Assembly: GCF_025643255.1 (NCBI RefSeq)
Contig: NZ_CP087112.1
Coordinates: forward strand, 3,286,001 to 3,350,000
From: Halomonas sp. 7T
GTDB lineage: Bacteria > Pseudomonadota > Gammaproteobacteria > Pseudomonadales > Halomonadaceae
Direction: 5' to 3'
Length of the DNA stretch: 64,000 bases
Below the pieces are notes generated by a model. The model was not told the origin of the DNA. It worked only from the letters and a program-made list of their open reading frames with translations, and did not search any database. The position numbers and the translations under genes were made by a program. Below are positions 1 through 64,000 of this stretch, piece after piece; within the stretch, counting starts at the first letter, position 1, and the number at the start of each line of letters is the position of its first letter.

Positions 1-414
1 ATGTTAATTATGCGCCGCACCCGCTTAGGGCTTGAAGTGCGTGCCGTCACGCAGAACCGCGCCATGGCGCGTTCTATGGGTATTCGCGCGACCCGGGTGG
101 ATATCATGACCTTTGCGCTGGGTTCTGGCGTGGCGGGCTTGGCGGGCGTGGCGCTGTCACAGCTCACTAACGTAGGCCCCAACCTGGGCCAGAACTACAT
201 CATCGACTCCTTCATGGTGGTGGTGTTTGGCGGCGTGGGTAACCTGTGGGGCACGCTGGTGGCGGGGCTTTCGCTGGGGATTATCAACCAAGTGTTGGAA
301 CCCTGGGCAGGCGCCGTGCTGGCCAAGATTATCGTGCTGGTCTTCATCATCTTGTTTATACAAAAACGCCCGCGTGGACTCTTCCCGCAGAAGGGCCGGG
401 CTGCGGAGGGCTAA
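1..414 (+). CDS. urtB: UrtB, urea ABC transporter permease (3' end only)
   Basis: Inner-membrane permease of the urea importer UrtABCDE, a branched-chain-amino-acid-type ABC transporter. Only about the last 137 residues are in the window. UrtB proteins are much longer, so the ATG at base 1 is an internal methionine and the true start lies upstream. Visible are the conserved cytoplasmic segment RLGLEVRAVTQN and then three hydrophobic stretches (about 34-58, 69-98 and 101-121), ending in a basic tail (QKRPRGLFP) typical of LivH/UrtB. It lies 3 bp before urtC and in the same direction, and the next three genes are the other Urt subunits, which makes the family call firm. The periplasmic binding protein UrtA would be expected just outside the window. 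Confidence 0.93.
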   Translation: MLIMRRTRLGLEVRAVTQNRAMARSMGIRATRVDIMTFALGSGVAGLAGVALSQLTNVGPNLGQNYIIDSFMVVVFGGVGNLWGTLVAGLSLGIINQVLEPWAGAVLAKIIVLVFIILFIQKRPRGLFPQKGRAAEG

Positions 415-417
415 GCG

Positions 418-1581
418 ATGTCATCGACGATCTCATTAACGACGCACTCATCTTCAAGCCAGTTTTGGCTCACCCGCCCGTTTGGCGAACGGGCCACGCA
501 GATCTTTCTTGGCGTGCTGTTTGCTGCGCTGCTGCTAGTGACCGTGCTGCATCTTGCGGTGCCCCAAGGGCACCCACTGCATGTGAACGCTTACACCGTT
601 AACCTGTTCGGTAAGTACTTAAGCTACGCGCTGCTCGCGGTGGCAGTGGACTTAGTGTGGGGCTACCTGGGTATTTTGAGCCTGGGCCACGGGGCGTTTT
701 TCGCCATTGGCGGCTACGCCATGGGCATGTACCTGATGCGCCAAATCGGTGACCGGGGCACCTACGGCGACCCGGTGCTGCCGGATTTTATGGTGTTTCT
801 CAGCTGGGACAGCCTGCCCTGGTACTGGCTCGGTTTCGATATGGCCTGGTTTGCGTTTGCCATGGTACTGATAGCGCCAGGGCTGCTGGCGCTAGTGTTT
901 GGCTTTCTGGCGTTTCGCTCGCGGGTGACCGGGGTGTATCTGTCGATCATCACCCAAGCGCTCACCTTTGCCCTGATGCTGGCGTTCTTCCGTAATGAAA
1001 TGGGCTTTGGCGGTAATAACGGCCTCACCGATTTTCGCGAGCTGCTTGGCTACAACCTGCGCAGTAACGACACCCGCTTAGGTCTATTTATTGCTACCGG
1101 CGTGGCGCTAGCGCTGGGCTACATTCTTTGCCGCGCGATTGTCACCAGCAAGCTAGGGCGGGTGTGCGTGGCCACCCGGGATGCCGAGGCCCGCACGCGT
1201 TTTATTGGCTACCGGGTCGAACGCTTCCAGCTATTTGTCTTCGTGGTTTCCGCCATGTTGGCGGGCTTGGCGGGCGCGCTGTATGTGCCTCAGGTGGGCA
1301 TTATCAACCCCAGCGAGTTCTCGCCGATTTTCTCGATTGAGATTGTGCTGTGGGTCGCGCTGGGCGGCCGCGCCACGCTATATGGCGCGGTGATTGGGGC
1401 GATTTTGGTTAACTACGCCAAAACCGTGTTTACCGGCGTGATGCCTGATGCCTGGCTGTTTGCCCTGGGCGCGCTGTTTGTCTTGGTTACCGTGTTTCTA
1501 CCTAAAGGCGTGGCGGGGCTGTTGCTCCACCTAAAACGCCGCAAACAATCCGATACCGTGCCGAAGGAGGCTACCGCATGA
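418..1581 (+). CDS. urtC: UrtC, urea ABC transporter permease
   Basis: Second membrane subunit of the urea ABC importer, LivM-like, 387 residues, the usual size for UrtC. It has about ten hydrophobic segments, and the conserved region around residues 75-105 (DLVWGYLGILSLGHGAFFA) is characteristic of this permease family. The coupling loop VCVATRDAEARTRFIGY (about residues 244-260) should contact the ATPases. It starts 3 bp after urtB, and its stop overlaps the urtD start (ATGA), so translation is probably coupled. Known UrtC partners UrtB in the membrane pore; that pairing here is inferred from gene order. Confidence 0.95.
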   Translation: MSSTISLTTHSSSSQFWLTRPFGERATQIFLGVLFAALLLVTVLHLAVPQGHPLHVNAYTVNLFGKYLSYALLAVAVDLVWGYLGILSLGHGAFFAIGGYAMGMYLMRQIGDRGTYGDPVLPDFMVFLSWDSLPWYWLGFDMAWFAFAMVLIAPGLLALVFGFLAFRSRVTGVYLSIITQALTFALMLAFFRNEMGFGGNNGLTDFRELLGYNLRSNDTRLGLFIATGVALALGYILCRAIVTSKLGRVCVATRDAEARTRFIGYRVERFQLFVFVVSAMLAGLAGALYVPQVGIINPSEFSPIFSIEIVLWVALGGRATLYGAVIGAILVNYAKTVFTGVMPDAWLFALGALFVLVTVFLPKGVAGLLLHLKRRKQSDTVPKEATA

Positions 1582-2414
1582 GCTTGTTGCAATCGCTAAC
1601 CACGCGGGATCGGGTGTTTGACTTTATGGCGCCTCAGGCGTCACCGGTGGATGTGCGCCACGGCCCGATTCTGTATATGGAAGATGTTACGGTGAGCTTT
1701 GATGGCTTCAAGGCGATCAATAACTTAAACCTGACCATTGATGACGGTGAACTGCGCTGCATTATCGGCCCCAACGGGGCGGGTAAAACCACCATGATGG
1801 ACATCATTACCGGCAAAACGCGCCCCAACCAAGGCAGCGTGTGGTTCGGCAGTCGCCATAATCTACTGCAAATGAATGAACCGGATATCGCCAGCTTGGG
1901 GATTGGTCGTAAATTCCAAAAGCCCACGGTATTTGAAGCGCTGAGCGTGTTTGAAAACCTGGAGCTGGCGATGGCCGCCGACAAGCGGATTCTGCCCACG
2001 CTGACCGCCCGCATGACCGGGGAGATCAAAGACCGCATTGATGAAGTATTGGAAACCATCGGCCTGACAGCGCTGCGCTACCAACCAGCAGGGATTCTTT
2101 CTCATGGTCAAAAGCAGTGGCTGGAAATTGGCATGCTGCTGATGCAGCGCCCGCGCCTGCTATTAGTGGATGAGCCGGTGGCCGGGATGACCGAGCAGGA
2201 GATGGAGCGTACCGCCGAGCTATTAACCGGCCTGGCTGGAAAACAGTCGGTGGTGGTGGTGGAGCACGACATGGGCTTTGTACGTTCTATTGCCCGTAAA
2301 GTGACCGTACTGCACCAGGGCAGCGTGCTGGCCGAAGGCAGCATGGATCAGGTCTCCAGCGACCCCAAGGTGGTTGAGGTGTATCTGGGCTCGGACGACG
2401 AGGAGGCTGCCTAA
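1578..2414 (+). CDS. urtD: UrtD, urea ABC transporter ATPase
   Basis: Cytoplasmic ATPase of the urea importer, LivG-like, 278 residues. Visible motifs are Walker A GPNGAGKT (64-71), the Q-loop region KFQKPTVFE (112-120), a signature in the variant form LSHGQ (174-178), Walker B LLLVDE (194-199) and the switch histidine in VVEHDM. LSHGQ in place of LSGGQ is common in UrtD. The N-terminal extension of about 30 residues before the nucleotide-binding domain is also usual for UrtD. The start overlaps the end of urtC by 4 bp, and the stop overlaps the urtE start by 1 bp. Confidence 0.95.
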   Translation: MSLLQSLTTRDRVFDFMAPQASPVDVRHGPILYMEDVTVSFDGFKAINNLNLTIDDGELRCIIGPNGAGKTTMMDIITGKTRPNQGSVWFGSRHNLLQMNEPDIASLGIGRKFQKPTVFEALSVFENLELAMAADKRILPTLTARMTGEIKDRIDEVLETIGLTALRYQPAGILSHGQKQWLEIGMLLMQRPRLLLVDEPVAGMTEQEMERTAELLTGLAGKQSVVVVEHDMGFVRSIARKVTVLHQGSVLAEGSMDQVSSDPKVVEVYLGSDDEEAA

Positions 2415-3121
2415 TGCTGGCGATTGAAAAGCTCAACCAGTTCTACGGCGAAAGCCACACCTTGTGGGACTTAGACCTAGACGTGCCCGCCGGGCAGTGC
2501 ACCTGCGTGATGGGCCGCAACGGCGTGGGTAAAACCACCTTGATGAAGTCCATTATGGGGGAAGTAGCCGTAAAAAGCGGCCAGCTGCGCTACCAGAGTA
2601 GTGACGGCGAGATAGAGCTGACCAAAAAAGCCGTGGAAGCACGTTCGCGGTTAGGGATTGGCTTTGTGCCCCAGGGGCGGCAGATCTTCCCGCTGCTCAC
2701 CGTGGAAGAAAACCTGCGTACCGGCTTGGCAGCGCGTGGTGATGGTCTGAAAAAAATACCTGAGCGCATCTATGAGCTGTTTCCCGTGCTCAAAGAGATG
2801 AAGCATCGCCGGGGCGGTGACTTATCCGGCGGGCAACAGCAGCAGCTCGCCATTGGCCGCGCGCTGGTGATTGAACCGAAACTGCTGATTCTGGATGAGC
2901 CAGGGGAGGGCATTCAGCCCAATATTGTTGCCCAAATTGGCCAAGTCATTCGCCAACTGATTAAAGAGGATGGCCTCACGGTGCTGCTGGTCGAGCAGAA
3001 GCTACCCTTCGCCCGCAAATATGCCGACCGCTTCGTGATCATGGACCGTGGCCGTCCGGTGGCTAAAGGCGAGATCGCAGAGCTTTCCAACGAGCTGATA
3101 AAGCAGCATCTGACGGTTTAA
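2414..3121 (+). CDS. urtE: UrtE, urea ABC transporter ATPase
   Basis: Second ATPase of the urea importer, LivF-like, 235 residues. It has Walker A GRNGVGKT (34-41), signature LSGGQ (137-141) and Walker B LLILDE (157-162), followed by PGEGIQPN, a segment typical of UrtE rather than LivF. It is the last gene of the urt run: the next gene is convergent and ends 17 bp away, and I see no clear terminator hairpin in that gap. With urtB, urtC and urtD it completes the import machinery that would feed the urease encoded 3 kb downstream. Confidence 0.95.
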   Translation: MLAIEKLNQFYGESHTLWDLDLDVPAGQCTCVMGRNGVGKTTLMKSIMGEVAVKSGQLRYQSSDGEIELTKKAVEARSRLGIGFVPQGRQIFPLLTVEENLRTGLAARGDGLKKIPERIYELFPVLKEMKHRRGGDLSGGQQQQLAIGRALVIEPKLLILDEPGEGIQPNIVAQIGQVIRQLIKEDGLTVLLVEQKLPFARKYADRFVIMDRGRPVAKGEIAELSNELIKQHLTV

Positions 3122-3137
3122 GTTATCCACACCCGGG

Positions 3138-3602
3138 TTACAACCGCGGATCGGGTTGGAACGGCAGTTCTTCTGCGCTGGCAATGGCTTGCTCGAATAA
3201 GGGGTGGGCCGGGTTGAGCATGTAATTAAGCTCTCTCGGTACCACCACGCTGGGGAGTGCCAGTGCCAAACTCTGGCCGGAGGCGAGCCAGCCATCGCCT
3301 AAGTCGGCGGTTTCCGCAGGCGCTGGCGCTTCCTGCCAGTTTTCTGGTAAATCTTCCGTTCCAACGCTCAAAATACTCTCCGAGGGTAGTATCAGTCGAA
3401 GCAGTGCGTATGCGTTGAGCAGCCGATAGCTTTCCAGATGCACCATAATTTCCAGCAGCGCCAACGACTCGGAACTTGCCACATACACACAGGCGCTGCC
3501 TGGGCTATTCCAGCGCCCGCCATAAAGCCGTGCGCCCTCGCCATCAAACGCGCTCTCCTGAAACTTGCGCTTCACCAGCCGGTAAGCGGTGACCTCGCTC
3601 AT
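3138..3602 (-). CDS. RES-domain toxin of a type II toxin-antitoxin pair
   Basis: A 154-residue protein of the RES family (ParT/MbcT-like). Characterised members attack NAD+ or ADP-ribosylate targets and stop growth. The RES core is visible: an arginine in ARLYGGRWNSPG (about 24-35), a tyrosine in CVYVASS, and the glutamate in LALLEIMVHLES (about 47-58). The start overlaps the stop of the upstream antitoxin gene by 4 bp, the standard antitoxin-first arrangement. The pair sits between the urt and ure loci and is unrelated to urea metabolism. Which of the known RES chemistries it performs cannot be told from sequence. Confidence 0.88.
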   Translation of the reverse strand: MSEVTAYRLVKRKFQESAFDGEGARLYGGRWNSPGSACVYVASSESLALLEIMVHLESYRLLNAYALLRLILPSESILSVGTEDLPENWQEAPAPAETADLGDGWLASGQSLALALPSVVVPRELNYMLNPAHPLFEQAIASAEELPFQPDPRL

Positions 3603-4048
3603 ACCGACACCCCGTGCTCCAGCCTGCCGATCAGGTTCAGTACCGTTTGGTACTCCGCCGAGGTAGCGCTCATTTCGACGGGGCGACGCCCGCCTAGCCC
3701 GGCATTAGGTTTGAGCAGCCAAGCACGGGCACCCTCCACGTCACCCTCGAACAGATCCAGCGCCGCCTTGAACAACTCGGCAAAGCGATACAGCCGGTCG
3801 CTTTCTGCCATCTTGAAGCGGCCCGATTTAGCGCGGCGGCTTAGCGTGGCAGAAGGGATATCCACATAGCGCGCCAGCGCCTTCTGCTCGATCCCCGACA
3901 CCTTGGCAAGCTGAGGGTAGACGCGATACTCCACACCTTGATGCAGCAGTTCATGCAGCTTACGGCCCCGGGCAGGCAGGCCGATCTGCTGCCAGAAACC
4001 GGAGGCCACGGTTTTGGGCGGCTGATAATGCGTGAAATGGATATCCAT
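3599..4048 (-). CDS. Xre/MbcA/ParS-family antitoxin
   Basis: A 149-residue antitoxin expected to bind and neutralise the RES toxin and to repress its own operon. It has an Xre-like helix-turn-helix around residues 55-85 (EQKALARYVDIPSATLSRRA), then the C-terminal toxin-binding region formerly DUF2384 (RLYRFAELFKAALDLFEGD and GARAWLLKPNAGLGGRRP). The ATG start is preceded by a GAGGGTG ribosome site at 4054-4060, which supports it over longer frames. A perfect inverted repeat lies directly upstream and is the likely operator. The family call is firm; autoregulation is inferred. Confidence 0.88.
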   Translation of the reverse strand: MDIHFTHYQPPKTVASGFWQQIGLPARGRKLHELLHQGVEYRVYPQLAKVSGIEQKALARYVDIPSATLSRRAKSGRFKMAESDRLYRFAELFKAALDLFEGDVEGARAWLLKPNAGLGGRRPVEMSATSAEYQTVLNLIGRLEHGVSV

Positions 4049-4058
4049 TGCGGCACCC

Positions 4059-4089
4059 TCATTTGATAAATTAAGAAGGTATCAAATGA
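4059..4089. promoter_or_regulatory. Inverted repeat, probable operator of the RES/Xre operon
   Basis: Two perfect 10-bp arms, TCATTTGATA at 4059-4068 and TATCAAATGA at 4080-4089, are separated by 11 bp. The repeat starts 11 bp upstream of the antitoxin ATG, on the operon's 5' side. Antitoxins of this family usually bind palindromes overlapping their own promoter, so autorepression is the simplest reading. Confidence 0.6.
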
Positions 4090-4311
4090 TATACATCGCG
4101 CTTGTTGGTGCGTCAAGCGTAATAAGTGTTAAAACGCATTTATAAAAAAGGACATCGTTATAACCGCACTTAAATTATCAACACCCATTTTGCTCATCCA
4201 CTTATTTCTAAAGAGAGCCGTGCTTATTATTAAAACCCTGCACTGGGTACGTGTTGGCAACATGGCTTTACGGTAACATGGCTTGCCTTAACAATCAGAG
4301 CCGGGTGGAGT

Positions 4312-5673
4312 ATGCGTTACAAAGATAAAAATCAGCTCGCTAACGAGTGGCGAATGCTGCTGGAGAGTACGCCAATGGCGTTACGCCACGCGGTGGAAAG
4401 GCTGATCGAACAACACTGCGCCCGCTTTGCTGATCACTTTTACAGCGTCATGCTGGAAGACCCCCACGCCTCGCTATTTCTCTCCAACGACCAAGTGCAT
4501 CAGCGCTTAAACCCCTCCATGCAGCGTTGGCTGAGCGCCATGTTTGCCGTGGAGCATGTCGACTTTGAAGCGCTGGTCGTGCATCAGGAGAAAGTGGGCC
4601 AGGTGCACGCGCGTATCGATATTCCCGTTAACTTGGTACTTAACGGCGCGCGACAGCTTAAGCAGGCAATCTATCAGCAGATTAACGCCTCTTTTGAAAG
4701 CCCGCTGTCGTCGGGTGCTGCGTCGGTCTATGTCTCTAACCATATTGATATGGCCATGGAGATTATGAGTCATGCCTACTCCGTTGCCAGCGACCGCAAT
4801 GCACGCACGGAAGAGGCGTATAAGCTCTTCTCGCTGACCCAGAGCATTGGGGACGAACGCGAACGGCAGCGTTCAGCGCTGCTGGATTGGGAAAATACGC
4901 TGATGTTTGCCGTGGCCGCCCAGCAAGGCGTCGCCACCTTTCCTCGGCTGGCCAGCTCCGAATTTGGCCTATGGTACTTTCATAAAGCGTGTCATGCGTT
5001 TGAGGGCGCGCCGGAAATCAAGACCATTTCGCGGCATATTTATCACGTAGATGATGAGTGGTTAAGGGCGCTGGGCAGCGACGATATCCATTCACGGCTA
5101 CAGGCGTTGAGCGATATTCGCAATGCGGCGCGCACTATCCTTATGCTGTTGGATGACGTGTTAGAGCGTGCGTCGGGATTAGAAGCGGGGCGCGATAGCT
5201 TAACCCGGCTGCTTAATCGGAAGTTCCTTTCCGTGGTGCTGAATCGGGAAGTTGAAATAGCACGCAATTCAGAAAAGCGCTTTGCACTATTAATGGTAGA
5301 TATCGACCACTTCAAGTCGATCAATGACACTCATGGTCACGATGCGGGCGACAGCGTACTGCAGCAGGTGGCTAGCATTCTTGACCGCTCCACCCGTGGA
5401 GGCGATTACGTTTTTCGCATGGGCGGTGAAGAGTTTCTCATTGTGTTAGTGGATACCGACCTCGAAGGTAGCCGATTGTTTGCTGAGCGCTTGCGGCAAG
5501 CGGTGGCTAAAGAGTCGATGCTGGCAACGGCCGATACGCTGCTCAATGTGACCGTCAGTGTTGGGGTGACACTCCACGATGGCCACCCGGACTATTTGCG
5601 CTCGCTGCAGCGCGCCGACCAAGCCCTCTACCAAGCCAAGCGCGGCGGGCGAAATCAGGTAGTGACCGGCTAA
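4312..5673 (+). CDS. Globin-coupled diguanylate cyclase, DosC-like oxygen sensor
   Basis: Makes cyclic di-GMP under control of a heme globin domain. The 453-residue protein follows E. coli DosC (YddV) along its whole length: a globin sensor (1-160), a middle helical domain (about 175-285) and a GGDEF domain (about 295-450). Expected heme residues are present: proximal His99 in VHARIDIP, Tyr44 (DosC Tyr43) and Leu66 (DosC Leu65). The active-site signature is GGEEF (371-375), which is normally active, and the product-inhibition site RxxD is at 362-365. No partner phosphodiesterase such as DosP is adjacent. The 5' region (4090-4311) shows no strong promoter to my eye. Confidence 0.9.
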   Translation: MRYKDKNQLANEWRMLLESTPMALRHAVERLIEQHCARFADHFYSVMLEDPHASLFLSNDQVHQRLNPSMQRWLSAMFAVEHVDFEALVVHQEKVGQVHARIDIPVNLVLNGARQLKQAIYQQINASFESPLSSGAASVYVSNHIDMAMEIMSHAYSVASDRNARTEEAYKLFSLTQSIGDERERQRSALLDWENTLMFAVAAQQGVATFPRLASSEFGLWYFHKACHAFEGAPEIKTISRHIYHVDDEWLRALGSDDIHSRLQALSDIRNAARTILMLLDDVLERASGLEAGRDSLTRLLNRKFLSVVLNREVEIARNSEKRFALLMVDIDHFKSINDTHGHDAGDSVLQQVASILDRSTRGGDYVFRMGGEEFLIVLVDTDLEGSRLFAERLRQAVAKESMLATADTLLNVTVSVGVTLHDGHPDYLRSLQRADQALYQAKRGGRNQVVTG

Positions 5674-5710
5674 TCAGCTCTTTTAAGGAAAGCACTTAAG
5701 GAAAAGCACT

Positions 5711-6238
5711 ATGTTGCGTACTGCACTGTTAACAACGCTGTTATTGACCAGCACAGCGCTGCTTGCCAACCAGCACGGCCAAGATGATGGCGCATCAAGC
5801 CATACGCTACCTATTGAGGCCGCCACGCCCTGGACGCGGGCAACGCCGCCAGGGGCCGGGGCGGGAGGAGGCTTTGTCACCCTGACCAACCGTAGTTCGA
5901 CCGATGACCGCCTAGTGGGGGCCACCTCACCACTTACCGAGCGCGTTGAACTGCATACCATGGAGATGGATGGCGACGTGATGCGTATGTCTCACCTGCC
6001 GGATGGCATTGAGCTGCCCGCAGGCGATACGGTTACGCTGGCGCCGGGCGGCTTACACCTGATGTTTATGGAGCTGGGTTCCCCCATCGTTGAGGGAGAG
6101 CCTGTGCCTGTCACGCTTGAGTTTCAAAACGCTGAGAGCATTCACGTAGAGCTTGAGGTATTGGCACCGGGAGCATCGCCAGAGGGAGCTGAACACGCTC
6201 ACTCGCATGCTGAACAGTCTGGGCACATGCACCACTAA
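5711..6238 (+). CDS. PCuAC-type periplasmic copper chaperone
   Basis: A 175-residue secreted protein of the PCuAC (former DUF461) family, which carries Cu(I) in the periplasm, often to cytochrome oxidase. It has a signal peptide (about 1-19, cleavage near ALLAN). The copper ligands of the family are visible as His82, Met93, His116 and Met118, spaced as in the HX10MX21HXM motif but with one extra residue before the second His. The C-terminus is a histidine-rich tail (six His in the last 15 residues) that could be an extra metal site. It lies 37 bp after the diguanylate cyclase. Its location between urea genes has no obvious functional reason. Confidence 0.88.
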   Translation: MLRTALLTTLLLTSTALLANQHGQDDGASSHTLPIEAATPWTRATPPGAGAGGGFVTLTNRSSTDDRLVGATSPLTERVELHTMEMDGDVMRMSHLPDGIELPAGDTVTLAPGGLHLMFMELGSPIVEGEPVPVTLEFQNAESIHVELEVLAPGASPEGAEHAHSHAEQSGHMHH

Positions 6239-6274
6239 TCGTTACGTAATATCGTGGTGCAGGCGGCGTTCTGG

Positions 6275-6291
6275 TGCATTTTTATGGTGCA
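6275..6291. promoter_or_regulatory. NtrC-like enhancer site upstream of ureD
   Basis: TGCATTTTTATGGTGCA fits the enteric NtrC consensus (TGCACCA-N3-TGGTGCA): the right half is perfect and the left half keeps TGCA. It centres about 108 bp upstream of the predicted sigma-54 start site, where NtrC enhancers usually lie. Further TGGTGCA half-sites occur at 6255-6261 and 6272-6278. Binding is inferred. Confidence 0.55.
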
Positions 6292-6365
6292 AAAATGCCG
6301 CAGGCATCGTGCTGGTTGCCCCATTAACTGCTTTTACGGTCGCATATTTAGGCCTTTCACCATTT

Positions 6366-6381
6366 TGGCGCACTCTTTGCA
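6366..6381 (+). promoter_or_regulatory. Sigma-54 (-24/-12) promoter of the urease operon
   Basis: TGGCGCACTCTTTGCA matches the sigma-54 consensus TGGCRYRNNNNTTGCW at every defined position. With the -12 C at 6380, transcription should start near 6392, just upstream of ureD. Together with the NtrC-like site about 100 bp upstream, this indicates nitrogen-limitation control of urease. Confidence 0.75.
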
Positions 6382-6409
6382 TTAAATGGGGAAAGGCTTA
6401 TCAAAAAGG

Positions 6410-7309
6410 ATGCGACCGCTTCCCATGCTTCTGTGCGAATCCGTAACACCGCGCGCTGGCTCCGGCCACCGGTTCGACCAAGACCGCCACTGGGCGGCAT
6501 CCCTGGCGCTGCGCTTCGCCCATCGCGACGGCATCACCCGGCTGACCCAAGCGCGTCACCAAGGGCCGCTGCGGGTTCAACGCCCGTTTTACCCTGAAGG
6601 CAGCACAGAAGCCTGCCATGTCTACGTGCTGCACCCGCCAGGTGGCTTGGTCAGTGGTGATGCGCTCACGATTCGCGCTGACATCGAGCGCGGTGCCCAC
6701 GCGCTGCTCACCACGCCTGCGGCGAACAAGCTGTATAAAGCGGACAGCCAGGGCGTCGCCTGGAGCCAACACACTGAACTGAACGTGGAAGATGGTGGCA
6801 TCCTCGAATGGCTACCCCAGGAAACGATCGCCTTTGATGGCTCCAAGGGCACTCAGCGAACGCACATTGCGTTGCATGGCAGCGCCCGTTGCCTGGGCTG
6901 GGAAATCATGGCTCTAGGCCGTCCCGCCAGTGAACTTCCTTATGTAACAGGCCGCATTGAGCAGCACTTTCGCCTAACCCTGGATGGCAAGCCGCTGTGG
7001 CTGGAACGCCAGCCGCTAGACCCACTGCATCCGCGTTTTGCGGGGCGCTGGGGGCAGGGCGGCGCCACGGTGCAAGCCACGCTGTGGGCGGTGGGTTTAG
7101 AAGATGCCGGTGGGACGATTGATGAACTACGCGAGGCGCTGCCGGATAACCCGCGTTGGGCCGTCACCGTTCGTCATGGCGTACTGCTGCTGCGCTACCT
7201 TGGAAACTCTCGTAATGAAGCCTGGGCGCTATGTGAGCAGGCCTGGCATTTACTGCGCCCGCGCTGGATTGCGCGTGAGGCCCATACACCGCGCATTTGG
7301 TTAACCTAA
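6410..7309 (+). CDS. ureD: UreD, urease accessory protein
   Basis: Scaffold protein that, with UreF and UreG, delivers nickel to apo-urease. The frame is open from 6386 (307 residues), but an ATG there would lie upstream of the predicted sigma-54 transcript start near 6392. The ATGs at 6410 (299 residues, used here) and 6425 are therefore more likely. Neither has an ideal ribosome site, so the start is uncertain. Family features include GPLRVQRPFYPEG (about 45-57), HPPGGLVSGD and LTTPAANKLYK. It opens the ureDABC run, 27 bp before ureA. Expression under nitrogen control is inferred from the promoter. Confidence 0.92.
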   Translation: MRPLPMLLCESVTPRAGSGHRFDQDRHWAASLALRFAHRDGITRLTQARHQGPLRVQRPFYPEGSTEACHVYVLHPPGGLVSGDALTIRADIERGAHALLTTPAANKLYKADSQGVAWSQHTELNVEDGGILEWLPQETIAFDGSKGTQRTHIALHGSARCLGWEIMALGRPASELPYVTGRIEQHFRLTLDGKPLWLERQPLDPLHPRFAGRWGQGGATVQATLWAVGLEDAGGTIDELREALPDNPRWAVTVRHGVLLLRYLGNSRNEAWALCEQAWHLLRPRWIAREAHTPRIWLT

Positions 7310-7336
7310 TTCGATGCACTGCCGGAGATTCGACCC

Positions 7337-7639
7337 ATGGAGCTGACCCCACGAGACAAAGATAAGCTGCTGCTGTTTTCTGCCGCCCAGCTTGCCGAGC
7401 GCCGCAAAGCTCGCGGCCTAAAACTCAACTACCCCGAAGCCGTCGCGCTAATCAGCTTCGAAATTATCGAAGGCGCCCGTGACGGTAGAAGCGTCGCCGA
7501 TCTAATGAGCTACGGCCGCGAGATTCTCACCCGTGACGACGTGATGAACGGCGTGGCGGAAATGGTGGATGAAGTGCAGGTGGAGGCTACGTTCCCTGAT
7601 GGAACCAAGCTGGTCACCGTACACACCCCCATCACTTAA
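7337..7639 (+). CDS. ureA: Urease subunit gamma
   Basis: Smallest structural subunit of the nickel urease, which hydrolyses urea to ammonia and carbamate. Its 100 residues are the standard UreA length. Recognisable segments are [14 protein letters not shown] (1-14), [16 protein letters not shown] and the C-terminal [17 protein letters not shown]. The three subunits are encoded separately here (gamma, beta, alpha), the common proteobacterial arrangement. A GGAG ribosome site lies about 10 bp before the ATG. Confidence 0.97.
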
Positions 7640-7703
7640 AACGGGCGGCGCTCAATCCGTGTTAAATCCTGGCGCTGACAAATTGAAAAAGGGGAGAACC
7701 ATC

Positions 7704-8024
7704 ATGATTCCCGGTGAGTATCAGTTAAAAGACGGTGATATTGAGCTATGCGTGGGCCGCGAGCGGATTAGCGTCGAAGTGGCCAATACCGGCGACCGCC
7801 CCATTCAGATTGGCTCCCACTACCACTTTGCCGAAGCCAACCCTGCGCTGGTATTTGATCGCAGTAAAGCGTGTGGTTTTCGTTTAGATGTCGCAGCGGG
7901 CACCGCGATTCGCTTTGAGCCTGGCCAGACCCGCGAGGTCACACTGATTCCGTTTGTCGGCAAGCGCGAAATCTACGGCTTCCGTGGCGATGTGATGGGT
8001 GCGCTCGATGGAGATAAACAATGA
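7704..8024 (+). CDS. ureB: Urease subunit beta
   Basis: Beta subunit of urease. The reading frame extends further upstream, but the ATG at 7704 follows a good ribosome site (GGGGAG, 7691-7696) and gives the family-standard 106 residues beginning MIPGEYQL. Conserved stretches include [20 protein letters not shown] (about 32-51) and GFRGDVMG near the C-terminus. The stop overlaps the ureC start (ATGA), which suggests coupled translation of the beta and alpha subunits. Confidence 0.96.
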
Positions 8025-9736
8025 AACCGGTTAACAAAATCAGTCGGCAAGCCTACGCCGACATGTACGGCCCCACGGTGGGCGACCGCGTGCGCCTGGG
8101 GGATACCGAGCTATGGATCGAAGTGGAGAAAGACGCCACCCACTACGGCGACGAGGTGAAGTTCGGCGGCGGCAAGGTGATTCGCGACGGCATGGGGCAA
8201 AGCCAACGCAATGACGCTACGGTCATGGATACGGTGATTACTAATGCACTGATTTTAGACTGGTGGGGCATCGTTAAAGCCGATGTCGGCCTGCAGGGCG
8301 GGCGCATTGCCGCCATTGGCAAGGCAGGCAACCCCGACGTACAGCCCGATGTAGAGATTGTGATTGGCCCTGGCACTGAAGTTATCTCAGGCGAAGGCAA
8401 GATTCTCACCGCTGGCGGTATCGACGCGCATATCCACTTTATCTGCCCCCAACAGGTGGAAGAAGCGCTCATGAGCGGCGTCACCACCATGCTGGGCGGC
8501 GGCACTGGCCCGGCGACGGGCTCCAACGCCACCACCTGTACCCCCGGCGCTTGGCACATTGGCAAGATGCTCCAGGCGGTAGATGACCTGCCGATGAACA
8601 TTGGCCTGCTCGGCAAAGGCAACGCCAGCCTGCCTGAAGCATTGGAAGCGCAGCTAGAAGCCGGTGCAATGGGGCTGAAGCTTCACGAAGACTGGGGCAC
8701 CACGCCTGCGTCTATCGATAATTGCTTAAGCGTTGCCGAACGATACGATGTACAGATCGCCATCCACACCGATACGCTCAACGAATCCGGCTTTGTGGAA
8801 GACACCCTGGCGGCGTTCAAAGAGCGCGGTATTCACACCTATCACACCGAAGGGGCTGGGGGCGGTCACGCACCGGATATCCTCACCGCCTGCTCAAAAG
8901 AGTACGTGCTGCCATCTTCTACCAACCCGACGCGGCCTTATACGGTGAACACCATCGACGAGCATCTAGATATGTTGATGGTCTGCCACCACCTGGACCC
9001 TAATATTCCCGAAGACGTGGCCTTTGCCGATTCGCGTATTCGCCGCGAAACCATCGCCGCCGAGGATATCCTCCACGACCTGGGCGTGATCTCGATGATC
9101 GCCTCCGACTCCCAGGCCATGGGCCGCGTGGGCGAAGTAGTCTGCCGCACCTGGCAAACCGCCCACAAAATGAAAGTGCAGCGTGGCCTGCTGCCGGAAG
9201 ATGAAGCGTTAGGGGCTGATAACCTGCGTGCCAAGCGCTATATCGCCAAATACACCATTAACCCTGCCATTACCCACGGCATTGCCCATGAGGTAGGTTC
9301 TATCGAAGTGGGTAAGCTGGCTGATTTAGTGCTCTGGAAACCGGCGTTTTTTGGCGTAAAGCCCTCGCTGATTTTAAAGGGTGGCATGATTGCGGCAGCG
9401 CCCATGGGCGACCCCAATGCCTCTATTCCCACGCCGCAGCCAGTGCATTACCGCCACATGTTTGGTGCCTTTGGGCGGGCCACCAGCCAGATCCGGCTCA
9501 ATTTTGTTAGCCAGGCCGCGATTGATGCGGGAATTAAGGATCGCCTGGGCCTGCATAGCACCTTAGCAGCCTGTAAAAACGTACGGGGCGTGCGCAAAAA
9601 AGATATGAAGCTCAACGACGCCTGCCCAGAGCTGACGGTTGACCCACAAACCTACGAAGTGCGCTGCGACGGCGAACTGCTCACCTGTGAGCCCGCCACC
9701 GAGCTGCCGCTAGCGCAGCGGTATCACTTGTTTTGA
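8021..9736 (+). CDS. ureC: Urease subunit alpha (catalytic)
   Basis: Catalytic subunit with the dinuclear nickel centre, 571 residues. All active-site residues are present, three positions later than in Klebsiella UreC: His137 and His139 (AHIHF), the carbamylated Lys220 and catalytic His222 (GLKLHEDWG), His249, His275 and Asp363. The mobile-flap residues Cys322-His323 (MVCHHLDP) are also intact, so an active enzyme is expected once nickel is loaded. It overlaps ureB by 4 bp and is separated from ureE by a large inverted repeat. Confidence 0.98.
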
Positions 9737-9755
9737 TTGAGTTATTGTCCGGGGC

Positions 9756-9852
9756 GCCGGGGGTAGGCCTACGAGAGGGCGCTGTAAATACGTCCCTGTA
9801 AGCTACTTTTGCCATCCATGGTAAAAGACCCTCTCTACGGCCTACCCCCGGC
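9756..9852. repeat. Extragenic palindromic repeat between ureC and ureE
   Basis: Two 24-nt arms (9756-9779 and 9829-9852) match as an inverted repeat at 21 of 24 positions, starting GCCGGGGGTAGGCC. A smaller internal hairpin at 9807-9826 pairs TTTTGCCAT with ATGGTAAAA, with one G-T pair. It fills most of the gap between ureC and ureE and has no T-tract on the plus strand, so it looks like a REP/BIME-type intergenic element rather than a simple terminator. I recall similar elements in Halomonas genomes but could not check. I see no second copy in this window. Confidence 0.7.
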
Positions 9853-9884
9853 TCAGCCTTCATGGATCGAGAAAGGATAAGAGC

Positions 9885-10427
9885 ATGCTTAAATTAATTG
9901 AGCGCTTAGGGCCGATAGACGAAAGCGCCGCCAGCGACACGCTGACACTGCCCTTCGAGCTACGCATTCGAGGCCGTTTGAAAGCCGAAAGTGACAGCGG
10001 CCAGCCGCTGGGGCTGTTTCTGGATCGCGGTCCCGTGCTGCGCGATGGCGAAGGCTTAAAAGCTGAAAGTGGCGAGGTAGTGCGCATACGTGCCGCTATT
10101 GAGCCTGTGGTGACTGCGCGAGTAAGCACAGGCTTACCCCTGGCGAGGCTTGCTTACCACCTTGGCAACCGCCATGTGCAGCTGGCGCTGGGCGAAGACG
10201 AAAAGGGCGGCTGGGTGCGCTTCCCCCCCGACCATGTGCTAGAAGAACTGGCGGAATTGCTGGGAGCTGAGCTTGAGCATCACAACGCCACCTTCGACCC
10301 AGAGCCGGGGGCCTATAACCAAGTAGGTGGCGGCGGGCATTCTCACGGACATTCTCATGGACACTCCCACGACCATGAGCACCCACATGATCATTCACAC
10401 GCTCATGAGCACCACCATGCCCACTGA
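9885..10427 (+). CDS. ureE: UreE, urease nickel metallochaperone
   Basis: Nickel-binding chaperone that hands Ni2+ to the UreG/UreF/UreD complex. It has 180 residues: an N-terminal peptide-binding domain (about 1-70), a metal-binding domain with the conserved GNRHV histidine (about residue 96), and a C-terminal tail of about 30 residues containing 16 histidines alternating with Gly, Ser, Asp and Glu. That tail is typical of nickel-storing UreE (as in Klebsiella) and absent from many others. The gene follows the palindromic repeat, and its end overlaps ureF. Confidence 0.95.
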   Translation: MLKLIERLGPIDESAASDTLTLPFELRIRGRLKAESDSGQPLGLFLDRGPVLRDGEGLKAESGEVVRIRAAIEPVVTARVSTGLPLARLAYHLGNRHVQLALGEDEKGGWVRFPPDHVLEELAELLGAELEHHNATFDPEPGAYNQVGGGGHSHGHSHGHSHDHEHPHDHSHAHEHHHAH

Positions 10428-11100
10428 GCAGCCATCAGACCTCGCCCTGTTAGGGCTGATGCAGCTGGTCAGCCCCGCACTGCCCATCGGTGCCTTTGCG
10501 TTTTCCCAAGGGTTGGAAAGTGCCTTTGAGCTGGGCTGGGTCAGCGATGAGCAAAGTCTGGCGGTGTGGCTTTCTGGCGTGCTGGAAGACGGCCTAACCC
10601 GCTGTGAGCTGCCGCTGATTGCACGCTTATACTCCGCCTTTGAGCAACAGGACAGTGCCGTCGTTGCGCAATGGGATGAGTGGCTGGCCGCCACCCGAGA
10701 AACCGCTGAACTGGCCGCCGAGGATAGCCGCTTGGGCGCTTCGCTCAAGCGCTTGCTGGGCAGCCTGGACTTATTGCCACATGAGACCTTACTGCCGGCT
10801 CATGCCGGCTACGTCACCCTATTTAGCTATGCCGCCCACATGCGCGGCGTATCCAAGCGTCAGGCGCTTTTAGGGTTTGGCTGGGCGTGGCTGGAAAACC
10901 AGCTGGCGGTGGCCTGCAAAGCACTGCCCCTGGGCCACACCGCCGCCCAACGCGTGATTGAACAGCTGCGCGGGGAGCTGGTGGCCGCCGTCGACCAGGC
11001 GTTGTTGCTCGACGATGATGGCCTTGGCCCCGTATTGCCCGGCGTGGCGCTGGCAAGTGCGCTGCATGAAACGCAATATTCACGCTTGTTTAGAAGCTAA
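10405..11100 (+). CDS. ureF: UreF, urease accessory protein
   Basis: Part of the urease activation complex; it binds UreD and regulates the UreG GTPase. The frame is open from 10327, but the first residues there are only the other-frame reading of the ureE histidine tail. ATG 10405 (231 residues) or 10417 (227 residues) gives the family length, and neither has a clear ribosome site, which suggests coupling to ureE. Conserved UreF segments are LMQLVSPALPIGAFAFSQGLE and ALLGFGWAWLENQLAVACKA. It overlaps ureE by about 20 bp and precedes ureG by 41 bp. Confidence 0.93.
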   Translation: MSTTMPTEQPSDLALLGLMQLVSPALPIGAFAFSQGLESAFELGWVSDEQSLAVWLSGVLEDGLTRCELPLIARLYSAFEQQDSAVVAQWDEWLAATRETAELAAEDSRLGASLKRLLGSLDLLPHETLLPAHAGYVTLFSYAAHMRGVSKRQALLGFGWAWLENQLAVACKALPLGHTAAQRVIEQLRGELVAAVDQALLLDDDGLGPVLPGVALASALHETQYSRLFRS

Positions 11101-11141
11101 ACGCTTAGCTATTTTAAAAGCTTATCTATTAGGAGAGAACA

Positions 11142-11780
11142 ATGACGCACTGTTTACGCGTAGGCGTGGGTGGCCCGGTGGGTTCCGGTAAAACCGCACT
11201 GCTCAAGCAGCTCTGTTCAGCGCTAAGGGATTACTACGACATCGCCGTCGTGACCAATGATATTTATACCCGCGAAGATGCCGATTTTTTGCTCAAACAC
11301 GATGCCCTGCCTGCCGACCGCATACTCGGCGTGGAAACCGGCGGCTGCCCGCACACGGCGATTCGTGAAGATGCCTCGATGAACCTAGCAGCGATTGATG
11401 AGCTGCACGCCCGCCATCCAAAACTTGAGCTAGTGTTGGTGGAGTCCGGTGGTGACAACCTGTCGGCCACTTTCAGCCCCGAGCTTTCCGATCTCACGCT
11501 GTACGTGATCGACGTTTCCGCAGGCGATAAGATCCCCCGTAAAGGCGGGCCAGGCATTACCAAATCAGACCTACTGATTATCAACAAAATTGATATTGCC
11601 GAGCAGGTGCACGCGTCTCTTGAGGTGATGGAGCGCGACTCGAAGAAAATGCGTGGCGAGCGTCCCTTTGTGTTTACCAACCTCTACGATGGCGTTGGGC
11701 TTGAAGAGATCATCCGCTTTATTCTCGATAAAGGGATGTTAGATGAGAGGCGCCCACAGGCTGAAAAAGCTATCGGCTGA
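11142..11780 (+). CDS. ureG: UreG, urease maturation GTPase
   Basis: SIMIBI-class GTPase that drives nickel insertion into urease. It has 212 residues with the P-loop [11 protein letters not shown] (about 8-18), the conserved metal-binding motif GCPH in [13 protein letters not shown], and base-recognition NKID near residue 147. A good ribosome site (AGGAGA) precedes the ATG. It is the last ure gene: the next gene is convergent, with a 17-bp gap. The nickel accessory set (UreD, E, F, G) is complete in this window, but no dedicated nickel transporter is. Confidence 0.97.
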
Positions 11781-11797
11781 GGTAATAAATCCCGCTC

Positions 11798-12724
11798 TTA
11801 CTTTACCCGTGTAATGGGCTGTCGGCTTGGGTCGGCATACCAGGGCAGATCCAGGCGGGTATTTCTTTCCAGCTCAGCAATGACTTGGGCGCCCAGCAGT
11901 AAAATGACGGCGCCCACTTCCAGGCTAATCAGCAAAATCACCAGCGTTGCCAGCGAGCCGTAAACGGCGTTGACGAACGACAGGTTGGCGAAATAGTAGA
12001 CCAGCAGTAGCCGTACGCCTTCCCACAGCAGTGCCGCAACGAATCCACCCACTACCGCACGACGTAAAGCAATGCGCACGACGGGCAGCACTTTATAGAT
12101 AGCGCTGAATAACAAGAACACCCCAACAAAACTGGCCAGGTTTAGCACGGGGCCTGAAAACCCCGCGAGCGGCAGTTCTCTATCGAAAAACATCAGCACC
12201 AATGCATTGAGCGAGCTGGCCAGGGTGACCACTAGTGTCAGCGCCATCAACCCGGCGCCCAACACCACCATGAAAGCGTAGGGCAGCATCACGGAAACCC
12301 AGACGCTGCGTTTAACATGGGGCGTCTCCGGCGCATGAAAAATGATCGCAAGAGCATCTTCCAGCATGCGAAAAGCAAAGGAGCTAAACAGCAGCAGAAT
12401 AGGGAAGCTCAAAATGCCAATGACATCCCGGGAAGCCAGCAAGCTACGCACGGCTTCCAACAGCACTTCGGCGTGAGCAGGGGCCATATGGCGCGCCTGT
12501 ACCGTTAGCACATTTAGAAGGTGCTGTTCATCAACCACCTGGGTGAGGAGCACCACGAGGAGAGCAAACAGCGGCACAATGGAGAGCAGAATATTATAGC
12601 CCACGCCTCCTGCCAGCAGGATGCCGTGGTTTTTAAAGAAGTTGCGTATTACGCGCCAGGCAAAACGGGCCAGCCGAGGGAGCAGTAAAAAGAGCGTACT
12701 AATGATGACGCGGGTTCGAACCAT
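11798..12724 (-). CDS. YihY/BrkB-family inner membrane protein
   Basis: A 308-residue integral membrane protein of the YihY/BrkB (formerly 'ribonuclease BN') family; function not established. It has about six hydrophobic segments, and the family hallmark FFKNHGILLAGGVGYNILLSI lies in the first 55 residues. The frame extends to 12763, but the ATG at 12724 has an AAGGAGA ribosome site 10 bp upstream (12735-12741), while the upstream start has none. It is convergent with ureG and divergent from the chemoreceptor, and I see no functional link to either. Confidence 0.85.
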   Translation of the reverse strand: MVRTRVIISTLFLLLPRLARFAWRVIRNFFKNHGILLAGGVGYNILLSIVPLFALLVVLLTQVVDEQHLLNVLTVQARHMAPAHAEVLLEAVRSLLASRDVIGILSFPILLLFSSFAFRMLEDALAIIFHAPETPHVKRSVWVSVMLPYAFMVVLGAGLMALTLVVTLASSLNALVLMFFDRELPLAGFSGPVLNLASFVGVFLLFSAIYKVLPVVRIALRRAVVGGFVAALLWEGVRLLLVYYFANLSFVNAVYGSLATLVILLISLEVGAVILLLGAQVIAELERNTRLDLPWYADPSRQPITRVK

Positions 12725-12960
12725 GGCGTGCTGTTCTCCTTGTACGTGAGCCCCTACTGCCATGATACGCCGATGGAAGTAGCAAATAACAAGGAGGGTG
12801 AGGAATTACAGCACCAGGAGGCACGGCGATTGAATAACAGCGGAAATAAAAACTGCCCTGACCGGGCGGTTGCGGTTAGAGCAGCGGAAGAGTGTGGCTA
12901 GCAGCTTGCTAAAACGGGCCGTCCTTGGCCACCACCTGAACACAATGAACCGATAGGATA

Positions 12961-12986
12961 TTGATAACCTTAACCTATGTTATCAA
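12961..12986. promoter_or_regulatory. Inverted repeat in the chemoreceptor upstream region
   Basis: Perfect 8-bp arms TTGATAAC and GTTATCAA are separated by 10 bp, about 60 bp upstream of the chemoreceptor promoter. The whole gap 12725-13115 contains no convincing gene; this dyad and the promoter at 13044-13077 are the only structure I can support. A protein-binding site is possible, and the regulator is unknown. Confidence 0.35.
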
Positions 12987-13043
12987 CAGCCGGGTTGATG
13001 GGATAATTAACTGTTCAATAAGTAAAAAAGTACCGTGAGTGGT

Positions 13044-13077
13044 TAAAGTTGACACACATTAAGCCGATATTTATAAG
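13044..13077 (+). promoter_or_regulatory. FliA (sigma-28)-like promoter of the chemoreceptor gene
   Basis: TAAAGTTG-N11-GCCGATAT matches the flagellar sigma-28 consensus TAAAGTTT-N11-GCCGATAA at 14 of 16 positions with exact spacing. The same stretch also contains a sigma-70-like TTGACA-N17-TATAAG (13049-13077), so both holoenzymes may read it. It lies 39-72 bp before the start codon. Confidence 0.65.
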
Positions 13078-13115
13078 CATAATTCTATTAAAATTCTCAT
13101 TGGACCAATAACATC

Positions 13116-14876
13116 ATGGCTACTGCTCCCCACACAACCGTAAGACGAGCCTCCGGGCTGCAAGCAAAAGTGCTTGCGCTGGTGTTGCTACCCCTGCTTT
13201 TAGTGACCGTTGCCCTGGTAGTCTTTGATGCGTATAGCCGCACCCAAGACACCCGTAACACCCTTGCCGAGCAGCGTGAACTGCTCATTAACGAGCGCCG
13301 CGATGCGGTGCGTGATGTGGTGCAAATGGCCACCACCGCCGCTGCGCCTATTTACGAGCAGGCCGGTGCTAATGATGAGGAAGCAAAACAGCAGGTAGCA
13401 GAGTTGGTGCGCGCCATGCGCTTTGACGACAACAACTACATTTTTATCTACGACTATGAGGGTAACAATATCGTCACGGCCCCCGCCCCAGAGCGGGAAG
13501 GTACCAATATGATTGATGTGCAAACCCCTGACGGTAAGTACCTTATTCGCGACATTATTCAGTTTGCACAGGGTGGTGGTGGTTTCTACAGCTACTTATG
13601 GGAATACCCCGGTACCCGCGAGATTGAACCGAAGCACTCATATGTCGATAATTTTGAAAAATGGGGTTGGTTAATTGGCGCCGGGGTATATGTCACCGAT
13701 GTAGACGATACTGTTGCTGGGCTTGAAGCGGCTGCCCGTACTAATTTACGCCAGTCCATTATCTATGCCGCGCTACTAGGGGCTGCTCTGTTCGCGATTG
13801 TCGCGCTCCTCTCTTACGGTTTTGTTCGCCGCACGGTTGGGCCGATCAAGCGCACAACCAGCGCTATGCAAGATATTGCACAAGGCCGTGGTGACCTCAC
13901 CCAGCGCTTAGCGGTAGAGAGCAACGATGAAGTAGGGAGTCTGGCGATTCAGTTCAACGCCTTTGTGGAGCGCATGCAGGAAACCCTGCTGGATGTGCGT
14001 CGCAGCACCATGAGCGTGTACCAATCGGCGGGGGAGATCTCCCACAGCTCCGAGGAACTGGCCACCCGCACTGAGCAGGCGGCGGCCAACTTGCAAGAAA
14101 CCTCGGCGTCTATGGAGGAGATCACCTCGACGGTGAACCACAGCGCGGATAACGCCCAGCAGGCCAATAAGCTGGTGCAATCCACGTCAGAGGTGGCCCA
14201 CCAGGGTGAAGAGGCGATGGGCCAGGTTGAGCGCACCATGAGCGATATTAACGACTCGGCCACGCGCATCAGCGAAATTATTAGCATGATTGATGCCATT
14301 GCCTTCCAGACTAACATTCTGGCGCTTAACGCCTCGGTAGAAGCGGCGCGGGCCGGTGAGCATGGCCGTGGTTTTGCCGTGGTGGCTCAAGAGGTGCGGG
14401 TGCTGGCTAGCCGCTCCAGCGATGCTTCTAAAGAGATTCGCGGGCTGATCGACAACTCGGTGCAGCACACTCATGCTGGTGCCGAACTGGTGCGTAATGC
14501 AGGCGCGACGATGCGTGAAATCGTTGAAAGCGTCTCTAAAGTCACCGACGTTATTGGTGAGATTAGCGCCGGAGCCAAAGAGCAAAGCAGCGGTATCGGT
14601 CAGATCAACACTGCTGTGGCAGAAATGGACACCATGACTCAGCAGAACGCTGCCATGGTGCAGGAGTCCACTACCGCCGCTGCCGACATGCGTCGCCACG
14701 CCGAACACCTGAACGAGCTGATCAACTCCTTCGTGTTAGGCGAGGATGAATCCCTGCAGCGCCAAGCACTGCCTGCCAAAGGCACGGCCAGTGCGAATGC
14801 GGGATTAAAGCGCCCAGCGCTCTCTTCCAAGTCAGCGCCCGCCCAGCACGCCGATGATAAGTGGGAAGAGTTCTAG
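13116..14876 (+). CDS. Methyl-accepting chemotaxis protein with Cache sensor
   Basis: Transmembrane chemoreceptor of 586 residues: TM1 (about 15-37), a periplasmic single-Cache domain (about 45-200, including [12 protein letters not shown] and [14 protein letters not shown]), TM2 (about 210-232), HAMP (about 232-286) and the cytoplasmic signalling domain. The CheA/CheW-contact hairpin tip ([19 protein letters not shown]) is near residue 400. The protein ends in KWEEF, which fits the xWxxF pentapeptide that tethers CheR/CheB in Tar-type receptors. Cache domains often bind small organic acids or amino acids; the ligand here is unknown. It is monocistronic, with its own promoter and a strong terminator. 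Confidence 0.95.
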
Positions 14877-14910
14877 GCAGAGGGTAGTTAGCGAACCGTT
14901 AGCGAATACA

Positions 14911-14943
14911 AAAGGGGCTTGCCGATTGGCAAGCCCCTTTTTT
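14911..14943 (+). terminator. Rho-independent terminator after the chemoreceptor
   Basis: Perfect 13-bp stem AAAGGGGCTTGCC / GGCAAGCCCCTTT with the tetraloop GATT, followed by a run of Ts on the plus strand. It is nearly symmetrical, so it could also serve the convergent dctM gene, which ends 31 bp further on. Confidence 0.9.
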
Positions 14944-14973
14944 CGTACGTGCTTTTTAGCTCAGTGGTTCTGC

Positions 14974-16236
14974 TTAATTACCCGACCAGCCCAACAAAAT
15001 CGGCACGTACACCACCAGCAGCAGCACACCAATTAGCCCCAGTAGGTAAGGGATAATTGCCCGCGTGATGCGCTCAAGCGGCAGCTGTGTGACCGACGAG
15101 GCGACGTAGAGGTTAATTGCCACCGGTGGGGTAATCATACCAATGGAAAGCCCCACCACGATGATCAGCCCAAAGTGGATCGGGTCGATGCCCAGCTGCA
15201 GCACCAGCGGCAGCAGTACCGGGGTGAGAATGATCAAGGCGCTAGCGGTTTCGATAAACACCCCGGTCAGCAGAATCACCGCCACCACCAGCAGCATAAT
15301 CACGTAGGGGTTAGTGGAGAGCGACAGCACAGATTGGGCGATGGCGCCGGGCACTTGCCAGCTAGACAGTGTCCAGCTCAGCACTGCCGACATGGCAATC
15401 ACCAGCATAATCACCGCCGTGGTCATCGCCGAGCGAATCAGCAGCTTATATACCTGGGCCAGGGTTAAATCCCGGTACACAAACAGCGATACCAACAGCG
15501 CGTAGTTGACTGCCACTACGGCGGCTTCCGAAGGCGTGAAAATGCCCGAAAAGATACCGCCCAGAATAATAACCGGCGTCATCAGACCCCAGCTGGCGGC
15601 TTTAAACGTACGCCAGATAGTCAGTAGCGAGAGCGGCGTACCTTTGGGGTATTGGCGCTTATACGCTTGCGTGATTGCAATGGCCATGAGACCCAAACCC
15701 ATGGCCAGCCCGGGTAAAAAGCCGTTCAAAAACAGCTTGGACACCGACTGCTGGGCAATCACTGCGTAGATAATCATCGGCACCGAAGGGGGAATCACCA
15801 CGCCGATGGTGCCGCTGGCGGCGATTAAGCTGGCCGCTGACGCCGGGTCGTAGCCTTTGCGCTTAAGCTCCGGCACCAGGCTTGAACCCACTGCAGCAGT
15901 CGTCGCCGCGCCGGAGCCAGAAATCGCCGCGAAGAACATGCCCGCCATCACCGAGACCACCGAAAGCCCGCCGCGCATAAAGCCTACCAGCGAATCGGCA
16001 AAGCTCACCAGTCGCTCGCTGACCCTGCCCTGGGCCATTAAATCTCCCGCTAGAATAAACATCGGGATCGCGACCAGGGCAAAGGAGTTAATGCCTTGAA
16101 ACATCTGCTGGGTCACGACCATTAGCGGCACGCCAGACTGATGCAAGGCATACAGTGTGCTGGCGCCAATCGCAAAGGCGATCGGCACGCCCAGCAGCAT
16201 AAACAGGAAAAACAGCCCAAACAGCACCAGCGTCAT
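14974..16236 (-). CDS. dctM: TRAP transporter large permease (DctM)
   Basis: Large membrane subunit of a tripartite ATP-independent periplasmic transporter, which uses the sodium gradient to import carboxylates and similar anions. It has 420 residues with roughly a dozen hydrophobic helices and family motifs such as SGSGAATTAAVGS (about 90-102) and GIFTPSEAAVVAVNYAL (about 225-241). It is the last gene of a dctPQM run, and each junction overlaps by 4 bp. The substrate is not determined; the neighbouring FAD-linked dehydrogenase suggests a 2-hydroxy acid. Confidence 0.93.
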   Translation of the reverse strand: MTLVLFGLFFLFMLLGVPIAFAIGASTLYALHQSGVPLMVVTQQMFQGINSFALVAIPMFILAGDLMAQGRVSERLVSFADSLVGFMRGGLSVVSVMAGMFFAAISGSGAATTAAVGSSLVPELKRKGYDPASAASLIAASGTIGVVIPPSVPMIIYAVIAQQSVSKLFLNGFLPGLAMGLGLMAIAITQAYKRQYPKGTPLSLLTIWRTFKAASWGLMTPVIILGGIFSGIFTPSEAAVVAVNYALLVSLFVYRDLTLAQVYKLLIRSAMTTAVIMLVIAMSAVLSWTLSSWQVPGAIAQSVLSLSTNPYVIMLLVVAVILLTGVFIETASALIILTPVLLPLVLQLGIDPIHFGLIIVVGLSIGMITPPVAINLYVASSVTQLPLERITRAIIPYLLGLIGVLLLVVYVPILLGWSGN

Positions 16237-16760
16237 AGCGATTTCTCCTCGGCGGCGGCTGTCGGTTCACCGTTGATCAGCACTTCAATCATGTCCACCA
16301 AGGCGTACCACGCCATGATAGCGGCTGAAATCGGAATCACTGCATACACGTAGGTCATCGAGAGACGCAAAGAAGCGGATTTCTGAAAGCTTTGCACCTG
16401 CATATAGCGGTAGCCAATCATGACCAACATCACCATAAAGGCCAGTACCACCGCGAGCGCTGCCAAGCGCGCTAGCTTGCGTAGCGGCAGTGGGAGTGCG
16501 TCCACGGCGAACGTTACTGCGATATGTCGCCCACGCTGAAAGGCCAGCGTACCGGCTAAAAACGTAATCCACACTAGCAGAAAGCGTGCGACCTCTTCGG
16601 TCCAGCCCACGGCGTTAAAAAAAACGCGCGAAACAATCTGTAGCGTGATTACGCCAATTAAAGCTGCCATGCCCGCAAACACCACGGGCTGGATGATCAC
16701 ATCCAGCCCGCGTTCAATGCGTCGCAGCAGCGTCAAAAGAGGCTGTGCAAACACCATCAC
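16233..16760 (-). CDS. dctQ: TRAP transporter small permease (DctQ)
   Basis: Small four-helix membrane subunit of the same TRAP transporter, 175 residues. Hydrophobic segments are at about 25-45, 58-78, 95-117 and 138-160, with the family-typical VGWTEEVARFLLVWITFLA. Overlaps of 4 bp with both dctP and dctM indicate translational coupling and fixed stoichiometry. Family call by topology, motif and gene order. Confidence 0.9.
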   Translation of the reverse strand: MMVFAQPLLTLLRRIERGLDVIIQPVVFAGMAALIGVITLQIVSRVFFNAVGWTEEVARFLLVWITFLAGTLAFQRGRHIAVTFAVDALPLPLRKLARLAALAVVLAFMVMLVMIGYRYMQVQSFQKSASLRLSMTYVYAVIPISAAIMAWYALVDMIEVLINGEPTAAAEEKSL

Positions 16761-17797
16761 TGATTTAGCGCCTCCTGAATGCGCGGTAGGTAGTCGCCAA
16801 ACTGCTGGCCGTATTTCTCGTACACCGGCGCCACAGCGGCTTGGAAGGCTTCAATATCTGGCGACGCGTTGATTTCCATGCCTGATTCACCAAGGTCAGC
16901 CAGCTGTTCGGCTTCCATAATAGCATTCTGCTCCCTGGCATAGGCGGATGCTTGCTGGGCGGCGTCTAGCACAATGGGCTGGAGCGCTTCCTGCAGGCCG
17001 TTCCAGGCGGGTAGGCTCATGATAAACGTTGCTGGCGCATAAATATGCCGCGTCATGGTGAGGTGATCCTGGGTTTCCGCAAGGTTAAACGCATGAATGG
17101 CGTTCACCGGGTTCTCCTGGCCATCAATGGTGCCCTGCTGCAGGGCGGTCAGCGCTTCTGTCCAGGCCATGGGCACGGCGTTGGCACCCAGTTCGCGGAA
17201 CGTATCAACATAAACCTCGTTTTCGATGACGCGCAGCCTCAGGCCTTGAAGGTCTTCCGGCGCGTTAATCGCGTTTTGGCTGTTGGTGATATTACGAAAG
17301 CCGCGTTCAGCGTAGGCCAGCCCTTTCAGGTTAACGTCCTGTAACTGTCCCAATATTTCCTGGCCAATCTCGCCATCTAGCACAGAGTAGGCGGCTTCGG
17401 CGCTGGGAAAGAGAAACGGCAGCTCAAAAACAGAGAACGTATCAACGAAGTTCGCCACTGGCCCGTTGGTAATCACGCCCATATCCACGGTGCCGATTTG
17501 CATGCCTTCTAACAGGGTGCGCTCATCGCCCAGGGAGGCGTTCGGGTAAATCTCAATGGTGACTGCGCCATCGGTCTGTTCACTAATAATCTGCTGAAAC
17601 CGCTCAGCGGCAATATGATACGTGTCTTCCGTATTCACCACATGGGCTAAGCGCAGCGTGGTGGGGGCTATCTCATCAGCGTGGCCAGCGAAGGGGAAAC
17701 CGAGCAAGCCAGCACACATAATGGGCAGCGTGAATTGTTTTAGTTGGCGAGTTGCTTTTGTCACAGCGTTAACGTTAAAGCGGGCGAGGTTGTTCAC
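16757..17797 (-). CDS. dctP: TRAP transporter substrate-binding protein (DctP), copy 1
   Basis: Periplasmic binding protein that captures the substrate for the adjacent DctQM, 346 residues. The start is a GTG (17797) with an AGGAGA ribosome site 4 bp upstream. The signal peptide ends near FAGHADE. The mature protein has the DctP hallmarks NASLGDERTLLEGMQIGT, YAERGFRNITNS and the arginine segment GLRLRVIENEVY that usually holds the substrate carboxylate, plus TIDGQENPV. It is very similar throughout to a second binding protein at 20584-21579 that has no permease genes of its own. The 296-bp divergent gap to the dehydrogenase gene presumably holds both promoters. Confidence 0.93.
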   Translation of the reverse strand: MNNLARFNVNAVTKATRQLKQFTLPIMCAGLLGFPFAGHADEIAPTTLRLAHVVNTEDTYHIAAERFQQIISEQTDGAVTIEIYPNASLGDERTLLEGMQIGTVDMGVITNGPVANFVDTFSVFELPFLFPSAEAAYSVLDGEIGQEILGQLQDVNLKGLAYAERGFRNITNSQNAINAPEDLQGLRLRVIENEVYVDTFRELGANAVPMAWTEALTALQQGTIDGQENPVNAIHAFNLAETQDHLTMTRHIYAPATFIMSLPAWNGLQEALQPIVLDAAQQASAYAREQNAIMEAEQLADLGESGMEINASPDIEAFQAAVAPVYEKYGQQFGDYLPRIQEALNQ

Positions 17798-18093
17798 ATG
17801 ATCTCCTGGACGTTGGCAGTTCTTATTATAAATAGAGAGGCGTGGTTGTTTATCTTCTTAGTGTTCATCTATATCACACTCGCCCTAGGCGACAAATTAC
17901 TTATTTTTATTCCATTATTCGTGATGCTAATCCGAAAAATCTTTATAGATCTTGGGCTTGAGTGATTTTGCGGTTAGCGCTAGCCTGCAAGCGGCGCCTC
18001 TTGATTGCGCACTCTTGGATGACGTATTTAACGGTGTTTAAAAAAGCTAAGTGCATCGACCAATGGTGTAGTCAGCTAAAACAGGAATAAGAA

Positions 18094-19485
18094 ATGGATA
18101 AGTTGCTGAATGACCTTTTAGCTATTGTTGGCCCGGCGGGAGTATTGGTGGGCGATGATGTCTCACAGCGAAGCGTTGACTGGTTTACCGGCGCACCGTG
18201 TCAGGCTAAGGCAATCATCAGGCCGCGCAGCACAGAGCAGCTGAGCCGCGTGATGGCCGCGTGTTATCAGGCCGACCAGCCCGTGGTGACCCACGGCGGT
18301 ATGACCGGCATTGTGCATGGCGGTGTGGCTAACCCGGATGAGCTTGTCGTTTCGCTGGAGTTAATGAACCATATCGAAGAGATCGACGCAGTTGGCTCCA
18401 CGATCGATGTTCAGGCGGGGGTAACCTTGCAGCGTGTACAGGAAGCGGCAGAAGAGATCGGCATGCAGTTTCCCCTTGATCTGGGGGCAAGAGGTTCCTG
18501 CACCATTGGCGGCAACATCGCCACCAATGCCGGGGGCATACGGGTAATACGCTACGGGATGATGCGCCAGCAGGTGCTCGGGTTAGAGGCGGTGCTAAGC
18601 GATGGGACCGTGGTGAGCTCGTTAAATAAAATGCTGAAAAACAATGCGGGTTACGATTTAAAACAGCTGTTTATTGGTAGCGAAGGTACGCTGGGAATCG
18701 TTACCCGCGCGGTGCTGCGTTTACAGCCGCACATGCCCAGCGAGCAAACGGCGCTGGTGGCGGTGCCCTCGTTTGATGCGCTAACCCAGCTATTGAAACT
18801 GGCTTCCCGCGAGCTAGCCAACAGCCTCAGCGCTTTTGAAGCCCTGTGGAATAATCACTACCGGCTGATGACCACCCAGAGCGGTAAGCATGCGCCCGTG
18901 TTAGCGGACGACTCACCGTTCTACGCCATTATTGAAACCCTGGGCCTTGATGAGGCCCAAGATGCCGAGCACTTTTCGCTCGTGTTGCAACAAGCGCTAG
19001 AAGCCGGCTTGATCACCGACGCTGTGTTGGCAAGTTCCCATGCCCAGCGCCACGCGATTTGGGCCATCCGAGAAGATATCGAAGTGCTGGTGCACGCGCT
19101 TAAGCCGATGTTCTCCTATGATGTCAGCCTGCCGATTCCCAACATGGCAGCCTATGTGGAGGGCTTGGAAAGTCGCCTTAAAGCGCAGTGGCCGGACGCC
19201 AGCAAGCTGGTGGTGTTTGGCCACTTAGGGGATGGCAACTTACACATTATGATCACGGTACGCGACGATAGCCCAGAGAGCCGCCGCCAGGTTGAGCAGT
19301 TGGTCTATTCGCCGTTAAAAGCGTTTGGGGGGTCTATTTCTGCTGAACACGGCATTGGGCTTGAGAAAAAAGCGTACCTTTCGGTGTCACGCACCCCTGC
19401 AGAGATCGCCTTAATGCAGCGCCTTAAGGCCGCACTAGACCCTAAAGGACTGCTAAACCCCGGTAAGGTGATCACGCTGGAATAA
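18094..19485 (+). CDS. FAD-linked 2-hydroxyacid dehydrogenase (GlcD/D-LDH family)
   Basis: Flavoprotein that oxidises a 2-hydroxy acid such as D-lactate, glycolate or D-2-hydroxyglutarate to the 2-keto acid, 463 residues. The N-terminal FAD-binding domain has THGGMTGIVHGG (about 67-78) and GGNIATNAGGIRVIRYG (about 145-161). The C-terminal FAD-oxidase domain has GHLGDGNLHI and SAEHGIGLEKK, both family signatures. It is divergent from dctPQM and next to a LysR gene, so a plausible unit is import plus oxidation of one hydroxy acid. Substrate unproven. Confidence 0.85.
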   Translation: MDKLLNDLLAIVGPAGVLVGDDVSQRSVDWFTGAPCQAKAIIRPRSTEQLSRVMAACYQADQPVVTHGGMTGIVHGGVANPDELVVSLELMNHIEEIDAVGSTIDVQAGVTLQRVQEAAEEIGMQFPLDLGARGSCTIGGNIATNAGGIRVIRYGMMRQQVLGLEAVLSDGTVVSSLNKMLKNNAGYDLKQLFIGSEGTLGIVTRAVLRLQPHMPSEQTALVAVPSFDALTQLLKLASRELANSLSAFEALWNNHYRLMTTQSGKHAPVLADDSPFYAIIETLGLDEAQDAEHFSLVLQQALEAGLITDAVLASSHAQRHAIWAIREDIEVLVHALKPMFSYDVSLPIPNMAAYVEGLESRLKAQWPDASKLVVFGHLGDGNLHIMITVRDDSPESRRQVEQLVYSPLKAFGGSISAEHGIGLEKKAYLSVSRTPAEIALMQRLKAALDPKGLLNPGKVITLE

Positions 19486-19513
19486 GCCGTCACGATATCT
19501 GCGATGCCAACGT

Positions 19514-20464
19514 TTAGGGAGTCGGTGCCATCAGCTCCCTAATCAGCGACTTCAACCAGTGTATGCCCGCATCGTGCTCTTTTCGCTCATCCCAGCAGAG
19601 GCACACTTTAAAGGGCGCAACATCCAGCGGCAGGGCGTAAAACCTCAGCGAGTTATCACGACAAATCACGTTGGCAGCGCTCTCGGTGACCACGCAGAGC
19701 AGCTGAGTCGCCGTCAATATCTCCTGCAGCGGCGTAATATAGGGCGTCTTGGCGACGACTTTGCGCTCCAGCCCCAGCTTTCGCAGCTTCTCATTAATTA
19801 ACAGAGGGCTGTCTTCCCGATGGGAAAGCGCAACCTGCGGCGCGTTCAAAAACGCCTCCAGCGTGATGGTATGACCCTCCCCGTAGACACTGGCATCGCC
19901 CACGCAGCCGATTACATCGTCAAACAGGTATTCGTGAGACGAGGTGAGCGGCAGCGCCTCAAACTGCACCATGGCAAGATCGATATCATGGGTTTGTATC
20001 GCGTGTTGCGCCTCTTTGGCACTGGCAATGCGTGTCGAGAGCATGTTGAAGCACACGTCGGGGGCGTGGGTTAAGCAGTGCTGAATCAGCTTAGGCTGCA
20101 GCTGCTGGCTGACATAGTCGACCAAGCTGACGCGAAACTCGCGCTGCGAGGTGGCAGGTGAAAACTCGCTGTTGTTATAAACCGCCTGATCAAAATAGAA
20201 CAACCCTTTTGCCACGGCGGTATTCATTTGCCGCGCCAGGGGCGTTGGCTGCATGCCATCCACCGTCTTGATAAAGAGCGGGTCATCCATCATAAAGCGA
20301 AGCTTCTTCAGCGAATGGCTAACGGCGGGTTGGCTCAGGCAGAGTGTTTCTGCGGTCAGCGTTAAGCTGCGTTTCCAATACAGTGTGTGAAACACCAATA
20401 ATAAATTAAGATTTATCTTATTCAGTCTCATTGCCAACTTTATAGGGGAAGTTTCGTTCATCAC
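19514..20464 (-). CDS. LysR-family transcriptional regulator
   Basis: A 316-residue LysR-type regulator. The N-terminal winged helix (about 11-70) reads LNKINLNLLLVFHTLYW followed by ETLCLSQPAVSHSLKKLR; the C-terminal part is the effector-binding domain. It sits between two near-identical TRAP binding protein genes and ends 28 bp from the convergent dehydrogenase gene. It therefore probably controls this transport and oxidation locus in response to the imported compound; that is inferred from position only. Two adjacent methionine codons begin the frame. Confidence 0.88.
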   Translation of the reverse strand: MMNETSPIKLAMRLNKINLNLLLVFHTLYWKRSLTLTAETLCLSQPAVSHSLKKLRFMMDDPLFIKTVDGMQPTPLARQMNTAVAKGLFYFDQAVYNNSEFSPATSQREFRVSLVDYVSQQLQPKLIQHCLTHAPDVCFNMLSTRIASAKEAQHAIQTHDIDLAMVQFEALPLTSSHEYLFDDVIGCVGDASVYGEGHTITLEAFLNAPQVALSHREDSPLLINEKLRKLGLERKVVAKTPYITPLQEILTATQLLCVVTESAANVICRDNSLRFYALPLDVAPFKVCLCWDERKEHDAGIHWLKSLIRELMAPTP

Positions 20465-20583
20465 GTTTATCTCATGTTGGCAAAGGGCTGTTTGCGCATC
20501 GTGTGCATGTTACGCAAACAGCCGGCGGTTATTTTATTAACATCCCATCAGTTGGTGGTTGGCTGTGTTAGTAAAAAGACCGC

Positions 20584-21579
20584 TTATTTTAGCGCCTCCT
20601 GAATACGCGACAGGTAGTCACCGAACTGCTCGCCGTACTTCTCGTATACCGGGGCGACGGCGGCTTGGAAAGCCTCCATATCCGGCGAGTCGTTAATTTC
20701 CATGCCCGCATCGCGCAGGGCTTGCAACTGCTCGGCTTCCATTTCGGCGTTCATCTGGCGCTCATGCTCGGCGGCTTCCTGGGCGGCTGCCAGCAGTACC
20801 TCCTGCGCGTGCTCTGGCAGTTGGCTCCATGCGGGCATGCCCATCACAAAAATTGCTGGGGCGTAGGTGTGGCGGGAGAGCGTCATATAGCTCTGCGTTT
20901 CATCCAGGTTGAACGAGTGGATCACGTTCACCGGGTTTTCCTGACCATCGATAGTGCCCTGCTGCATGGCGGTGAGCGCTTCGGTCCACGCCATGGGAAT
21001 CGCGTTGGCGCCCAGCTCACGGAAGGTATCGGTGTACACCGGGTTCTCCATCACGCGAATGCGCAGGCCATCCAGGTCTTCCGGCGAATTTACCGCTCGC
21101 TCGCTGTTGGTCAGGTTGCGGAACCCGCGTTCGGCGTAGGCCAAGCCTTTCAGGTTTACCTCAGAAAGCTTATCCAAAAGCTCCTGGCCGATGGGGCCAT
21201 CCAGCACGCTGTAGGCAGCTTCCGGGGAGGGGAACAGGAACGGCAGCTCAAACACCGCCATCTCTTCGACAAAGTTAGCCACCGGCCCGTTGGTAATCAC
21301 GCCCATATCCACGGTGCCGATCTGCATGCCTTCCAGTAGCGTGCGCTCATCGCCTAGTGAGGCGTTGGGGTAGATCTCGATATCGACTTTGCCATCGGTG
21401 CGCGCTTCCACCAGTTCTTCAAATTTAGTGGCCGCAATATGGAAGCCATCCTGTTCATTAACCACGTGGGCCAAGCGTAGTGTTACCGGGTCCATATCGG
21501 CAAACTCGTTCGCGTTCGCGGTGCTCACCAGCGCCAGTGAGATGCCCAGTGCCAGCGTGTTACGTGCAAATGTTTTCAT
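20584..21579 (-). CDS. Orphan TRAP substrate-binding protein (DctP), copy 2
   Basis: Periplasmic binding protein of 331 residues with a clear signal peptide (cleavage near TANANE). It is a close paralogue of copy 1 (16757-17797). Long stretches are identical, including ASLGDERTLLEGMQIGTVDM and TEALTA, and so is most of the C-terminus; I judge roughly 70% identity by eye. No dctQ or dctM gene is adjacent: the next features are lysR and a tRNA. It may share the DctQM pair encoded 4.3 kb away, giving one permease two binding proteins of different affinity or specificity. Confidence 0.92.
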   Translation of the reverse strand: MKTFARNTLALGISLALVSTANANEFADMDPVTLRLAHVVNEQDGFHIAATKFEELVEARTDGKVDIEIYPNASLGDERTLLEGMQIGTVDMGVITNGPVANFVEEMAVFELPFLFPSPEAAYSVLDGPIGQELLDKLSEVNLKGLAYAERGFRNLTNSERAVNSPEDLDGLRIRVMENPVYTDTFRELGANAIPMAWTEALTAMQQGTIDGQENPVNVIHSFNLDETQSYMTLSRHTYAPAIFVMGMPAWSQLPEHAQEVLLAAAQEAAEHERQMNAEMEAEQLQALRDAGMEINDSPDMEAFQAAVAPVYEKYGEQFGDYLSRIQEALK

Positions 21580-21679
21580 TATAAGAGTTTCCTGGTTTCA
21601 CTAAGAGGGACGTGCACTTAAAGCATGCACCAGGCAGGCGAAAACGGTCAATCGACACAGCTGAACGCCGCTTCCTCGC

Positions 21680-21708
21680 TGGACACAGCGTGCCCACACG
21701 GGTAAGAT
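21680..21708 (+). promoter_or_regulatory. Promoter of the tRNA-Arg gene
   Basis: TGGACA (21680-21685) and TAAGAT (21703-21708) are spaced by exactly 17 bp, close to the sigma-70 consensus, and end 11 bp before the tRNA. The short segment after the -10 is GC-rich, as is common for stringently controlled stable RNA promoters. Confidence 0.6.
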
Positions 21709-21719
21709 GCGCACCCAAA

Positions 21720-21796
21720 GCGCCCGTAGCTCAGTTGGATAGAGTGTCGGCCTCCGAAGCCGAAGGTCGCAGGTTCGATTCCTGCCGGGCGCGCCA
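21720..21796 (+). tRNA. tRNA-Arg (anticodon CCG)
   Basis: A 77-nt tRNA with CCA encoded. The acceptor stem pairs GCGCCCG with CGGGCGC, the D-loop contains AGCTCAGTTGGA, the anticodon loop CTCCGAA gives anticodon CCG (reads CGG), and the T-arm contains GGTTCGATTCC. Flanked by a promoter and a terminator, it appears to be a single-gene unit. tRNA-Arg genes are common integration targets; I looked for a duplicated 3' end downstream and saw none in this window. Confidence 0.97.
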
Positions 21797-21804
21797 AACA
21801 TATC

Positions 21805-21840
21805 AAGGGCTTACGTTAACGCGTAGGCCCTTTTGTTTTG
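21805..21840 (+). terminator. Terminator of the tRNA-Arg gene
   Basis: An 11-bp stem (AAGGGCTTACG with CGTAGGCCCTT, one G-T pair) and a 6-nt loop, followed by TTTTGTTTTG. It begins 9 nt after the CCA end. Confidence 0.85.
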
Positions 21841-22391
21841 TGGTAATGATGATCGTAGCTACACTAGTAACCACAAAAGGCAATCCCAAACCATTTTTAA
21901 TCGGCGCTATCCGGTGATGCCGTGTGCCGTTAAGGCTTCGCAGTGGGTCAGGCGTTGTACTTCTCCACAGGTGTTGCGTTTTGTTGCCCCTACCGTTGCG
22001 TTGTTGGTCATTTTAGCGTGGCCGTAATGGCGTTATACACTGATTCAGTTAAACAGTTTTCGTGCCCGCTCTCTTGTCAATGCACGTTATAACTAGACTT
22101 TTCTTGAGGGAGCGACGTCACCCCATCTTCAGTAGCACCCGGGTTTAGAGTCAGAAGTTACTTTATCGTGTTTTACCGCCAGTTGCTCGGCAGAGGCTGA
22201 AGGGTGCAGCCCACCAAGACTCTTCTCCGGGCTTGCCGCTGGCATGGTGCTTGTCGGCATAGCCTGTGGCTTTGATCTGCTCTACTGCTTTGCCATCGTG
22301 AAGCCACCAATACGTATAGCATTGTCATTTATTGTTGCCCGATACATTTCCAGCAACCATCATGTATGAAACTGAGGTTTCAGGATAAATA
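21841..22391. other. Long stretch without an intact gene
   Basis: About 550 bp between the tRNA terminator and the RpiR gene. The short frames here show no recognisable domain or convincing ribosome site. On the minus strand a piece of it reads like the tail of a nuclease-domain protein (separate entry). The rest looks like decayed sequence plus the promoter region of the RpiR gene. Confidence 0.5.
22163..22324 (-). pseudogene. Possible remnant of a PD-(D/E)XK-type nuclease gene
   Basis: Read on the minus strand, this stretch gives an open segment containing DGKAVEQIKATGYADKH followed by HASGKP, then unrelated sequence and a stop. That pattern resembles the C-terminal region of the AAA-ATPase-like/PD-(D/E)XK (former DUF1703) family, where a QIK..GYA.KY..GKP segment precedes the final strand. 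It has no start codon, a stop just upstream, and about 27 similar residues only, so it is at best a fragment. The assignment is from memory of the family and is tentative. Confidence 0.35.
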
Positions 22392-23240
22392 ATGCCCCCG
22401 ACAGCCAAAGAACGTTCTTTTCTAACTCGTGTGCGTAGCGCTCTCCCCACTCTCCATCCTGCCGAACGTCGGCTGGGTGAGTTTGTTTGTGACTTCCCGG
22501 GTGAATTAGCCAGCTACGATGCCCAGGAGCTTGCTAAGTTTGCCAACGTCTCTAAAGCGACTGTGTCACGTTTTGTGCGGCGGCTGGGCTACGAAAGCTA
22601 TGAGGCCGCTCGAAAACATGTACGAGAAGAGCAAAGCACCGGCTCTAGGTTATTTCTTCCTTCATCTGACAGCCGTATTGAAGAGCAATCGCTCACCAGC
22701 AATTTGGAGCTGGGTAAAGCCAATCTAGACCGAACATTCGCCACGATCACCCAGGCAGAAATCGACAGCGTCGCTCAAACGATCCTCAGCGCTCGTAAAA
22801 CGTGGGTCATCGGCTTTCGCGCCAGCCACCCTTTTGCAGACTACCTGCGTTGGCAATTAACCCAAGTGATCGAACACGTCATCAGCTTGCCCGGTGGTGG
22901 CGAAACATTGGGCGAGCAATTGGTCAATTTCACCCCAGATGATTGTGTGATTCTATTTGGCCTGCGCCGCCGCGTGGCGCTGACTGAACAACTGCTTGCG
23001 CATGCCAAAGAGTGCGGTACTAAGCTGCTTTATATTACCGATGAAGGAGTGGACGCAGAACCTAGTGCCACTTGGCACTTCCGCTGCCATACCCTCGCCA
23101 CTGGGCCATTATTTAACCACACTGCCGTAATGGCGCTGTGCCATTTGCTTGTGATGCGCACCATTGAATTATCAGGCGATGCCTCCCGGTCTCGACTGCG
23201 CCGCATTGAAACTCTGAATGATCGCTTTGAAGAGCTTTAA
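22392..23240 (+). CDS. RpiR/MurR-family transcriptional regulator
   Basis: A 282-residue regulator with an N-terminal RpiR helix-turn-helix (about 1-80; ELAKFANVSKATVSRFVRRLGY is the recognition region) and a C-terminal SIS domain (about 125-260) that usually senses a phosphosugar or related small ligand. It is followed by a co-oriented TRAP system and a racemase-family gene, its likely targets. A 7-bp hairpin without a T-run (23252-23269) follows the stop. Relative to the DNA before the tRNA, this gene and the following ones look richer in A and T. Confidence 0.9.
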   Translation: MPPTAKERSFLTRVRSALPTLHPAERRLGEFVCDFPGELASYDAQELAKFANVSKATVSRFVRRLGYESYEAARKHVREEQSTGSRLFLPSSDSRIEEQSLTSNLELGKANLDRTFATITQAEIDSVAQTILSARKTWVIGFRASHPFADYLRWQLTQVIEHVISLPGGGETLGEQLVNFTPDDCVILFGLRRRVALTEQLLAHAKECGTKLLYITDEGVDAEPSATWHFRCHTLATGPLFNHTAVMALCHLLVMRTIELSGDASRSRLRRIETLNDRFEEL

Positions 23241-23509
23241 CGTTACGGAAAAGGTGCTCACAAGCACCTAGATAGCGCATAGCACTCCCTTCTTGCACTC
23301 TCTGTGTGCACATTCGTAACACCTTCACATACTTTTTTATGCACAGTACATCAGGTAGTTAATTGATTTTAATATGAAACCATAGTTTCTTGAATTTAGT
23401 GGCATGAAATATGGATCTACTTTTATAGCATGGCACGACATACAGCCATCCAAATTCATCAGTGCTACACCGCAGCCAAGCCATAAGACCGCCCAATAGG
23501 AAACTAATC

Positions 23510-24547
23510 ATGTTAAAACGCACCGCACTCATTGCCGCCATTTCAACCGCCTTATTACTACCTGTCGCCCATGCAGAAACACTTTCGCTGAGAGTGCTAG
23601 GACAGCCTGCAGGCTCTGGGTTGATCGCGCAAAATAAAGAGCAGCCTTTCTTTGAAGCGCTTGCCGAACATAGCGGCCTGGATGTGTCTGTTCAGTATAT
23701 TCCAGTTGATGTTGCCGGCATCCCCGACACGGATGGCCTGCGCGTACTGAACTCAGGGCTATTCGACATTGTTTCGTTGCGCGGGCCACAGGTGAGTCGT
23801 GACGAACCATCCATCCTGGGTCTCGATTTGATTGGCCTCAATACCAGCTTTGAAGCCGGACGTAATAACGTAGAAGCATTTTACGATTATGTAGATTCGC
23901 GCCTACAGGAGCGCTTTAACGCCAAACTTTTAGGCGTCTGGCCTGCAGGCCCCCAGGTAATTTTCTGCAGTGAAGACATCACCGGTCTAGACGATCTACG
24001 CGGCTTACGAGTGCGTGTGGGCGACCAAAGCGCAGCTAACTTTATTGGCGAACTTGGCGCGACCGGCATCTCCATGCCCTTTGGCGATGTGCAACAAGCG
24101 CTTTCCCGCGGTGTTGTAGACTGTGCGATTACTGGCCCTGCCTCTGCTAACTCCGGTGGCTGGCCTGAAGCAGCAAGCACGGTGCTGCCCATTGCACTGC
24201 AACTCGCCATCAATGGCTATGCCATCAACATGAACACCTGGAATCGCTTATCTGCTGAGCAACAGACCCAGCTTGAAGAGGCTATCGCCAAGCTAAGCGA
24301 CGATGTTTGGCAATATTCTGAAGAGCTGTATGAAGACGCTATGCGCTGCAACGCGGGCGAATCACCCTGTGAGTTTGGAACCTCATACTCACTTAGCGAA
24401 GTACCTGTATCAGACGCTGATTTAGCAACCGTCACGGCGGCTGTCGAAGAAGTCTCGCTACCTCTCTGGGCTCGACAGTGCAACGCAGTAGCTGCTGATT
24501 GCGAAGCCGCTTGGCGTGACACCGTTGGCGCTCAGTTAGGCCTATAA
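23510..24547 (+). CDS. TRAP transporter substrate-binding protein (DctP), system 2
   Basis: Periplasmic binding protein of 345 residues. The frame is open from 23462, but ATG 23510 begins a proper signal peptide (MLKRTALIAAIS...AHAE) and follows an AGGAAA ribosome site, so I use it. DctP-like features include DDLRGLRVRVGDQSAANFIGE (about 177-197) and VDCAITGPASANSGGWPEAA. It differs strongly from the other four binding proteins in the window and has four scattered cysteines near the C-terminus that could form disulfides. It leads a P-Q-M-racemase run; the ligand is unknown. Confidence 0.87.
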   Translation: MLKRTALIAAISTALLLPVAHAETLSLRVLGQPAGSGLIAQNKEQPFFEALAEHSGLDVSVQYIPVDVAGIPDTDGLRVLNSGLFDIVSLRGPQVSRDEPSILGLDLIGLNTSFEAGRNNVEAFYDYVDSRLQERFNAKLLGVWPAGPQVIFCSEDITGLDDLRGLRVRVGDQSAANFIGELGATGISMPFGDVQQALSRGVVDCAITGPASANSGGWPEAASTVLPIALQLAINGYAINMNTWNRLSAEQQTQLEEAIAKLSDDVWQYSEELYEDAMRCNAGESPCEFGTSYSLSEVPVSDADLATVTAAVEEVSLPLWARQCNAVAADCEAAWRDTVGAQLGL

Positions 24548-24564
24548 GGTAATAGGAGAGGAAT

Positions 24565-25134
24565 ATGACCACTTACTCTCGCATTCTTGGGGTCATTTTT
24601 GGCAGTATGATGTTATTGCTTGCGCTATTGATCACCCTCGAAACTCTCATCCGTAAGTTCTTCTCGCTGTCACTAGGCGGTGTCGATGAACTGGGTGGCT
24701 ACGCCATAGCCATTGCTGCACCGCTAGCATTCTGTGTTGCGATGGTTGAGCAATCGCATATTCGCATTAACTTGTTGCACATGCGCCTCCCCACTGCCAC
24801 TCAGGCGGTTCTCAATGCACTGGCAGCCCTTTCACTAGGGCTGTTGGCAGCATTTTTACTCTATTTCACCGTGCAGACCGTGCTGGATACCCAGCTGTAT
24901 CGCTCCATTGCGCAAACGCCTTGGGCGACGCCACTGATCTATCCTCAGTCCGTTTGGTTAATCGCCATGACAGCCTTTAGCGTGGCGGCGGCATTGCTCT
25001 CAGTTAAAGCGCTATTACTGCTCTTAAAACGTGACTGGAAAACGCTAAACCGCCAATTCGGCCCAAGCTCAGCAACCGATGAGTTAGAGGCAGAACTGGC
25101 CGACCTTGAACAGCGTGAAGGAGGTAAGCTATGA
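24565..25134 (+). CDS. TRAP transporter small permease (DctQ), system 2
   Basis: A 189-residue, four-helix small membrane subunit. Hydrophobic segments lie at about 5-25, 45-65, 85-108 and 127-150; GGVDELGGYAIAIAAPLAFCVAM is the DctQ-type segment. The C-terminal 30 residues are charged and cytoplasmic. It starts 17 bp after the binding-protein gene and overlaps the large permease gene by 4 bp. Confidence 0.87.
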   Translation: MTTYSRILGVIFGSMMLLLALLITLETLIRKFFSLSLGGVDELGGYAIAIAAPLAFCVAMVEQSHIRINLLHMRLPTATQAVLNALAALSLGLLAAFLLYFTVQTVLDTQLYRSIAQTPWATPLIYPQSVWLIAMTAFSVAAALLSVKALLLLLKRDWKTLNRQFGPSSATDELEAELADLEQREGGKL

Positions 25135-26435
25135 GCATCCCCTTGATTATAGGCGCATTTTTAGCCATGCTCGCGCTGATGCTGCTAAGCTTGCCAGTTG
25201 CTGTTTCCATTTTGTTTGTGGGGGTGCTGGGCGGCTATTTTATGTATGGCATGCCCCTTGTGGACATGATGGGCGGCGTCGTTTGGAGTAGTTTAAATAG
25301 CCCCTCCATGCTTGCGATACCCTTGTTTATGCTGCTTGGAGAGTTGTTACTGCGAGGTGGTATCGCGGACCGCATGTATGCCGCATTGGCCGTTTGGTTT
25401 AACAAACTTCCTGGCGGCTTACTGCATACCAACATTGCCACTTGCACACTTTTCTCGGCGACCTCTGGTTCATCCGTGGCGACCGCTGCCACCGTGGGCA
25501 CCATTGCACTTCCTGCGTTGCATCAATACCGCTACCCAATACGCCCTTCACTCGGCTCTTTAGCCGCTGGCGGCACGCTCGGCATTCTGATTCCCCCTAG
25601 CATTAACCTGCTGGTATATGGGCAATTGGCCAATACCTCAGTTAGCCAGCTGTTTGCGGCAGGTCTAGTCCCAGGGGTGACTCTGGCACTGCTGTTCTCC
25701 GTATACTTGTTTATTGCCCACGGCAAGGCAGGCAACGCATCACTGGTAGAAGTTGACGTTTCGCTACAAGAGAAACTCTCACTTTCCAAGCACCTTATTC
25801 CTCCGGTGGTCATTTTTGGCGTGGTGATGGGAAGTATCTATGGCGGCCTAGCGACCCCTACAGAGTCAGCCGCCATTGGTGTGGTCATCGCGTTAGGGTT
25901 TATCATTGGCGGCGGCAAAATGAGTATTGATCTACTCATTCACTGCTCTCTCCAAGCAGCTAAAACCTCGGGCATGGTGATCATCGTGCTGATGTGTGCG
26001 CTGCTACTTAATGTCACCATCTCGATGTTGGGCGTTACCCAAGCGCTGACTCAATGGGTTGCATCTTTTGGGCTTAGCGCTGTCGGCCTGTTGCTCGTAC
26101 TGCTGGTGTTCTACGTGATCCTTGGCACCTTTATGGATGCCATGTCGATGCTGGTGCTCACCGTACCCATTACCGTACCGATGGTGATGGCTGTGGGCAT
26201 TGACCCTATCTGGTTTGGCATTTTTATCGTCTTAATGTGCGAGATTGCTCTTATTACACCCCCCGTCGGCATGAACCTCTTTGTGGTTCAAGGCGTTCGT
26301 AAAGATGGCGGCAGCTTTAATGACGTTATCTGGGGATCAATGCCCTTTGTTGCCATTATGGCGCTGTTTACGCTCGCTATTATGATATGGCCCAGCATCG
26401 TCATGTGGCTTCCTGACCTACTGGCGGGGCGCTAA
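25131..26435 (+). CDS. TRAP transporter large permease (DctM), system 2
   Basis: A 434-residue large membrane subunit with about twelve helices. Family motifs visible are the SATSGSSVATAATVGT segment (about 105-120), the AAGGTLGILIPPSINLLVYG region and GLATPTESAAIGVVIAL. It overlaps dctQ by 4 bp and the racemase-family gene by 1 bp, so the four genes are almost certainly one transcript. Confidence 0.92.
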   Translation: MSIPLIIGAFLAMLALMLLSLPVAVSILFVGVLGGYFMYGMPLVDMMGGVVWSSLNSPSMLAIPLFMLLGELLLRGGIADRMYAALAVWFNKLPGGLLHTNIATCTLFSATSGSSVATAATVGTIALPALHQYRYPIRPSLGSLAAGGTLGILIPPSINLLVYGQLANTSVSQLFAAGLVPGVTLALLFSVYLFIAHGKAGNASLVEVDVSLQEKLSLSKHLIPPVVIFGVVMGSIYGGLATPTESAAIGVVIALGFIIGGGKMSIDLLIHCSLQAAKTSGMVIIVLMCALLLNVTISMLGVTQALTQWVASFGLSAVGLLLVLLVFYVILGTFMDAMSMLVLTVPITVPMVMAVGIDPIWFGIFIVLMCEIALITPPVGMNLFVVQGVRKDGGSFNDVIWGSMPFVAIMALFTLAIMIWPSIVMWLPDLLAGR

Positions 26436-27124
26436 TGAACACTCAAACAACCTCGCCAGAAAACACAGCGCGTATATTAATTATTAACCCCAATACGAAC
26501 GGCAATGTCACCCACAGTATCCGCCAACTAATCTCCAGCATCACCCCCGCGGGCACCATCACGAAAGTGACCAGCCCAGCTCACGGACCCTACGCTATCG
26601 AAAGCGAACAGCACAAAAAGGAGGCGACCCAGCACGTGCTGACATTGATTGAACAGCACAATACGGAGAGTTTTGATGGATACATCATGGCCTGCTTTGA
26701 TGATATTGCTATTTCAGAAGCACGAGCGATCACCCAAGCCCCAGTCATCAGTTTGGCAGAAGCGGGCATGCGTTCCGCAGCGGCCAGCGGGAATCTGTTT
26801 ACCGTAATCACGACGTTTGAAGAGGCCGTGCCCACCATTAAGAAGCTTAGCACCGCCTATGGGTTGAGCAAACGCTGCCATGTGGTTGCCACAGGCATTG
26901 GTGTTTCTGACACTGCCGCGCAAACTAAGCAAGCCGAAGCTCGGCTACACGAGGCGATTCAAGAGGCAATCCGACTAAAATCCACCGCCGTTGTATTGGG
27001 CTCAGGCGCATTTGCAGGGCGTGCAACGGCACTGCAAAAACGATACGGCATTAAAATTAGCGATGGTTTCGCTGAAGCGTTAGATTACACGCTTAACAAT
27101 CTACAACTCCAAAAGCGCGCCTAA
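26435..27124 (+). CDS. Asp/Glu/hydantoin racemase-family protein, atypical active site
   Basis: A 229-residue member of the aspartate/glutamate/hydantoin racemase superfamily, which includes racemases, decarboxylases and maleate isomerase. The N-terminal INPNTNGNVT (about 17-26) and the first catalytic-cysteine motif MACFDD (Cys87) are intact. The second motif, normally G-C in a VLGCAG context, reads VLGSGAF, so Ser190 replaces the second cysteine. A two-base racemase mechanism is thus doubtful, and a one-cysteine isomerase or lyase is possible. It is the last gene of the RpiR/TRAP operon and probably acts on the imported compound. Confidence 0.8.
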   Translation: MNTQTTSPENTARILIINPNTNGNVTHSIRQLISSITPAGTITKVTSPAHGPYAIESEQHKKEATQHVLTLIEQHNTESFDGYIMACFDDIAISEARAITQAPVISLAEAGMRSAAASGNLFTVITTFEEAVPTIKKLSTAYGLSKRCHVVATGIGVSDTAAQTKQAEARLHEAIQEAIRLKSTAVVLGSGAFAGRATALQKRYGIKISDGFAEALDYTLNNLQLQKRA

Positions 27125-27131
27125 TATTGGT

Positions 27132-27158
27132 TGCCCGCGACACTAGCGGGCATTCTTA
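27132..27158 (+). terminator. Probable terminator of the RpiR/TRAP/racemase operon
   Basis: A 7-bp stem (TGCCCGC with GCGGGCA) and a 7-nt loop, followed by TTCTT. The T-run is weak. It begins 8 bp after the racemase stop. Confidence 0.55.
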
Positions 27159-27358
27159 AGCACTCTATGCCAGGCAACTTCAAGGCAGGGCGTCTAATGT
27201 TAATACCCATACTCATTTCCAGCAGATTGAACTTCCTCCCTGTTCCAGCACGCGAGCAGTACCTATTGCATCCTCTAGCAAGAGTGGACAGCGATTTCTA
27301 TCTGACTTAGCCGCAGAAACTGAGTGCAACACCTGAGCATTCCGCTAAGGTGTTTCCC

Positions 27359-27499
27359 ATGTCATACATTGAACTTAGCCTTGAAGAACGTGCCAGTATA
27401 CAAGTGAGTCAAGCCCACAGGATGAGACTAAGGCATATCGCTCGACTCCTGGAGCGAGACGGATTTTTTCTTCGGCCTCATCACTTTCATCGGTATTAA
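27359..27499 (+). pseudogene. IS30-family transposase remnant (N-terminal fragment)
   Basis: A 46-codon frame begins MSYIELSLEERASIQVSQ and continues RLRHIARLLERDG. This matches the helix-turn-helix start of IS30-family transposases (MSYTELS.EER...L..IA..L.RS). Homology stops after about 35 residues, before the catalytic DDE domain, and the rest of the element is missing. A 7-bp inverted repeat (AACACCT 27328-27334, AGGTGTT 27348-27354) lies just before the ATG and may be part of a former end. The gap 27153-27542 holds nothing else I can support. It is a relic of past insertion or deletion. Confidence 0.65.
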
Positions 27500-27542
27500 G
27501 CCATATATAATAAATTAAATTAGGATTTTTTAGTTAATAAGC

Positions 27543-27920
27543 TTAGGGCAAGCTGTGCCCGATACATACATTCCTTTGTTGGTCTTCAAATACTGGTATG
27601 GCGTCAAGGTTATCAAAAGCACCTGTTAAGCAGTTGCCTGTTTTGCTATCAAATACTGCGCCATGGGCACTGCATAGTAAACGGTTTTTGTCTGATGAAA
27701 TGATACTGTTTGAGCGGTAGTTCAGCGGTAAATGCTGGTGGGGGCAGGCATTAACGTAGCAATAAATATCACCATCTATGCGCGTTACAATGACAGGGAA
27801 GGGTTCATCATTACTTATGATTTCTAAGCAGCGTGTAGTGCCTTCTTCTATATGGTTAGAAGGGCAAACAGTAGCCCCCGCTTGGGGGGCATTCGCATAG
27901 TTACGCCAAGCGTCGTACAC
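27543..27920 (-). CDS. Small Rieske [2Fe-2S] protein
   Basis: A 125-residue Rieske ferredoxin-like protein. The cluster ligands are visible: CPH in NACPHQHLPL (about 59-68) and CxxH in LLCSAHGAVFD (about 82-92). There is no signal peptide or membrane anchor, so it is cytoplasmic. It follows the hpd gene by 46 bp on the same strand and is probably co-transcribed. HPPD itself needs no electron donor, so the role may be electron supply to a ring-hydroxylating or repair reaction in aromatic metabolism. I do not recognise a specific family member. Confidence 0.85.
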   Translation of the reverse strand: MYDAWRNYANAPQAGATVCPSNHIEEGTTRCLEIISNDEPFPVIVTRIDGDIYCYVNACPHQHLPLNYRSNSIISSDKNRLLCSAHGAVFDSKTGNCLTGAFDNLDAIPVFEDQQRNVCIGHSLP

Positions 27921-27966
27921 AGTGGCTCCTTTTTGGCATCGCTAATATTGTTATTCAGCGTTACTG

Positions 27967-29073
27967 CTATTCAGCAGCACCTTGCAATACGCCTCGGTTG
28001 ATTTGATCCTCTTCGATGGATTCGAAGAGTGCTTTAAAATTGCCTTCTCCAAAACCGTCATCGCCTTTACGCTGAATAAACTCGAAGAAGATCGGGCCAA
28101 TCACCGTTTTTGAGAAAATTTGTAGCAAAATTCGGGTTTCGCCACCGCCCACCACGCCTTCGCCATCAATCAAAATGCCGCGGTTACGCAGTTTATCAAG
28201 AGGCTCCTGGTGGTCTTTGACGCGCTCAAGCGATTTTTCGTAATAAATGCTCGGCGGGCCAGGCATAAATTCAAGTCCCTCCGTCGCAATTAAGTCAGTG
28301 CCGGTATAGATATCGTCGGTTGCAATGGCGATATGCTGAATGCCTTCGCCATTATATTCGCGTAAGTACTCTTCAATTTGGCTGTGATCGTCGGCACTCT
28401 CGTTAATGGGAATACGGATTTTGCCATCGGGAGAGGTTAAAGCGCGGCTTGTTAGGCCAGTGACTTTACCAGTGATATCGAAGTAGCGTATTTCGCGGAA
28501 GTTAAAGGTGTCATGGTAAAACTTATACCATGTGTCCATATTGCCGCGAATAACGTTATGAGTGAGGTGGTCAAGATAGTAAAAGCCAAAGCCTTTAGGC
28601 TTAGGATCTTCCTCATCTAGCCACTCAAACTCATTTGAGTAACAGCTGCCTTTCTCACCATACGTATCAATAAAGTAAAGCAGCGAGCCGCCAATGCCAA
28701 TAACTGCCGGTGCATCAATGGATTTACTGCCGGTGAACTCTTCAGCCCCTAAATCAACGGCACGTTTCAGCGCATGCTGAGCATCAACAACACGCCAAGC
28801 CATGGCCGGTGCACAAGGGCCGTGCGCCTCAATAAACGCTGATGCATGGGAATCAGGCTCACTATTAAGCAGATAGTTAATATCACCCTGACGGTAAACG
28901 GTAATCGATTTGTCACGGTGTTTAGCGACAGGAACGAAACCCATTTGCCTAAATAGGCTGTCTAGTTTTTCGGGCTCTGGGTGGGCGAACTCAACAAATT
29001 CAAAGCCATCCGTACCCGCTGGGTTGGCATCGCTTATGGTGACTTTAGGGGCGTCATGAGGAAAAGGACCCAT
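27967..29073 (-). CDS. hpd: 4-hydroxyphenylpyruvate dioxygenase (HPPD)
   Basis: Non-heme iron enzyme converting 4-hydroxyphenylpyruvate to homogentisate, the committed step of tyrosine breakdown. The frame runs to 29136, but ATG 29073 follows AGGAGAAACAGCG and gives 368 residues, close to bacterial HPPD. Two vicinal-oxygen-chelate domains (about 20-150 and 162-335) are present. The iron ligands are His169 (DHLTHN), His247 (QHIAIATDD) and Glu331 (FFEFIQRKG). It is divergent from an Lrp-type regulator with two dyads between them. The homogentisate-cleaving genes lie 15 kb downstream in this window. Confidence 0.95.
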   Translation of the reverse strand: MGPFPHDAPKVTISDANPAGTDGFEFVEFAHPEPEKLDSLFRQMGFVPVAKHRDKSITVYRQGDINYLLNSEPDSHASAFIEAHGPCAPAMAWRVVDAQHALKRAVDLGAEEFTGSKSIDAPAVIGIGGSLLYFIDTYGEKGSCYSNEFEWLDEEDPKPKGFGFYYLDHLTHNVIRGNMDTWYKFYHDTFNFREIRYFDITGKVTGLTSRALTSPDGKIRIPINESADDHSQIEEYLREYNGEGIQHIAIATDDIYTGTDLIATEGLEFMPGPPSIYYEKSLERVKDHQEPLDKLRNRGILIDGEGVVGGGETRILLQIFSKTVIGPIFFEFIQRKGDDGFGEGNFKALFESIEEDQINRGVLQGAAE

Positions 29074-29131
29074 CGCTGTTTCTCCTATTATTGTCTTGTA
29101 GATTAACAAGCTCAGTATAGGGAAGAGACGG

Positions 29132-29187
29132 TGCAATTAGGTTGCAAACTCACTTAAGATGCCGCCAAATAGCGCACAACTTGTGCG
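29132..29187. promoter_or_regulatory. Two 15-bp dyads between hpd and the Lrp gene
   Basis: TGCAATTAGGTTGCA (29132-29146) has arms TGCAA/TTGCA. CGCACAACTTGTGCG (29173-29187) is a perfect odd palindrome just before the Lrp ribosome site. Both fit the 15-bp size of Lrp/AsnC sites, and the gap serves two divergent genes, so control of hpd and autoregulation by the adjacent Lrp protein is likely. Confidence 0.5.
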
Positions 29188-29202
29188 TAGCAGGAGGTTT
29201 TT

Positions 29203-29679
29203 GTGCACGGAATTTCTTTGGATCGTTACGATCTTGCAATTTTATCAGCGTTGCAAAAAAATTCAGCCCTTACCAACGCAGAACTGGGTGAGCGCGTCAG
29301 CCTTTCCTCTTCTCAATGTTCCCGACGCAAAGCGCGCTTAGAAGCTGAAGGGGTAATTAAGGGGTATTCGGCTAGGCTTGATGCCAACAGTCTTGGATTT
29401 GGCTTACGTGCGATCACTCGGGTTAATCTCAAAGCACATGGTGAAAGCATGGATGATGATTTTGTCGCGTTACTGACAAAGCATGCCATGGTGCGTGAGG
29501 CTTACTCTGTGTCGGGAGATGCAGACTATGTATTGCACGTTATTGCCAAAGATCTCACCGAGTTTTCAGACTTTATTCATCACCATTTATTGCCTCATCC
29601 TAATGTCACCCAGGTTCGTTCTGAAATCATACTGCGCAGTATGAAAGAGGAGCAGGGGCTGCCGGTGAGTGGTAGCTAG
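29203..29679 (+). CDS. Lrp/AsnC-family regulator beside hpd
   Basis: A 158-residue feast-famine regulator. It starts at GTG with a perfect AGGAGG ribosome site (29192-29197). The helix-turn-helix is at about 20-45 (NAELGERVSLSSSQCSRRKARLE), and the C-terminal RAM ligand-binding domain (about 65-150) has YSVSGDADYVLHVIAKDL. The divergent arrangement with hpd suggests it senses an aromatic amino acid or its keto acid and controls tyrosine catabolism; that is inferred from position. It precedes tyrR by 67 bp. Confidence 0.9.
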   Translation: MHGISLDRYDLAILSALQKNSALTNAELGERVSLSSSQCSRRKARLEAEGVIKGYSARLDANSLGFGLRAITRVNLKAHGESMDDDFVALLTKHAMVREAYSVSGDADYVLHVIAKDLTEFSDFIHHHLLPHPNVTQVRSEIILRSMKEEQGLPVSGS

Positions 29680-29746
29680 GTGCTTTCCGACATCGTCAAT
29701 TTTAGGCAAGCCTCTAAGTAACTGATTTTTACGCCGTGAGAGTTCT

Positions 29747-31309
29747 ATGCGTCTTAAATTTTACTGTCAGAATCGCATCGGTATTCTTCGCGATATAGTG
29801 GCCCAGTTTGCCGATTACCGAATTAATGTCGCCCGGGGCGAGGTTGGCGGGGAGCAGGGCAATACCATCTATTTACATGTCCCGAAGTTGCTTAATGCGC
29901 AGTTGAGTACGCTTAAGCCGGTGCTGGAAGCTATCCCTGGGGTGTTTGGCGTTAAGCGCGCGAGCTTGATGCCCAGCGAGCGCCGCCATTTGGAATTAGA
30001 TGCGCTACTGTCTTCGCTTTCTGATCCTGTTATGTCGATAGATATGCAGGGGCGGATTGTGGCGGCCAACCGCATCGCTGTGCAGGTATTGGGAGTGCGT
30101 GTTCAAGAAGTTCCAGGACTCTCGCTGGATCGTTACCTTGACGAAGTCGATCTTCCCGAGGTGATTCGCCGCAATAACTCACGCATCAATGGGCTACGGA
30201 TCAAGCTGAAAGGCGACACCTATCTTGCCGATATTGCGCCACTGCACACCGAAGACACCAAGGTAGATTCATTAGCCGGGGCGGTGGTGACGTTGCACCG
30301 TGCCGACCGTATTGGTGCACGGATTTATCAGGTACAACGCCAGGAACTGCGTGGCTTTGAAGCTATCTTTCAGTCGAGTTCGCGATTGGAAGAGGTGATC
30401 AACGAGGCGCGACGTATGGCACCGCTAGATGCACCGCTGCTGATTGTAGGGGAAACGGGCACTGGTAAAGAGCTGGTGGCTCGTGCCTGTCATTTAGCAA
30501 GCCCCCGCGGGCAAGCGCCGTTTGTGGTGCTTAACTGTGCCGGGCTTCCCGAATCAATGGCTGAGACAGAGCTTTTCGGTTATGCACCCGGTGCCTTTGA
30601 AGGCGCTCGGCTAGAAGGAAAGCTTGGCCTTCTGGAGCTTAATGAAGGTGGCACCGTCTTTCTGGATGAAGTCGGGGAAATGAGCCCGCGCCTGCAGACA
30701 AAATTGTTGCGTTTTCTTCAGGATGGCGGTTTTCGGCGTGTAGGTAGCGACGAAGAAACCTTTCTGGATGTCCGAGTGATCTGTGCCACGCAACAGAACC
30801 TGCCACAACTGTGCAACGAAGGGCTGTTTCGGCTGGACCTTTATCATCGGCTCAATGTGCTTTCGCTGCAGATGCCTCCGTTACGCGAGTGCTTGGACGG
30901 CATTGAAGAGTTAGCGGCCTATGTGCTTGATCGTGCAGCACGTCAGATAGGCTGCCCTTTGCCTGAGCTTTCGCCTGCGGCGTTGGAAAAAATCACCCGC
31001 TACGACTGGCCGGGAAATGTGCGTCAGTTGGAAAATGTACTGTTCCAAGCGGTGTCGCTATGTGAAGAGAAAGCCATTCAGCCGGTGCATTTGCGTCTAC
31101 CTCAAAGTGACGTATCGCCTGAGCTGGCGGGCATACCCCTAGAGGGAAGCTTGAGCGGCATGTTAGGAGCAGTAGAGAAAAATATCTTAAGTACGCTGTA
31201 TCAGCAGTACCCCTCCAGCCGTCAGCTAGGCAAGCGGTTGGGGGTTTCCCATACCACCATTGCCAATAAACTCAGGCGTTATGGCATTGGTGCTCAAGAC
31301 GACACCTGA
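29747..31309 (+). CDS. tyrR: TyrR, aromatic amino acid-responsive regulator
   Basis: A 520-residue TyrR/PhhR-type regulator: ACT domain (about 1-70), PAS domain (about 78-190), AAA+ domain (about 205-430; Walker A GETGTGKE at 235-242) and a C-terminal helix-turn-helix (about 480-512, RQLGKRLGVSHTTIANKLRR). The sigma-54 contact loop, normally GAFTGA, reads GAFEGA (282-287). TyrR proteins typically lack a functional loop and act on sigma-70 promoters, so this is expected. Two sequences matching the TyrR box lie upstream of the next gene, a candidate tyrosine symporter. Confidence 0.93.
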   Translation: MRLKFYCQNRIGILRDIVAQFADYRINVARGEVGGEQGNTIYLHVPKLLNAQLSTLKPVLEAIPGVFGVKRASLMPSERRHLELDALLSSLSDPVMSIDMQGRIVAANRIAVQVLGVRVQEVPGLSLDRYLDEVDLPEVIRRNNSRINGLRIKLKGDTYLADIAPLHTEDTKVDSLAGAVVTLHRADRIGARIYQVQRQELRGFEAIFQSSSRLEEVINEARRMAPLDAPLLIVGETGTGKELVARACHLASPRGQAPFVVLNCAGLPESMAETELFGYAPGAFEGARLEGKLGLLELNEGGTVFLDEVGEMSPRLQTKLLRFLQDGGFRRVGSDEETFLDVRVICATQQNLPQLCNEGLFRLDLYHRLNVLSLQMPPLRECLDGIEELAAYVLDRAARQIGCPLPELSPAALEKITRYDWPGNVRQLENVLFQAVSLCEEKAIQPVHLRLPQSDVSPELAGIPLEGSLSGMLGAVEKNILSTLYQQYPSSRQLGKRLGVSHTTIANKLRRYGIGAQDDT

Positions 31310-31371
31310 GGCGGTACTTGAAACAACGCATAAGAAAATTTTTAACAATTCCTTTTGGCAGGAAAATTAGC

Positions 31372-31389
31372 TGTCACGATTTATTTACA
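31372..31389. promoter_or_regulatory. TyrR box 1 upstream of the symporter gene
   Basis: TGTCAC-N6-TTTACA fits the TyrR consensus TGTAAA-N6-TTTACA with a perfect right half and two changes in the left. It lies 72 bp (about seven helical turns) upstream of the second box. The gap 31310-31676 contains no gene that I can support. Confidence 0.55.
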
Positions 31390-31443
31390 GATCGTCAGGA
31401 AAGTACCACCACGGGACCCTATTCTTCGGCATTTTCTTCTAGC

Positions 31444-31461
31444 TGTAACGTTTGGTTTACA
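31444..31461. promoter_or_regulatory. TyrR box 2 upstream of the symporter gene
   Basis: TGTAAC-N6-TTTACA differs from the TyrR consensus at one position. It lies 216 bp before the symporter start and directly downstream of tyrR itself. Two boxes in phase suggest cooperative binding of TyrR hexamers or dimers when tyrosine or phenylalanine is present. Confidence 0.7.
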
Positions 31462-31676
31462 GTTAAGCCCTGCTTACGTGAGTAGCGCCTCACTTAATTT
31501 GATTTCACCCCATTCCTGCTCTCTGGCTATGCCCATAGACTCTTTATTGATAGCTCTTTATGACTAATTGACCGCAGTTGGTTGGCTTTTATAGGCCGCT
31601 AGTCGCTCTTAAGTAGCTGTTTTAGCTGTCCATAATTAATAGCCTAAAAACAATATAAATTGATAAGGTTTCCCCA

Positions 31677-33137
31677 ATGACAACGACAAATACGCCTCCC
31701 AAAACGCTGTGGCTGGGCCGCTGGGGGTTTGTACTCGCAGCCACTGGTTCTGCCGTGGGCCTGGGTAATATCTGGAAGTTTCCTTACATCACCGGCGAGT
31801 TTGGCGGTGGCGCTTTTGTGCTGGTCTATCTGGCCTGCATATTGGCGGTAGGTGTGCCTATCATGATGGCTGAAATTAGTTTTGGCCGCCGTGGCAGGGG
31901 CAGCCCGATTGATGCTATCCGCCGAGTGGTACACGAGTCGGGACGTGGCAGTTTCTGGTCAATCTTCGGTTGGATGGCCATGCTGTGTGGTTTCATGATT
32001 CTGTCGTTCTACGTTGTTGTTGCTGGCTGGTCATTTTCCTATCTATGGAAAATGCTAAGCGGCGGACTGGCGGGCAACAGCGTCGATGACATGGCGGCAA
32101 TTTTCGCCGCTAATAATGCCAACCCTTTCACGCTAGGCGCTTGGAGTACGCTGGTGACGGTGTTGACCATGCTCATCGTGGGCAAGGGCGTACAAGCAGG
32201 CATTGAAAAGAGTGTCAGCTGGATGATGCCGGGCATGGTTATCATGCTGGGCATACTGATTGGCTACGGTGCTTTCTCTGGTGGCTTTGCTGATGCTTGG
32301 TCGTTTCTGTTTTCTTTCAATACTGAAGGGCTAAGCAGTGAAGGACTCTTAGCGGCGCTGGGTCATGCCTTCTTTACCTTGTCGCTGGCCTCCGGTGCGA
32401 TACTGACGTACGGCTCTTACCTGCCAGAAGGTCACTCTATTGCGCGCACGACGTTCAGTGTGGCCATTGCTGATACCGTTGTCGCGCTGATGGCTGGCTT
32501 GGCTATCTTCCCGATTATTTTCGCTAACGGAATGAATCCCGGCCAAGGGCCAGGGTTGATCTTTATGAGCTTGCCCTTGGCTTTCCAGGCAATGCCGTTT
32601 GGTACGCTGTTTGGTGTGTTGTTCTTTGTAATGCTGTCGATGGCTGCGCTTACGTCGTCAATTTCGATGATCGAAGCGACCGTGGCTTGGCTCGTTGCAA
32701 GCAAAGGGATGACGCGTAAACGGGCATCCTGGGGTGTGGGCATTGTGCTCTGGCTGGTGAGCACCTTGGCAATGCTGTCGTTCAATATGGGTGCGGATTG
32801 GACGGTGGCAGGCCGTAACTTCTTCGACTGGTTGGATTACCTGACCTCTCGCTGGATGATGCCGCTAGGCGGTTTGGGTATGGCGCTGATGGCAGGCTTC
32901 CTGCTGCGCAATGAAATTTTCAGGCAAGAGCTTGGCCTTACCCGCACTCAGCATATGCTGTGGCTGTTTATGGTGCGTTATGTCAGTCCGTTAGGCATCG
33001 TGCTAATTTTCATTGATGCGCTGGGCCTCGCGACCCTCCAGGTCGGTACTCAGTGGCCATGGTTGTTGGCACTGCTAGTGCTAATTACTGTGGTGGGAGA
33101 ACTGGCTAGCCCACGACTGCGTCACCAAGCTTCCTGA
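31677..33137 (+). CDS. Sodium-coupled neurotransmitter:sodium symporter-family transporter
   Basis: LeuT-fold (SNF/NSS family) symporter of 486 residues with about twelve membrane segments. The N-terminal sodium and substrate site is conserved: WGFVLAATGSAVGLGNIWKFP (about 17-37, GNIWKFP motif). The helix-6 region VTFSVAIADTVVALMAG-like segment and the TLSLASGAILTYGSYL region (about 235-250) are also typical. Bacterial relatives carry tyrosine, tryptophan or other hydrophobic amino acids. Two TyrR boxes upstream point to tyrosine or phenylalanine as substrate (inference). Confidence 0.88.
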   Translation: MTTTNTPPKTLWLGRWGFVLAATGSAVGLGNIWKFPYITGEFGGGAFVLVYLACILAVGVPIMMAEISFGRRGRGSPIDAIRRVVHESGRGSFWSIFGWMAMLCGFMILSFYVVVAGWSFSYLWKMLSGGLAGNSVDDMAAIFAANNANPFTLGAWSTLVTVLTMLIVGKGVQAGIEKSVSWMMPGMVIMLGILIGYGAFSGGFADAWSFLFSFNTEGLSSEGLLAALGHAFFTLSLASGAILTYGSYLPEGHSIARTTFSVAIADTVVALMAGLAIFPIIFANGMNPGQGPGLIFMSLPLAFQAMPFGTLFGVLFFVMLSMAALTSSISMIEATVAWLVASKGMTRKRASWGVGIVLWLVSTLAMLSFNMGADWTVAGRNFFDWLDYLTSRWMMPLGGLGMALMAGFLLRNEIFRQELGLTRTQHMLWLFMVRYVSPLGIVLIFIDALGLATLQVGTQWPWLLALLVLITVVGELASPRLRHQAS

Positions 33138-33161
33138 AACCATTGCTGAAAAGGCTAAGGT

Positions 33162-33197
33162 AAAAAAAGCGCTCTCATCAGCCGATGGGAGCGCTTT
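33162..33197 (-). terminator. Terminator between convergent genes
   Basis: A 14-bp stem (33166-33179 with 33184-33197, one G-T pair) and a 4-nt loop. On the minus strand it is followed by seven Ts, so it best serves the DUF6455 gene ending at 33201. It probably also stops the symporter transcript. Confidence 0.85.
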
Positions 33198-33200
33198 GCG

Positions 33201-33647
33201 TTAGCGTGCTGCTAAGGCGTCAAAGGCGTTTGCATTGGGGCATAGGTGACGGCACTCCTCTAGCTCGGCATGGGCTCGCATTGCTTTCCAGCAATCGCCA
33301 ACGACGGCACAGGCGTTGCAGGTATCACGCAGTGCAACATAGTCAGCATGATTAGCTAGGCCGCTCTCTTCCAGGCTTTTCACCTGAAGACCAAAGCGCT
33401 GCATCATTACGGGCATCAAGGTGCTGGCTGGGCTGAAATGCGCAGGCTGGTCGGTTGCCAGCTGCCTTGCTAGTTCTCGCTCGAAGTGAGGTTCTAGCGG
33501 TCTTTCTAAATCATTGATAAGCGCATCATAGCTAGCGCCTGCTTGCTGTTTTACGTTGCGGGCGAGCGTTGCGGTTGACGTTGCATAGCAGCGCTCAGTT
33601 AGGCGTTCCCACCAAGAGGTGGTCTCTGTTTTTTTAGCAGTAGCCAT
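33201..33647 (-). CDS. DUF6455-like cysteine-rich protein of unknown function
   Basis: A 148-residue protein. The frame extends to 33725, but ATG 33647 has a GGAGGGAGA ribosome site and is preferred. The C-terminal half has a conserved cysteine pattern, CNACAVVGDCW and later ECRHLCPNANAFD, which fits the DUF6455 family (C..C.....C.W ... CPNA). That could bind a metal or form disulfides, but no function is established. No signal peptide or membrane segment is seen. A GTTTC-N4-GAAAC dyad lies about 80 bp upstream. Confidence 0.7.
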   Translation of the reverse strand: MATAKKTETTSWWERLTERCYATSTATLARNVKQQAGASYDALINDLERPLEPHFERELARQLATDQPAHFSPASTLMPVMMQRFGLQVKSLEESGLANHADYVALRDTCNACAVVGDCWKAMRAHAELEECRHLCPNANAFDALAAR

Positions 33648-33729
33648 GATGATTCTCCCTCCGGTGTTGTTGACGATAACGCCAGTATCAACCGCTAAGC
33701 GCAGAATTATCTTGACGCGGATCAATTTG

Positions 33730-33743
33730 GTTTCAAGTGAAAC
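33730..33743. promoter_or_regulatory. GTTTC-N4-GAAAC dyad upstream of the DUF6455 gene
   Basis: A perfect GTTTC-AAGT-GAAAC dyad flanked by further partial symmetry (TTTG/CAAA). The same GTTTC-N4-GAAAC core occurs at 49711-49726, upstream of the MBL-fold gene. The binding protein is unknown. Confidence 0.35.
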
Positions 33744-33799
33744 AAATATAGAGGCGGTATTGCTTGTCGTTAAGCGGCGATGACAGGGTTAATAACGCG

Positions 33800-34585
33800 C
33801 TACCCTGAAGCTTTACAAAGCGCGACCAAGCCAGCCTTTGACGCGATACCTAGTTTGGCATAGGCACGCTTGCGGTAGGTTTCTGTGGTTGAAAAAGCGA
33901 TGTCGAGTTTGGCCGCCGCTGTTTTGAGTGTGTGGCCACGCAGCAAATAGAGACACAGCTGACGCTCGCGATCAGTTAACGGGGCCAGCGCAGCGGCTTC
34001 GCGAGCACTAAGCTGTTCGGGTCTGGCGGGGGCGTTGCTGTAATGGCGGCGAAGTAAACTGGTCAACAGCGGCGCTATGCTATTCAAGCAATCCAGGTTA
34101 GCTGGGGTGAAGGGGCCTCTCTGTGGGCCGCGATAGAGATTGAGATAATAAGCCCCTTCTTTTGCAGCAATGTTGAGCGATACTTTGTCGATCAGGTCTG
34201 GAAACGCAAATAAGTGACTACGATATGCTGGTGACATCGCTTCCACCTGCATGGTGGTCAACGCGTCGCTAGAGCTCGGTTCTTGCTGGACTGCCAATTG
34301 GCTTAGTTGCAGGTAATTAGGGTCTTGTCGGAACAGGCCGCTCACGTAGAGGCGGGCTAAACGATCAGCCACTCGCGGAAGCTGATGATTAGAAGCCAGC
34401 AAACAGTCGATGTCGCCGTTCGTTGAACAGCCAAAAATCATACATTGCTCAATACCCACGGCTTGATGCAGTAACGCAAGCAGTTGGCTTTCGAAGTGGT
34501 CTCTTTCCACTGCCTCGATGCAGGCCGCAACGCTTGGCAGCAGATTTCCCCATTCGGTTAGCTGGGTGTTAGCCGTTTCGTTCAC
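33800..34585 (-). CDS. LuxR-family transcriptional regulator
   Basis: A 261-residue regulator. The C-terminal LuxR helix-turn-helix (about 200-258) has LTDRERQLCLYLLRGHTLKTAA and TYRKRAYAKLGIASKAGL. The N-terminal 180 residues look like a GAF-type or similar small-molecule domain, with no response-regulator phosphorylation site and no clear acyl-homoserine-lactone motif. It is divergent from the flavin monooxygenase gene, with a strong dyad between the two. Control of that module by an aromatic effector is inferred from position. Confidence 0.85.
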   Translation of the reverse strand: MNETANTQLTEWGNLLPSVAACIEAVERDHFESQLLALLHQAVGIEQCMIFGCSTNGDIDCLLASNHQLPRVADRLARLYVSGLFRQDPNYLQLSQLAVQQEPSSSDALTTMQVEAMSPAYRSHLFAFPDLIDKVSLNIAAKEGAYYLNLYRGPQRGPFTPANLDCLNSIAPLLTSLLRRHYSNAPARPEQLSAREAAALAPLTDRERQLCLYLLRGHTLKTAAAKLDIAFSTTETYRKRAYAKLGIASKAGLVALCKASG

Positions 34586-34630
34586 GTGTTTCCCGCCATC
34601 TCCTGATGAGTTAAAGCCGATAGGCCGTTA

Positions 34631-34651
34631 TGTCCCGTTTTTTACGGGACA
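34631..34651. promoter_or_regulatory. Perfect inverted repeat between the luxR and monooxygenase genes
   Basis: Arms TGTCCCGT and ACGGGACA are separated by five Ts. The repeat lies 46 bp from the luxR start and 97 bp from the monooxygenase start. Its size and location suit a LuxR-type dimer site; the T-rich centre also resembles a terminator-like hairpin, but neither gene ends here. Confidence 0.55.
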
Positions 34652-34747
34652 ACCCCCTTAAAACCTTCAGTGTAGGCTATCGCTATACGGCCTATATACC
34701 TTTTCGTACAACACCCATTTTAAAAATAATAGCCACAGGAGAGTGTC

Positions 34748-36427
34748 ATGCGACCAGCAGGCAGGGGTGAACTTGACTCGCTGTATTTCGATTATCCGCA
34801 TTTCCCCTTTGTATGTCCCGGTGAATTAAAAGGTGAGAAAAAACAGCACCGGGTTGCCATTGTGGGGGCAGGCCCGGTGGGCGTTGCCGCCGCGTTGGAG
34901 CTCGCGCGTCAAGGTGTTGCGTCAGTACTGCTTGATAATAAAGTGACCTTGAATGATGGCTCCAGAGCCATCTGTCTCTCCCGCCATAGCTTGGAAATAC
35001 TTCAGCAATTAGGTGTTGAGCAGCGCTTTATTAACAAAGCGCTTGGCTGGACATGTGGGCGCTCCTATTTCCATGATCAGGAAGTCTATCGCTTTGAGAT
35101 GCCGCATTCAGAGCACGAGCGCTTTCTGCCAATGTACAACCTACAGCAGCAGTATATTGAGCAGTTTCTGGCCGACAAAGCGATGGAAAGCCCGTTAATC
35201 GAAATGCGCTGGCAGCAGGCCGTTAGCGATGCTACACAAAGTGATACCGGCATAACGCTGCGCGTTTCCACTCCGAAGGGGGAGTATCAGCTGGAGGCTG
35301 ATTATCTGCTGGCGGCGGATGGTGGGCGCAGTAGCGTGCGCAAGTCGTTTAATCTGCCGCTGCACGGTGAGTCCTATGAAGGGCGCTATGTGATTGCTGA
35401 TGTACGCATGGCGTCTGACTTTCCGACCGAGCGCAGGGCGTTTTTCAGCCCTTCCGTAATGCCTGAATCTACTCTGCTGGTGCATAAACAGCCTGATGGT
35501 ATTTGGCGTATCGACTATCAACTGTTGCCAAATGAAGATCCCGAGCAGGCCGTTACCGAGAGCGCTATTCGTGAACGCGTTGGCATGATCATCGAGATGC
35601 TAGGCGAAGAGGATGAGTGGCAGCTTGAGTGGTGGAGCCTTTACAAAGCCTACACGCTGGCCCTGGACGATTATCGCCATGGCCGTGTGCTGTTTATTGG
35701 CGACAGTGCCCATTTAGTGCCCATTTTTGGGGTGCGTGGGCTGAATAATGGTCTGGCCGATGCGGTTAACGCTGCCTGGAAACTAGCCTGGGTACTGAAC
35801 GACAAGGCTTCCGAGAAGCTATTAGATAGCTATAGTCCAGAACGACGCGGTGCCACACTAGAAGTCTTCGCGAATGCCGGTAAGAGCACCCGCTTTATGA
35901 CCCCGCCCAGTCAAGGGTATCGATTGATGCGGGATGCCGCATTATCGTTGGCGCTACGTAACGACTACGCAAGCCTTTTTGCCGACCCTCGGCAAGTCAC
36001 GCCTTACACCTATGCTGAAAGTCCGGTGACGGCAGAGGATGACACCCGTTTTAGCGCAGGTCCAATACCTGGCGCACCGCTAATCAATCGCCGATTAGGC
36101 GACAACAGCTTCTTGCTCGATCACTTGGGAACGGGGTTTAACCTGCTGGTGTTTAGTGAAGATGGTAGCTTCACGCCTGAGCTACAGGCCGCTTTAGCTG
36201 ACCTTCAGAAACACTACAGTGGTTTGGTTGTGTTGGTAATTGCTCGCCATGCCAGCTCAGCGCCTTTCACCACCTTGATTGATCACCAGGGCGCCTGCTT
36301 TGATGGTTATGACGCCAGTTCTGGAAGCGCTTACTTAGTGCGGCCTGACCGTCATATCACCGCCCGCTGGAAAGTCCTGGAAGCGATTTCCCTTAACCGC
36401 GCCTTCAAGACAGCACTGGGAGAATAA
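34748..36427 (+). CDS. FAD-dependent aromatic monooxygenase, MhaA-like (module A)
   Basis: A 559-residue flavoprotein of the PHBH/MhpA class that hydroxylates an aromatic acid using NAD(P)H and oxygen. It has the FAD dinucleotide fold VGAGPVGVAAALELARQG (about 40-57), the second FAD motif FIGDSAHLVPIFGVRGLNNG (about 317-336) and a C-terminal thioredoxin-like domain (about 400-555) ending with YLVRPDRHITARWK. It is a paralogue of the protein at 46884-48614. The next gene overlaps by 1 bp and encodes a small DUF2783 protein, as in the two-component 3-hydroxyphenylacetate hydroxylase MhaAB of P. putida U. Substrate not proven. Confidence 0.85.
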   Translation: MRPAGRGELDSLYFDYPHFPFVCPGELKGEKKQHRVAIVGAGPVGVAAALELARQGVASVLLDNKVTLNDGSRAICLSRHSLEILQQLGVEQRFINKALGWTCGRSYFHDQEVYRFEMPHSEHERFLPMYNLQQQYIEQFLADKAMESPLIEMRWQQAVSDATQSDTGITLRVSTPKGEYQLEADYLLAADGGRSSVRKSFNLPLHGESYEGRYVIADVRMASDFPTERRAFFSPSVMPESTLLVHKQPDGIWRIDYQLLPNEDPEQAVTESAIRERVGMIIEMLGEEDEWQLEWWSLYKAYTLALDDYRHGRVLFIGDSAHLVPIFGVRGLNNGLADAVNAAWKLAWVLNDKASEKLLDSYSPERRGATLEVFANAGKSTRFMTPPSQGYRLMRDAALSLALRNDYASLFADPRQVTPYTYAESPVTAEDDTRFSAGPIPGAPLINRRLGDNSFLLDHLGTGFNLLVFSEDGSFTPELQAALADLQKHYSGLVVLVIARHASSAPFTTLIDHQGACFDGYDASSGSAYLVRPDRHITARWKVLEAISLNRAFKTALGE

Positions 36428-36669
36428 TGCGCATGACCGCGATATCGACACCCACCGTCTCTTCACAAGCCGCTTTACCGTTTGCCGACCTTGAACAGGT
36501 CTATGAACAGTTGGCTGTCACGCTGGATTCGGTACCTGAGGCACAGCACACGCTCTTGCTTGCCCAGCTGGCCCTGGCTCTTGCCCACCGAATTCCCGAT
36601 ATCGGTCAGGTAATGGAAGCGATTAATGAGGCGCGCGAGGGCATCCAAATGGATGAGGAGGGCAGTTAA
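36427..36669 (+). CDS. DUF2783-like small coupling protein (module A)
   Basis: An 80-residue protein beginning in a TAATG overlap with the monooxygenase stop. The core FADLEQVYEQLAVTLDSV, then HTLLLAQLALALAHRI and VMEAINEAR resembles the DUF2783 pattern (YEAL...ARLVLLLANHIGD...L.EA), though divergently. By analogy with MhaB of P. putida U it may be the small partner needed for productive hydroxylation rather than futile NADH oxidation. The family assignment rests on its position and the parallel with 46697-46897. Confidence 0.6.
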   Translation: MRMTAISTPTVSSQAALPFADLEQVYEQLAVTLDSVPEAQHTLLLAQLALALAHRIPDIGQVMEAINEAREGIQMDEEGS

Positions 36670-36692
36670 AAGCAGGTGAATAGGGAGAGCGA

Positions 36693-36715
36693 AGAGGGGA
36701 AAGCACTTCCCCTCT
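36693..36715. terminator. Hairpin between convergent genes
   Basis: A 9-bp stem (AGAGGGGAA with TTCCCCTCT) and a 5-nt loop in the 65-bp gap between the module A small protein and the orphan dctP. There is no real T-run on either strand, so termination is likely but not certain. Confidence 0.5.
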
Positions 36716-36734
36716 GTCGTCTAGAGCGGCTCAG

Positions 36735-37790
36735 TTAGTGACTAACAACACTCGCTTCAATACTTTCTTCAGCTGCCGCATGGGATAACTGTTCATGAAA
36801 GAAGGCAAGTGCTGCTGGCGCGTCAACATTGCGGTTCTTTACTGACTCACTCCAGTCATTCTGCAAGTTGCTAGCAACGCCACGTAGGTAATTAATGTCT
36901 TGTTCCGATGCTTGGGTAAAGGTTGCGCCATTTTCTTCACCAAACTCAACGCCGCGCTGGTCGGAAACATCCATCATATAGCCAAACAAGCGTGAAAGCC
37001 GCTCGCCCGATACGCTTTCAATCGCCGCGCGGTCTTCGTCCGAGACTTGCTCCCAGAACATCGGGTTCATCACAATCGCAAAGCTGCCGCGGTAGAAACC
37101 GCCGTCTACGGTCAGGGTATGCGGGGCTACTTCAACCACGCGGAAGCTGCGTAAGCTTTCAAGCGTTAGCATCGCACCGTCAACAACACCTTGAGAGGCC
37201 GCTTCGTAGGTACCTGTGGGCGGAATGGAGACACCGGTTACCGACATTGCCTCGGCTAAGCCACTCATTACACCGCCGCCAACACGCAGTCGTTTGCCAG
37301 CAAGCTCATCAATTGAGCTTACTTGATCACGGGTAAATATTTGGCCTGGGCCATGCACGCCCATCGCCACCACATCAACGCCACGATGCTCATTGGCTTG
37401 CTGCAAATACTCTTGATGGGTATGCCAATATGCAGCAGAAGCATCTTCTGAAGAGAACTCCTCGAACGTGGGAAATTCAGGCAGTTGCGTTGCTAGAAAA
37501 CGTCCCGCCATGTGGGCGTGAAAAATCCAGCTGGCATCCGCAATACCATCAGCAACGATCTCCATTTGTGCAGGAGGTGGCCCCATATCGTGCACCACTT
37601 CTACTGTCACACGGTCATCAGTGGCTTCTTCAATCCACGCCTTCCAGGTTGGCCAAACAATCGTATTCACACCGTGATTAGGCCCGCCCCAGGTGCTAAC
37701 GGTGATGGTTGCCTGGGCAAAAGAAGACATGCTGAACGCCATACTTGAAAAAGCAATGGCGCCCATGAGTAAGCGAGTGGGTTGTTTCAT
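36735..37790 (-). CDS. Orphan TRAP substrate-binding protein (DctP), module A
   Basis: Periplasmic binding protein of 351 residues with a signal peptide cleaved near MSSFAQA. It is a close paralogue of the binding protein at 50965-52035: both begin TITVSTWGGPNHG or TITVSTWAGPNHG, share NTIVWPTWKAWIEEAT and RLSRLFGYMMDVSD, and align without large gaps. No permease genes are adjacent, so it would have to use another DctQM, most likely that of system 3 (52066-53896). It is convergent with the MhaA-like module A. Confidence 0.9.
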   Translation of the reverse strand: MKQPTRLLMGAIAFSSMAFSMSSFAQATITVSTWGGPNHGVNTIVWPTWKAWIEEATDDRVTVEVVHDMGPPPAQMEIVADGIADASWIFHAHMAGRFLATQLPEFPTFEEFSSEDASAAYWHTHQEYLQQANEHRGVDVVAMGVHGPGQIFTRDQVSSIDELAGKRLRVGGGVMSGLAEAMSVTGVSIPPTGTYEAASQGVVDGAMLTLESLRSFRVVEVAPHTLTVDGGFYRGSFAIVMNPMFWEQVSDEDRAAIESVSGERLSRLFGYMMDVSDQRGVEFGEENGATFTQASEQDINYLRGVASNLQNDWSESVKNRNVDAPAALAFFHEQLSHAAAEESIEASVVSH

Positions 37791-37806
37791 GCTGAAACTC
37801 CAAAAC

Positions 37807-37953
37807 GACGTTATTAACGTCTATGTTGTTATTGGTAACGCCTGACGCCGAGCATGTGGCGTCTTCTCGGGAGGCGTAAATCACATCGCTTACCTTGCCT
37901 TTAGATAGTTTCAGTGGCAACTAATTTTAAACAGTATAGTTTTATACTTAAGT
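37807..37953 (-). promoter_or_regulatory. Regulatory region of the orphan dctP, with palindromes
   Basis: GACGTTATTAACGTC (37807-37821) is a perfect odd palindrome 17 bp before the start codon. Further up, the gene's own strand has ACTTAAGTAT (37944-37953), a 10-mer also found about 155 bp before the paralogous binding-protein gene of system 3. The rest of the 235-bp gap is A/T-rich and holds no gene. Confidence 0.45.
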
Positions 37954-38025
37954 CTTGTTTTTAGACTCTGGGTATTACCTATAAAGCTATCTGTGCTTGG
38001 CCGTCATGAATTCGCTCGTTTAGCT

Positions 38026-38508
38026 TTAGCGAATCGGGATAGCAGTCTCTTCTTTGATATTACGCAGCACGAAATTAGAGCTGACCTGGGAAATACCGTT
38101 CAAGGTGAAGAGTTTTTCATTTAGAAAGCGGTCGTAAGCCGCCATGTCTTCGATCACTACGCGCAGCACGAAATCGGCGTTGCCGGTGGTGGCATAGCAC
38201 TGCAGCACTTCGGGATACTGCAAGATGCGCTGCTCAAACTCAACGGTATTGTCGATGTGGTGGCGAACCAGCGTCACCATGACCAATGCTGATAGTGGCT
38301 GGCCCACTAGGCTGGGCTCCACCAACGCAGCAAAACGGCGGATAACGCCACTCTCTTCCAATGCTTTTACCCGTCGCCAGCAGGCGGCGGGGGAAAGACC
38401 TATCTGTTCCGCGAGCTCATTATTGGTAATGCGTCCTTGCTGCTGTAGCAGGGTAAGAATGCGCTGATCATGCCTGTCTAAGGTGATTTCTTTGGTCGTT
38501 TCTTTCAT
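38026..38508 (-). CDS. Lrp/AsnC-family regulator beside the indolepyruvate oxidoreductase
   Basis: A 160-residue Lrp-type regulator with helix-turn-helix NNELAEQIGLSPAACWRRVKAL (about 27-48) and RAM domain (about 70-150; CYATTGNADFVLRVVIEDM). It is divergent from the large oxidoreductase gene at 38680, with a 171-bp A/T-rich gap, the usual layout for an Lrp protein that activates its neighbour in response to an amino acid. It is distinct from the Lrp protein next to hpd. Confidence 0.9.
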   Translation of the reverse strand: MKETTKEITLDRHDQRILTLLQQQGRITNNELAEQIGLSPAACWRRVKALEESGVIRRFAALVEPSLVGQPLSALVMVTLVRHHIDNTVEFEQRILQYPEVLQCYATTGNADFVLRVVIEDMAAYDRFLNEKLFTLNGISQVSSNFVLRNIKEETAIPIR

Positions 38509-38679
38509 AGAGCTATTTCATTTATTTGTGGTTTGTTGAATATCATTGCGTCAAAAATAAAAAAATGAAAGTAATGATTAATAATCAGGTTTTTGAAGAG
38601 TGAATTAGCAAGCACCTTTAGTGCGCTCTTGGCTAGACTCAAGCGTATTACAACCATAACTCTTCAACCGTACTGGTGA

Positions 38680-41600
38680 ATGACCATGACCACCCCCTCA
38701 ATGGCTGAGCAGACGGGCTCTATTACCCAACCGCTCGATATTGCACTTGATGACTATCAACTGGCCGACCGCTACAGCCGTGGTGAAGGCCGTATTTTTC
38801 TCACCGGCACCCAGGCGTTGGTACGTATCGCCTTACGCCAAGCGGAGCTTGATCGCCGCGATGACCGCCACACGGCAGGGCTTATCAGCGGCTACCGTGG
38901 CTCGCCTTTGGGCGGTGTGGACCAAGAGATCTGGCGGGCAACAGCCGCCATGGAAGCGCATCACATCGATTTCGTGCCTGCCATCAACGAAGATTTGGCT
39001 GCCACCATGATGCTCGGTTGCCAGCAGGTAGAGACGGATCCTGAGCGACAGGTCGATGGTGTCTTCGGCATGTGGTACGGCAAAGGGCCTGGGGTTGATC
39101 GCGCGGGCGACGCATTAAAGCACGGCAATGCTTACGGCAGTTCGCCGACTGGCGGCGTGCTGGTGGTCGCGGGTGATGACCATGGGTGTGTGTCGTCCTC
39201 CATGCCACACCAGTCGGATGTCGCCTTTATGGCGTGGTTTATGCCGGTGGTGAGCCCTGCGTCTTTGGCGGAGTATGAACGCTTTGGGCTATGGGGTTAT
39301 GCACTGTCACGCTTCTCGGGTTGTTGGGTGGGGTTCAAAGCCGTGTCTGAAACCGTAGAGAGTGGTGCTTCAGTCGAGGTGCCTCCCTTGCCTGACTATA
39401 TAACGCCGGAATTCGATACGCCGGAAGGCGGGCTGCACTATCGCTGGCCTGACCTGCCGGGGCCGCAGCTAGAGACCCGCATTGAGCACAAGCTGGCCGC
39501 CGTGCAGGCATTTGCTACGGCCAACCCGATTGATCAGTATTTATTTCGCCAAGAACAGGCGACCTTTGGGCTGGTGACAACGGGCAAGGGACACCTGGAC
39601 TTGCTTGAGGCGCTGCGTTTGTTGGGGCTGGATGAAGCGAAGCTGCGTGAGTTAGGGGTAGAAATATACAAAGTCGGGATGGTGTGGCCGCTCCATCGTC
39701 CCGGCATTCTTGAGTTTATTCATGGCAAGCGTGAGGTGCTGGTCATTGAAGAGAAGCGCGGCATTATTGAAAGCCAGCTGAAAGAGTACATGTCGGAGCC
39801 CGATCACCCCGGTGAGGTCATCGTGACCGGCAAGCAGGATGAAACTGGCAAGCCGCTGATTCCTTATGTGGGAGAGCTAAGCCCGCGTCTCTTGGCAGGC
39901 TTCGTGGCAGAACGCCTAGCGCGTTTTTTCGAGATTGATTTTAGCGACAAGCTGGCAACGGTGGATGCGTGCCAAGCGGGCGTTAAGGAGCTCGGCGGTG
40001 TACGTCGCATGCCCTATTTCTGCTCCGGTTGCCCACACAACAGCTCGACCAAGGTGCCGGAAGGCAGTAAAGCCCTGGCGGGGATTGGTTGCCACTTTAT
40101 GGCCTCGTGGATGGACCGCAGTACTGAATCGTTAATTCAGATGGGTGGCGAAGGCGTTAACTGGGTGGGCAAGAGCCGCTTTACGGGTAACGGTCATATT
40201 TTCCAGAACTTGGGCGAAGGCACCTGGTTTCACTCGGGCTCCATGGCAGTGCGCCAGGCCGTAGCTGCCAACGTTAATATTACCTATAAAATTCTGTTCA
40301 ACGACGCGGTTGCCATGACGGGCGGCCAACCTGTGGACGGGCAAATCAACGTGCCCATGATTGCCCGACAATCTCTGGATGAAGGTGTTCGCCGGGTGAT
40401 GGTGGTCAGTGACGAGCCGGAGAAGTACCGGGGGCATGAAAAGGAGTTTCCTAAGCAGGTAACCTTCCACGGGCGCGAAGAGATGGACACGCTACAGCGT
40501 GAACTGCGCGAAATTCCTGGCTGCACCGTGTTGATTTATGACCAGGCATGCGCGGCTGAAAAACGCCGTCGGCGCAAGCGTGGATTGATGGAAGACCCTG
40601 CCCGCCGCGTGTTTATCAACCACCATGTCTGTGAGGGCTGTGGTGATTGCTCCGTACAGTCCAACTGTTTATCGGTGGTGCCTCGCGAGACCGAACTAGG
40701 TCGCAAGCGCAAAATCGATCAGTCGTCCTGCAACAAGGATATGTCCTGCGTCAGCGGTTTTTGCCCCAGTTTTGTCACTGTTGAAGGTGGCGGGCTGCGT
40801 AAAGGGCAAGGTGTCACGGCAGATAATGCCTTTTGGAAACGTATATCGCATTTGCCTAACCCCTCCATTGCCCCTTTGGCAGCCCCTTATGACTTGCTGG
40901 TGGGTGGCGTTGGCGGCACGGGTGTGGTGACGGTCGGGCAGCTGATCACCATGGCAGCACACCTGGAAGGCAAGGGCAGCAGCGTGCTCGACTTTATGGG
41001 CTTTGCGCAAAAAGGCGGGGCGGTACTTAGCTATGTTCGCTTAGCTGCACAGCCCAACGAGCTGAATCAGGTGCGCATCGAAGCCGGTCAGGCCGATGCG
41101 ATGATCGCTTGTGACATGGTGGTGGCTAGCTCCCAGAAAGCGCTGAACGTGCTGCAGCCGACCACGCGCATTGTGGCGAATTTAGCTGAGCTAGCCACGG
41201 CGGATTACGTTCTTTATCGCGATGCGGATATGCAGCCCAGCAAACGCCTTAACATGCTACGTGACGCGGTAGGCGAGGAGCGCTTTGCCTCGCTGGATGC
41301 CAATCGCCTGGCGGAACAGCTGCTAGGCGATACGGTGTTTTCCAATATGATGATGCTAGGGTTTGCTTGGCAGCAGGGACTGGTGCCGCTTTCTGAACCT
41401 GCGCTGCAGCGCGCCTTGGAGCTAAACGGCGTCGCCGTAGAAAAGAATCGTCAGGCATTTGCCTGGGGCCGCTTGGCAGCGGTAGAACCCGACTACCTCC
41501 AGCAGCACCTGGACACGATGCCGCTATCCGCGAATGCCACGCTGGACGAGGTGGTGGCGCGTAATAGTCGCCACCTGGAGCGCTATCAGAACCGTGCCTG

Positions 41601-42201
41601 GGCTGAGCGTTACGTTACTCAGGTGACCAAAGTGCGTGAAGCAGAAATAGCGCTAAAAGGCGGCCAGGCATTGAGTGAAGCTGTCGCCCATCAGCTCTAT
41701 CGTTTGATGGCGTATAAAGATGAGTATGAAGTGGCGCGGCTTTATACCCAGAGCGATTTTCTGGATGAGGTCAAAGCGACGTTCTCGGGTGATTACCGGC
41801 TAACCTTCCATTTGGCACCGCCGCTACTGGGGGGGCGTAAAGATGCGCAAGGGCGTCCGGTGAAGCGTCGTTTCGGCCCCTGGGTACTGAAGGCAATGGG
41901 CGCTCTGGCAAAGATGCGCGGTTTGCGCAACACGGCGCTTGACCCTTTCCGCTTCAGCGCTGATCGTAAGCTCGACCGCGCCTTATTGGCGGACTACGAA
42001 CAGCTTCTTGATGAGTTAGTGGCGCGTCTTGATGGCACGAATCACGCCACGGTCTTAGCGCTTGCTAAGCTGCCGGAAGAGATTCGTGGTTTCGGACCAG
42101 TCCGTGAAACTGCCGCTGAGAAAGCCAACGAGCGCCGCGAGACGTTGTTGAAGGAACTACGTGAAGGTCGCTCGAAGACCATCGCTGTCGAAGCCGCTTG
42201 A
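38680..42201 (+). CDS. Indolepyruvate ferredoxin oxidoreductase (fused alpha-gamma type)
   Basis: Thiamine-dependent enzyme that oxidatively decarboxylates arylpyruvates (indolepyruvate, phenylpyruvate, 4-hydroxyphenylpyruvate) to arylacetyl-CoA, passing electrons to ferredoxin. The 1173-residue fused form has an N-terminal pyrimidine-binding domain, a TPP-binding part (about 440-600; GIGCHFMASWMDR and FNDAVAMTGGQP), a cysteine-rich ferredoxin-like segment (about 645-700; CEGCGDCSVQSNC and CNKDMSCVSGFCP) and a C-terminal gamma domain (from about 740; GGVGGTGVVTVGQL). Phenylpyruvate would give phenylacetyl-CoA, the Paa pathway substrate encoded 12 kb downstream. Confidence 0.92.
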   Translation: MTMTTPSMAEQTGSITQPLDIALDDYQLADRYSRGEGRIFLTGTQALVRIALRQAELDRRDDRHTAGLISGYRGSPLGGVDQEIWRATAAMEAHHIDFVPAINEDLAATMMLGCQQVETDPERQVDGVFGMWYGKGPGVDRAGDALKHGNAYGSSPTGGVLVVAGDDHGCVSSSMPHQSDVAFMAWFMPVVSPASLAEYERFGLWGYALSRFSGCWVGFKAVSETVESGASVEVPPLPDYITPEFDTPEGGLHYRWPDLPGPQLETRIEHKLAAVQAFATANPIDQYLFRQEQATFGLVTTGKGHLDLLEALRLLGLDEAKLRELGVEIYKVGMVWPLHRPGILEFIHGKREVLVIEEKRGIIESQLKEYMSEPDHPGEVIVTGKQDETGKPLIPYVGELSPRLLAGFVAERLARFFEIDFSDKLATVDACQAGVKELGGVRRMPYFCSGCPHNSSTKVPEGSKALAGIGCHFMASWMDRSTESLIQMGGEGVNWVGKSRFTGNGHIFQNLGEGTWFHSGSMAVRQAVAANVNITYKILFNDAVAMTGGQPVDGQINVPMIARQSLDEGVRRVMVVSDEPEKYRGHEKEFPKQVTFHGREEMDTLQRELREIPGCTVLIYDQACAAEKRRRRKRGLMEDPARRVFINHHVCEGCGDCSVQSNCLSVVPRETELGRKRKIDQSSCNKDMSCVSGFCPSFVTVEGGGLRKGQGVTADNAFWKRISHLPNPSIAPLAAPYDLLVGGVGGTGVVTVGQLITMAAHLEGKGSSVLDFMGFAQKGGAVLSYVRLAAQPNELNQVRIEAGQADAMIACDMVVASSQKALNVLQPTTRIVANLAELATADYVLYRDADMQPSKRLNMLRDAVGEERFASLDANRLAEQLLGDTVFSNMMMLGFAWQQGLVPLSEPALQRALELNGVAVEKNRQAFAWGRLAAVEPDYLQQHLDTMPLSANATLDEVVARNSRHLERYQNRAWAERYVTQVTKVREAEIALKGGQALSEAVAHQLYRLMAYKDEYEVARLYTQSDFLDEVKATFSGDYRLTFHLAPPLLGGRKDAQGRPVKRRFGPWVLKAMGALAKMRGLRNTALDPFRFSADRKLDRALLADYEQLLDELVARLDGTNHATVLALAKLPEEIRGFGPVRETAAEKANERRETLLKELREGRSKTIAVEAA

Positions 42202-42218
42202 GGCAACTCAATAGAGGT

Positions 42219-42246
42219 AAAAAAGGCCACGCAATGCGTGGCCTTT
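42219..42246 (-). terminator. Terminator between convergent genes
   Basis: A stem AAAGGCCACG/CGTGGCCTTT around a CAATG loop. On the minus strand it continues into a run of six Ts, so it fits best as the terminator of the MFS gene ending at 42274. It also faces the oxidoreductase transcript. Confidence 0.75.
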
Positions 42247-42273
42247 GGCTTGGTAGCGATAAAGTTGATTCAA

Positions 42274-43464
42274 CTAAGTTTCTTTTCGGCGGCGTACCAG
42301 TAGCCAGTGGCTTATCAAAGCGAGCAGCCCCATCAGCCCGATCGTCAATGCCATGGTGCGCGAGCTGCCGTCGTGGAATTGCCCGACTAATCCACCTACT
42401 ATAGCGGCAATCGTCATCTGCAAGAAACCAAATAAAGAAGACGCCGCGCCTGCACACTGAGGGTTGGGTGCCAGCGCACCGGCCATTGTTTGCGGCATGA
42501 GAATACCTACCCCCAGCATAAACACCATATGCGGTCCCACTACCGCCCACGGGTGATGAACGCCCATGGCAGCTAAGCCCGCCATAACGACGCCTCCCGT
42601 TGCACAAACCACCGTTCCTAAAGTGATAAGGCGGTCACGCCCCAGGCGGTGGCTATACCGGCCGCTGACCAGTGTGCCGACGAAGAAACCCGCGACAATC
42701 AGCGTGAACAGCACGCCATACAACGTAGGGGCGACGCCCATGTACTCGATGAGCACAAACGATGAGCCAGAAAGGTACGCGAACAGCCCGGAAAAAGCGG
42801 CCGCGTTCACTAAGGTGTAGCCAAGAAAGGCACGTTGGCTCAGCAGCAGGCGAAAGTTTGCCAGTATGGTCGTTGGGTGAATCGACTGCCGCTGCTCTAT
42901 CGCCAGGGGTTCGGGCAGCATGAAAATGAGCACCGCCAGCATCACTGCCGCGTAGAGCGCCAGCACCACGAAGACTGATTCCCAGCCAAAAAACAGCAGT
43001 AACCCAGCGCCCACCACAGGCGCTAAGGCCGGGGCGAGCGCCATGGTGCTGGCCATATACGACAAGATACGCCCGGCTTCGATGGGGCCATGAATATCGC
43101 GCACCGCTGCGCGTGCTAGCACGGGGCCAGCTGCCCCACCAAAGGCCTGCAAAAAGCGGCCTACTAATAACCATTCGACATTCGGTGCCCAGGCGCAGAG
43201 TAGACTTGCCGCAAGAAACAGTGATAATCCTGCGATCATCACCGGCCGGCGTCCAAAGCGATCAGAGATCGGGCCACACAGCAATTGGGCCAGGGCGAAT
43301 CCAGCCATATAAAGGCTAAGGGTGAGCTGTATTCGGTCTGGGCCAGTGTTTAGTGCTTCTGCCATGGCGGGCATGGCGGGTAAGTACATATCCGTCGCCA
43401 GTGGGCCGAGCGCAGTCACCGCAGCTAGGGCCACGACGGTGGCGGTAGAGGGCAGCTTTAGCAC
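42274..43464 (-). CDS. Bcr/CflA-family MFS efflux transporter
   Basis: A 396-residue, twelve-helix major facilitator of the Bcr/CflA drug-resistance group. Family signs are GPLATDMYLPAMPAMAEALN (about 20-39) and the motif-A loop GPISDRFGRRPVMIAGL (about 63-79). The start is GTG with AAGGAG 7 bp upstream (43464). It is the last gene of the homogentisate run, 84 bp after maiA, and may export an aromatic compound or a toxic intermediate. That role is inferred from location only. Confidence 0.87.
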   Translation of the reverse strand: MLKLPSTATVVALAAVTALGPLATDMYLPAMPAMAEALNTGPDRIQLTLSLYMAGFALAQLLCGPISDRFGRRPVMIAGLSLFLAASLLCAWAPNVEWLLVGRFLQAFGGAAGPVLARAAVRDIHGPIEAGRILSYMASTMALAPALAPVVGAGLLLFFGWESVFVVLALYAAVMLAVLIFMLPEPLAIEQRQSIHPTTILANFRLLLSQRAFLGYTLVNAAAFSGLFAYLSGSSFVLIEYMGVAPTLYGVLFTLIVAGFFVGTLVSGRYSHRLGRDRLITLGTVVCATGGVVMAGLAAMGVHHPWAVVGPHMVFMLGVGILMPQTMAGALAPNPQCAGAASSLFGFLQMTIAAIVGGLVGQFHDGSSRTMALTIGLMGLLALISHWLLVRRRKET

Positions 43465-43493
43465 CCTTTCACTCCTTATGGTTAGACACGAGA

Positions 43494-43522
43494 CGGGCGC
43501 CTTCCCGATGGAAAGGCGCCCG
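43494..43522 (-). terminator. Hairpin between maiA and the MFS gene
   Basis: A 10-bp stem (CGGGCGCCTT with AAGGCGCCCG) and a 9-nt loop, 27 bp after the maiA stop. No T-run follows on the minus strand, so it may reduce read-through or stabilise the upstream mRNA end rather than fully terminate. Confidence 0.5.
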
Positions 43523-43548
43523 CTTATAGTTAGCGTGCTCAGTATAAC

Positions 43549-44193
43549 CTAGTTGGCGTCAGGCTGCGCTTCTGGGGCGGCTTTTGCAAAGGCTGGCAGT
43601 GACCGACAGTGGGCAGCGATACGCTGGATTGTCGGATACGCTGACATATCGCATTCAAAGCGTTCTGCGTTATACACCTGGGGAATCAAGCAGATATCCG
43701 CAAGCGTTGGTGTGTCGCCATGGCAAAAGTCACCGCTATTCATGTCAGTTGAGAGCGTTGTCTCCAATGCTGTGAAGCCCTCGGTAATCCAGTGGCGATA
43801 CCAGGCTAGCTTCGCCGCTTCATCCACCTCTAGCTCCCTGACGAGATACTTGAGCACCCGCAGGTTGTTGAGTGGGTGAATCTCGCAAGCCACCGACTGA
43901 GCAAGCGCACGAACTCTTGCGCGCGCTAACGCGTCAGCCGGCAGCAGTGCAGGCTCTGGGTGCGCCTCATCGAGATACTCACAGATTGCCAGCGACTGGT
44001 TAACCACGGTGCTATCGTCGAGCACTAGGCTAGGCACCATCCCCTGAGGGTTGCGCGCCAGCTGTTCGCCACCACGCTGCTCGCCTTTCACCAGATTAAC
44101 CGGGATTTGGTCATAGTCCAGGCCTTTCAGGTTCAAGGCGATGCGCACCCGGTAAGCAGCCGACGAGCGGAAATAGCCGTAAAGCGTCGTCAT
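43549..44193 (-). CDS. maiA: Maleylacetoacetate isomerase
   Basis: Zeta-class glutathione transferase that isomerises maleylacetoacetate to fumarylacetoacetate using glutathione, 214 residues. The diagnostic N-terminal motif SSAAYRVRIALNLKGL (about 10-25, the SSCxWRVRIAL-type zeta motif, with Ala for Cys) is clear, followed by VNLVKGEQ and NPQGMVPSLVLDD. The C-terminal helical domain has SVACEIHPLNNLRVL, also diagnostic. It lies 35 bp after fahA on the same strand. Loss of the zeta cysteine (SSAAYR) is seen in some bacterial enzymes and need not abolish activity. Confidence 0.94.
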   Translation of the reverse strand: MTTLYGYFRSSAAYRVRIALNLKGLDYDQIPVNLVKGEQRGGEQLARNPQGMVPSLVLDDSTVVNQSLAICEYLDEAHPEPALLPADALARARVRALAQSVACEIHPLNNLRVLKYLVRELEVDEAAKLAWYRHWITEGFTALETTLSTDMNSGDFCHGDTPTLADICLIPQVYNAERFECDMSAYPTIQRIAAHCRSLPAFAKAAPEAQPDAN

Positions 44194-44228
44194 GTTGCCT
44201 TTTCCTTATGTTGTCTTTCTGGTCTTGC

Positions 44229-45248
44229 TTATTTGGGCTGGTACTTCACGACTTGCTGATCGATGGTACCAAAGATGTTGTTGCCATCGCGGTCGAGCAT
44301 CTCGATGCGCACTCGGTCGCCAAAACGCATAAAAGGGGTTTTTACTTGGCCGTGGAGAATCTGCTCAACCATGCGTACTTCGGCCAAACAGCTATAGCCT
44401 ACGCCGCCGTCAGCCACTGGCTTTCCAGGACCGCCATCAGGGTCTGGGTTGGAAACAGTGCCCGAACCAATCACAGCGCCTGCGCCGAGAAAGCGAGTTT
44501 TCGCCGCATGGGCAACCAGCTGTGGGAAGCTGAAAATCATATCTGGCCCAGCTTCTGGCTCGCCAAACTTCTCATCATTTAGGTGCACGGTCAGCGGCAG
44601 GTGTACTTTTCCTTCTTGCCAAGCATCGCCCAGCTCATCCGGGGTCACCGCAATGGGCGAAAAAGAAGAGGCGGGCTTGGCTTGGAAAAAGCCGAAGCCC
44701 TTTGCGAGCTCACCTGGAATCAGGCCACGCAGGCTCACATCGTTAACCAGCATCACCAGCTTAATGTGCTTGGCGGCTTCCTCAGGGGTGACGGCCATCG
44801 GTACGTCATCGGTAATGACGGCGATTTCGCCCTCAAAATCAATACCATGCTCTTCGCTCACCGCTTCGATATCTTCGGTAGGTGCCAGGAAGCAGTCGCC
44901 ACCACCCTGGTACATGAGCGGATCAGTCCAAAAGGTTTCGGGCATCTCGGCATTACGTGCCTGGCGTACCAGTTGGACATGGTTTAGATAGGCGGAGCCA
45001 TCAGCCCACTGGTAGGCGCGCGGTAACGGGGAGTGCAGGGCACTCTGGTCAAGCGCAAAAGCACCTTCAGCGTCGCCACTGTTTAGTTGCGCATAGCGTG
45101 CTTCAAGCTGCGGGCTAACGGCTTCCCAGCTTTCAAGAGCCGACTGAAGTGTGGGCGCAATATCAGCAGCGCTTACCGCGCGGGAAAGGTCGCGAGAAAC
45201 AATGATGAGTTCTCCGTCGCGGCCCTTATTAAGTGTTGCAAGTTTCAT
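44229..45248 (-). CDS. fahA: Fumarylacetoacetate hydrolase (FAH family)
   Basis: Last enzyme of the homogentisate pathway: cleaves fumarylacetoacetate to fumarate and acetoacetate. It has 339 residues, the shorter bacterial type. The metal-binding core appears as DFEGEIAVIT (about 144-153), LVMLVNDVSLRG (about 171-182) and GSGTVSNPDPDGG. An AAGGA ribosome site precedes the ATG. It lies between hmgA (74 bp upstream) and maiA (35 bp downstream), which fixes its role. Confidence 0.93.
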   Translation of the reverse strand: MKLATLNKGRDGELIIVSRDLSRAVSAADIAPTLQSALESWEAVSPQLEARYAQLNSGDAEGAFALDQSALHSPLPRAYQWADGSAYLNHVQLVRQARNAEMPETFWTDPLMYQGGGDCFLAPTEDIEAVSEEHGIDFEGEIAVITDDVPMAVTPEEAAKHIKLVMLVNDVSLRGLIPGELAKGFGFFQAKPASSFSPIAVTPDELGDAWQEGKVHLPLTVHLNDEKFGEPEAGPDMIFSFPQLVAHAAKTRFLGAGAVIGSGTVSNPDPDGGPGKPVADGGVGYSCLAEVRMVEQILHGQVKTPFMRFGDRVRIEMLDRDGNNIFGTIDQQVVKYQPK

Positions 45249-45322
45249 GGTTATTCAATCCTTGTCGTCAGGGTGGGGCAGGCAAACCCCACTCGTCATA
45301 ATAGTGTTCGGGCTTGATAGTG

Positions 45323-46630
45323 TTAGGGCTTGTTTGGGTCGAAGTGCGAACGCAGCGTCGACCAAACATCCACATAGTCACGTTGGCGGAAGTCCGCCTC
45401 TAGTGCCGCAGGGGTCGGATGGAATAAGTAGCGGCTTTCAAACATGAAGGCCAGCGTGTCCCCTAGGAACTGAGGCTTCAGCTCAGCGTTGGAAGCTTTT
45501 TCAAAGGTTTCAGCATCCGGGCCATGGGGCGACATTGAGTTGTGCAGGCTGGCACCGCCTGGGGTGAAGCCTTCCGCTTTTGCATCGTACTCACCGTGGA
45601 TAAGCCCCATAAACTCGCTCATCAGGTTACGGTGGAACCAAGGCGGCCTAAAGGTGTTCTCGGCTACCATCCAGCGCGGTGGGAAGATAACAAAATCCAG
45701 ATTCGCCGTTCCCGGCGTATCGGAAGGTGACGTCAATACGGTAAAAATTGACGGGTCCGGATGGTCGAAGCTCACCGTATTGATGGTGTTAAAATTAGCG
45801 AGATTATATTTGTACGGTGCGCAGTTGCCGTGCCACGCCACCACATCTAACGGCGAATGGTTGAGTTTAGTTTCCCAGAAACGACCAGAGAACTTTGCGA
45901 CTAAGCGGTAGTCACCCTCTAGATATTCATAAGCCGCGACTGGGCTTTGGAAGTCACGCGGGTTTGCCAAACCATTCGCCCCAATGGGGCCGAGACCGGG
46001 TAGCTCTAACGGGCTGCCGTAGTTCTCGCAAATATACCCGCGTGCTGCGTCGACACCCTGCGCTTTACGCACTTGGAATTTCACGCCGCGGGGAATAACA
46101 GCAATTTCACCGTTATCAATCTCAAGTTCACCAAACTCGGTGCGCAGACGAATAGCACCCAACTGCGGAACGAAGAGCAGTTCGCCATCTGCGTTGTAGA
46201 AAAAACGCTCGGTCATGTCTTCATTGAACGTATAAACATGTACGCCCACGCCAGCTTGGGTGCCTGCATCTCCGTTGACCGCAATGGTGAATAAACCATC
46301 AATAAAGTCAGTCGGTGCATCCGGTATTGCAACGGGGTCCCAACGCATTTGGTTAGGGTCGGCTGCTGGGCGCTCTAATGGGGCGGTGTGTACGTTGTTA
46401 TTTTCTAGTGGCTGGTAAGCACTTTGAACCACCGAAGGGCGAATGCGGTAAAGCCAGCTACGGAAGTTCTGATGACGCGGTGCTGTAAATGCGGAGCCAG
46501 TAAGCTGTTCTGCATATAAACCGTAAGCGCACTTTTGCGGTGAGTTTTGCCCAATCGGTAGTGCCCCTGGCAGCGCTTCGGTTGAAAAGTGGTTATGAAA
46601 GCCGTTTTGATACTTTAATTGTTCAGTCAT
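45323..46630 (-). CDS. hmgA: Homogentisate 1,2-dioxygenase
   Basis: Iron-dependent ring-cleaving dioxygenase converting homogentisate to maleylacetoacetate, 435 residues, the usual bacterial length. It has typical N-terminal [18 protein letters not shown] (about 8-25) and the C-terminal active-site region [16 protein letters not shown] followed by [15 protein letters not shown], which carries the conserved histidines and glutamate. The CAGGAA ribosome site is well placed. It begins 66 bp after the DUF2783 gene with no terminator between, so the upstream monooxygenase and the hmg genes are probably one operon. Confidence 0.97.
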
Positions 46631-46696
46631 TGTTAATTCCTGCTTTATTTGAACGTTATTTTAATAAACCTGCCTTTTTATAAACCTAAGGCGCGG

Positions 46697-46897
46697 CTAT
46701 TGATCGCCATCACCCACCGCATAGGACATCGCTTCTTCCAGCACCGCCTGGTCGCCGATGTGGTTAGCCAGTAGCAAAATCAAGCGCGCATTGATGCGTT
46801 CGCTGTCGGCTTCGCTGCGGTCGCGGTGTAGAGCGGTGAGTGCCGCGTAAAAAGCATCCGGGTCAGTAAAGTTGGGATTTAATTCAAGCCTTGGCAT
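46697..46897 (-). CDS. DUF2783 small protein, MhaB-like coupling subunit (module B)
   Basis: A 66-residue protein. The frame runs to 46936, but ATG 46897 has an AGGAG ribosome site (46905-46909) and gives the DUF2783 start MPRLELNPNFTDPDAFY. The core ARLILLLANHIGDQAVLEEAM is the family signature. Its start overlaps the end of the monooxygenase gene by 14 bp. In P. putida U the similarly small MhaB is required with flavoprotein MhaA to hydroxylate 3-hydroxyphenylacetate to homogentisate; the neighbouring hmgA supports the same role here. Confidence 0.75.
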   Translation of the reverse strand: MPRLELNPNFTDPDAFYAALTALHRDRSEADSERINARLILLLANHIGDQAVLEEAMSYAVGDGDQ

Positions 46898-48614
46898 GGC
46901 AACGCTCCTGAAAGGTAGTGTCAGCGGTACCCGCAAGATAAACGCCCAGCGCGCGGTCTAATGCGTCTTCAACCTGGTGGGCAGTGACGGCGTGCCAGCG
47001 AGCAGTAACGTGCTGGTCAGGACGGATAAGGTATCCAGCCCCTGCTTTCAGGCCGTATCGCTGGGTGACGAGTTCTTCAACATCGTCCACCACGGTGGTG
47101 CGTGGTAGCGTGCTAAGCACCTGCGGCGTGGAGCCAACGATCACTAGGCTGATATCGGGGCGACGCTCTAGCAGAGTATCCAGGTCGTTCAACAAAGTAG
47201 CAGCGTATTGTTCATCAACGCGGCCATCGAGTAGCAGTGTAAACCCATTGCCAAACTGGTTGAGCAGCCAAGCGCTCTCTTCGCCTATTTGAATAGGAGC
47301 GTCTTTAATGGGACTGCCAGGGCGCAGCTCGCTTGGGCCACCGTCCACATCGGGCGTATTGAGCGGTGAGTGGTCATAGCGACACGGCATAGAGAGGCGG
47401 CCGCTGTTGACCAGGCTGCGTGCAAAGGGGTGTTTCTCGGCTAGTTCCAGCGTCACATCGCGGAACACGTGGCTGATGTGGCTCTTTGGGGTAATAAAGT
47501 CGGTGGCGCGGGTAGAGTTAAGAAGGTTTTCTGCCGCGCCGTGCTGGCGCTCAGTGTTATAGGTGGTCAAAAGCGATGCTGGCGCTTGCTGTTTGAGCAC
47601 TCGAGCAAGCTTCCAAGCCAGGTTATCCACGCCTTGCAGAGCGCCGTTGGCACCCCGGGCACCGAAGGGGGAAACCTGATGAGCCGCGTCGCCCATAAAT
47701 ATCACGCTGTTGTGAATAAAGTTATCCATCTTTCGGCAGCGGAAGGTGTAGACGCTGGCCCACTCAAGCTCGAACTCCACGTCTGGTCCAAGCATGGCTT
47801 GTACCCGTGGGCGAATGTTCTCTTCTTTTTTCTCTTCTTCCGGGTCAGCGTCCCAGCCCAGCTGGAAGTCGATACGCCACACATTATCGGGTTCTTTGTG
47901 CAGCAACACCGATTGATTGGGGTGGAAGGGTGGGTCAAACCAAAACCAGCGCTCTGTAGGGAAGTCTGCCTTCATCACCACATCGGCAATCAAGAAGCGG
48001 TCTTGGAATACCTGGCCTTTGCACTCAAGGCCCAACATGTCGCGGATTCGGCTGTTAGCGCCATCCGAAACAAGAAGATAGTCACAGGTCAGCTGATAAT
48101 CACCATCTTGAGTGGCGACTTTAATGGCGGTACGTTCTGGCTGAGCATCAACCTTGATAACGTCGTGTTTCCAGCGCAGGTCAATTTGTTCAGCAAAGTC
48201 GTGAGTTCGATTGACCAAAAACTCTTCAAAGTAATACTGCTGTAAATTAATAAAGGCCGGAATACGATGGCCGTCCTCGGGTAGCAGGTTGAAGTCGTAG
48301 ACTTCGCGGTCTTGGAAGAAGACGCGACCGTGCTGCCAAGTGACGCCTTTTTCAAGCATCGGCTCGACGCAGCCCAGGCGGTCTACAATTTCCAGTGAAC
48401 GCTTGGCAAAGCACAGCGCCCGGGAGCCCACGCTAACGGTGTTGTTGTCGTCAAGGACAATGGAGTGAATGCCCTGCTTAGCTAAATCAATAGCGGCGGC
48501 AAGGCCGCTGGGCCCGGCACCGACAATTACCACCGGGCAATGGCGCATTTCTTGTGCATCGAGTTCAGGCGGGCGTCGGTAAGGATAGACAGGATTTTTA
48601 TAGGTAGTTGGCAT
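46884..48614 (-). CDS. FAD-dependent aromatic hydroxylase, MhaA-like (module B)
   Basis: A 576-residue flavoprotein hydroxylase of the PHBH/MhpA class. FAD fold VVIVGAGPSGLAAAIDLAKQ (about 28-47), GD motif FMGDAAHQVSPFGARGANGA (about 325-344) and a C-terminal thioredoxin-like domain (about 430-570). A GGGGAG ribosome site precedes the ATG. The gene is followed by a DUF2783 gene and then hmgA, fahA and maiA. This order and size fit the 3-hydroxyphenylacetate 6-hydroxylase MhaA of P. putida U, which produces homogentisate. A related hydroxylase of another meta-hydroxylated arylalkanoate remains possible. Confidence 0.82.
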   Translation of the reverse strand: MPTTYKNPVYPYRRPPELDAQEMRHCPVVIVGAGPSGLAAAIDLAKQGIHSIVLDDNNTVSVGSRALCFAKRSLEIVDRLGCVEPMLEKGVTWQHGRVFFQDREVYDFNLLPEDGHRIPAFINLQQYYFEEFLVNRTHDFAEQIDLRWKHDVIKVDAQPERTAIKVATQDGDYQLTCDYLLVSDGANSRIRDMLGLECKGQVFQDRFLIADVVMKADFPTERWFWFDPPFHPNQSVLLHKEPDNVWRIDFQLGWDADPEEEKKEENIRPRVQAMLGPDVEFELEWASVYTFRCRKMDNFIHNSVIFMGDAAHQVSPFGARGANGALQGVDNLAWKLARVLKQQAPASLLTTYNTERQHGAAENLLNSTRATDFITPKSHISHVFRDVTLELAEKHPFARSLVNSGRLSMPCRYDHSPLNTPDVDGGPSELRPGSPIKDAPIQIGEESAWLLNQFGNGFTLLLDGRVDEQYAATLLNDLDTLLERRPDISLVIVGSTPQVLSTLPRTTVVDDVEELVTQRYGLKAGAGYLIRPDQHVTARWHAVTAHQVEDALDRALGVYLAGTADTTFQERCHAKA

Positions 48615-48628
48615 CTATTGCTCCCCTG

Positions 48629-48657
48629 CAGCGTCAGGTGCAAGGCACCCGACGCTG
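48629..48657 (-). other. Stable hairpin between the MBL and monooxygenase genes
   Basis: A stem of CAGCGTC/GACGCTG plus GGTGC/GCACC with an AAG loop and single-base bulges, in the 76-bp gap. No T-run follows on the minus strand. It may be an mRNA processing or stability element separating expression of the MBL gene from the catabolic genes. Confidence 0.5.
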
Positions 48658-48690
48658 GGCGTGATCAGTGGGTGTCACTCATTAAGGCAC

Positions 48691-49659
48691 TTACTGATTT
48701 TCGACAGCATCCTGCAGCGAATGCCACATCGCGGTATCGCGTTCTGCCGTCCAAATGCGGGGGTCTGGGTATTCGCCGCCGGCTTCGTCATAGCAGCGAG
48801 TAATATCGAAAGGCACGCAGTGATCGAAGATGACCCAGTGGCCATACTTCGGCTTCAGTAATGCGTACGTTTCTGCGTAGCACTCGGAGAGCGATTTGCC
48901 CGCTGCCTTGCCGGCTTTGACGCTGCCGTACATATCGTTCAAGAAGTCGCGGGTGCCTTGAATGGCTTCCTGGCACTGTTCGGCAGTTTGCAGCGCATCG
49001 CCGCGACCGGGCACCAGCTTTTGAGGCTGCATGGCTTGCAGGCGGTCAAGCGTGGCCGGCCAGTACTCGTGGTAAGCGTCACCGGTATAAGGAGTGGCAC
49101 CATACTCAACGAGGTCACCGGCAAACATGATTTTTTCTTTCGGTAACCAGACGATGGTGTCGCCCTTGGTGTGACCACGGCCCAAGTGGATGATCTGTAC
49201 CTCGCGCTCACCCATGAAGACGGTTAGTTTTTCCTGGAAGACGATGGTTGGCCAAGTCAAACCAGGGACCGAATCGACGCCTTTAAACAGGCGCGGGAAG
49301 CGACCAACTTCTGATTCATAGTCTTGCTGGCCACGCTCTACAATCAGATCGTAGGTGTTCTGGCTGGCGTAGATATTCTCAGCATCGTACGCCGAAGCGC
49401 CAAGAACACGCACCGCGTGGTAGTGGCTCATGACCACATGTTTAATCGGCAGGTCAGTCACCTCGCGGATACGGCGGATGACATCCTGAGCCATGATGGG
49501 CGTTGCCTGGGTGTCGATAACCATTACGCTGTCATCGCCAATCACGATGCCGGTGTTGGGGTCGCCTTCAGCCGTGTAAGCGTAGAGCCCTTCTGCCAGC
49601 TTGGTGAAACTGATCTGTTTCTCTTCGGTATCGGCATGGGATGCGAATTTCTTGCTCAT
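48691..49659 (-). CDS. MBL-fold hydrolase-like protein with degenerate metal motif
   Basis: A 322-residue metallo-beta-lactamase-fold protein with no signal peptide. The usual HxHxDH motif reads HYHAVR (79-84): His79 and His81 are kept, but Asp83 and His84 are replaced by Val and Arg. Later ligands GRGHTKGD (His163) and AGDLV (Asp182) are present. I recall the same HYHAVRVLGA form in other proteobacterial members, so it may define a subfamily with one metal rather than a dead enzyme. It is the first gene of the probable MBL-hydroxylase-hmg operon; a thioesterase or lactonase-like role is only a guess. Confidence 0.82.
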   Translation of the reverse strand: MSKKFASHADTEEKQISFTKLAEGLYAYTAEGDPNTGIVIGDDSVMVIDTQATPIMAQDVIRRIREVTDLPIKHVVMSHYHAVRVLGASAYDAENIYASQNTYDLIVERGQQDYESEVGRFPRLFKGVDSVPGLTWPTIVFQEKLTVFMGEREVQIIHLGRGHTKGDTIVWLPKEKIMFAGDLVEYGATPYTGDAYHEYWPATLDRLQAMQPQKLVPGRGDALQTAEQCQEAIQGTRDFLNDMYGSVKAGKAAGKSLSECYAETYALLKPKYGHWVIFDHCVPFDITRCYDEAGGEYPDPRIWTAERDTAMWHSLQDAVENQ

Positions 49660-49709
49660 GGTATCTCCGGTGCTATCAGGGTGATTCAGATCGTTGTATG
49701 TCAGGAGGA

Positions 49710-49727
49710 TAGTTTCTTATGAAACTA
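49710..49727. promoter_or_regulatory. 18-bp palindrome upstream of the MBL gene, probable MarR site
   Basis: TAGTTTCTTATGAAACTA has perfect 7-bp arms and a 4-bp centre, 51 bp upstream of the MBL start. Size and symmetry suit a MarR dimer, and the divergent MarR gene begins about 390 bp away. A second short palindrome CAGCATGCTG is at 49734-49743. The remainder of the 455-bp gap (49660-50114) is A/T-rich and holds no gene I can support. Confidence 0.55.
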
Positions 49728-50114
49728 AATGTCCAGCATGCTGTAAGATCGTTAGGTTGTGTGCTGCAAGTTATTCGCAATAAATCTCAAATAAACAGCA
49801 ATTTATTGCAAAATAAGACCTAGGTCTAATAAACAAAATCTTTAAATTAGTTGCAAGAGAGATCATATGGCGGCAGTGTTTCATTTAGTATTAGTTTTAT
49901 AGAGGCTTGCTAATTTAACGATAAATAATGTCAGTGGCGTTTTTAGATGTGTTTGCCGTTATTTCGCCACTATTTCCGTCATTATGTCGCCAGGGGATCT
50001 TTCGAAAGGTGGGCTTAGTGTGTAATAGGTGCGTTGCTGGTGCTCATATTCCCAGCTATCGTGCTGTATTTTTGTTACTCCCCACCGATAAATGACGGCT
50101 CTAGGAGAAACACC

Positions 50115-50603
50115 ATGACGATGGATAAAGCGGGCAGCGAGTCATCCTCTCAATCTTCGGCCAGGGCAGAGTTAGACCTTAATCAGTTTCTACCCTATCA
50201 ACTGAATCGCTTAGCAGATCGGATCAGCCAAGCGCTTGAGGCACTTTATGCTGAGTCTTATCAGCTCAATATCGCGCAATGGCGCGTGCTTGCGTGGCTC
50301 AGCCACTGCGATGATCTAACGGCAAAGAAGGTCTGTGCCTATACCAATATGGATAAGGCGCGCGTGTCTCGGGCTATTCAGTCGCTAGAAGAGCGTGGGC
50401 TAATCAACCGTACGCCCTCACAGCAGGATCAGCGGTTACATGACTTACAACTAACGACAGCCGGACAAGCGTTACTCAATAAGCTAGTGCCCGAAGCCCA
50501 GGCGTGGGAAGCCGAACTAGTGTCGACCCTGAGCGTTGGTGAATACCGTGACCTACTTAATACAATGCGTAAGCTTGAACGGCAGTTAGAGAGGATCGGC
50601 TAA
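50115..50603 (+). CDS. MarR-family transcriptional regulator
   Basis: A 162-residue MarR regulator. The frame runs from 50034, but ATG 50115 follows AGGAGA (50103-50108) and is chosen. The winged helix (about 50-110) contains TAKKVCAYTNMDKARVSRAI and the wing region RTPSQQDQRLHDLQLT, with the DxR motif (DQR). It is divergent from the MBL-hydroxylase-hmg run and upstream of TRAP system 3. MarR proteins often release DNA on binding aromatic acids, so it is the best candidate controller of both flanking units. Confidence 0.9.
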   Translation: MTMDKAGSESSSQSSARAELDLNQFLPYQLNRLADRISQALEALYAESYQLNIAQWRVLAWLSHCDDLTAKKVCAYTNMDKARVSRAIQSLEERGLINRTPSQQDQRLHDLQLTTAGQALLNKLVPEAQAWEAELVSTLSVGEYRDLLNTMRKLERQLERIG

Positions 50604-50807
50604 AGCACATATGCACAGCTCTCTTGGTTTTCTATGCCAGTTATCACGCTGTTTTCGATTGTGGCGTGTCGCTTATGGGCTTTTGGAAATAAATTGTGTA
50701 ACAAAAAAGGTGAGTTAGAAAAGTGATCGATAGCCACAATGATGAATTGCTAAAAGGCGAATTGATTTTAGGTAAGTATTTGTAATTTAAAATAATAATT
50801 TATCACT

Positions 50808-50927
50808 ATACTTAAGTATCATCATCTATTAGTCGATGGGTCGTTGCGCGATCCACGTTTCTGCAGGCATTGTGATAAGTAACGTGATTCGAGTATTTTT
50901 TTTATTATAAAAATAAGGTATCACGTT
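50808..50927 (+). promoter_or_regulatory. Regulatory region of TRAP system 3 with palindromes
   Basis: ATACTTAAGTAT (50808-50819) is a perfect 12-bp palindrome. Its ACTTAAGTAT part recurs about 160 bp before the paralogous orphan dctP gene. AACGTGAT (50881-50888) and ATCACGTT (50920-50927) form an inverted repeat with a 31-bp A/T-rich centre that may hold the promoter. No gene is seen in the 361-bp gap. Confidence 0.45.
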
Positions 50928-50964
50928 TTGCGCTCCCAGTTCGCGACGACCAGAGGAAAGACAA

Positions 50965-52035
50965 ATGAACAAAACAACAAACCTGATGATTGGTGCTATC
51001 GCCGCCGCAACGCTAAGCACCTCTGCCTTAGCACAAACAACCATCACCGTGAGTACCTGGGCTGGCCCTAATCACGGCATCAACACCATCGTATGGCCAA
51101 CGTGGAAAGCGTGGATTGAAGAAGCCACGGAAGGACGCGTAACGGTAGACGTGATACATGATATGGGGCCTCCCGTTTCCCAAATGGAAATGGTCGCTGA
51201 TGGTATTGCTGATGCAACTTGGGTTTTCCACGGCTATAACACAGGCCGCTTTCAGCTAACCAAACTTCCAGAATTCCCCACCTTTCAAGAGTTTTCATCA
51301 GAAAATGCCTCCAGCGCTTACTGGCGCACTCACCAAGAATATTTGGCAGCCGCTGGCGAACACCGCGGCGTTGATGTAGTGGCTGCGGGTGTTCATGGTC
51401 CAGGCTGGATCTTCAGCAGCGAGCAGTACGACACCTTAGAAGACATGAAAGGCAAGCGAATTCGTGTGGGCGGCGGCGTAATGGGCGATCTCTCCAATGC
51501 CCTGGAGCTGACCGGCGTTGCACTACCGCCTACAGGCGTTTACGAAGCAGGCTCACAAGGTGTTATCGACGGTGCCATGCTGGTGCCTGAAGGGCTGCGC
51601 AGTTTCCGTGTCGCGGAGATTTTCCCCTACACCCTCAAAGTGGATGGTGGTTTCTATCGCGGTAGTTTCACTATCGTCGTTAATCCGATGATCTGGGATG
51701 AGATGTCGTCTGAGGACCGTGAAGCCGTCGAATCTGTCTCTGGTGAGCGTTTGTCACGCCTGTTCGGCTACATGATGGATGTCTCTGATGTGCGCGGTGT
51801 CGACTTTGCCGAAGAGCTTGGTCATACCTTTACTGAACTCGGTGACGAAGACCTTAATACCCTAAAAAGTATGAGCGACAGCATGATTGCTGAGTGGGCT
51901 GAGTCTGCTTCAGAAAACCGCAACGTGGACGCGATGGCCGCTATCGAATTTTATCGCGAGCAGCTTATCGCAGCAGCGGAAGAAGAGAGCGTCAGCAGCT
52001 TAGTACCTGCTGAATTAGTACCAGACGCAAACTAA
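50965..52035 (+). CDS. TRAP transporter substrate-binding protein (DctP), system 3
   Basis: Periplasmic binding protein, 356 residues, signal peptide cleaved near ALAQT. It leads a complete P-Q-M set. Conserved segments include DMKGKRIRVGGGVMGDL (about 154-170), the usual carboxylate-arginine region, and the paralogue-shared NTIVWPTWKAWIEEAT and GERLSRLFGYMMDVSD. It is closely related to the orphan at 36735-37790. Location beside the hydroxylase-homogentisate operon suggests an aromatic acid ligand; this is inference. Confidence 0.93.
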   Translation: MNKTTNLMIGAIAAATLSTSALAQTTITVSTWAGPNHGINTIVWPTWKAWIEEATEGRVTVDVIHDMGPPVSQMEMVADGIADATWVFHGYNTGRFQLTKLPEFPTFQEFSSENASSAYWRTHQEYLAAAGEHRGVDVVAAGVHGPGWIFSSEQYDTLEDMKGKRIRVGGGVMGDLSNALELTGVALPPTGVYEAGSQGVIDGAMLVPEGLRSFRVAEIFPYTLKVDGGFYRGSFTIVVNPMIWDEMSSEDREAVESVSGERLSRLFGYMMDVSDVRGVDFAEELGHTFTELGDEDLNTLKSMSDSMIAEWAESASENRNVDAMAAIEFYREQLIAAAEEESVSSLVPAELVPDAN

Positions 52036-52065
52036 GTTCCCACTAGCGCTGGACGGAGAGCGACC

Positions 52066-52608
52066 ATGCAAACCCAAATGGCACGTGCGACGCGCGTTAG
52101 TCGGGTTCTGCAGATGATGTTAGAGGGGGTGGCAGGCGCTACCCTCTTTGGCATGATGCTGCTGACCACTGCTGACGTAGGCGGCCGCTACTTTTTTAAT
52201 TCCCCGATTCTTGGTGCTGTTGAATTAACCCAGCTGATGCTAGCGGCGTTGGTGTTCCTATCGCTACCGGTCGTTTGTTGGCGTCAGGAGCATGTCAGTG
52301 TTGACCTGCTTGATGCTGTTTTTCCAGCAAGGCTTGTCTGGATACGTGAAGTGATCGTCAACCTGATCGTGACTGCTGCTCTCTGGGTGATGGCACAGCG
52401 GGTATGGTCGCTGGCAGAACGCGCGTTTTCTTGGGGAGATGTGACTGAGTTTCTTCGTATACCCCATGGCTATCTGATCGGTTTGATCGCCATCATGCTG
52501 GCGCTCTCAGCATTGCTGACCCTCATGCGAGCCGTTTTCTATTTGCTCGAAGGGCTGAAGGTAATTGAAAAAGGTGGCCCATTGAGCAAAGGAGAGCCCC
52601 ATGACTGA
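52066..52608 (+). CDS. TRAP transporter small permease (DctQ), system 3
   Basis: A 180-residue small membrane subunit with four hydrophobic segments (about 20-42, 55-75, 95-115 and 137-160) and the typical segment PILGAVELTQLMLAALVFLS. It starts 30 bp after dctP and overlaps dctM by 8 bp. Confidence 0.88.
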   Translation: MQTQMARATRVSRVLQMMLEGVAGATLFGMMLLTTADVGGRYFFNSPILGAVELTQLMLAALVFLSLPVVCWRQEHVSVDLLDAVFPARLVWIREVIVNLIVTAALWVMAQRVWSLAERAFSWGDVTEFLRIPHGYLIGLIAIMLALSALLTLMRAVFYLLEGLKVIEKGGPLSKGEPHD

Positions 52609-53896
52609 AGCGCTGTACGGTTTCGCTGTTCTATTGATATTAGTGTTTTTGCGGGTGCCTCTGGCGTTTGCAATGGGTATCGTTGGCTTTGCCGGGTTCT
52701 ATCTACTCACCGGTAACTGGAATGCGGCTGAGGCAATGGCGGCACGCCGGGTGGTAGATACCGCCATGGACTATGGCTTATCTGTTATTCCGTTGTTCAT
52801 TTTAATGGGCAACTTTGTGTCTCATGCAGGATTATCCGATGCCTTGTTTCGAGCATCGAATGGCTTTCTAGGGCATCGTAAGGGCGGCCAGGCGATGGCG
52901 ACGATCGTTGCTTGTGGCGGGTTTAGTGCAATCTGCGGATCGAGCTTAGCAACGTGCGCCACCATGGGCCGGGTTGCTATGCCGCAAATGCGCAAATATG
53001 GCTATAAAGATTCGCTGGCTGCCGCTTCCATTGCGGCGGGCGGTACGCTGGGTATCTTGATACCGCCAAGCGTCATGCTGGTGATTTACGGCATCCTAAC
53101 CGAAACAAGTATTCGTGAGCTGTTCGCGGCTGGCTTTATCCCCGGTATTCTTGGCATTTTTCTCTACATTGGCGCTATCAAATGGGTACTTTGGCGCGAC
53201 CCGAGCGCTGGCCCAGCGGCTGAAAGAGTGCCATGGGCAGAGCGGATCAAGGCGCTAAAAAGCGTAGGCAGTACGCTAGCGCTGTTTGTACTCGTGATTG
53301 GCGGTATTTACCTGGGCGTATTTACACCCACAGAAGCCGCCGGTATAGGGGCGATGGGCGCTTTCTTAATCGCGCTAATGCGCCGGGCGCTGACCCCTCA
53401 AGTGTTGATGAATGTATTGATGGACACCGTGCGCACGACAGCGATGCTGTTTGCAGTGGTGCTAACGGCGCTGATTTTCGCCAACTTTATCAACCGTGCA
53501 GGGCTGCCTGATGACTTGCTGGCACTGGTTAATGGTCTGAATGTGGCGCCTTTTGTGGTCATTCTGGTGATTATCGCGATCTATGTCGTACTGGGCTGTG
53601 TGTTTGAAAGTATGTCGATGCTGCTGCTAACAGTGCCGGTATTTTTCCCGGTAGTGGCGGGGCTGGGTTATGACTTGGTGTGGTTCGGCATACTGGTGGT
53701 TATCGTCATCGAGATCAGCCTGATAACGCCCCCTGTTGGTATGAACGTGTTTGTACTGCGAGCCGTATTGCCGGACGTATCCACAGGCACGATCTTCCGT
53801 GGCGTCACTCCTTTCTGGGTCGCGGGTACCATACGTGCGTTGTTGGTGCTTACCTTCCCCGCCATCGTGCTGTTCCTACCACGACTGCTTTATTAA
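52601..53896 (+). CDS. TRAP transporter large permease (DctM), system 3
   Basis: A 431-residue large membrane subunit with about twelve helices. Motifs include GGFSAICGSSLATCATMGRV (about 106-125), the AGGTLGILIPPSVMLVIYG region and GVFTPTEAAGIGAMGAFL. It is followed by a strong bidirectional terminator. It is the only DctQM pair close to the two related binding proteins (50965 and 36735), and may serve both. Confidence 0.93.
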   Translation: MTEALYGFAVLLILVFLRVPLAFAMGIVGFAGFYLLTGNWNAAEAMAARRVVDTAMDYGLSVIPLFILMGNFVSHAGLSDALFRASNGFLGHRKGGQAMATIVACGGFSAICGSSLATCATMGRVAMPQMRKYGYKDSLAAASIAAGGTLGILIPPSVMLVIYGILTETSIRELFAAGFIPGILGIFLYIGAIKWVLWRDPSAGPAAERVPWAERIKALKSVGSTLALFVLVIGGIYLGVFTPTEAAGIGAMGAFLIALMRRALTPQVLMNVLMDTVRTTAMLFAVVLTALIFANFINRAGLPDDLLALVNGLNVAPFVVILVIIAIYVVLGCVFESMSMLLLTVPVFFPVVAGLGYDLVWFGILVVIVIEISLITPPVGMNVFVLRAVLPDVSTGTIFRGVTPFWVAGTIRALLVLTFPAIVLFLPRLLY

Positions 53897-53925
53897 AGCG
53901 GTTTTATTAACTTTTCGTACGACAC

Positions 53926-53961
53926 AAAAAATGACAGGGTGTAGGCCCTGTCATTTTTTTT
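53926..53961. terminator. Bidirectional terminator between dctM and paaZ
   Basis: A perfect 14-bp stem (AAAAAATGACAGGG with its complement) and a 6-nt loop, with a run of eight Ts on the plus strand and As on the left that give Ts on the minus strand. It serves both convergent transcripts. Confidence 0.92.
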
Positions 53962-53997
53962 GCCTTGCTTTCGTGACTGGCTATAGAGGCTGAGGCG

Positions 53998-56040
53998 TTA
54001 TTGGCGCTTTGCGACCAGGGTTAAGATGTCGTAGCTAGCAACCAGCTCATCATGTTGATTGGTCACCGCCACATCCCACATCACCACGCCTTGCGGGTGC
54101 CCGTCAGGAGACGCTCGGCCCTGATCAATCTTGCGCTTACAAGTGAGGCGGGCGCGGATAGTATCGCCAACCAGCACTGGCGTAATAAAGCGCAGCGTAT
54201 CCAGGCCGTAGTTTGCTAGTACCGGGCCTTCGCCTGGGTAAACGAACAGACCCGCAGCTGCTGACAGCACAAAGTAACCGTGGGCAATGCGTTGGCCAAA
54301 CTGCGTCTCTTTAGCGGCAATGTCGTCAAAGTGCATGTAGAAGTGGTCGCCGGAAAGGCAGCCAAAATTGACGATGTCGGCTTCAGTGACGGTGCGGCGA
54401 TGGGTTAGCAGTGACTCGCCCACCTGCAGGTCATCGAAATGGCGACGGAACGGGTGAACGTCAGTTTCGAGCACCTTCGCGCCACGCACATACTCTCCGG
54501 TGACTGCTGCAACCATGGTTGGAGACCCCTGGATAGCAGTGCGCTGTAGATAGTGGTGTACCGCACGAATGCCACCAAGCTCTTCGCCACCACCTGCGCG
54601 GCCTGGGCCTCCATGCTTGAGCATCGGTAGCGGAGAGCCGTGGCCAGTCGATTCTTTGGCTGCCTGGGCATCGAGGATCTGTAGGCGGCCGTGCTGGGCG
54701 GCTAACACAGGAATCATTTCGGCAGCGATGGCGGGAGTTTTGGTGGTTAGCGTAGTCACCAGGCTGCCCTTGCCCTTGGCGGCAATTGCCAGTGCTTCGT
54801 CGATACCGTTGTAAGGCATTAGCGTCGCGACCGGGCCAAAGGCTTCAATGTCGTGTGCGCCGCCGTCGTTCAACGGATTGCGGTTGATGAGCAGGTGAGG
54901 AGAAATAAACGCGCCGTTTTCCACACCCTTGCCGACAGCCTTGAAGTTGCCGTCTCTGCCGAAAACGCACTCACTGGTTTCCAACAGCTGTTCGATAGCC
55001 TCGTTCACATCACGCAGCTGGTCGCCGGAGGAGAGTGCACCCATGCGCACGCCTTCTTCATGAGGGTCGCCCACTACGATGCTTGAGAGGCGTTCTTTAA
55101 TCATGCCTGCCAATGTATCCAGATGCTCAGCGGGAACCAGTACCCGACGGATCGCCGTACATTTTTGGCCTGCTTTAGCGGTCATTTCCTTGACCACTTC
55201 TTTGGCAAAAATCGCGAACTCTTCATCTTCTGGGCTGATATCGGGTGCCATGATCGCGCTGTTGAGCGAGTCGGCCTCGGCGTTGAACGGAATGCTCTTG
55301 GCCATAATGTTGGGGTGGCTTTTTAGCATTAAGGCGGTGTTTGCTGAGCCGGTAAAGGTGACAAAGTCCTGCTCTTCAAGGTGATCCAATAAGTCACCGG
55401 CTCCGCCGACCACCAGCTGCAGTGCGCCTTCTGGCAGCAGGCCAGAATCGTTGATCACGCGCACCGCAGCTTCGGTTAGGTAGCTCGTCGCGGTGGCTGG
55501 CTTGAAGATACATGGCATGCCCGCCAAAAAGGCGGGGGCGAATTTCTCTAGCATGCCCCAGATAGGAAAGTTGAAGGCATTAATATGCACCGAGACGCCG
55601 CGACGGGGCACCAGAATGTGGGTGCCATTAAAATGGTTCTCTTTACCTAATTGCGTCACAGGGCCTTCATGGGCCACGTTACCAGAAGGCAGTTCTTTGC
55701 GGCCCGTAGAGGCGTAGGTAAACAGCGTGCCGAAACCGCCGTCAATGTCGATCCAAGAGTCGGCCTTGGTGCAGCCGGTGTGATGAGAGATAGCATACAG
55801 CTCACGCTTACGCTCTTGGATATAGGCGGCCAGCGCCTTAAGAATGGCAGCGCGCTGTTGGAAATCGAGCGCTAAGATATTTTTTACGCCGGTGTGGCGG
55901 GCGTACGCCACCGCTTCGCGGAAATCGATCGCTTCTTGGTGAGTATGTGCAACGGTGGTGCCGTTGATGGCACTGATCAGCGCTTTAGACTCGGTGCTGC
56001 CAAACCACTGGCCGGCAATGTAACTCTGTAAAACTGGCAT
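53998..56040 (-). CDS. paaZ: PaaZ, oxepin-CoA hydrolase/semialdehyde dehydrogenase
   Basis: Bifunctional phenylacetate-pathway enzyme: a MaoC-like domain hydrolyses the oxepin-CoA ring and an aldehyde dehydrogenase domain oxidises the resulting semialdehyde. It has 680 residues: ALDH domain about 1-520, with Glu255 (NAEADS) and Cys294 (GQKCTAIRR) matching the catalytic pair of E. coli PaaZ, and a hot-dog hydratase domain from about 535 ([29 protein letters not shown]). Both active regions look intact. It is last in the paaABCDE-Z run; a hairpin separates it from paaE. Confidence 0.95.
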
Positions 56041-56093
56041 TGAGCGTTCTCCCGAAAATGTTGTTGGAATCAGGCATTGGTATCAGGATCAAC

Positions 56094-56117
56094 AAAGCCG
56101 ACTTGATCGTCGGCTTT
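56094..56117 (-). other. Hairpin between paaE and paaZ
   Basis: A perfect 9-bp stem (AAAGCCGAC with GTCGGCTTT) and a 6-nt loop, in the 97-bp gap. The minus-strand continuation TTTGTTG is only a weak T-run, so partial termination or mRNA-end protection is more likely than a full stop. Confidence 0.5.
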
Positions 56118-56137
56118 GGAAGTCGATGGTGACGGGG

Positions 56138-57220
56138 TTACACCTCGTCAAAGTCGAGCACCACCTTGTCACTGATCGGATAGCACTGGCAGGACAGCAC
56201 GTAACCGGCATCTATTTCGTAGTCTTCCAAGGCGTAATTGGCGTCCATTTCCACCTCACCTTCGATGACTCTAGACTTACAGGTAGAGCACACGCCCGCC
56301 TTGCACGAGAACGGCAGGTCGGCGCCGTGCTCGTTGCCCGCGTCAAGAATGTTCTGGGTATTGCGGGGCAGCTTATATTCGATCGTGCGGCCGTCGATGA
56401 TCACCTGGATAAGAGATGAGTCGGCTTCCGTCTGATTCGCTTGCGCTGCTTGGCGGCGTTTGGCACCTGCAGTCGGCAGGCTTGCAGTGAACAGTTCAAA
56501 ATGAACGTTGTTCTTGGGCAGCCCATGGTTAATCAGAACGTCGCGGACGGTCTCGGTCATTTCTTGTGGGCCACACAGGAAAGCCGCGTCGAGTTTGGGT
56601 ACCTCTACCCAGCGGTCAAACAATGCATTGCACTTGTCGGCAGTGATGCGACCGTTGTAAAGATCAATTTCCTGCTGCTCGCGACTGAACACGTAAATAA
56701 TATTGAGGCGCTCTAGGTAGCGATCCTTAAGGTCTTGCAAGCGATCACGAAACAGCGTTCCCGTGGTGGAGCGGTTGCCATAAACCACGGTAAAGCGGCT
56801 TTTCGGCTCGCTTTCCAGCGTGGTAGAGACAATCGACATAATGGGCGTGACGCCGCTGCCAGCGGTCACCGCCAGGTAGTGTCCTTCACGGCTGGGGTCG
56901 AGAGGGACAAAGAACTTGCCTTGAGGCGGCATAACATCCAGGCGGTCGCCAGGCTTTAGCTGCTGGTTGGCAAAGGTTGAGAAACTGCCACCGGGCACCA
57001 ATTTAACGGCAACTCTCAGCTCATGCTCGTGAACGCCGGTGCAAATGGAGTAAGAGCGGCGGACATCTTCACCGTCGATATCGTGGCGTAGCGTTAGGTA
57101 CTGCCCTTGGGTGAAGCGAAAGGCGTCCTGCAGGTCGTCGGGAATGTCGAAGGCAATGGAAACGGCATCATGGGTTTCCTTGCGTACATCCTTGACGGTC
57201 AAGGCGTGAAATCGGCTCAT
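56138..57220 (-). CDS. paaE: PaaE, phenylacetyl-CoA epoxidase reductase
   Basis: Reductase that passes electrons from NADPH to the PaaABC epoxidase. The frame extends to 57376, but MSRFHALTVKDVRKET at 57220 matches the family start and gives 360 residues. It has an N-terminal FAD/NAD(P) ferredoxin-reductase module (about 1-240; RSYSIC and TAGSGVTPIMSI) and a C-terminal plant-type [2Fe-2S] domain (about 270-360) with CKAGVCSTCKSR and a final CQCYP. The ribosome site is weak. It lies 46 bp after paaD. Confidence 0.94.
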   Translation of the reverse strand: MSRFHALTVKDVRKETHDAVSIAFDIPDDLQDAFRFTQGQYLTLRHDIDGEDVRRSYSICTGVHEHELRVAVKLVPGGSFSTFANQQLKPGDRLDVMPPQGKFFVPLDPSREGHYLAVTAGSGVTPIMSIVSTTLESEPKSRFTVVYGNRSTTGTLFRDRLQDLKDRYLERLNIIYVFSREQQEIDLYNGRITADKCNALFDRWVEVPKLDAAFLCGPQEMTETVRDVLINHGLPKNNVHFELFTASLPTAGAKRRQAAQANQTEADSSLIQVIIDGRTIEYKLPRNTQNILDAGNEHGADLPFSCKAGVCSTCKSRVIEGEVEMDANYALEDYEIDAGYVLSCQCYPISDKVVLDFDEV

Positions 57221-57266
57221 GGCAAATGGTCTCGTCAATCGTAATGCGCTGTATTTGTCGTTGAAG

Positions 57267-57866
57267 TTACAGGCACTTGAAATAATCGAAAGGCTCCAGG
57301 CAATCGCGACAGCGGTAGAGCGCCTTGCAAGCCGTAGAACCGAATTCGCTGACGCGTTCGGTCGCTTCGCTGCCACACAATGGGCAGGGCACTACCGGGT
57401 CAGACTGGCCGGTCAAACTGCGCTTGCTGGCACTTCCCACCGGCGGAGCGATGCCGTAAGCGCGGAGTTTTTCGCGACCGGCGTCGGTCAGCCAGTCGGT
57501 GGTCCAGGCGGGTGAAAGTCGGCGTTGGATGAGCGGATTTGAGTAGCCCGAGGCCACCAGCGCTTCAACAATATGCTGCTCGATCACTTCAGTGGCGGGG
57601 CAGCCAGAGTAGGTGGGTGTCACGCTGACCACCAGCTGCCCATCCTGCCAATCGATATCGCGCACAATGCCCAGTTCAACCACGCTGACGACCGGAACTT
57701 CAGGATCCGGCACTTCTTGTAAAACGGCCAGCACAGCATCAACATCACCGCTTTCACCGGCTGGCGGCAGCCCGCTACGGTCGCTGCCGATCAAGTCTCT
57801 GGAAGGCCAGTCATCGGTAGACAATCTACCGGTAGACGGCGATGGAGAGTTACCAGACGGTAGCAT
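57267..57866 (-). CDS. paaD: PaaD, epoxidase maturation protein
   Basis: Member of the PaaD/MIP18 (former DUF59) family, thought to help assemble or repair the iron cofactors of the phenylacetyl-CoA epoxidase. 199 residues: a MIP18-like domain (about 40-115; VPDPEVPVVSVVELGIVRDI, TPTYSGCPATEVI) and a C-terminal zinc-ribbon-like domain with CPLC and CRDC. The first 40 residues, rich in Ser, Pro and Gly, are longer than in many PaaD proteins; the start at 57866 has GAGGA 9 bp upstream and overlaps paaC by 17 bp. Confidence 0.92.
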   Translation of the reverse strand: MLPSGNSPSPSTGRLSTDDWPSRDLIGSDRSGLPPAGESGDVDAVLAVLQEVPDPEVPVVSVVELGIVRDIDWQDGQLVVSVTPTYSGCPATEVIEQHIVEALVASGYSNPLIQRRLSPAWTTDWLTDAGREKLRAYGIAPPVGSASKRSLTGQSDPVVPCPLCGSEATERVSEFGSTACKALYRCRDCLEPFDYFKCL

Positions 57867-58680
57867 CAGGATACGTCCTCGGCAGATACTGCATTTCCGC
57901 CAATAAAAAGCCTAAGTGCTCAGTGTGATGACCGACTTTACCGCCGGTATACATCCACGCATCGTAGGAGGGGCGCACCAACGTGGCTTCTTTTAGCACC
58001 TCCTCTACGGTTGCTTTCCAACGGCTAACCAGGGTTTCCGGGTCGGGCGCGATGCCAGCTTCCAACATGGCCTGATCAATCTCGTCGAACTGCACTAGCT
58101 CGCCGGTGAACTGCCATAGATTGTCTAGGGCGCGCTGCATGCGTGCGTGGCTCTCTTCAGTACCATCGCCGAGGCGAATCACCCATTCAGAGGAACGACG
58201 CAGGTGATAGGTGGCTTCTTTAAGTGACTTAGCAGCCACTTCAGCAATGCGCGGGTCACTGGCTTCGGCCAAACCATCCAGTAGATGAACGTGCCATGCA
58301 TCGAACAGGAACTGTCGTCCCATGGTATCGGCGAAGTCGCCGTTGGGCTGTTCAACTATCAAAAGGTTGCGAAAGTCCTGGGCATCGCGGCGAAAAGCTA
58401 GCTGGTCGGCATCAATGTTGGCCTGACTGTCATCGCCTTCGGCAACCATTTGTTCAGCTGCATAGCCCAGCCAGTTGCGTGCCTGACCGAACAGATCAAG
58501 CCCCACATTCATTAACGCCATTTCTTCTTCTAGCGCCGGGGCCTTACCGCATAGCTGGGCGTGGCGCTGACCCAGCACTAAAGCCGTGTCGCCAAGGCGC
58601 AGTAGGTAATCGGTCAATGGTGTTTGTGTTTTTTGAGCCGTATTTTTCTTAGCCGTGTTTCTTTGAGCAACGTTCTGCAT
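57850..58680 (-). CDS. paaC: PaaC, phenylacetyl-CoA epoxidase structural subunit
   Basis: Non-catalytic ferritin-like subunit that pairs with PaaA in the epoxidase complex, 276 residues. Family segments are LRLGDTALVLGQRHAQLCG (about 28-46), EEEMALMNVGLDLFGQARNW and LKEATYHLRRSSEWVIRLGDG. It lies 14 bp after paaB and overlaps paaD by 17 bp. The C-terminus HTEHLGFLLAEMQYLPRTYP is diagnostic. Confidence 0.95.
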   Translation of the reverse strand: MQNVAQRNTAKKNTAQKTQTPLTDYLLRLGDTALVLGQRHAQLCGKAPALEEEMALMNVGLDLFGQARNWLGYAAEQMVAEGDDSQANIDADQLAFRRDAQDFRNLLIVEQPNGDFADTMGRQFLFDAWHVHLLDGLAEASDPRIAEVAAKSLKEATYHLRRSSEWVIRLGDGTEESHARMQRALDNLWQFTGELVQFDEIDQAMLEAGIAPDPETLVSRWKATVEEVLKEATLVRPSYDAWMYTGGKVGHHTEHLGFLLAEMQYLPRTYPDATVW

Positions 58681-58694
58681 GACAGCCTCCCTCC

Positions 58695-58976
58695 TTACAT
58701 GTGGCCGACTTCTTTCGGCAGTTTGTAGAAGGATGCGTGGCGATAGACCTTGTCGTTAGACGGGTCAAATAGCGGCTCTTTCTCATCGGGGGAAGACGCT
58801 GTGATTTCGCTGGCCGGAACCACCCAGATGCTTACCCCTTCATTACGGCGGGTGTAAAGCTCTCGGGCATTTTCGATCGCCATGCTACGGTCGGCGGCAT
58901 GTACGCTGCCAACGTGCTTGTGATTAAGGCCATGTTTGCTGCGTATAAAAACTTCGAATAGGGGCCAGTCAGCCAT
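58695..58976 (-). CDS. paaB: PaaB, phenylacetyl-CoA epoxidase small subunit
   Basis: A 93-residue subunit that bridges PaaAC heterodimers in the epoxidase. It has the standard length and family sequence PLFEVFIRSKHGLNHKHVGS (about 4-23) with AADRSMAIENARELYTRRNEG. It is 100 bp after paaA and 14 bp before paaC. Confidence 0.96.
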   Translation of the reverse strand: MADWPLFEVFIRSKHGLNHKHVGSVHAADRSMAIENARELYTRRNEGVSIWVVPASEITASSPDEKEPLFDPSNDKVYRHASFYKLPKEVGHM

Positions 58977-59076
58977 GAGAGAAACCTCAAGTGGTCAGAG
59001 GAGCCCCGTAACTCGGAGCTCTCTATTGTTTTAAATGGCAGGTTTTAAAAACCAGGCTTAAAAACAGCGGTGGGTA

Positions 59077-60063
59077 TCAAGCGGCTCTGTGCTGACGCTT
59101 GGCGGCATGAGCCACGGCGGCTTCACGTACCCATGCACCGTTATCAATAGCGCTGCGGCGTGCTTCGATACGCTCGCGGTTGCAAGGGCCATTGCCCTTA
59201 ACCACATCAAAGAACTCCTGCCAGTCGATTTCACCGAACTCGTAGTGGCCAGTCTCTTCGTTATATTTGAGATCCGGGTCGGGTGCGGTGCAGCCAAGCA
59301 ACTCAAGCTGCGGTACGGTCTGGTCGAGGAAGCGCTGGCGCAGCTCATCATTGCTGTGGCGTTTGATCTTCCAGGCCATCGACTGGGCACTGTTAGGGGA
59401 GTGCTCATCGGATGGGCCGAACATCATCAGTGCAGGCCACCAGAAGCGATTAATCGAGTCTTGGACCATGGCTTTCTGGTCATCAGTGCCTTCCTGCATC
59501 ATGGTCAGCAAAATCTGATAACCCTGACGCTGGTGGAAGCTCTCTTCTTTACACACGCGAATCATCGCGCGCGCGTAAGGGCCATACGAGGTGCGCTGTA
59601 GCGGTACCTGATTAACGATGGCTGCGCCATCAACTAACCAGCCGACAGTGCCCATGTCTGCCCAGTTGAGCGTTGGGTAGTTAAAGATGCTGGAGTACTT
59701 GGCGCGACCGTCGTGGAGCTTGTCGATCTCTTCGTCGCGGTCCGCACCCAGGGTTTCCATGGCGCTATAAAGATACAGACCGTGGCCTGCCTCATCTTGG
59801 ATTTTAGCCATCAACTGTAGCTTACGCTTAAGCGTCGGTGCGCGCGTCAGCCAGTTACCTTCTGGAAGCATACCGACGATCTCGGAGTGAGCATGTTGAG
59901 AGATTTGACGGATCAGTGTCTTGCGATAGGCATCTGGCATCCAGTTTTTGGGCTCTATCTTAATCTCATCATTGATGCGCTCTTGGAACTGGCGTTCCTC
60001 AGGGCCCATCTCGTCAAGTGTCTTAAGTTTGCTAGTACCGGTTTCAACGAGCTGCGCGTACAT
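59077..60063 (-). CDS. paaA: PaaA, phenylacetyl-CoA epoxidase catalytic subunit
   Basis: Catalytic diiron subunit that forms the ring-1,2-epoxide of phenylacetyl-CoA with oxygen, 328 residues. Diiron ligands are visible in HAHSEIVGM (Glu61) and the EAGH motif (Glu91, His94), with a second pair around [13 protein letters not shown]. It is the first gene of the paaABCDE-Z run; an inverted repeat lies about 60 bp upstream. No paaX or paaR repressor gene is in the window. Confidence 0.96.
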
Positions 60064-60118
60064 AGAGACCTCCGCGGCGTCGGGCTATCAGGGGGTTTGG
60101 CTTACTTGTTTAAAGTAT

Positions 60119-60162
60119 AGTGACACGAAATAATTTATCAACAAGTATTTTTGTGTGTCACT
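60119..60162. promoter_or_regulatory. Inverted repeat upstream of paaA, candidate operator
   Basis: Arms AGTGACAC (60119-60126) and GTGTCACT (60155-60162) flank 28 bp of A/T-rich DNA, about 56 bp before the paaA start. It does not look like the E. coli PaaX site as I recall it. The 296-bp gap 60064-60359 otherwise holds only the paaK terminator. Confidence 0.45.
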
Positions 60163-60280
60163 TTAAGACTTTTTGATAACGGGTGAGGCCAAGATGCTTG
60201 GTCTATAAAGGAAAAATGGCTAAAAATAAGTGATTCTGAATATGTGATTTTTTCTGTTCTAAATTGACTATTTATGCATA

Positions 60281-60310
60281 AAAAGCCCTTGCAGTAAGGC
60301 CTGCAAGGGC
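60281..60310 (-). terminator. Terminator of the paaK transcript
   Basis: A perfect 10-bp stem GCCCTTGCAG/CTGCAAGGGC and a 6-nt loop; on the minus strand it is followed by five Ts. It lies 50 bp past the paaK stop and separates the paaH-I-thiolase-K transcript from paaA. Confidence 0.85.
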
Positions 60311-60359
60311 GTCGGCTTTCAGATTTAAGGTAAGCTGCTATTGAACGCTTTTGGCGGAA

Positions 60360-61673
60360 TCAGCGAAGATCTTTAACGCGGCGGGCTTTGCCCAGCGAAC
60401 GCATCACGCTCTCTACCTGACACACTTCAACCTGGGTGCTGATGCCAATGTATGTCTTGATGGCATGCTGAAGCTGGTTCGCGGCTTGCTCACAAGCGAC
60501 GGGGTCTCGGGCGATGTCATGATGGCTTGCCTCGACACGCACCAGCACCATATCCATATTGCCTTGGCGGCTGACTTCAATCTCGTAGTGGGGCGAAAGC
60601 GCTGCCAGCTTGAGCAACTGCTCTTCGATCTGGGTGGGGAACACATTCACGCCGCGAATGATCAGCATGTCATCGCTGCGGCCAGTGATCTTGTCGATGC
60701 GGCGCATGGGGCGCGCGGTGCCCGGCAGTAAGCGGGTCAAGTCACGGGTGCGGTAACGAATCACCGGCAGGCCTTCTTTGGTCAGCGTGGTGAACACCAG
60801 CTCACCGTATTCGCCGTCGGGTAGCACCTCCCCACTGACTGGGTCGATGATCTCGGGGTAGAAATGGTCTTCCCAGATGGTCGGGCCATCTTTGGTTTCC
60901 AGACACTCCATGCCCACGCCAGGGCCCATTACCTCAGAGAGACCATAGATATCGAGGGCGTCGATGCCCAAGCGCTGCTCTAGGGCCGTGCGCATGCTGT
61001 CGGTCCAGGGTTCGGCACCGAAAATGCCCGTGCGCAGAGGCAGCGTGCGCGGGTCAATGCCTTGGCGCTCCATCTCATCTGCGATGTTGAGCATATAAGA
61101 CGGCGTGACCATGATGATGTCTGGCTGGAAATCACGGATCAGCTGAGCCTGTTTCTCCGTCTGGCCACCCGACATGGGGATGACCGCGCAGCCCAGGCGC
61201 TCGGCACCGTAGTGCGCGCCTAGGCCACCGGTGAACAAGCCGTAGCCATACGCCACATGTACCTTGTCGTTGCGGCTGCCGCCAGCGGCGCGGATCGAGC
61301 GCGCCACCACATCGGACCACACATCAATATCCTTCTGGGTGTAGCCCACCACCGTTGGTTGCCCCGTGGTGCCGCTAGAAGCATGGATACGAACGATTTC
61401 GCTCATTGGCGTGGCCAGCATGCCGAACGGATAGTTGTCGCGCAAATCAGCCTTGGTGGTGAAGGGCAGCTTAGCGAGATCCGCCAGCGTTTTGATATCG
61501 TCGGGATGTACGCCAGCCTTGTCAAAAGACTGGCGATAGAATGGCACATTGTCGTAAGCGTGCTTTAGGCTCCACTTCAGGCGCTTGACCTGAGTGGCGC
61601 GCAGCTCGTCGACGCTGGCGGTTTCCAAGGGGTCGAGCGTCGCAGTGTCGATACGCGTAGCGGGCTGATTCAT
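60360..61673 (-). CDS. paaK: PaaK, phenylacetate-CoA ligase
   Basis: Activates phenylacetate to phenylacetyl-CoA with ATP, 437 residues. The frame extends to 61694, but ATG 61673 follows GGAGACTCCTG and matches the family start. The AMP-binding P-loop HASSGTTGQPTVVGYT (about 92-107) is present, along with YGLSEVMGPGVGMEC and the C-terminal domain with ITGRSDDMLIIRGVNVFPTQ. It is last in the paaH-paaI-thiolase-paaK run, 96 bp after the thiolase gene. Confidence 0.96.
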   Translation of the reverse strand: MNQPATRIDTATLDPLETASVDELRATQVKRLKWSLKHAYDNVPFYRQSFDKAGVHPDDIKTLADLAKLPFTTKADLRDNYPFGMLATPMSEIVRIHASSGTTGQPTVVGYTQKDIDVWSDVVARSIRAAGGSRNDKVHVAYGYGLFTGGLGAHYGAERLGCAVIPMSGGQTEKQAQLIRDFQPDIIMVTPSYMLNIADEMERQGIDPRTLPLRTGIFGAEPWTDSMRTALEQRLGIDALDIYGLSEVMGPGVGMECLETKDGPTIWEDHFYPEIIDPVSGEVLPDGEYGELVFTTLTKEGLPVIRYRTRDLTRLLPGTARPMRRIDKITGRSDDMLIIRGVNVFPTQIEEQLLKLAALSPHYEIEVSRQGNMDMVLVRVEASHHDIARDPVACEQAANQLQHAIKTYIGISTQVEVCQVESVMRSLGKARRVKDLR

Positions 61674-61769
61674 CAGGAGTCTCCGGTCAAGCAAATTATT
61701 ATTGGGCTAACGTTTTATGAGCAAGCCATGGTCAGGTTAATGATTTGATTAGTGGTTTGAATAATGGAC

Positions 61770-62975
61770 TTATAAGCGCTCGATGATCAGAGCAATGCCC
61801 TGCCCGACACCGATACACATGGTGCATAGTGCAAAGCGTCCTTGCCGACGTTCGAGCTCATGCAGTGCCGTGGTGACCAACCGAGCGCCGCTCATACCCA
61901 GCGGGTGTCCGAGTGCAATGGCGCCCCCATTGGGATTAACATGTTCGGCATCATCGCTAAGGCCCAGGTCGCGCATGACTGCCAAGGCCTGAGCGGCGAA
62001 GGCTTCGTTAAGTTCGATAACGTCCATTTGGTCAAGGGTAAGCCCAGTCTGGGCGAGTACTTTACGGGTAGCGGGAGAGGGGCCAAACCCCATAATGCGC
62101 GGCTCCACCCCGGCGGTGGCCATGCCTACCACACGAGCGCGAGCCTTGAGTCCGAAACGTTCAGCCTGCTCGGCAGATGCCATCAGTAGCGCACAGGCAC
62201 CATCGTTAACCCCAGAAGCATTTCCCGCGGTGACACTGCCGCCTTCGCGGAAGGGCGTGGGAAGCTTGGCGAGCTGCTCTGCGGTCGTATTGGCACGCGG
62301 GTGCTCATCGGTATCCACCACCAGCGGGTCTTGTTTGCGGCGGGGTATTTCGACAGGAATGATCTCTTCAGCAAGGCGGCCAGCCTCGATAGCGACGGCG
62401 GTACGCTGCTGGCTGCGCAGGGCGAAGGCGTCCTGGTCTTCCCGGGAAATGCCAAATTGTTCAGCCACGTTTTCAGCGGTTTCGGGCATTGAGTCCACGC
62501 CAAACTGAGCTTTCATGGCGCGATTGATAAAGCGCCAGCCGATGGTGGTGTCGAAAATATCGGCTTGGCGTGAGAAGGCTTGTTCGGCCTTACCCATCAC
62601 AAAAGGCGCGCGAGACATTGATTCCACCCCACCGGCGATCATTAGTCCTGCTTCGCCGGTCTTGATGGTGCGGGCGGCGTTGCCGATCGCATCCATGCCA
62701 GAGCCACAAAGACGGTTAATCGTCGTGCCGGGCACCTCGACTGGGAGCCCAGCAAGCAGTGCAGACATACGCGCCACGTTGCGGTTGTCTTCGCCCGCCT
62801 GGTTGGCGCAGCCGTAAAAGATGTCGTCAATCAGCGACCAGTCGACGCCTGGATTGCGTTCCATCAGGGTACGCATGGGAATGGCCCCTAGATCATCGGC
62901 ACGCATGCTCGAAAGCGCGCCGCCGTAGCGACCTATTGGGGTGCGAATGGCATCAATAATCAGCGCGTCTTTCAT
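61770..62975 (-). CDS. paaJ: 3-oxoadipyl-CoA/3-oxo-5,6-dehydrosuberyl-CoA thiolase
   Basis: Beta-ketothiolase that performs both thiolytic steps of the phenylacetate pathway, releasing acetyl-CoA; very similar to PcaF of the beta-ketoadipate pathway. 401 residues with all catalytic residues: Cys90 ([10 protein letters not shown]), His357 ([10 protein letters not shown]) and Cys387 (TMCIGVGQG). The paa neighbours favour the paaJ role over pcaF. Its start overlaps the paaI stop by 4 bp. Confidence 0.94.
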
Positions 62976-63454
62976 GGGTTATCTCCAGCAGCAGTATTTT
63001 CTGCGTCAGTGTCTTCCAAGCGGCGTACGCTGCCGCGAATTTTGTAGGAACGCCCGCGGAACAAGGCAACGGTATCGCCGTGCTGATTGCGCAACGTGAT
63101 GTCATAAATGCCTGTGCGCCCACGGCGGCTGCGCTCTTCGGCGGTGGCCGTGATCTCGTCGCCTAGCTGGCCTGGGCCGAGGTAGTCGATACTGCAGCCT
63201 GAGGCCACTGTGGCCTCATCGTAGCTATTGCAGGCAAACGCAAAGGCGGAATCAGCCAGGGCAAACAGAAACCCACCATGGCAATTGCCATGACCCTGCA
63301 CCATATCCTGGCGTACGGTCATGGTCAGTTCGGCAAAGCCGGGGGCCACACGGGTAATGCGCATGCCCAACCCCTGGCTGGCATGGTCGCGGGAAAACAT
63401 CGCCTCGGCACAGGCTTCCGCCAGTTGCTGTGGGGATAGTTGGGAATCACTCAT
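62972..63454 (-). CDS. paaI: PaaI, acyl-CoA thioesterase of the phenylacetate pathway
   Basis: Hot-dog thioesterase of 160 residues. It is thought to release CoA from hydroxyphenylacetyl-CoA or dead-end intermediates so that the CoA pool is not trapped. The active-site region [20 protein letters not shown] (about 54-73) contains the catalytic Asp68 and the conserved His59-Gly60-Gly61. It overlaps paaH by 8 bp and the thiolase gene by 4 bp, so the order paaH-paaI-paaJ-paaK is tightly coupled. Confidence 0.94.
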
Positions 63455-64000
63455 GAAAGCTTTCCTCGCTCAGGGCGTTGCGACGCAGCAGAAACGAGCT
63501 GCGATAGCGCTCTTCGCCGTAGCTCTGCTGTAGGTGCGTAAGGGTGCGGTGAACGAAGGGCAGGCCCAGCGAGTCCGCCCAGGCCAAGGGGCCGCGGGGA
63601 TAGTTGACGCCGGCCTGCATGGCCAGGTCGCCATCCTGGGCGCTGCAAACACCTTGCAGTACGGCATCGGCAGCTTCATTGGCGAGCATGGTTACGGTGC
63701 GCAATACCACCAACCCCGGCGTGTCGGTTAGCCAGGCCACGTCCATTTCCATGTGCTGGAAGAAAGCGGTGGCCAGTTGTCGCGCTTCGGGCGATACCGT
63801 GTGACTGGCAGCAAGTGCGATGGCGCTGGCGTTGCGGTAGTCCAGGCACAGGTCGAACAGGACCAGGGCATCAATCCCTTCATTGGCCGCGCGCTCGGCG
63901 GCGCATCGCCCGTCGCTAAGGGCCAGCGCAAAATCACCCAGATACAAGCGAGTCGTGCCGTCTGGTAGCAGTGATTCACGACGAACGACGTCGAGTCCAG
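63447..64000 (-). CDS. paaH: PaaH, 3-hydroxyacyl-CoA dehydrogenase (3' part only)
   Basis: NAD-dependent dehydrogenase that oxidises 3-hydroxyadipyl-CoA in the phenylacetate pathway. Only the C-terminal ~184 residues are in the window; the frame is open to the window edge (reading ...DVVRRESLLPDGTTRLYLGDF...). The gene begins outside. The visible part is the C-terminal extra domain of PaaH, with the helical dehydrogenase C-domain segment GVNYPRGPLAWADSLGLPFV. PaaF and PaaG genes would be expected just upstream, beyond base 64000. Confidence 0.9.
   Translation of the reverse strand, partial: GLDVVRRESLLPDGTTRLYLGDFALALSDGRCAAERAANEGIDALVLFDLCLDYRNASAIALAASHTVSPEARQLATAFFQHMEMDVAWLTDTPGLVVLRTVTMLANEAADAVLQGVCSAQDGDLAMQAGVNYPRGPLAWADSLGLPFVHRTLTHLQQSYGEERYRSSFLLRRNALSEESFHE

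Follow-up and report, generated by a model that had tools for sequence, protein, structure and literature searches.

Two related flavoprotein hydroxylases with distinct conserved companions may feed homogentisate in Halomonas sp. 7T

Enzymes leading hydroxyphenylacetates towards homogentisate have been described for several ring isomers. MhaAB of Pseudomonas putida U, a 3-hydroxyphenylacetate 6-hydroxylase, consists of a flavoprotein of 566 aa (MhaA) and a partner of 60 aa (MhaB), and strain U is described as degrading 4-hydroxyphenylacetate (4-HPA) by another route (PMC3053370). The P. putida enzyme is reported not to use 4-HPA, and MhaA of LB400 is reported to have risen on 3-hydroxyphenylacetate (3-HPA) and 4-HPA alike (PMC10983741). 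The 4-HPA 1-hydroxylase HpaH/HpaC (EC 1.14.13.18), for which Delftia acidovorans is the source, is presented in a 2022 review as a two-part FAD enzyme giving homogentisate; the same review lists P. putida among the organisms with C1-hydroxylation, states that coexistence of the HPPD and 1-hydroxylase routes has not been reported, and recounts that hpaH with hpaC gave no homogentisate in plant constructs and unpublished Escherichia coli clones, so that another sequence is perhaps needed (PMC9338888). Halomonas titanicae is reported to form homogentisate from 4-HPA and to metabolise neither 2-hydroxyphenylacetate (2-HPA) nor 3-HPA (PMC8058095). The CYP116B 2-HPA 5-hydroxylase OhpA, with the orphan TTT-type binding protein OhpT, also feeds homogentisate (PMC8449657), and TarPQM of Rhodopseudomonas palustris is a TRAP system for the uptake of aromatic acids.

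The window analysed here (64,000 nucleotides of Halomonas sp. 7T, contig NZ_CP087112.1, positions 3,286,001 to 3,350,000) encodes two flavoprotein hydroxylases, HydA and HydB, in surroundings that the initial annotation had called modules A and B; its gene coordinates were confirmed on the sequence (Table 1). The LuxR, MarR, metallo-beta-lactamase (MBL)-fold, hmgA, fahA, maiA and dctQ genes were named from Pfam or NCBIfam profiles.

Table 1. Features of the region in window coordinates.
Feature	Position	Strand	Evidence or remark
hppD, 4-hydroxyphenylpyruvate dioxygenase	27967..29136	-	TIGR01263 391 bits
DUF6455 protein	33201..33725	-	PF20056 26.3 bits, cut-off 23.7
LuxR-type regulator (GerE HTH)	33800..34585	-	PF00196 35.9 bits
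HydA, FAD monooxygenase, HydA-type clade	34748..36427	+	NF006002; candidate 3-HPA 6-hydroxylase (MhaA-like)
HydA small partner, divergent DUF2783	36427..36669	+	start 36427 or 36433
DctP-A, orphan TRAP solute-binding protein	36735..37790	-	PF03480 73.6 bits
maiA, GST-fold	43549..44193	-	maleylacetoacetate isomerase by fold and position
fahA, fumarylacetoacetase	44229..45248	-	PF01557, PF18288
hmgA, homogentisate 1,2-dioxygenase	45323..46630	-	TIGR01015 677 bits, cut-off 511
DUF2783 partner of HydB, 66 aa	46697..46897	-	PF10932 89.9 bits, gathering cut-off 25
HydB, FAD monooxygenase, HydB-type clade	46884..48614	-	NF006002; candidate 4-HPA 1-hydroxylase (HpaH-like)
MBL-fold protein, HydB companion	48691..49659	-	PF00753 56 bits
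MarR-type regulator	50034..50603	+	PF12802 55.7 bits; real start maybe further downstream
DctP-B, TRAP solute-binding protein with own permease	50965..52035	+	PF03480 71.7 bits
DctQ small permease	52066..52608	+	PF04290 79.8 bits
DctM large permease	52601..53896	+	position and match to annotated large permease of locus L072

HydA resembles MhaAB in that a flavoprotein of about 560 aa, with the gene of a 60-80 aa partner directly downstream, would feed homogentisate (PMC3053370, PMC10983741), but its regulator gene is divergent and no MFS transporter gene lies behind it, unlike at locus L093. The different regulators that had been noted for the two modules (LuxR-type at A, MarR-type at B) are indeed present. 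The LuxR-type gene adjoins hydA in all 19 hydA-holding regions of the 20 compared, and LuxR-type matches (31-36%) also flank HydA-type genes in Leisingera, Agrobacterium and Marinobacterium. The regulator, HydA and the small protein form the stable core of module A. That of module B is made of the MBL, HydB and DUF2783 genes, three genes where HpaH/HpaC is described as having two parts (PMC9338888). The hydA end lies about 9 kb from hmgA, and hppD provides a second source of homogentisate in the same region, which also encodes a sigma-54 activator with ACT and PAS domains, a DUF6537/POR fusion and paa genes. Genes for DUF6455 proteins are often found beside the cluster and also beside orphan dctP genes.

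The two hydroxylases are paralogous, as had been claimed: they share 37% identity over 553 aa (E 1e-119) and are the only proteins of the 3.63 Mb genome above the cut-off of NF006002/PRK08132 (608 bits for HydA and 799 for HydB, cut-off 416). In the hydroxylase tree they fall in two separate clades, both supported at 100/100, with 12 positions fixed differently between the types. The initial annotation had named placement in unrelated clades as evidence against its view; the clades are separate but related, and the sequences indicate that the enzymes have long been separated, having diverged well before the DctPs. Its suggestion of two specificities appears probable. Among 201 genomes of the family, 29 carry hydA and all 29 also carry hydB, at no more than 32 kb in 26 of the 27 genomes having both on one contig. 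This makes a different product for module A, as had been suggested, look less likely than a shared one. Outside the family, all six Pseudomonas searched have the HydA type only, without the MBL gene, whereas D. acidovorans NBRC 14950 has both types and the MBL gene, with HydB, DUF2783 and MBL together at one locus (L169). HydA shares its clade with Pseudomonas proteins of the length of MhaA (several of 566 aa, others of 564-571 aa, among the 120 matches listed of 7589), the MhaA of strain U itself being absent from the tree; the Halomonadaceae HydA-type proteins (n=21) are 43-46% identical to a Pseudomonas proxy (L089), and the HydA-type gene of L093 has a 60-aa partner. No record named MhaA occurs among those 120 listed matches (8000 candidates scored).

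The claim that both modules encode a DUF2783-related small protein also holds. That of module B is a clear member of the family, and its start is likely the ATG at 46897, the TTG at 46936 of the ORF list being unlikely. Its module A counterpart had no match at E 0.001 in the domain profile search and scores below the gathering cut-off of PF10932 (16.1 bits, E 0.0097, versus 25), but its orthologues P0141 and P0149 pass it (26.6 and 25.2 bits). With the short reading frame at the end of each hydroxylase gene taken by a script as its partner, a profile-profile comparison of 112 distinct A-type with 29 distinct B-type sequences gave E 1.7e-8, and 2240 shuffled A-type sequences gave no match to the B-type profile. 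These similarities identify the small protein of module A as a divergent DUF2783 protein homologous to the B-type partner.

The presence of the MBL gene goes closely with that of HydB. The 38 genomes of the 201 that carry one also carry the other, with 57-124 bp between the two genes in all but one, and in a set of 28 genomes the MBL gene occurs in 17/17 genomes with HydB versus 1/11 without (the Fisher tests of this co-occurrence disregard the kinship of the genomes). Two genomes lack the MBL gene, HydB and all or most of the DUF2783 gene between marR and hmgA. The association has exceptions: G221 has the MBL gene and no clear HydB, and seven HydB loci have no MBL gene within their 1.5 kb flanks, so adjacency is not universal. 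Metallo-beta-lactamase hydrolases usually carry the metal motif HxHxDH or HxHxDR. The protein encoded here departs from this motif, with HYHAVR in its place in 22/22 relatives, while H163, D182 and H280 are kept; its solved relative, 8d2z, is labelled only as a superfamily member. The MBL protein may be a missing part of the 4-HPA 1-hydroxylase.

We thus propose that two sister hydroxylases of different specificity funnel into homogentisate, with HydA as a 3-HPA 6-hydroxylase and HydB as a 4-HPA 1-hydroxylase, a reading to which we give an even chance. The assignments draw on protein length, organism and linkage rather than on direct comparison with the MhaA and HpaH sequences. HydA, with its small coupling protein, would hydroxylate 3-HPA at C6 and yield homogentisate directly, as MhaAB does, whereas HydB, with its DUF2783 partner, would convert 4-HPA to a C1-hydroxylated quinol in the manner of HpaH; the MBL protein would act on this quinol or help its rearrangement (a side-chain shift) to homogentisate. 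The later steps would fall to HmgA, MaiA and FahA, and hppD would supply the same pool from tyrosine. The presence of HydA-type enzymes alone in Pseudomonas, with a P. putida MhaAB that does not use 4-HPA, and the matching lengths of MhaA and MhaB argue for an MhaA-like HydA; the HydB-type enzyme and MBL gene of the Delftia source argue for HydB as HpaH. The proposal is further favoured by H. titanicae, with its reported formation of homogentisate from 4-HPA and lack of 2-HPA and 3-HPA metabolism (PMC8058095), and by the two genomes in which MBL, HydB and DUF2783 genes are missing together. Since 1-hydroxylation is described as requiring a rearrangement and 6-hydroxylation none (PMC9338888, PMC10983741), the absence of the MBL gene beside HydA suggests that the MBL protein is tied to the rearrangement. 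Several observations point the other way. Because both types occur in D. acidovorans, HpaH may instead be its HydA-type protein, and HpaC may correspond to the MBL protein, to DUF2783 or to something else. The rise of LB400 MhaA on 4-HPA as well as on 3-HPA (PMC10983741) and the loci at which MBL and HydB genes are not adjacent also count against it. The review's listing of P. putida clashes with our reading of Pseudomonas, and this genome would combine the two routes whose coexistence the review gives as unreported (PMC9338888).

An unlikely alternative is that both enzymes are MhaAB-like 3-HPA 6-hydroxylases differing in affinity or regulation, with the MBL protein acting elsewhere, e.g., in opening hydroxyphenylacetate lactones. 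Membership of one family, DUF2783-type partners on both sides and the linkage of both to hmg genes are consistent with it, but the fixed differences between the types and an MBL gene tied to one clade are not, and the co-existence of HydA and HydB in every hydA genome argues against redundancy. Slightly less probable still is the reverse assignment, in which HydB hydroxylates 3-HPA and HydA is the 4-HPA 1-hydroxylase or acts on another acid (e.g., a hydroxyphenylpropionate or a methoxylated phenylacetate). HydB is indeed nearer to hmgA than HydA, at several HydA-type loci the stretch covered contains nothing matching hmgA, and the Pseudomonas searched have only the HydA type while P. putida is listed as a C1-hydroxylator (PMC9338888). 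Yet 4-HPA is reportedly no substrate of MhaAB from P. putida (PMC10983741), and the extra protein expected for the rearrangement accompanies HydB.

Under the assignment of HydA to 3-HPA and HydB to 4-HPA, DctP-B with DctQM would import the acid, by predicted TRAP uptake as in TarPQM, and DctP-A would be an extra binding protein, probably sharing the DctQM of DctP-B. Unlike TarPQM, several paralogous DctPs per DctM lie here near different oxygenases. The two DctPs are paralogous, as had been noted (65% identity over 349 aa), and only one DctM of this type was matched in the genome; a third DctP (23462-24547) is outside this clade (29-31% over only 112-116 aa). The nearest solved chain to DctP-B is 4p56 (157 bits). 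The gene dctP-A lies in module A as described, but is convergent with hydA, outside its operon, and is no conserved partner of HydA: members of its clade are within 4.5 kb of hydA in 2/5 loci, the other three being near DUF6455 without hydA, which rules out a HydA-specific DctP. A DctP of the wider clade starts at most 5 kb from hydA in 12/29 hydA genomes; of the eight read among these, two are DctP-A (this genome and G138) and six come from a pair with a P450. This OhpA-type P450 adjoins a DctP of the clade in 21 loci of relatives, an oxygenase with a binding protein as in OhpA/OhpT (PMC8449657), but the binding protein is of TRAP rather than TTT type. None was found in this genome, which excludes the P450 from its module. 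The P450 is likewise present in three large HydB-carrying genomes of the genus, for which use of 2-HPA would be expected; set beside the reported lack of 2-HPA metabolism in H. titanicae (PMC8058095), this counts against the proposed assignment. The original view of one import-plus-hydroxylation module duplicated and then diverged in this lineage, although all three components are paralogous, is most improbable, since the hydroxylases diverged long before the DctPs, their clades are old and the three parts show neither similar divergence nor conserved linkage.

A broader proposal, tentative and on balance doubtful, is that the 4-HPA 1-hydroxylase has three components (HydB, the DUF2783 coupling protein and an MBL protein with a changed metal motif, acting as the quinol-to-homogentisate mutase) and that Halomonadaceae run isomer-specific oxygenases (P450 for 2-HPA, HydA for 3-HPA and HydB for 4-HPA), one DctQM pair serving their paralogous DctPs. 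Work on the 4-HPA 1-hydroxylase dates back to 1975, and the three-gene unit names candidates for its missing sequence, which makes the question directly testable. If true, a three-component enzyme would explain the failed expression of hpaH and hpaC as two genes, and would give a role to DUF2783 and to the MBL family of 8d2z. The region could also serve to test whether one permease is shared by several TRAP binding proteins.

The genes that the initial annotation had placed in two modules are present in the window: a LuxR regulator, HydA, a small partner and the TRAP solute-binding protein DctP-A in module A, and the MBL-fold protein MBL, HydB, a DUF2783 protein, hmgA-fahA-maiA, a MarR regulator and DctP-B with its permeases in module B. 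HydA and HydB share 37% identity over 553 aa and, in a search of the whole genome, are the only proteins exceeding the cut-off of the FAD monooxygenase family NF006002. Among named matches, the closest to HydA comes from Vreelandella rituensis (84%) and the closest to its small partner from Halomonas qaidamensis (93%), which makes the host a relative of Halomonas/Vreelandella. The small partner of HydA scores below the DUF2783 cut-off (16.1 bits, cut-off 25). Two close orthologues pass it, and the A-type partners (112 distinct) align with the B-type ones (29 distinct) at an E-value of 1.7e-8, 2240 shuffled control sequences giving no hit, so that both small partners are DUF2783-related, as had been proposed.

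Features of the window (C1:3286001-3350000 of a 3.63-Mb genome)
Feature	Position in window	Strand	Remarks
TRAP system	22392-27124		Separate, more distant; DctP, DctM, Asp/Glu/hydantoin racemase; RpiR-type regulator adjoins
hppD	27967-29136		Same region
DUF6455 protein	33201-33725		C-terminal part rich in cysteine
hydA	34748-36427	+	Module A
DUF6537/POR fusion protein	38680-42201		Presumably IorAB
hydB	46884-48614	-	Module B
Sigma-54 activator with ACT and PAS domains			Near both modules; we take it to be TyrR-like
Sodium:neurotransmitter-type symporter			Near both modules
hmgA-fahA-maiA			Same region
paa genes			Same region

The phylogeny of the hydroxylases (maximum likelihood, 76 representatives left after thinning 146 proteins at 85% identity, 3-kb loci excluded) has a 100/100 branch separating 56 HydA-type from 20 HydB-type rows, with alpha-, beta- and gammaproteobacteria on both sides; long branches lead to L174 and L074, and the composition of L070 and L074 is odd. 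Twelve differences are fixed between the types and may be specificity markers. They include a proline and a valine after the GD motif in HydA-type proteins (HydA residues 325 and 329), replaced by serine and alanine in HydB-type ones (HydB 315 and 319).

The initial annotation regarded the two modules as copies of one duplicated hydroxylase-DUF2783-DctP unit. DctP-A and DctP-B are 65% identical over 349 aa, and are thus much closer kin than the hydroxylases (65% vs 37%). In a tree of 37 DctP rows (36 different) taken from the loci, out of 76 copies in Halomonadaceae, DctP-A and four relatives form a 100/100 clade within the permease-linked group, and the P450-linked rows lie beyond a 99/100 branch, without forming a single clade under the outgroup chosen. 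The branches of L081 and L070 are long, the bootstrap is not settled, and L035_18620 and L059_285, whose loci end early, carry labels given by hand. A hydA gene is near the DctP-A-clade gene in only two of the five loci of that clade; in the window, dctP-A is convergent with hydA. The unequal divergence, the separate hydroxylase clades and this loose association argue against duplication as one module. The stable core of module A is instead LuxR-HydA-small protein: of 20 regions examined, 19 hold hydA, each with LuxR next to it, and HydA is beside the small protein in 29 of the 30 loci from the small-protein search, window genome included. LuxR-type regulators are also next to HydA-type genes in Leisingera, Agrobacterium and Marinobacterium.

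The core of module B is MBL-HydB-DUF2783. Among 201 Halomonadaceae genomes, evenly drawn from a larger group, HydB and MBL occur in the same 38, although co-occurrence tests on such related genomes overstate independence; the two genes are 57-124 bp apart in 37 genomes and 1.9 kb apart in one. Another 28 genomes were picked from 80 loci and thus all carry a HydA-type gene by choice; a HydB-type protein (at least 49% identity) occurs in 17 of them, all with MBL, and MBL in one (G221) of the 11 others, which include all six Pseudomonas searched (eight Pseudomonas loci are among the 80). Two genomes of the same genus lack MBL and HydB between marR and hmgA, with DUF2783 reduced to residues 40-66 in one and missing altogether in the other, while retaining the TRAP genes (L058:2144-4387, L059:1694-4051). 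Seven HydB loci (L159, L161, L162, L166, L172, L186, L187) lack MBL in their 1.5-kb flanks, which counts against strict linkage; the six genomes behind them do carry MBL, at a distance of 3.4 kb in one genome and on different contigs in the others. A single stretch of a Hylemonella metagenome-assembled genome (L098:5506-15231) combines MBL, HydB, DUF2783, a HydA-type gene, a VOC-family gene, fahA and TRAP genes.

At the usual metal-motif position, hydrolases have HxHxDH and B1 lactamases HxHxDR. All 22 aligned MBL relatives have HYHAVR there, with H163, D182 and H280 retained. The solved relative 8d2z (417 bits) is labelled only as a superfamily protein, and MBL scores below the cut-off in all 25 NCBIfam families listed of 53.

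From the literature, the distribution among organisms and the linkage to MBL, which would suit a reaction needing a second step, HydA may act on 3-hydroxyphenylacetate (3-HPA) and HydB on 4-HPA, a pairing to which we give an even chance. MhaAB of Pseudomonas putida U (566 and 60 aa; PMC3053370) is described as converting 3-HPA to homogentisate and as not using 4-HPA (PMC10983741). The six Pseudomonas searched have only HydA-type proteins, several of 566 aa, and the partner in L093 has 60 aa. The 47% identity of LB400 MhaA to MhaA, reported in PMC3053370, fits the HydA side, provided that the Pseudomonas stand-in L089 represents strain U: identities of L089 are 35-40% with 31 HydB-type proteins and 40-100% with 114 HydA-type ones. 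For 4-HPA, a 2022 review (PMC9338888) describes the Delftia acidovorans 1-hydroxylase as a flavoprotein, HpaH, yielding metabolite Z, which HpaC, termed 1,4-dihydroxyphenylacetate mutase, turns into homogentisate. Three Delftia genomes carry HydA-type, HydB-type and MBL genes. The review also reports no homogentisate from plant constructs or unpublished Escherichia coli clones with genes from Ruegeria pomeroyi and H. olivaria, and suggests that further sequence is possibly required; HpaC could be MBL or the DUF2783 protein, and in either case two-gene expression would leave out one of three. Against the assignment, the review lists P. putida among C1-hydroxylators and states that HPPD and 1-hydroxylase routes have not been reported together; the window genome holds both hppD and HydB. 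H. titanicae, according to PMC8058095, converts 4-HPA to homogentisate and metabolises neither 2- nor 3-HPA, the authors mentioning unpublished hpaH/C genes; the conversions would thus be separable in the family, unless uptake or regulation explains the difference.

A small VOC-family protein and fahA are beside HydA- or HydB-type genes in nine loci (L077, L098, L105, L117, L122, L125, L126, L135, L137) and in Acinetobacter L074 and L156. No hmgA match was seen in these stretches, and the VOC-family protein may substitute for one step in the breakdown of homogentisate.

Twenty-one loci of relatives pair a P450-reductase-ferredoxin fusion with a DctP of the clade that holds DctP-A and DctP-B, at a distance of 63-167 bp (L048:1793-5316; L039, L040, L045, L047, L049, L052-L056, L060-L069), several adjoining hppD, hmg or hydA genes; the closest solved chains to the fusion at L048:1793-4180 are 6kbh, 6laa and P450 RhF 6ro8. 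No P450 was found in the window genome. DUF6455 proteins repeatedly adjoin the orphan DctPs of the cluster (the window copy and those in L055-L059, L063-L067 and L069). The P450-DctP pair resembles, in a TRAP version, that of the CYP116B OhpA of Cupriavidus pinatubonensis, described as a 2-HPA 5-hydroxylase, with the orphan binding protein OhpT (PMC8449657); a Rhodococcus relative is described as converting 2-HPA to homogentisate (PMC11889516). A Diaphorobacter plasmid encodes, one after another, a P450 fusion, a TTT-type binding protein, a HydA-type enzyme and a small protein. Scoring the best 10 DctP (at least 57% identity) and best 8 DctM candidates per genome, we found 76 DctPs in 40 Halomonadaceae genomes, 66 of them starting no more than 20 kb from HydA or HydB, and two or three in 34 genomes. 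Exactly one large permease (DctM) of the type was found in 30 of these 34, two in 2 and none in 2, which suggests that the extra DctPs probably share one permease.
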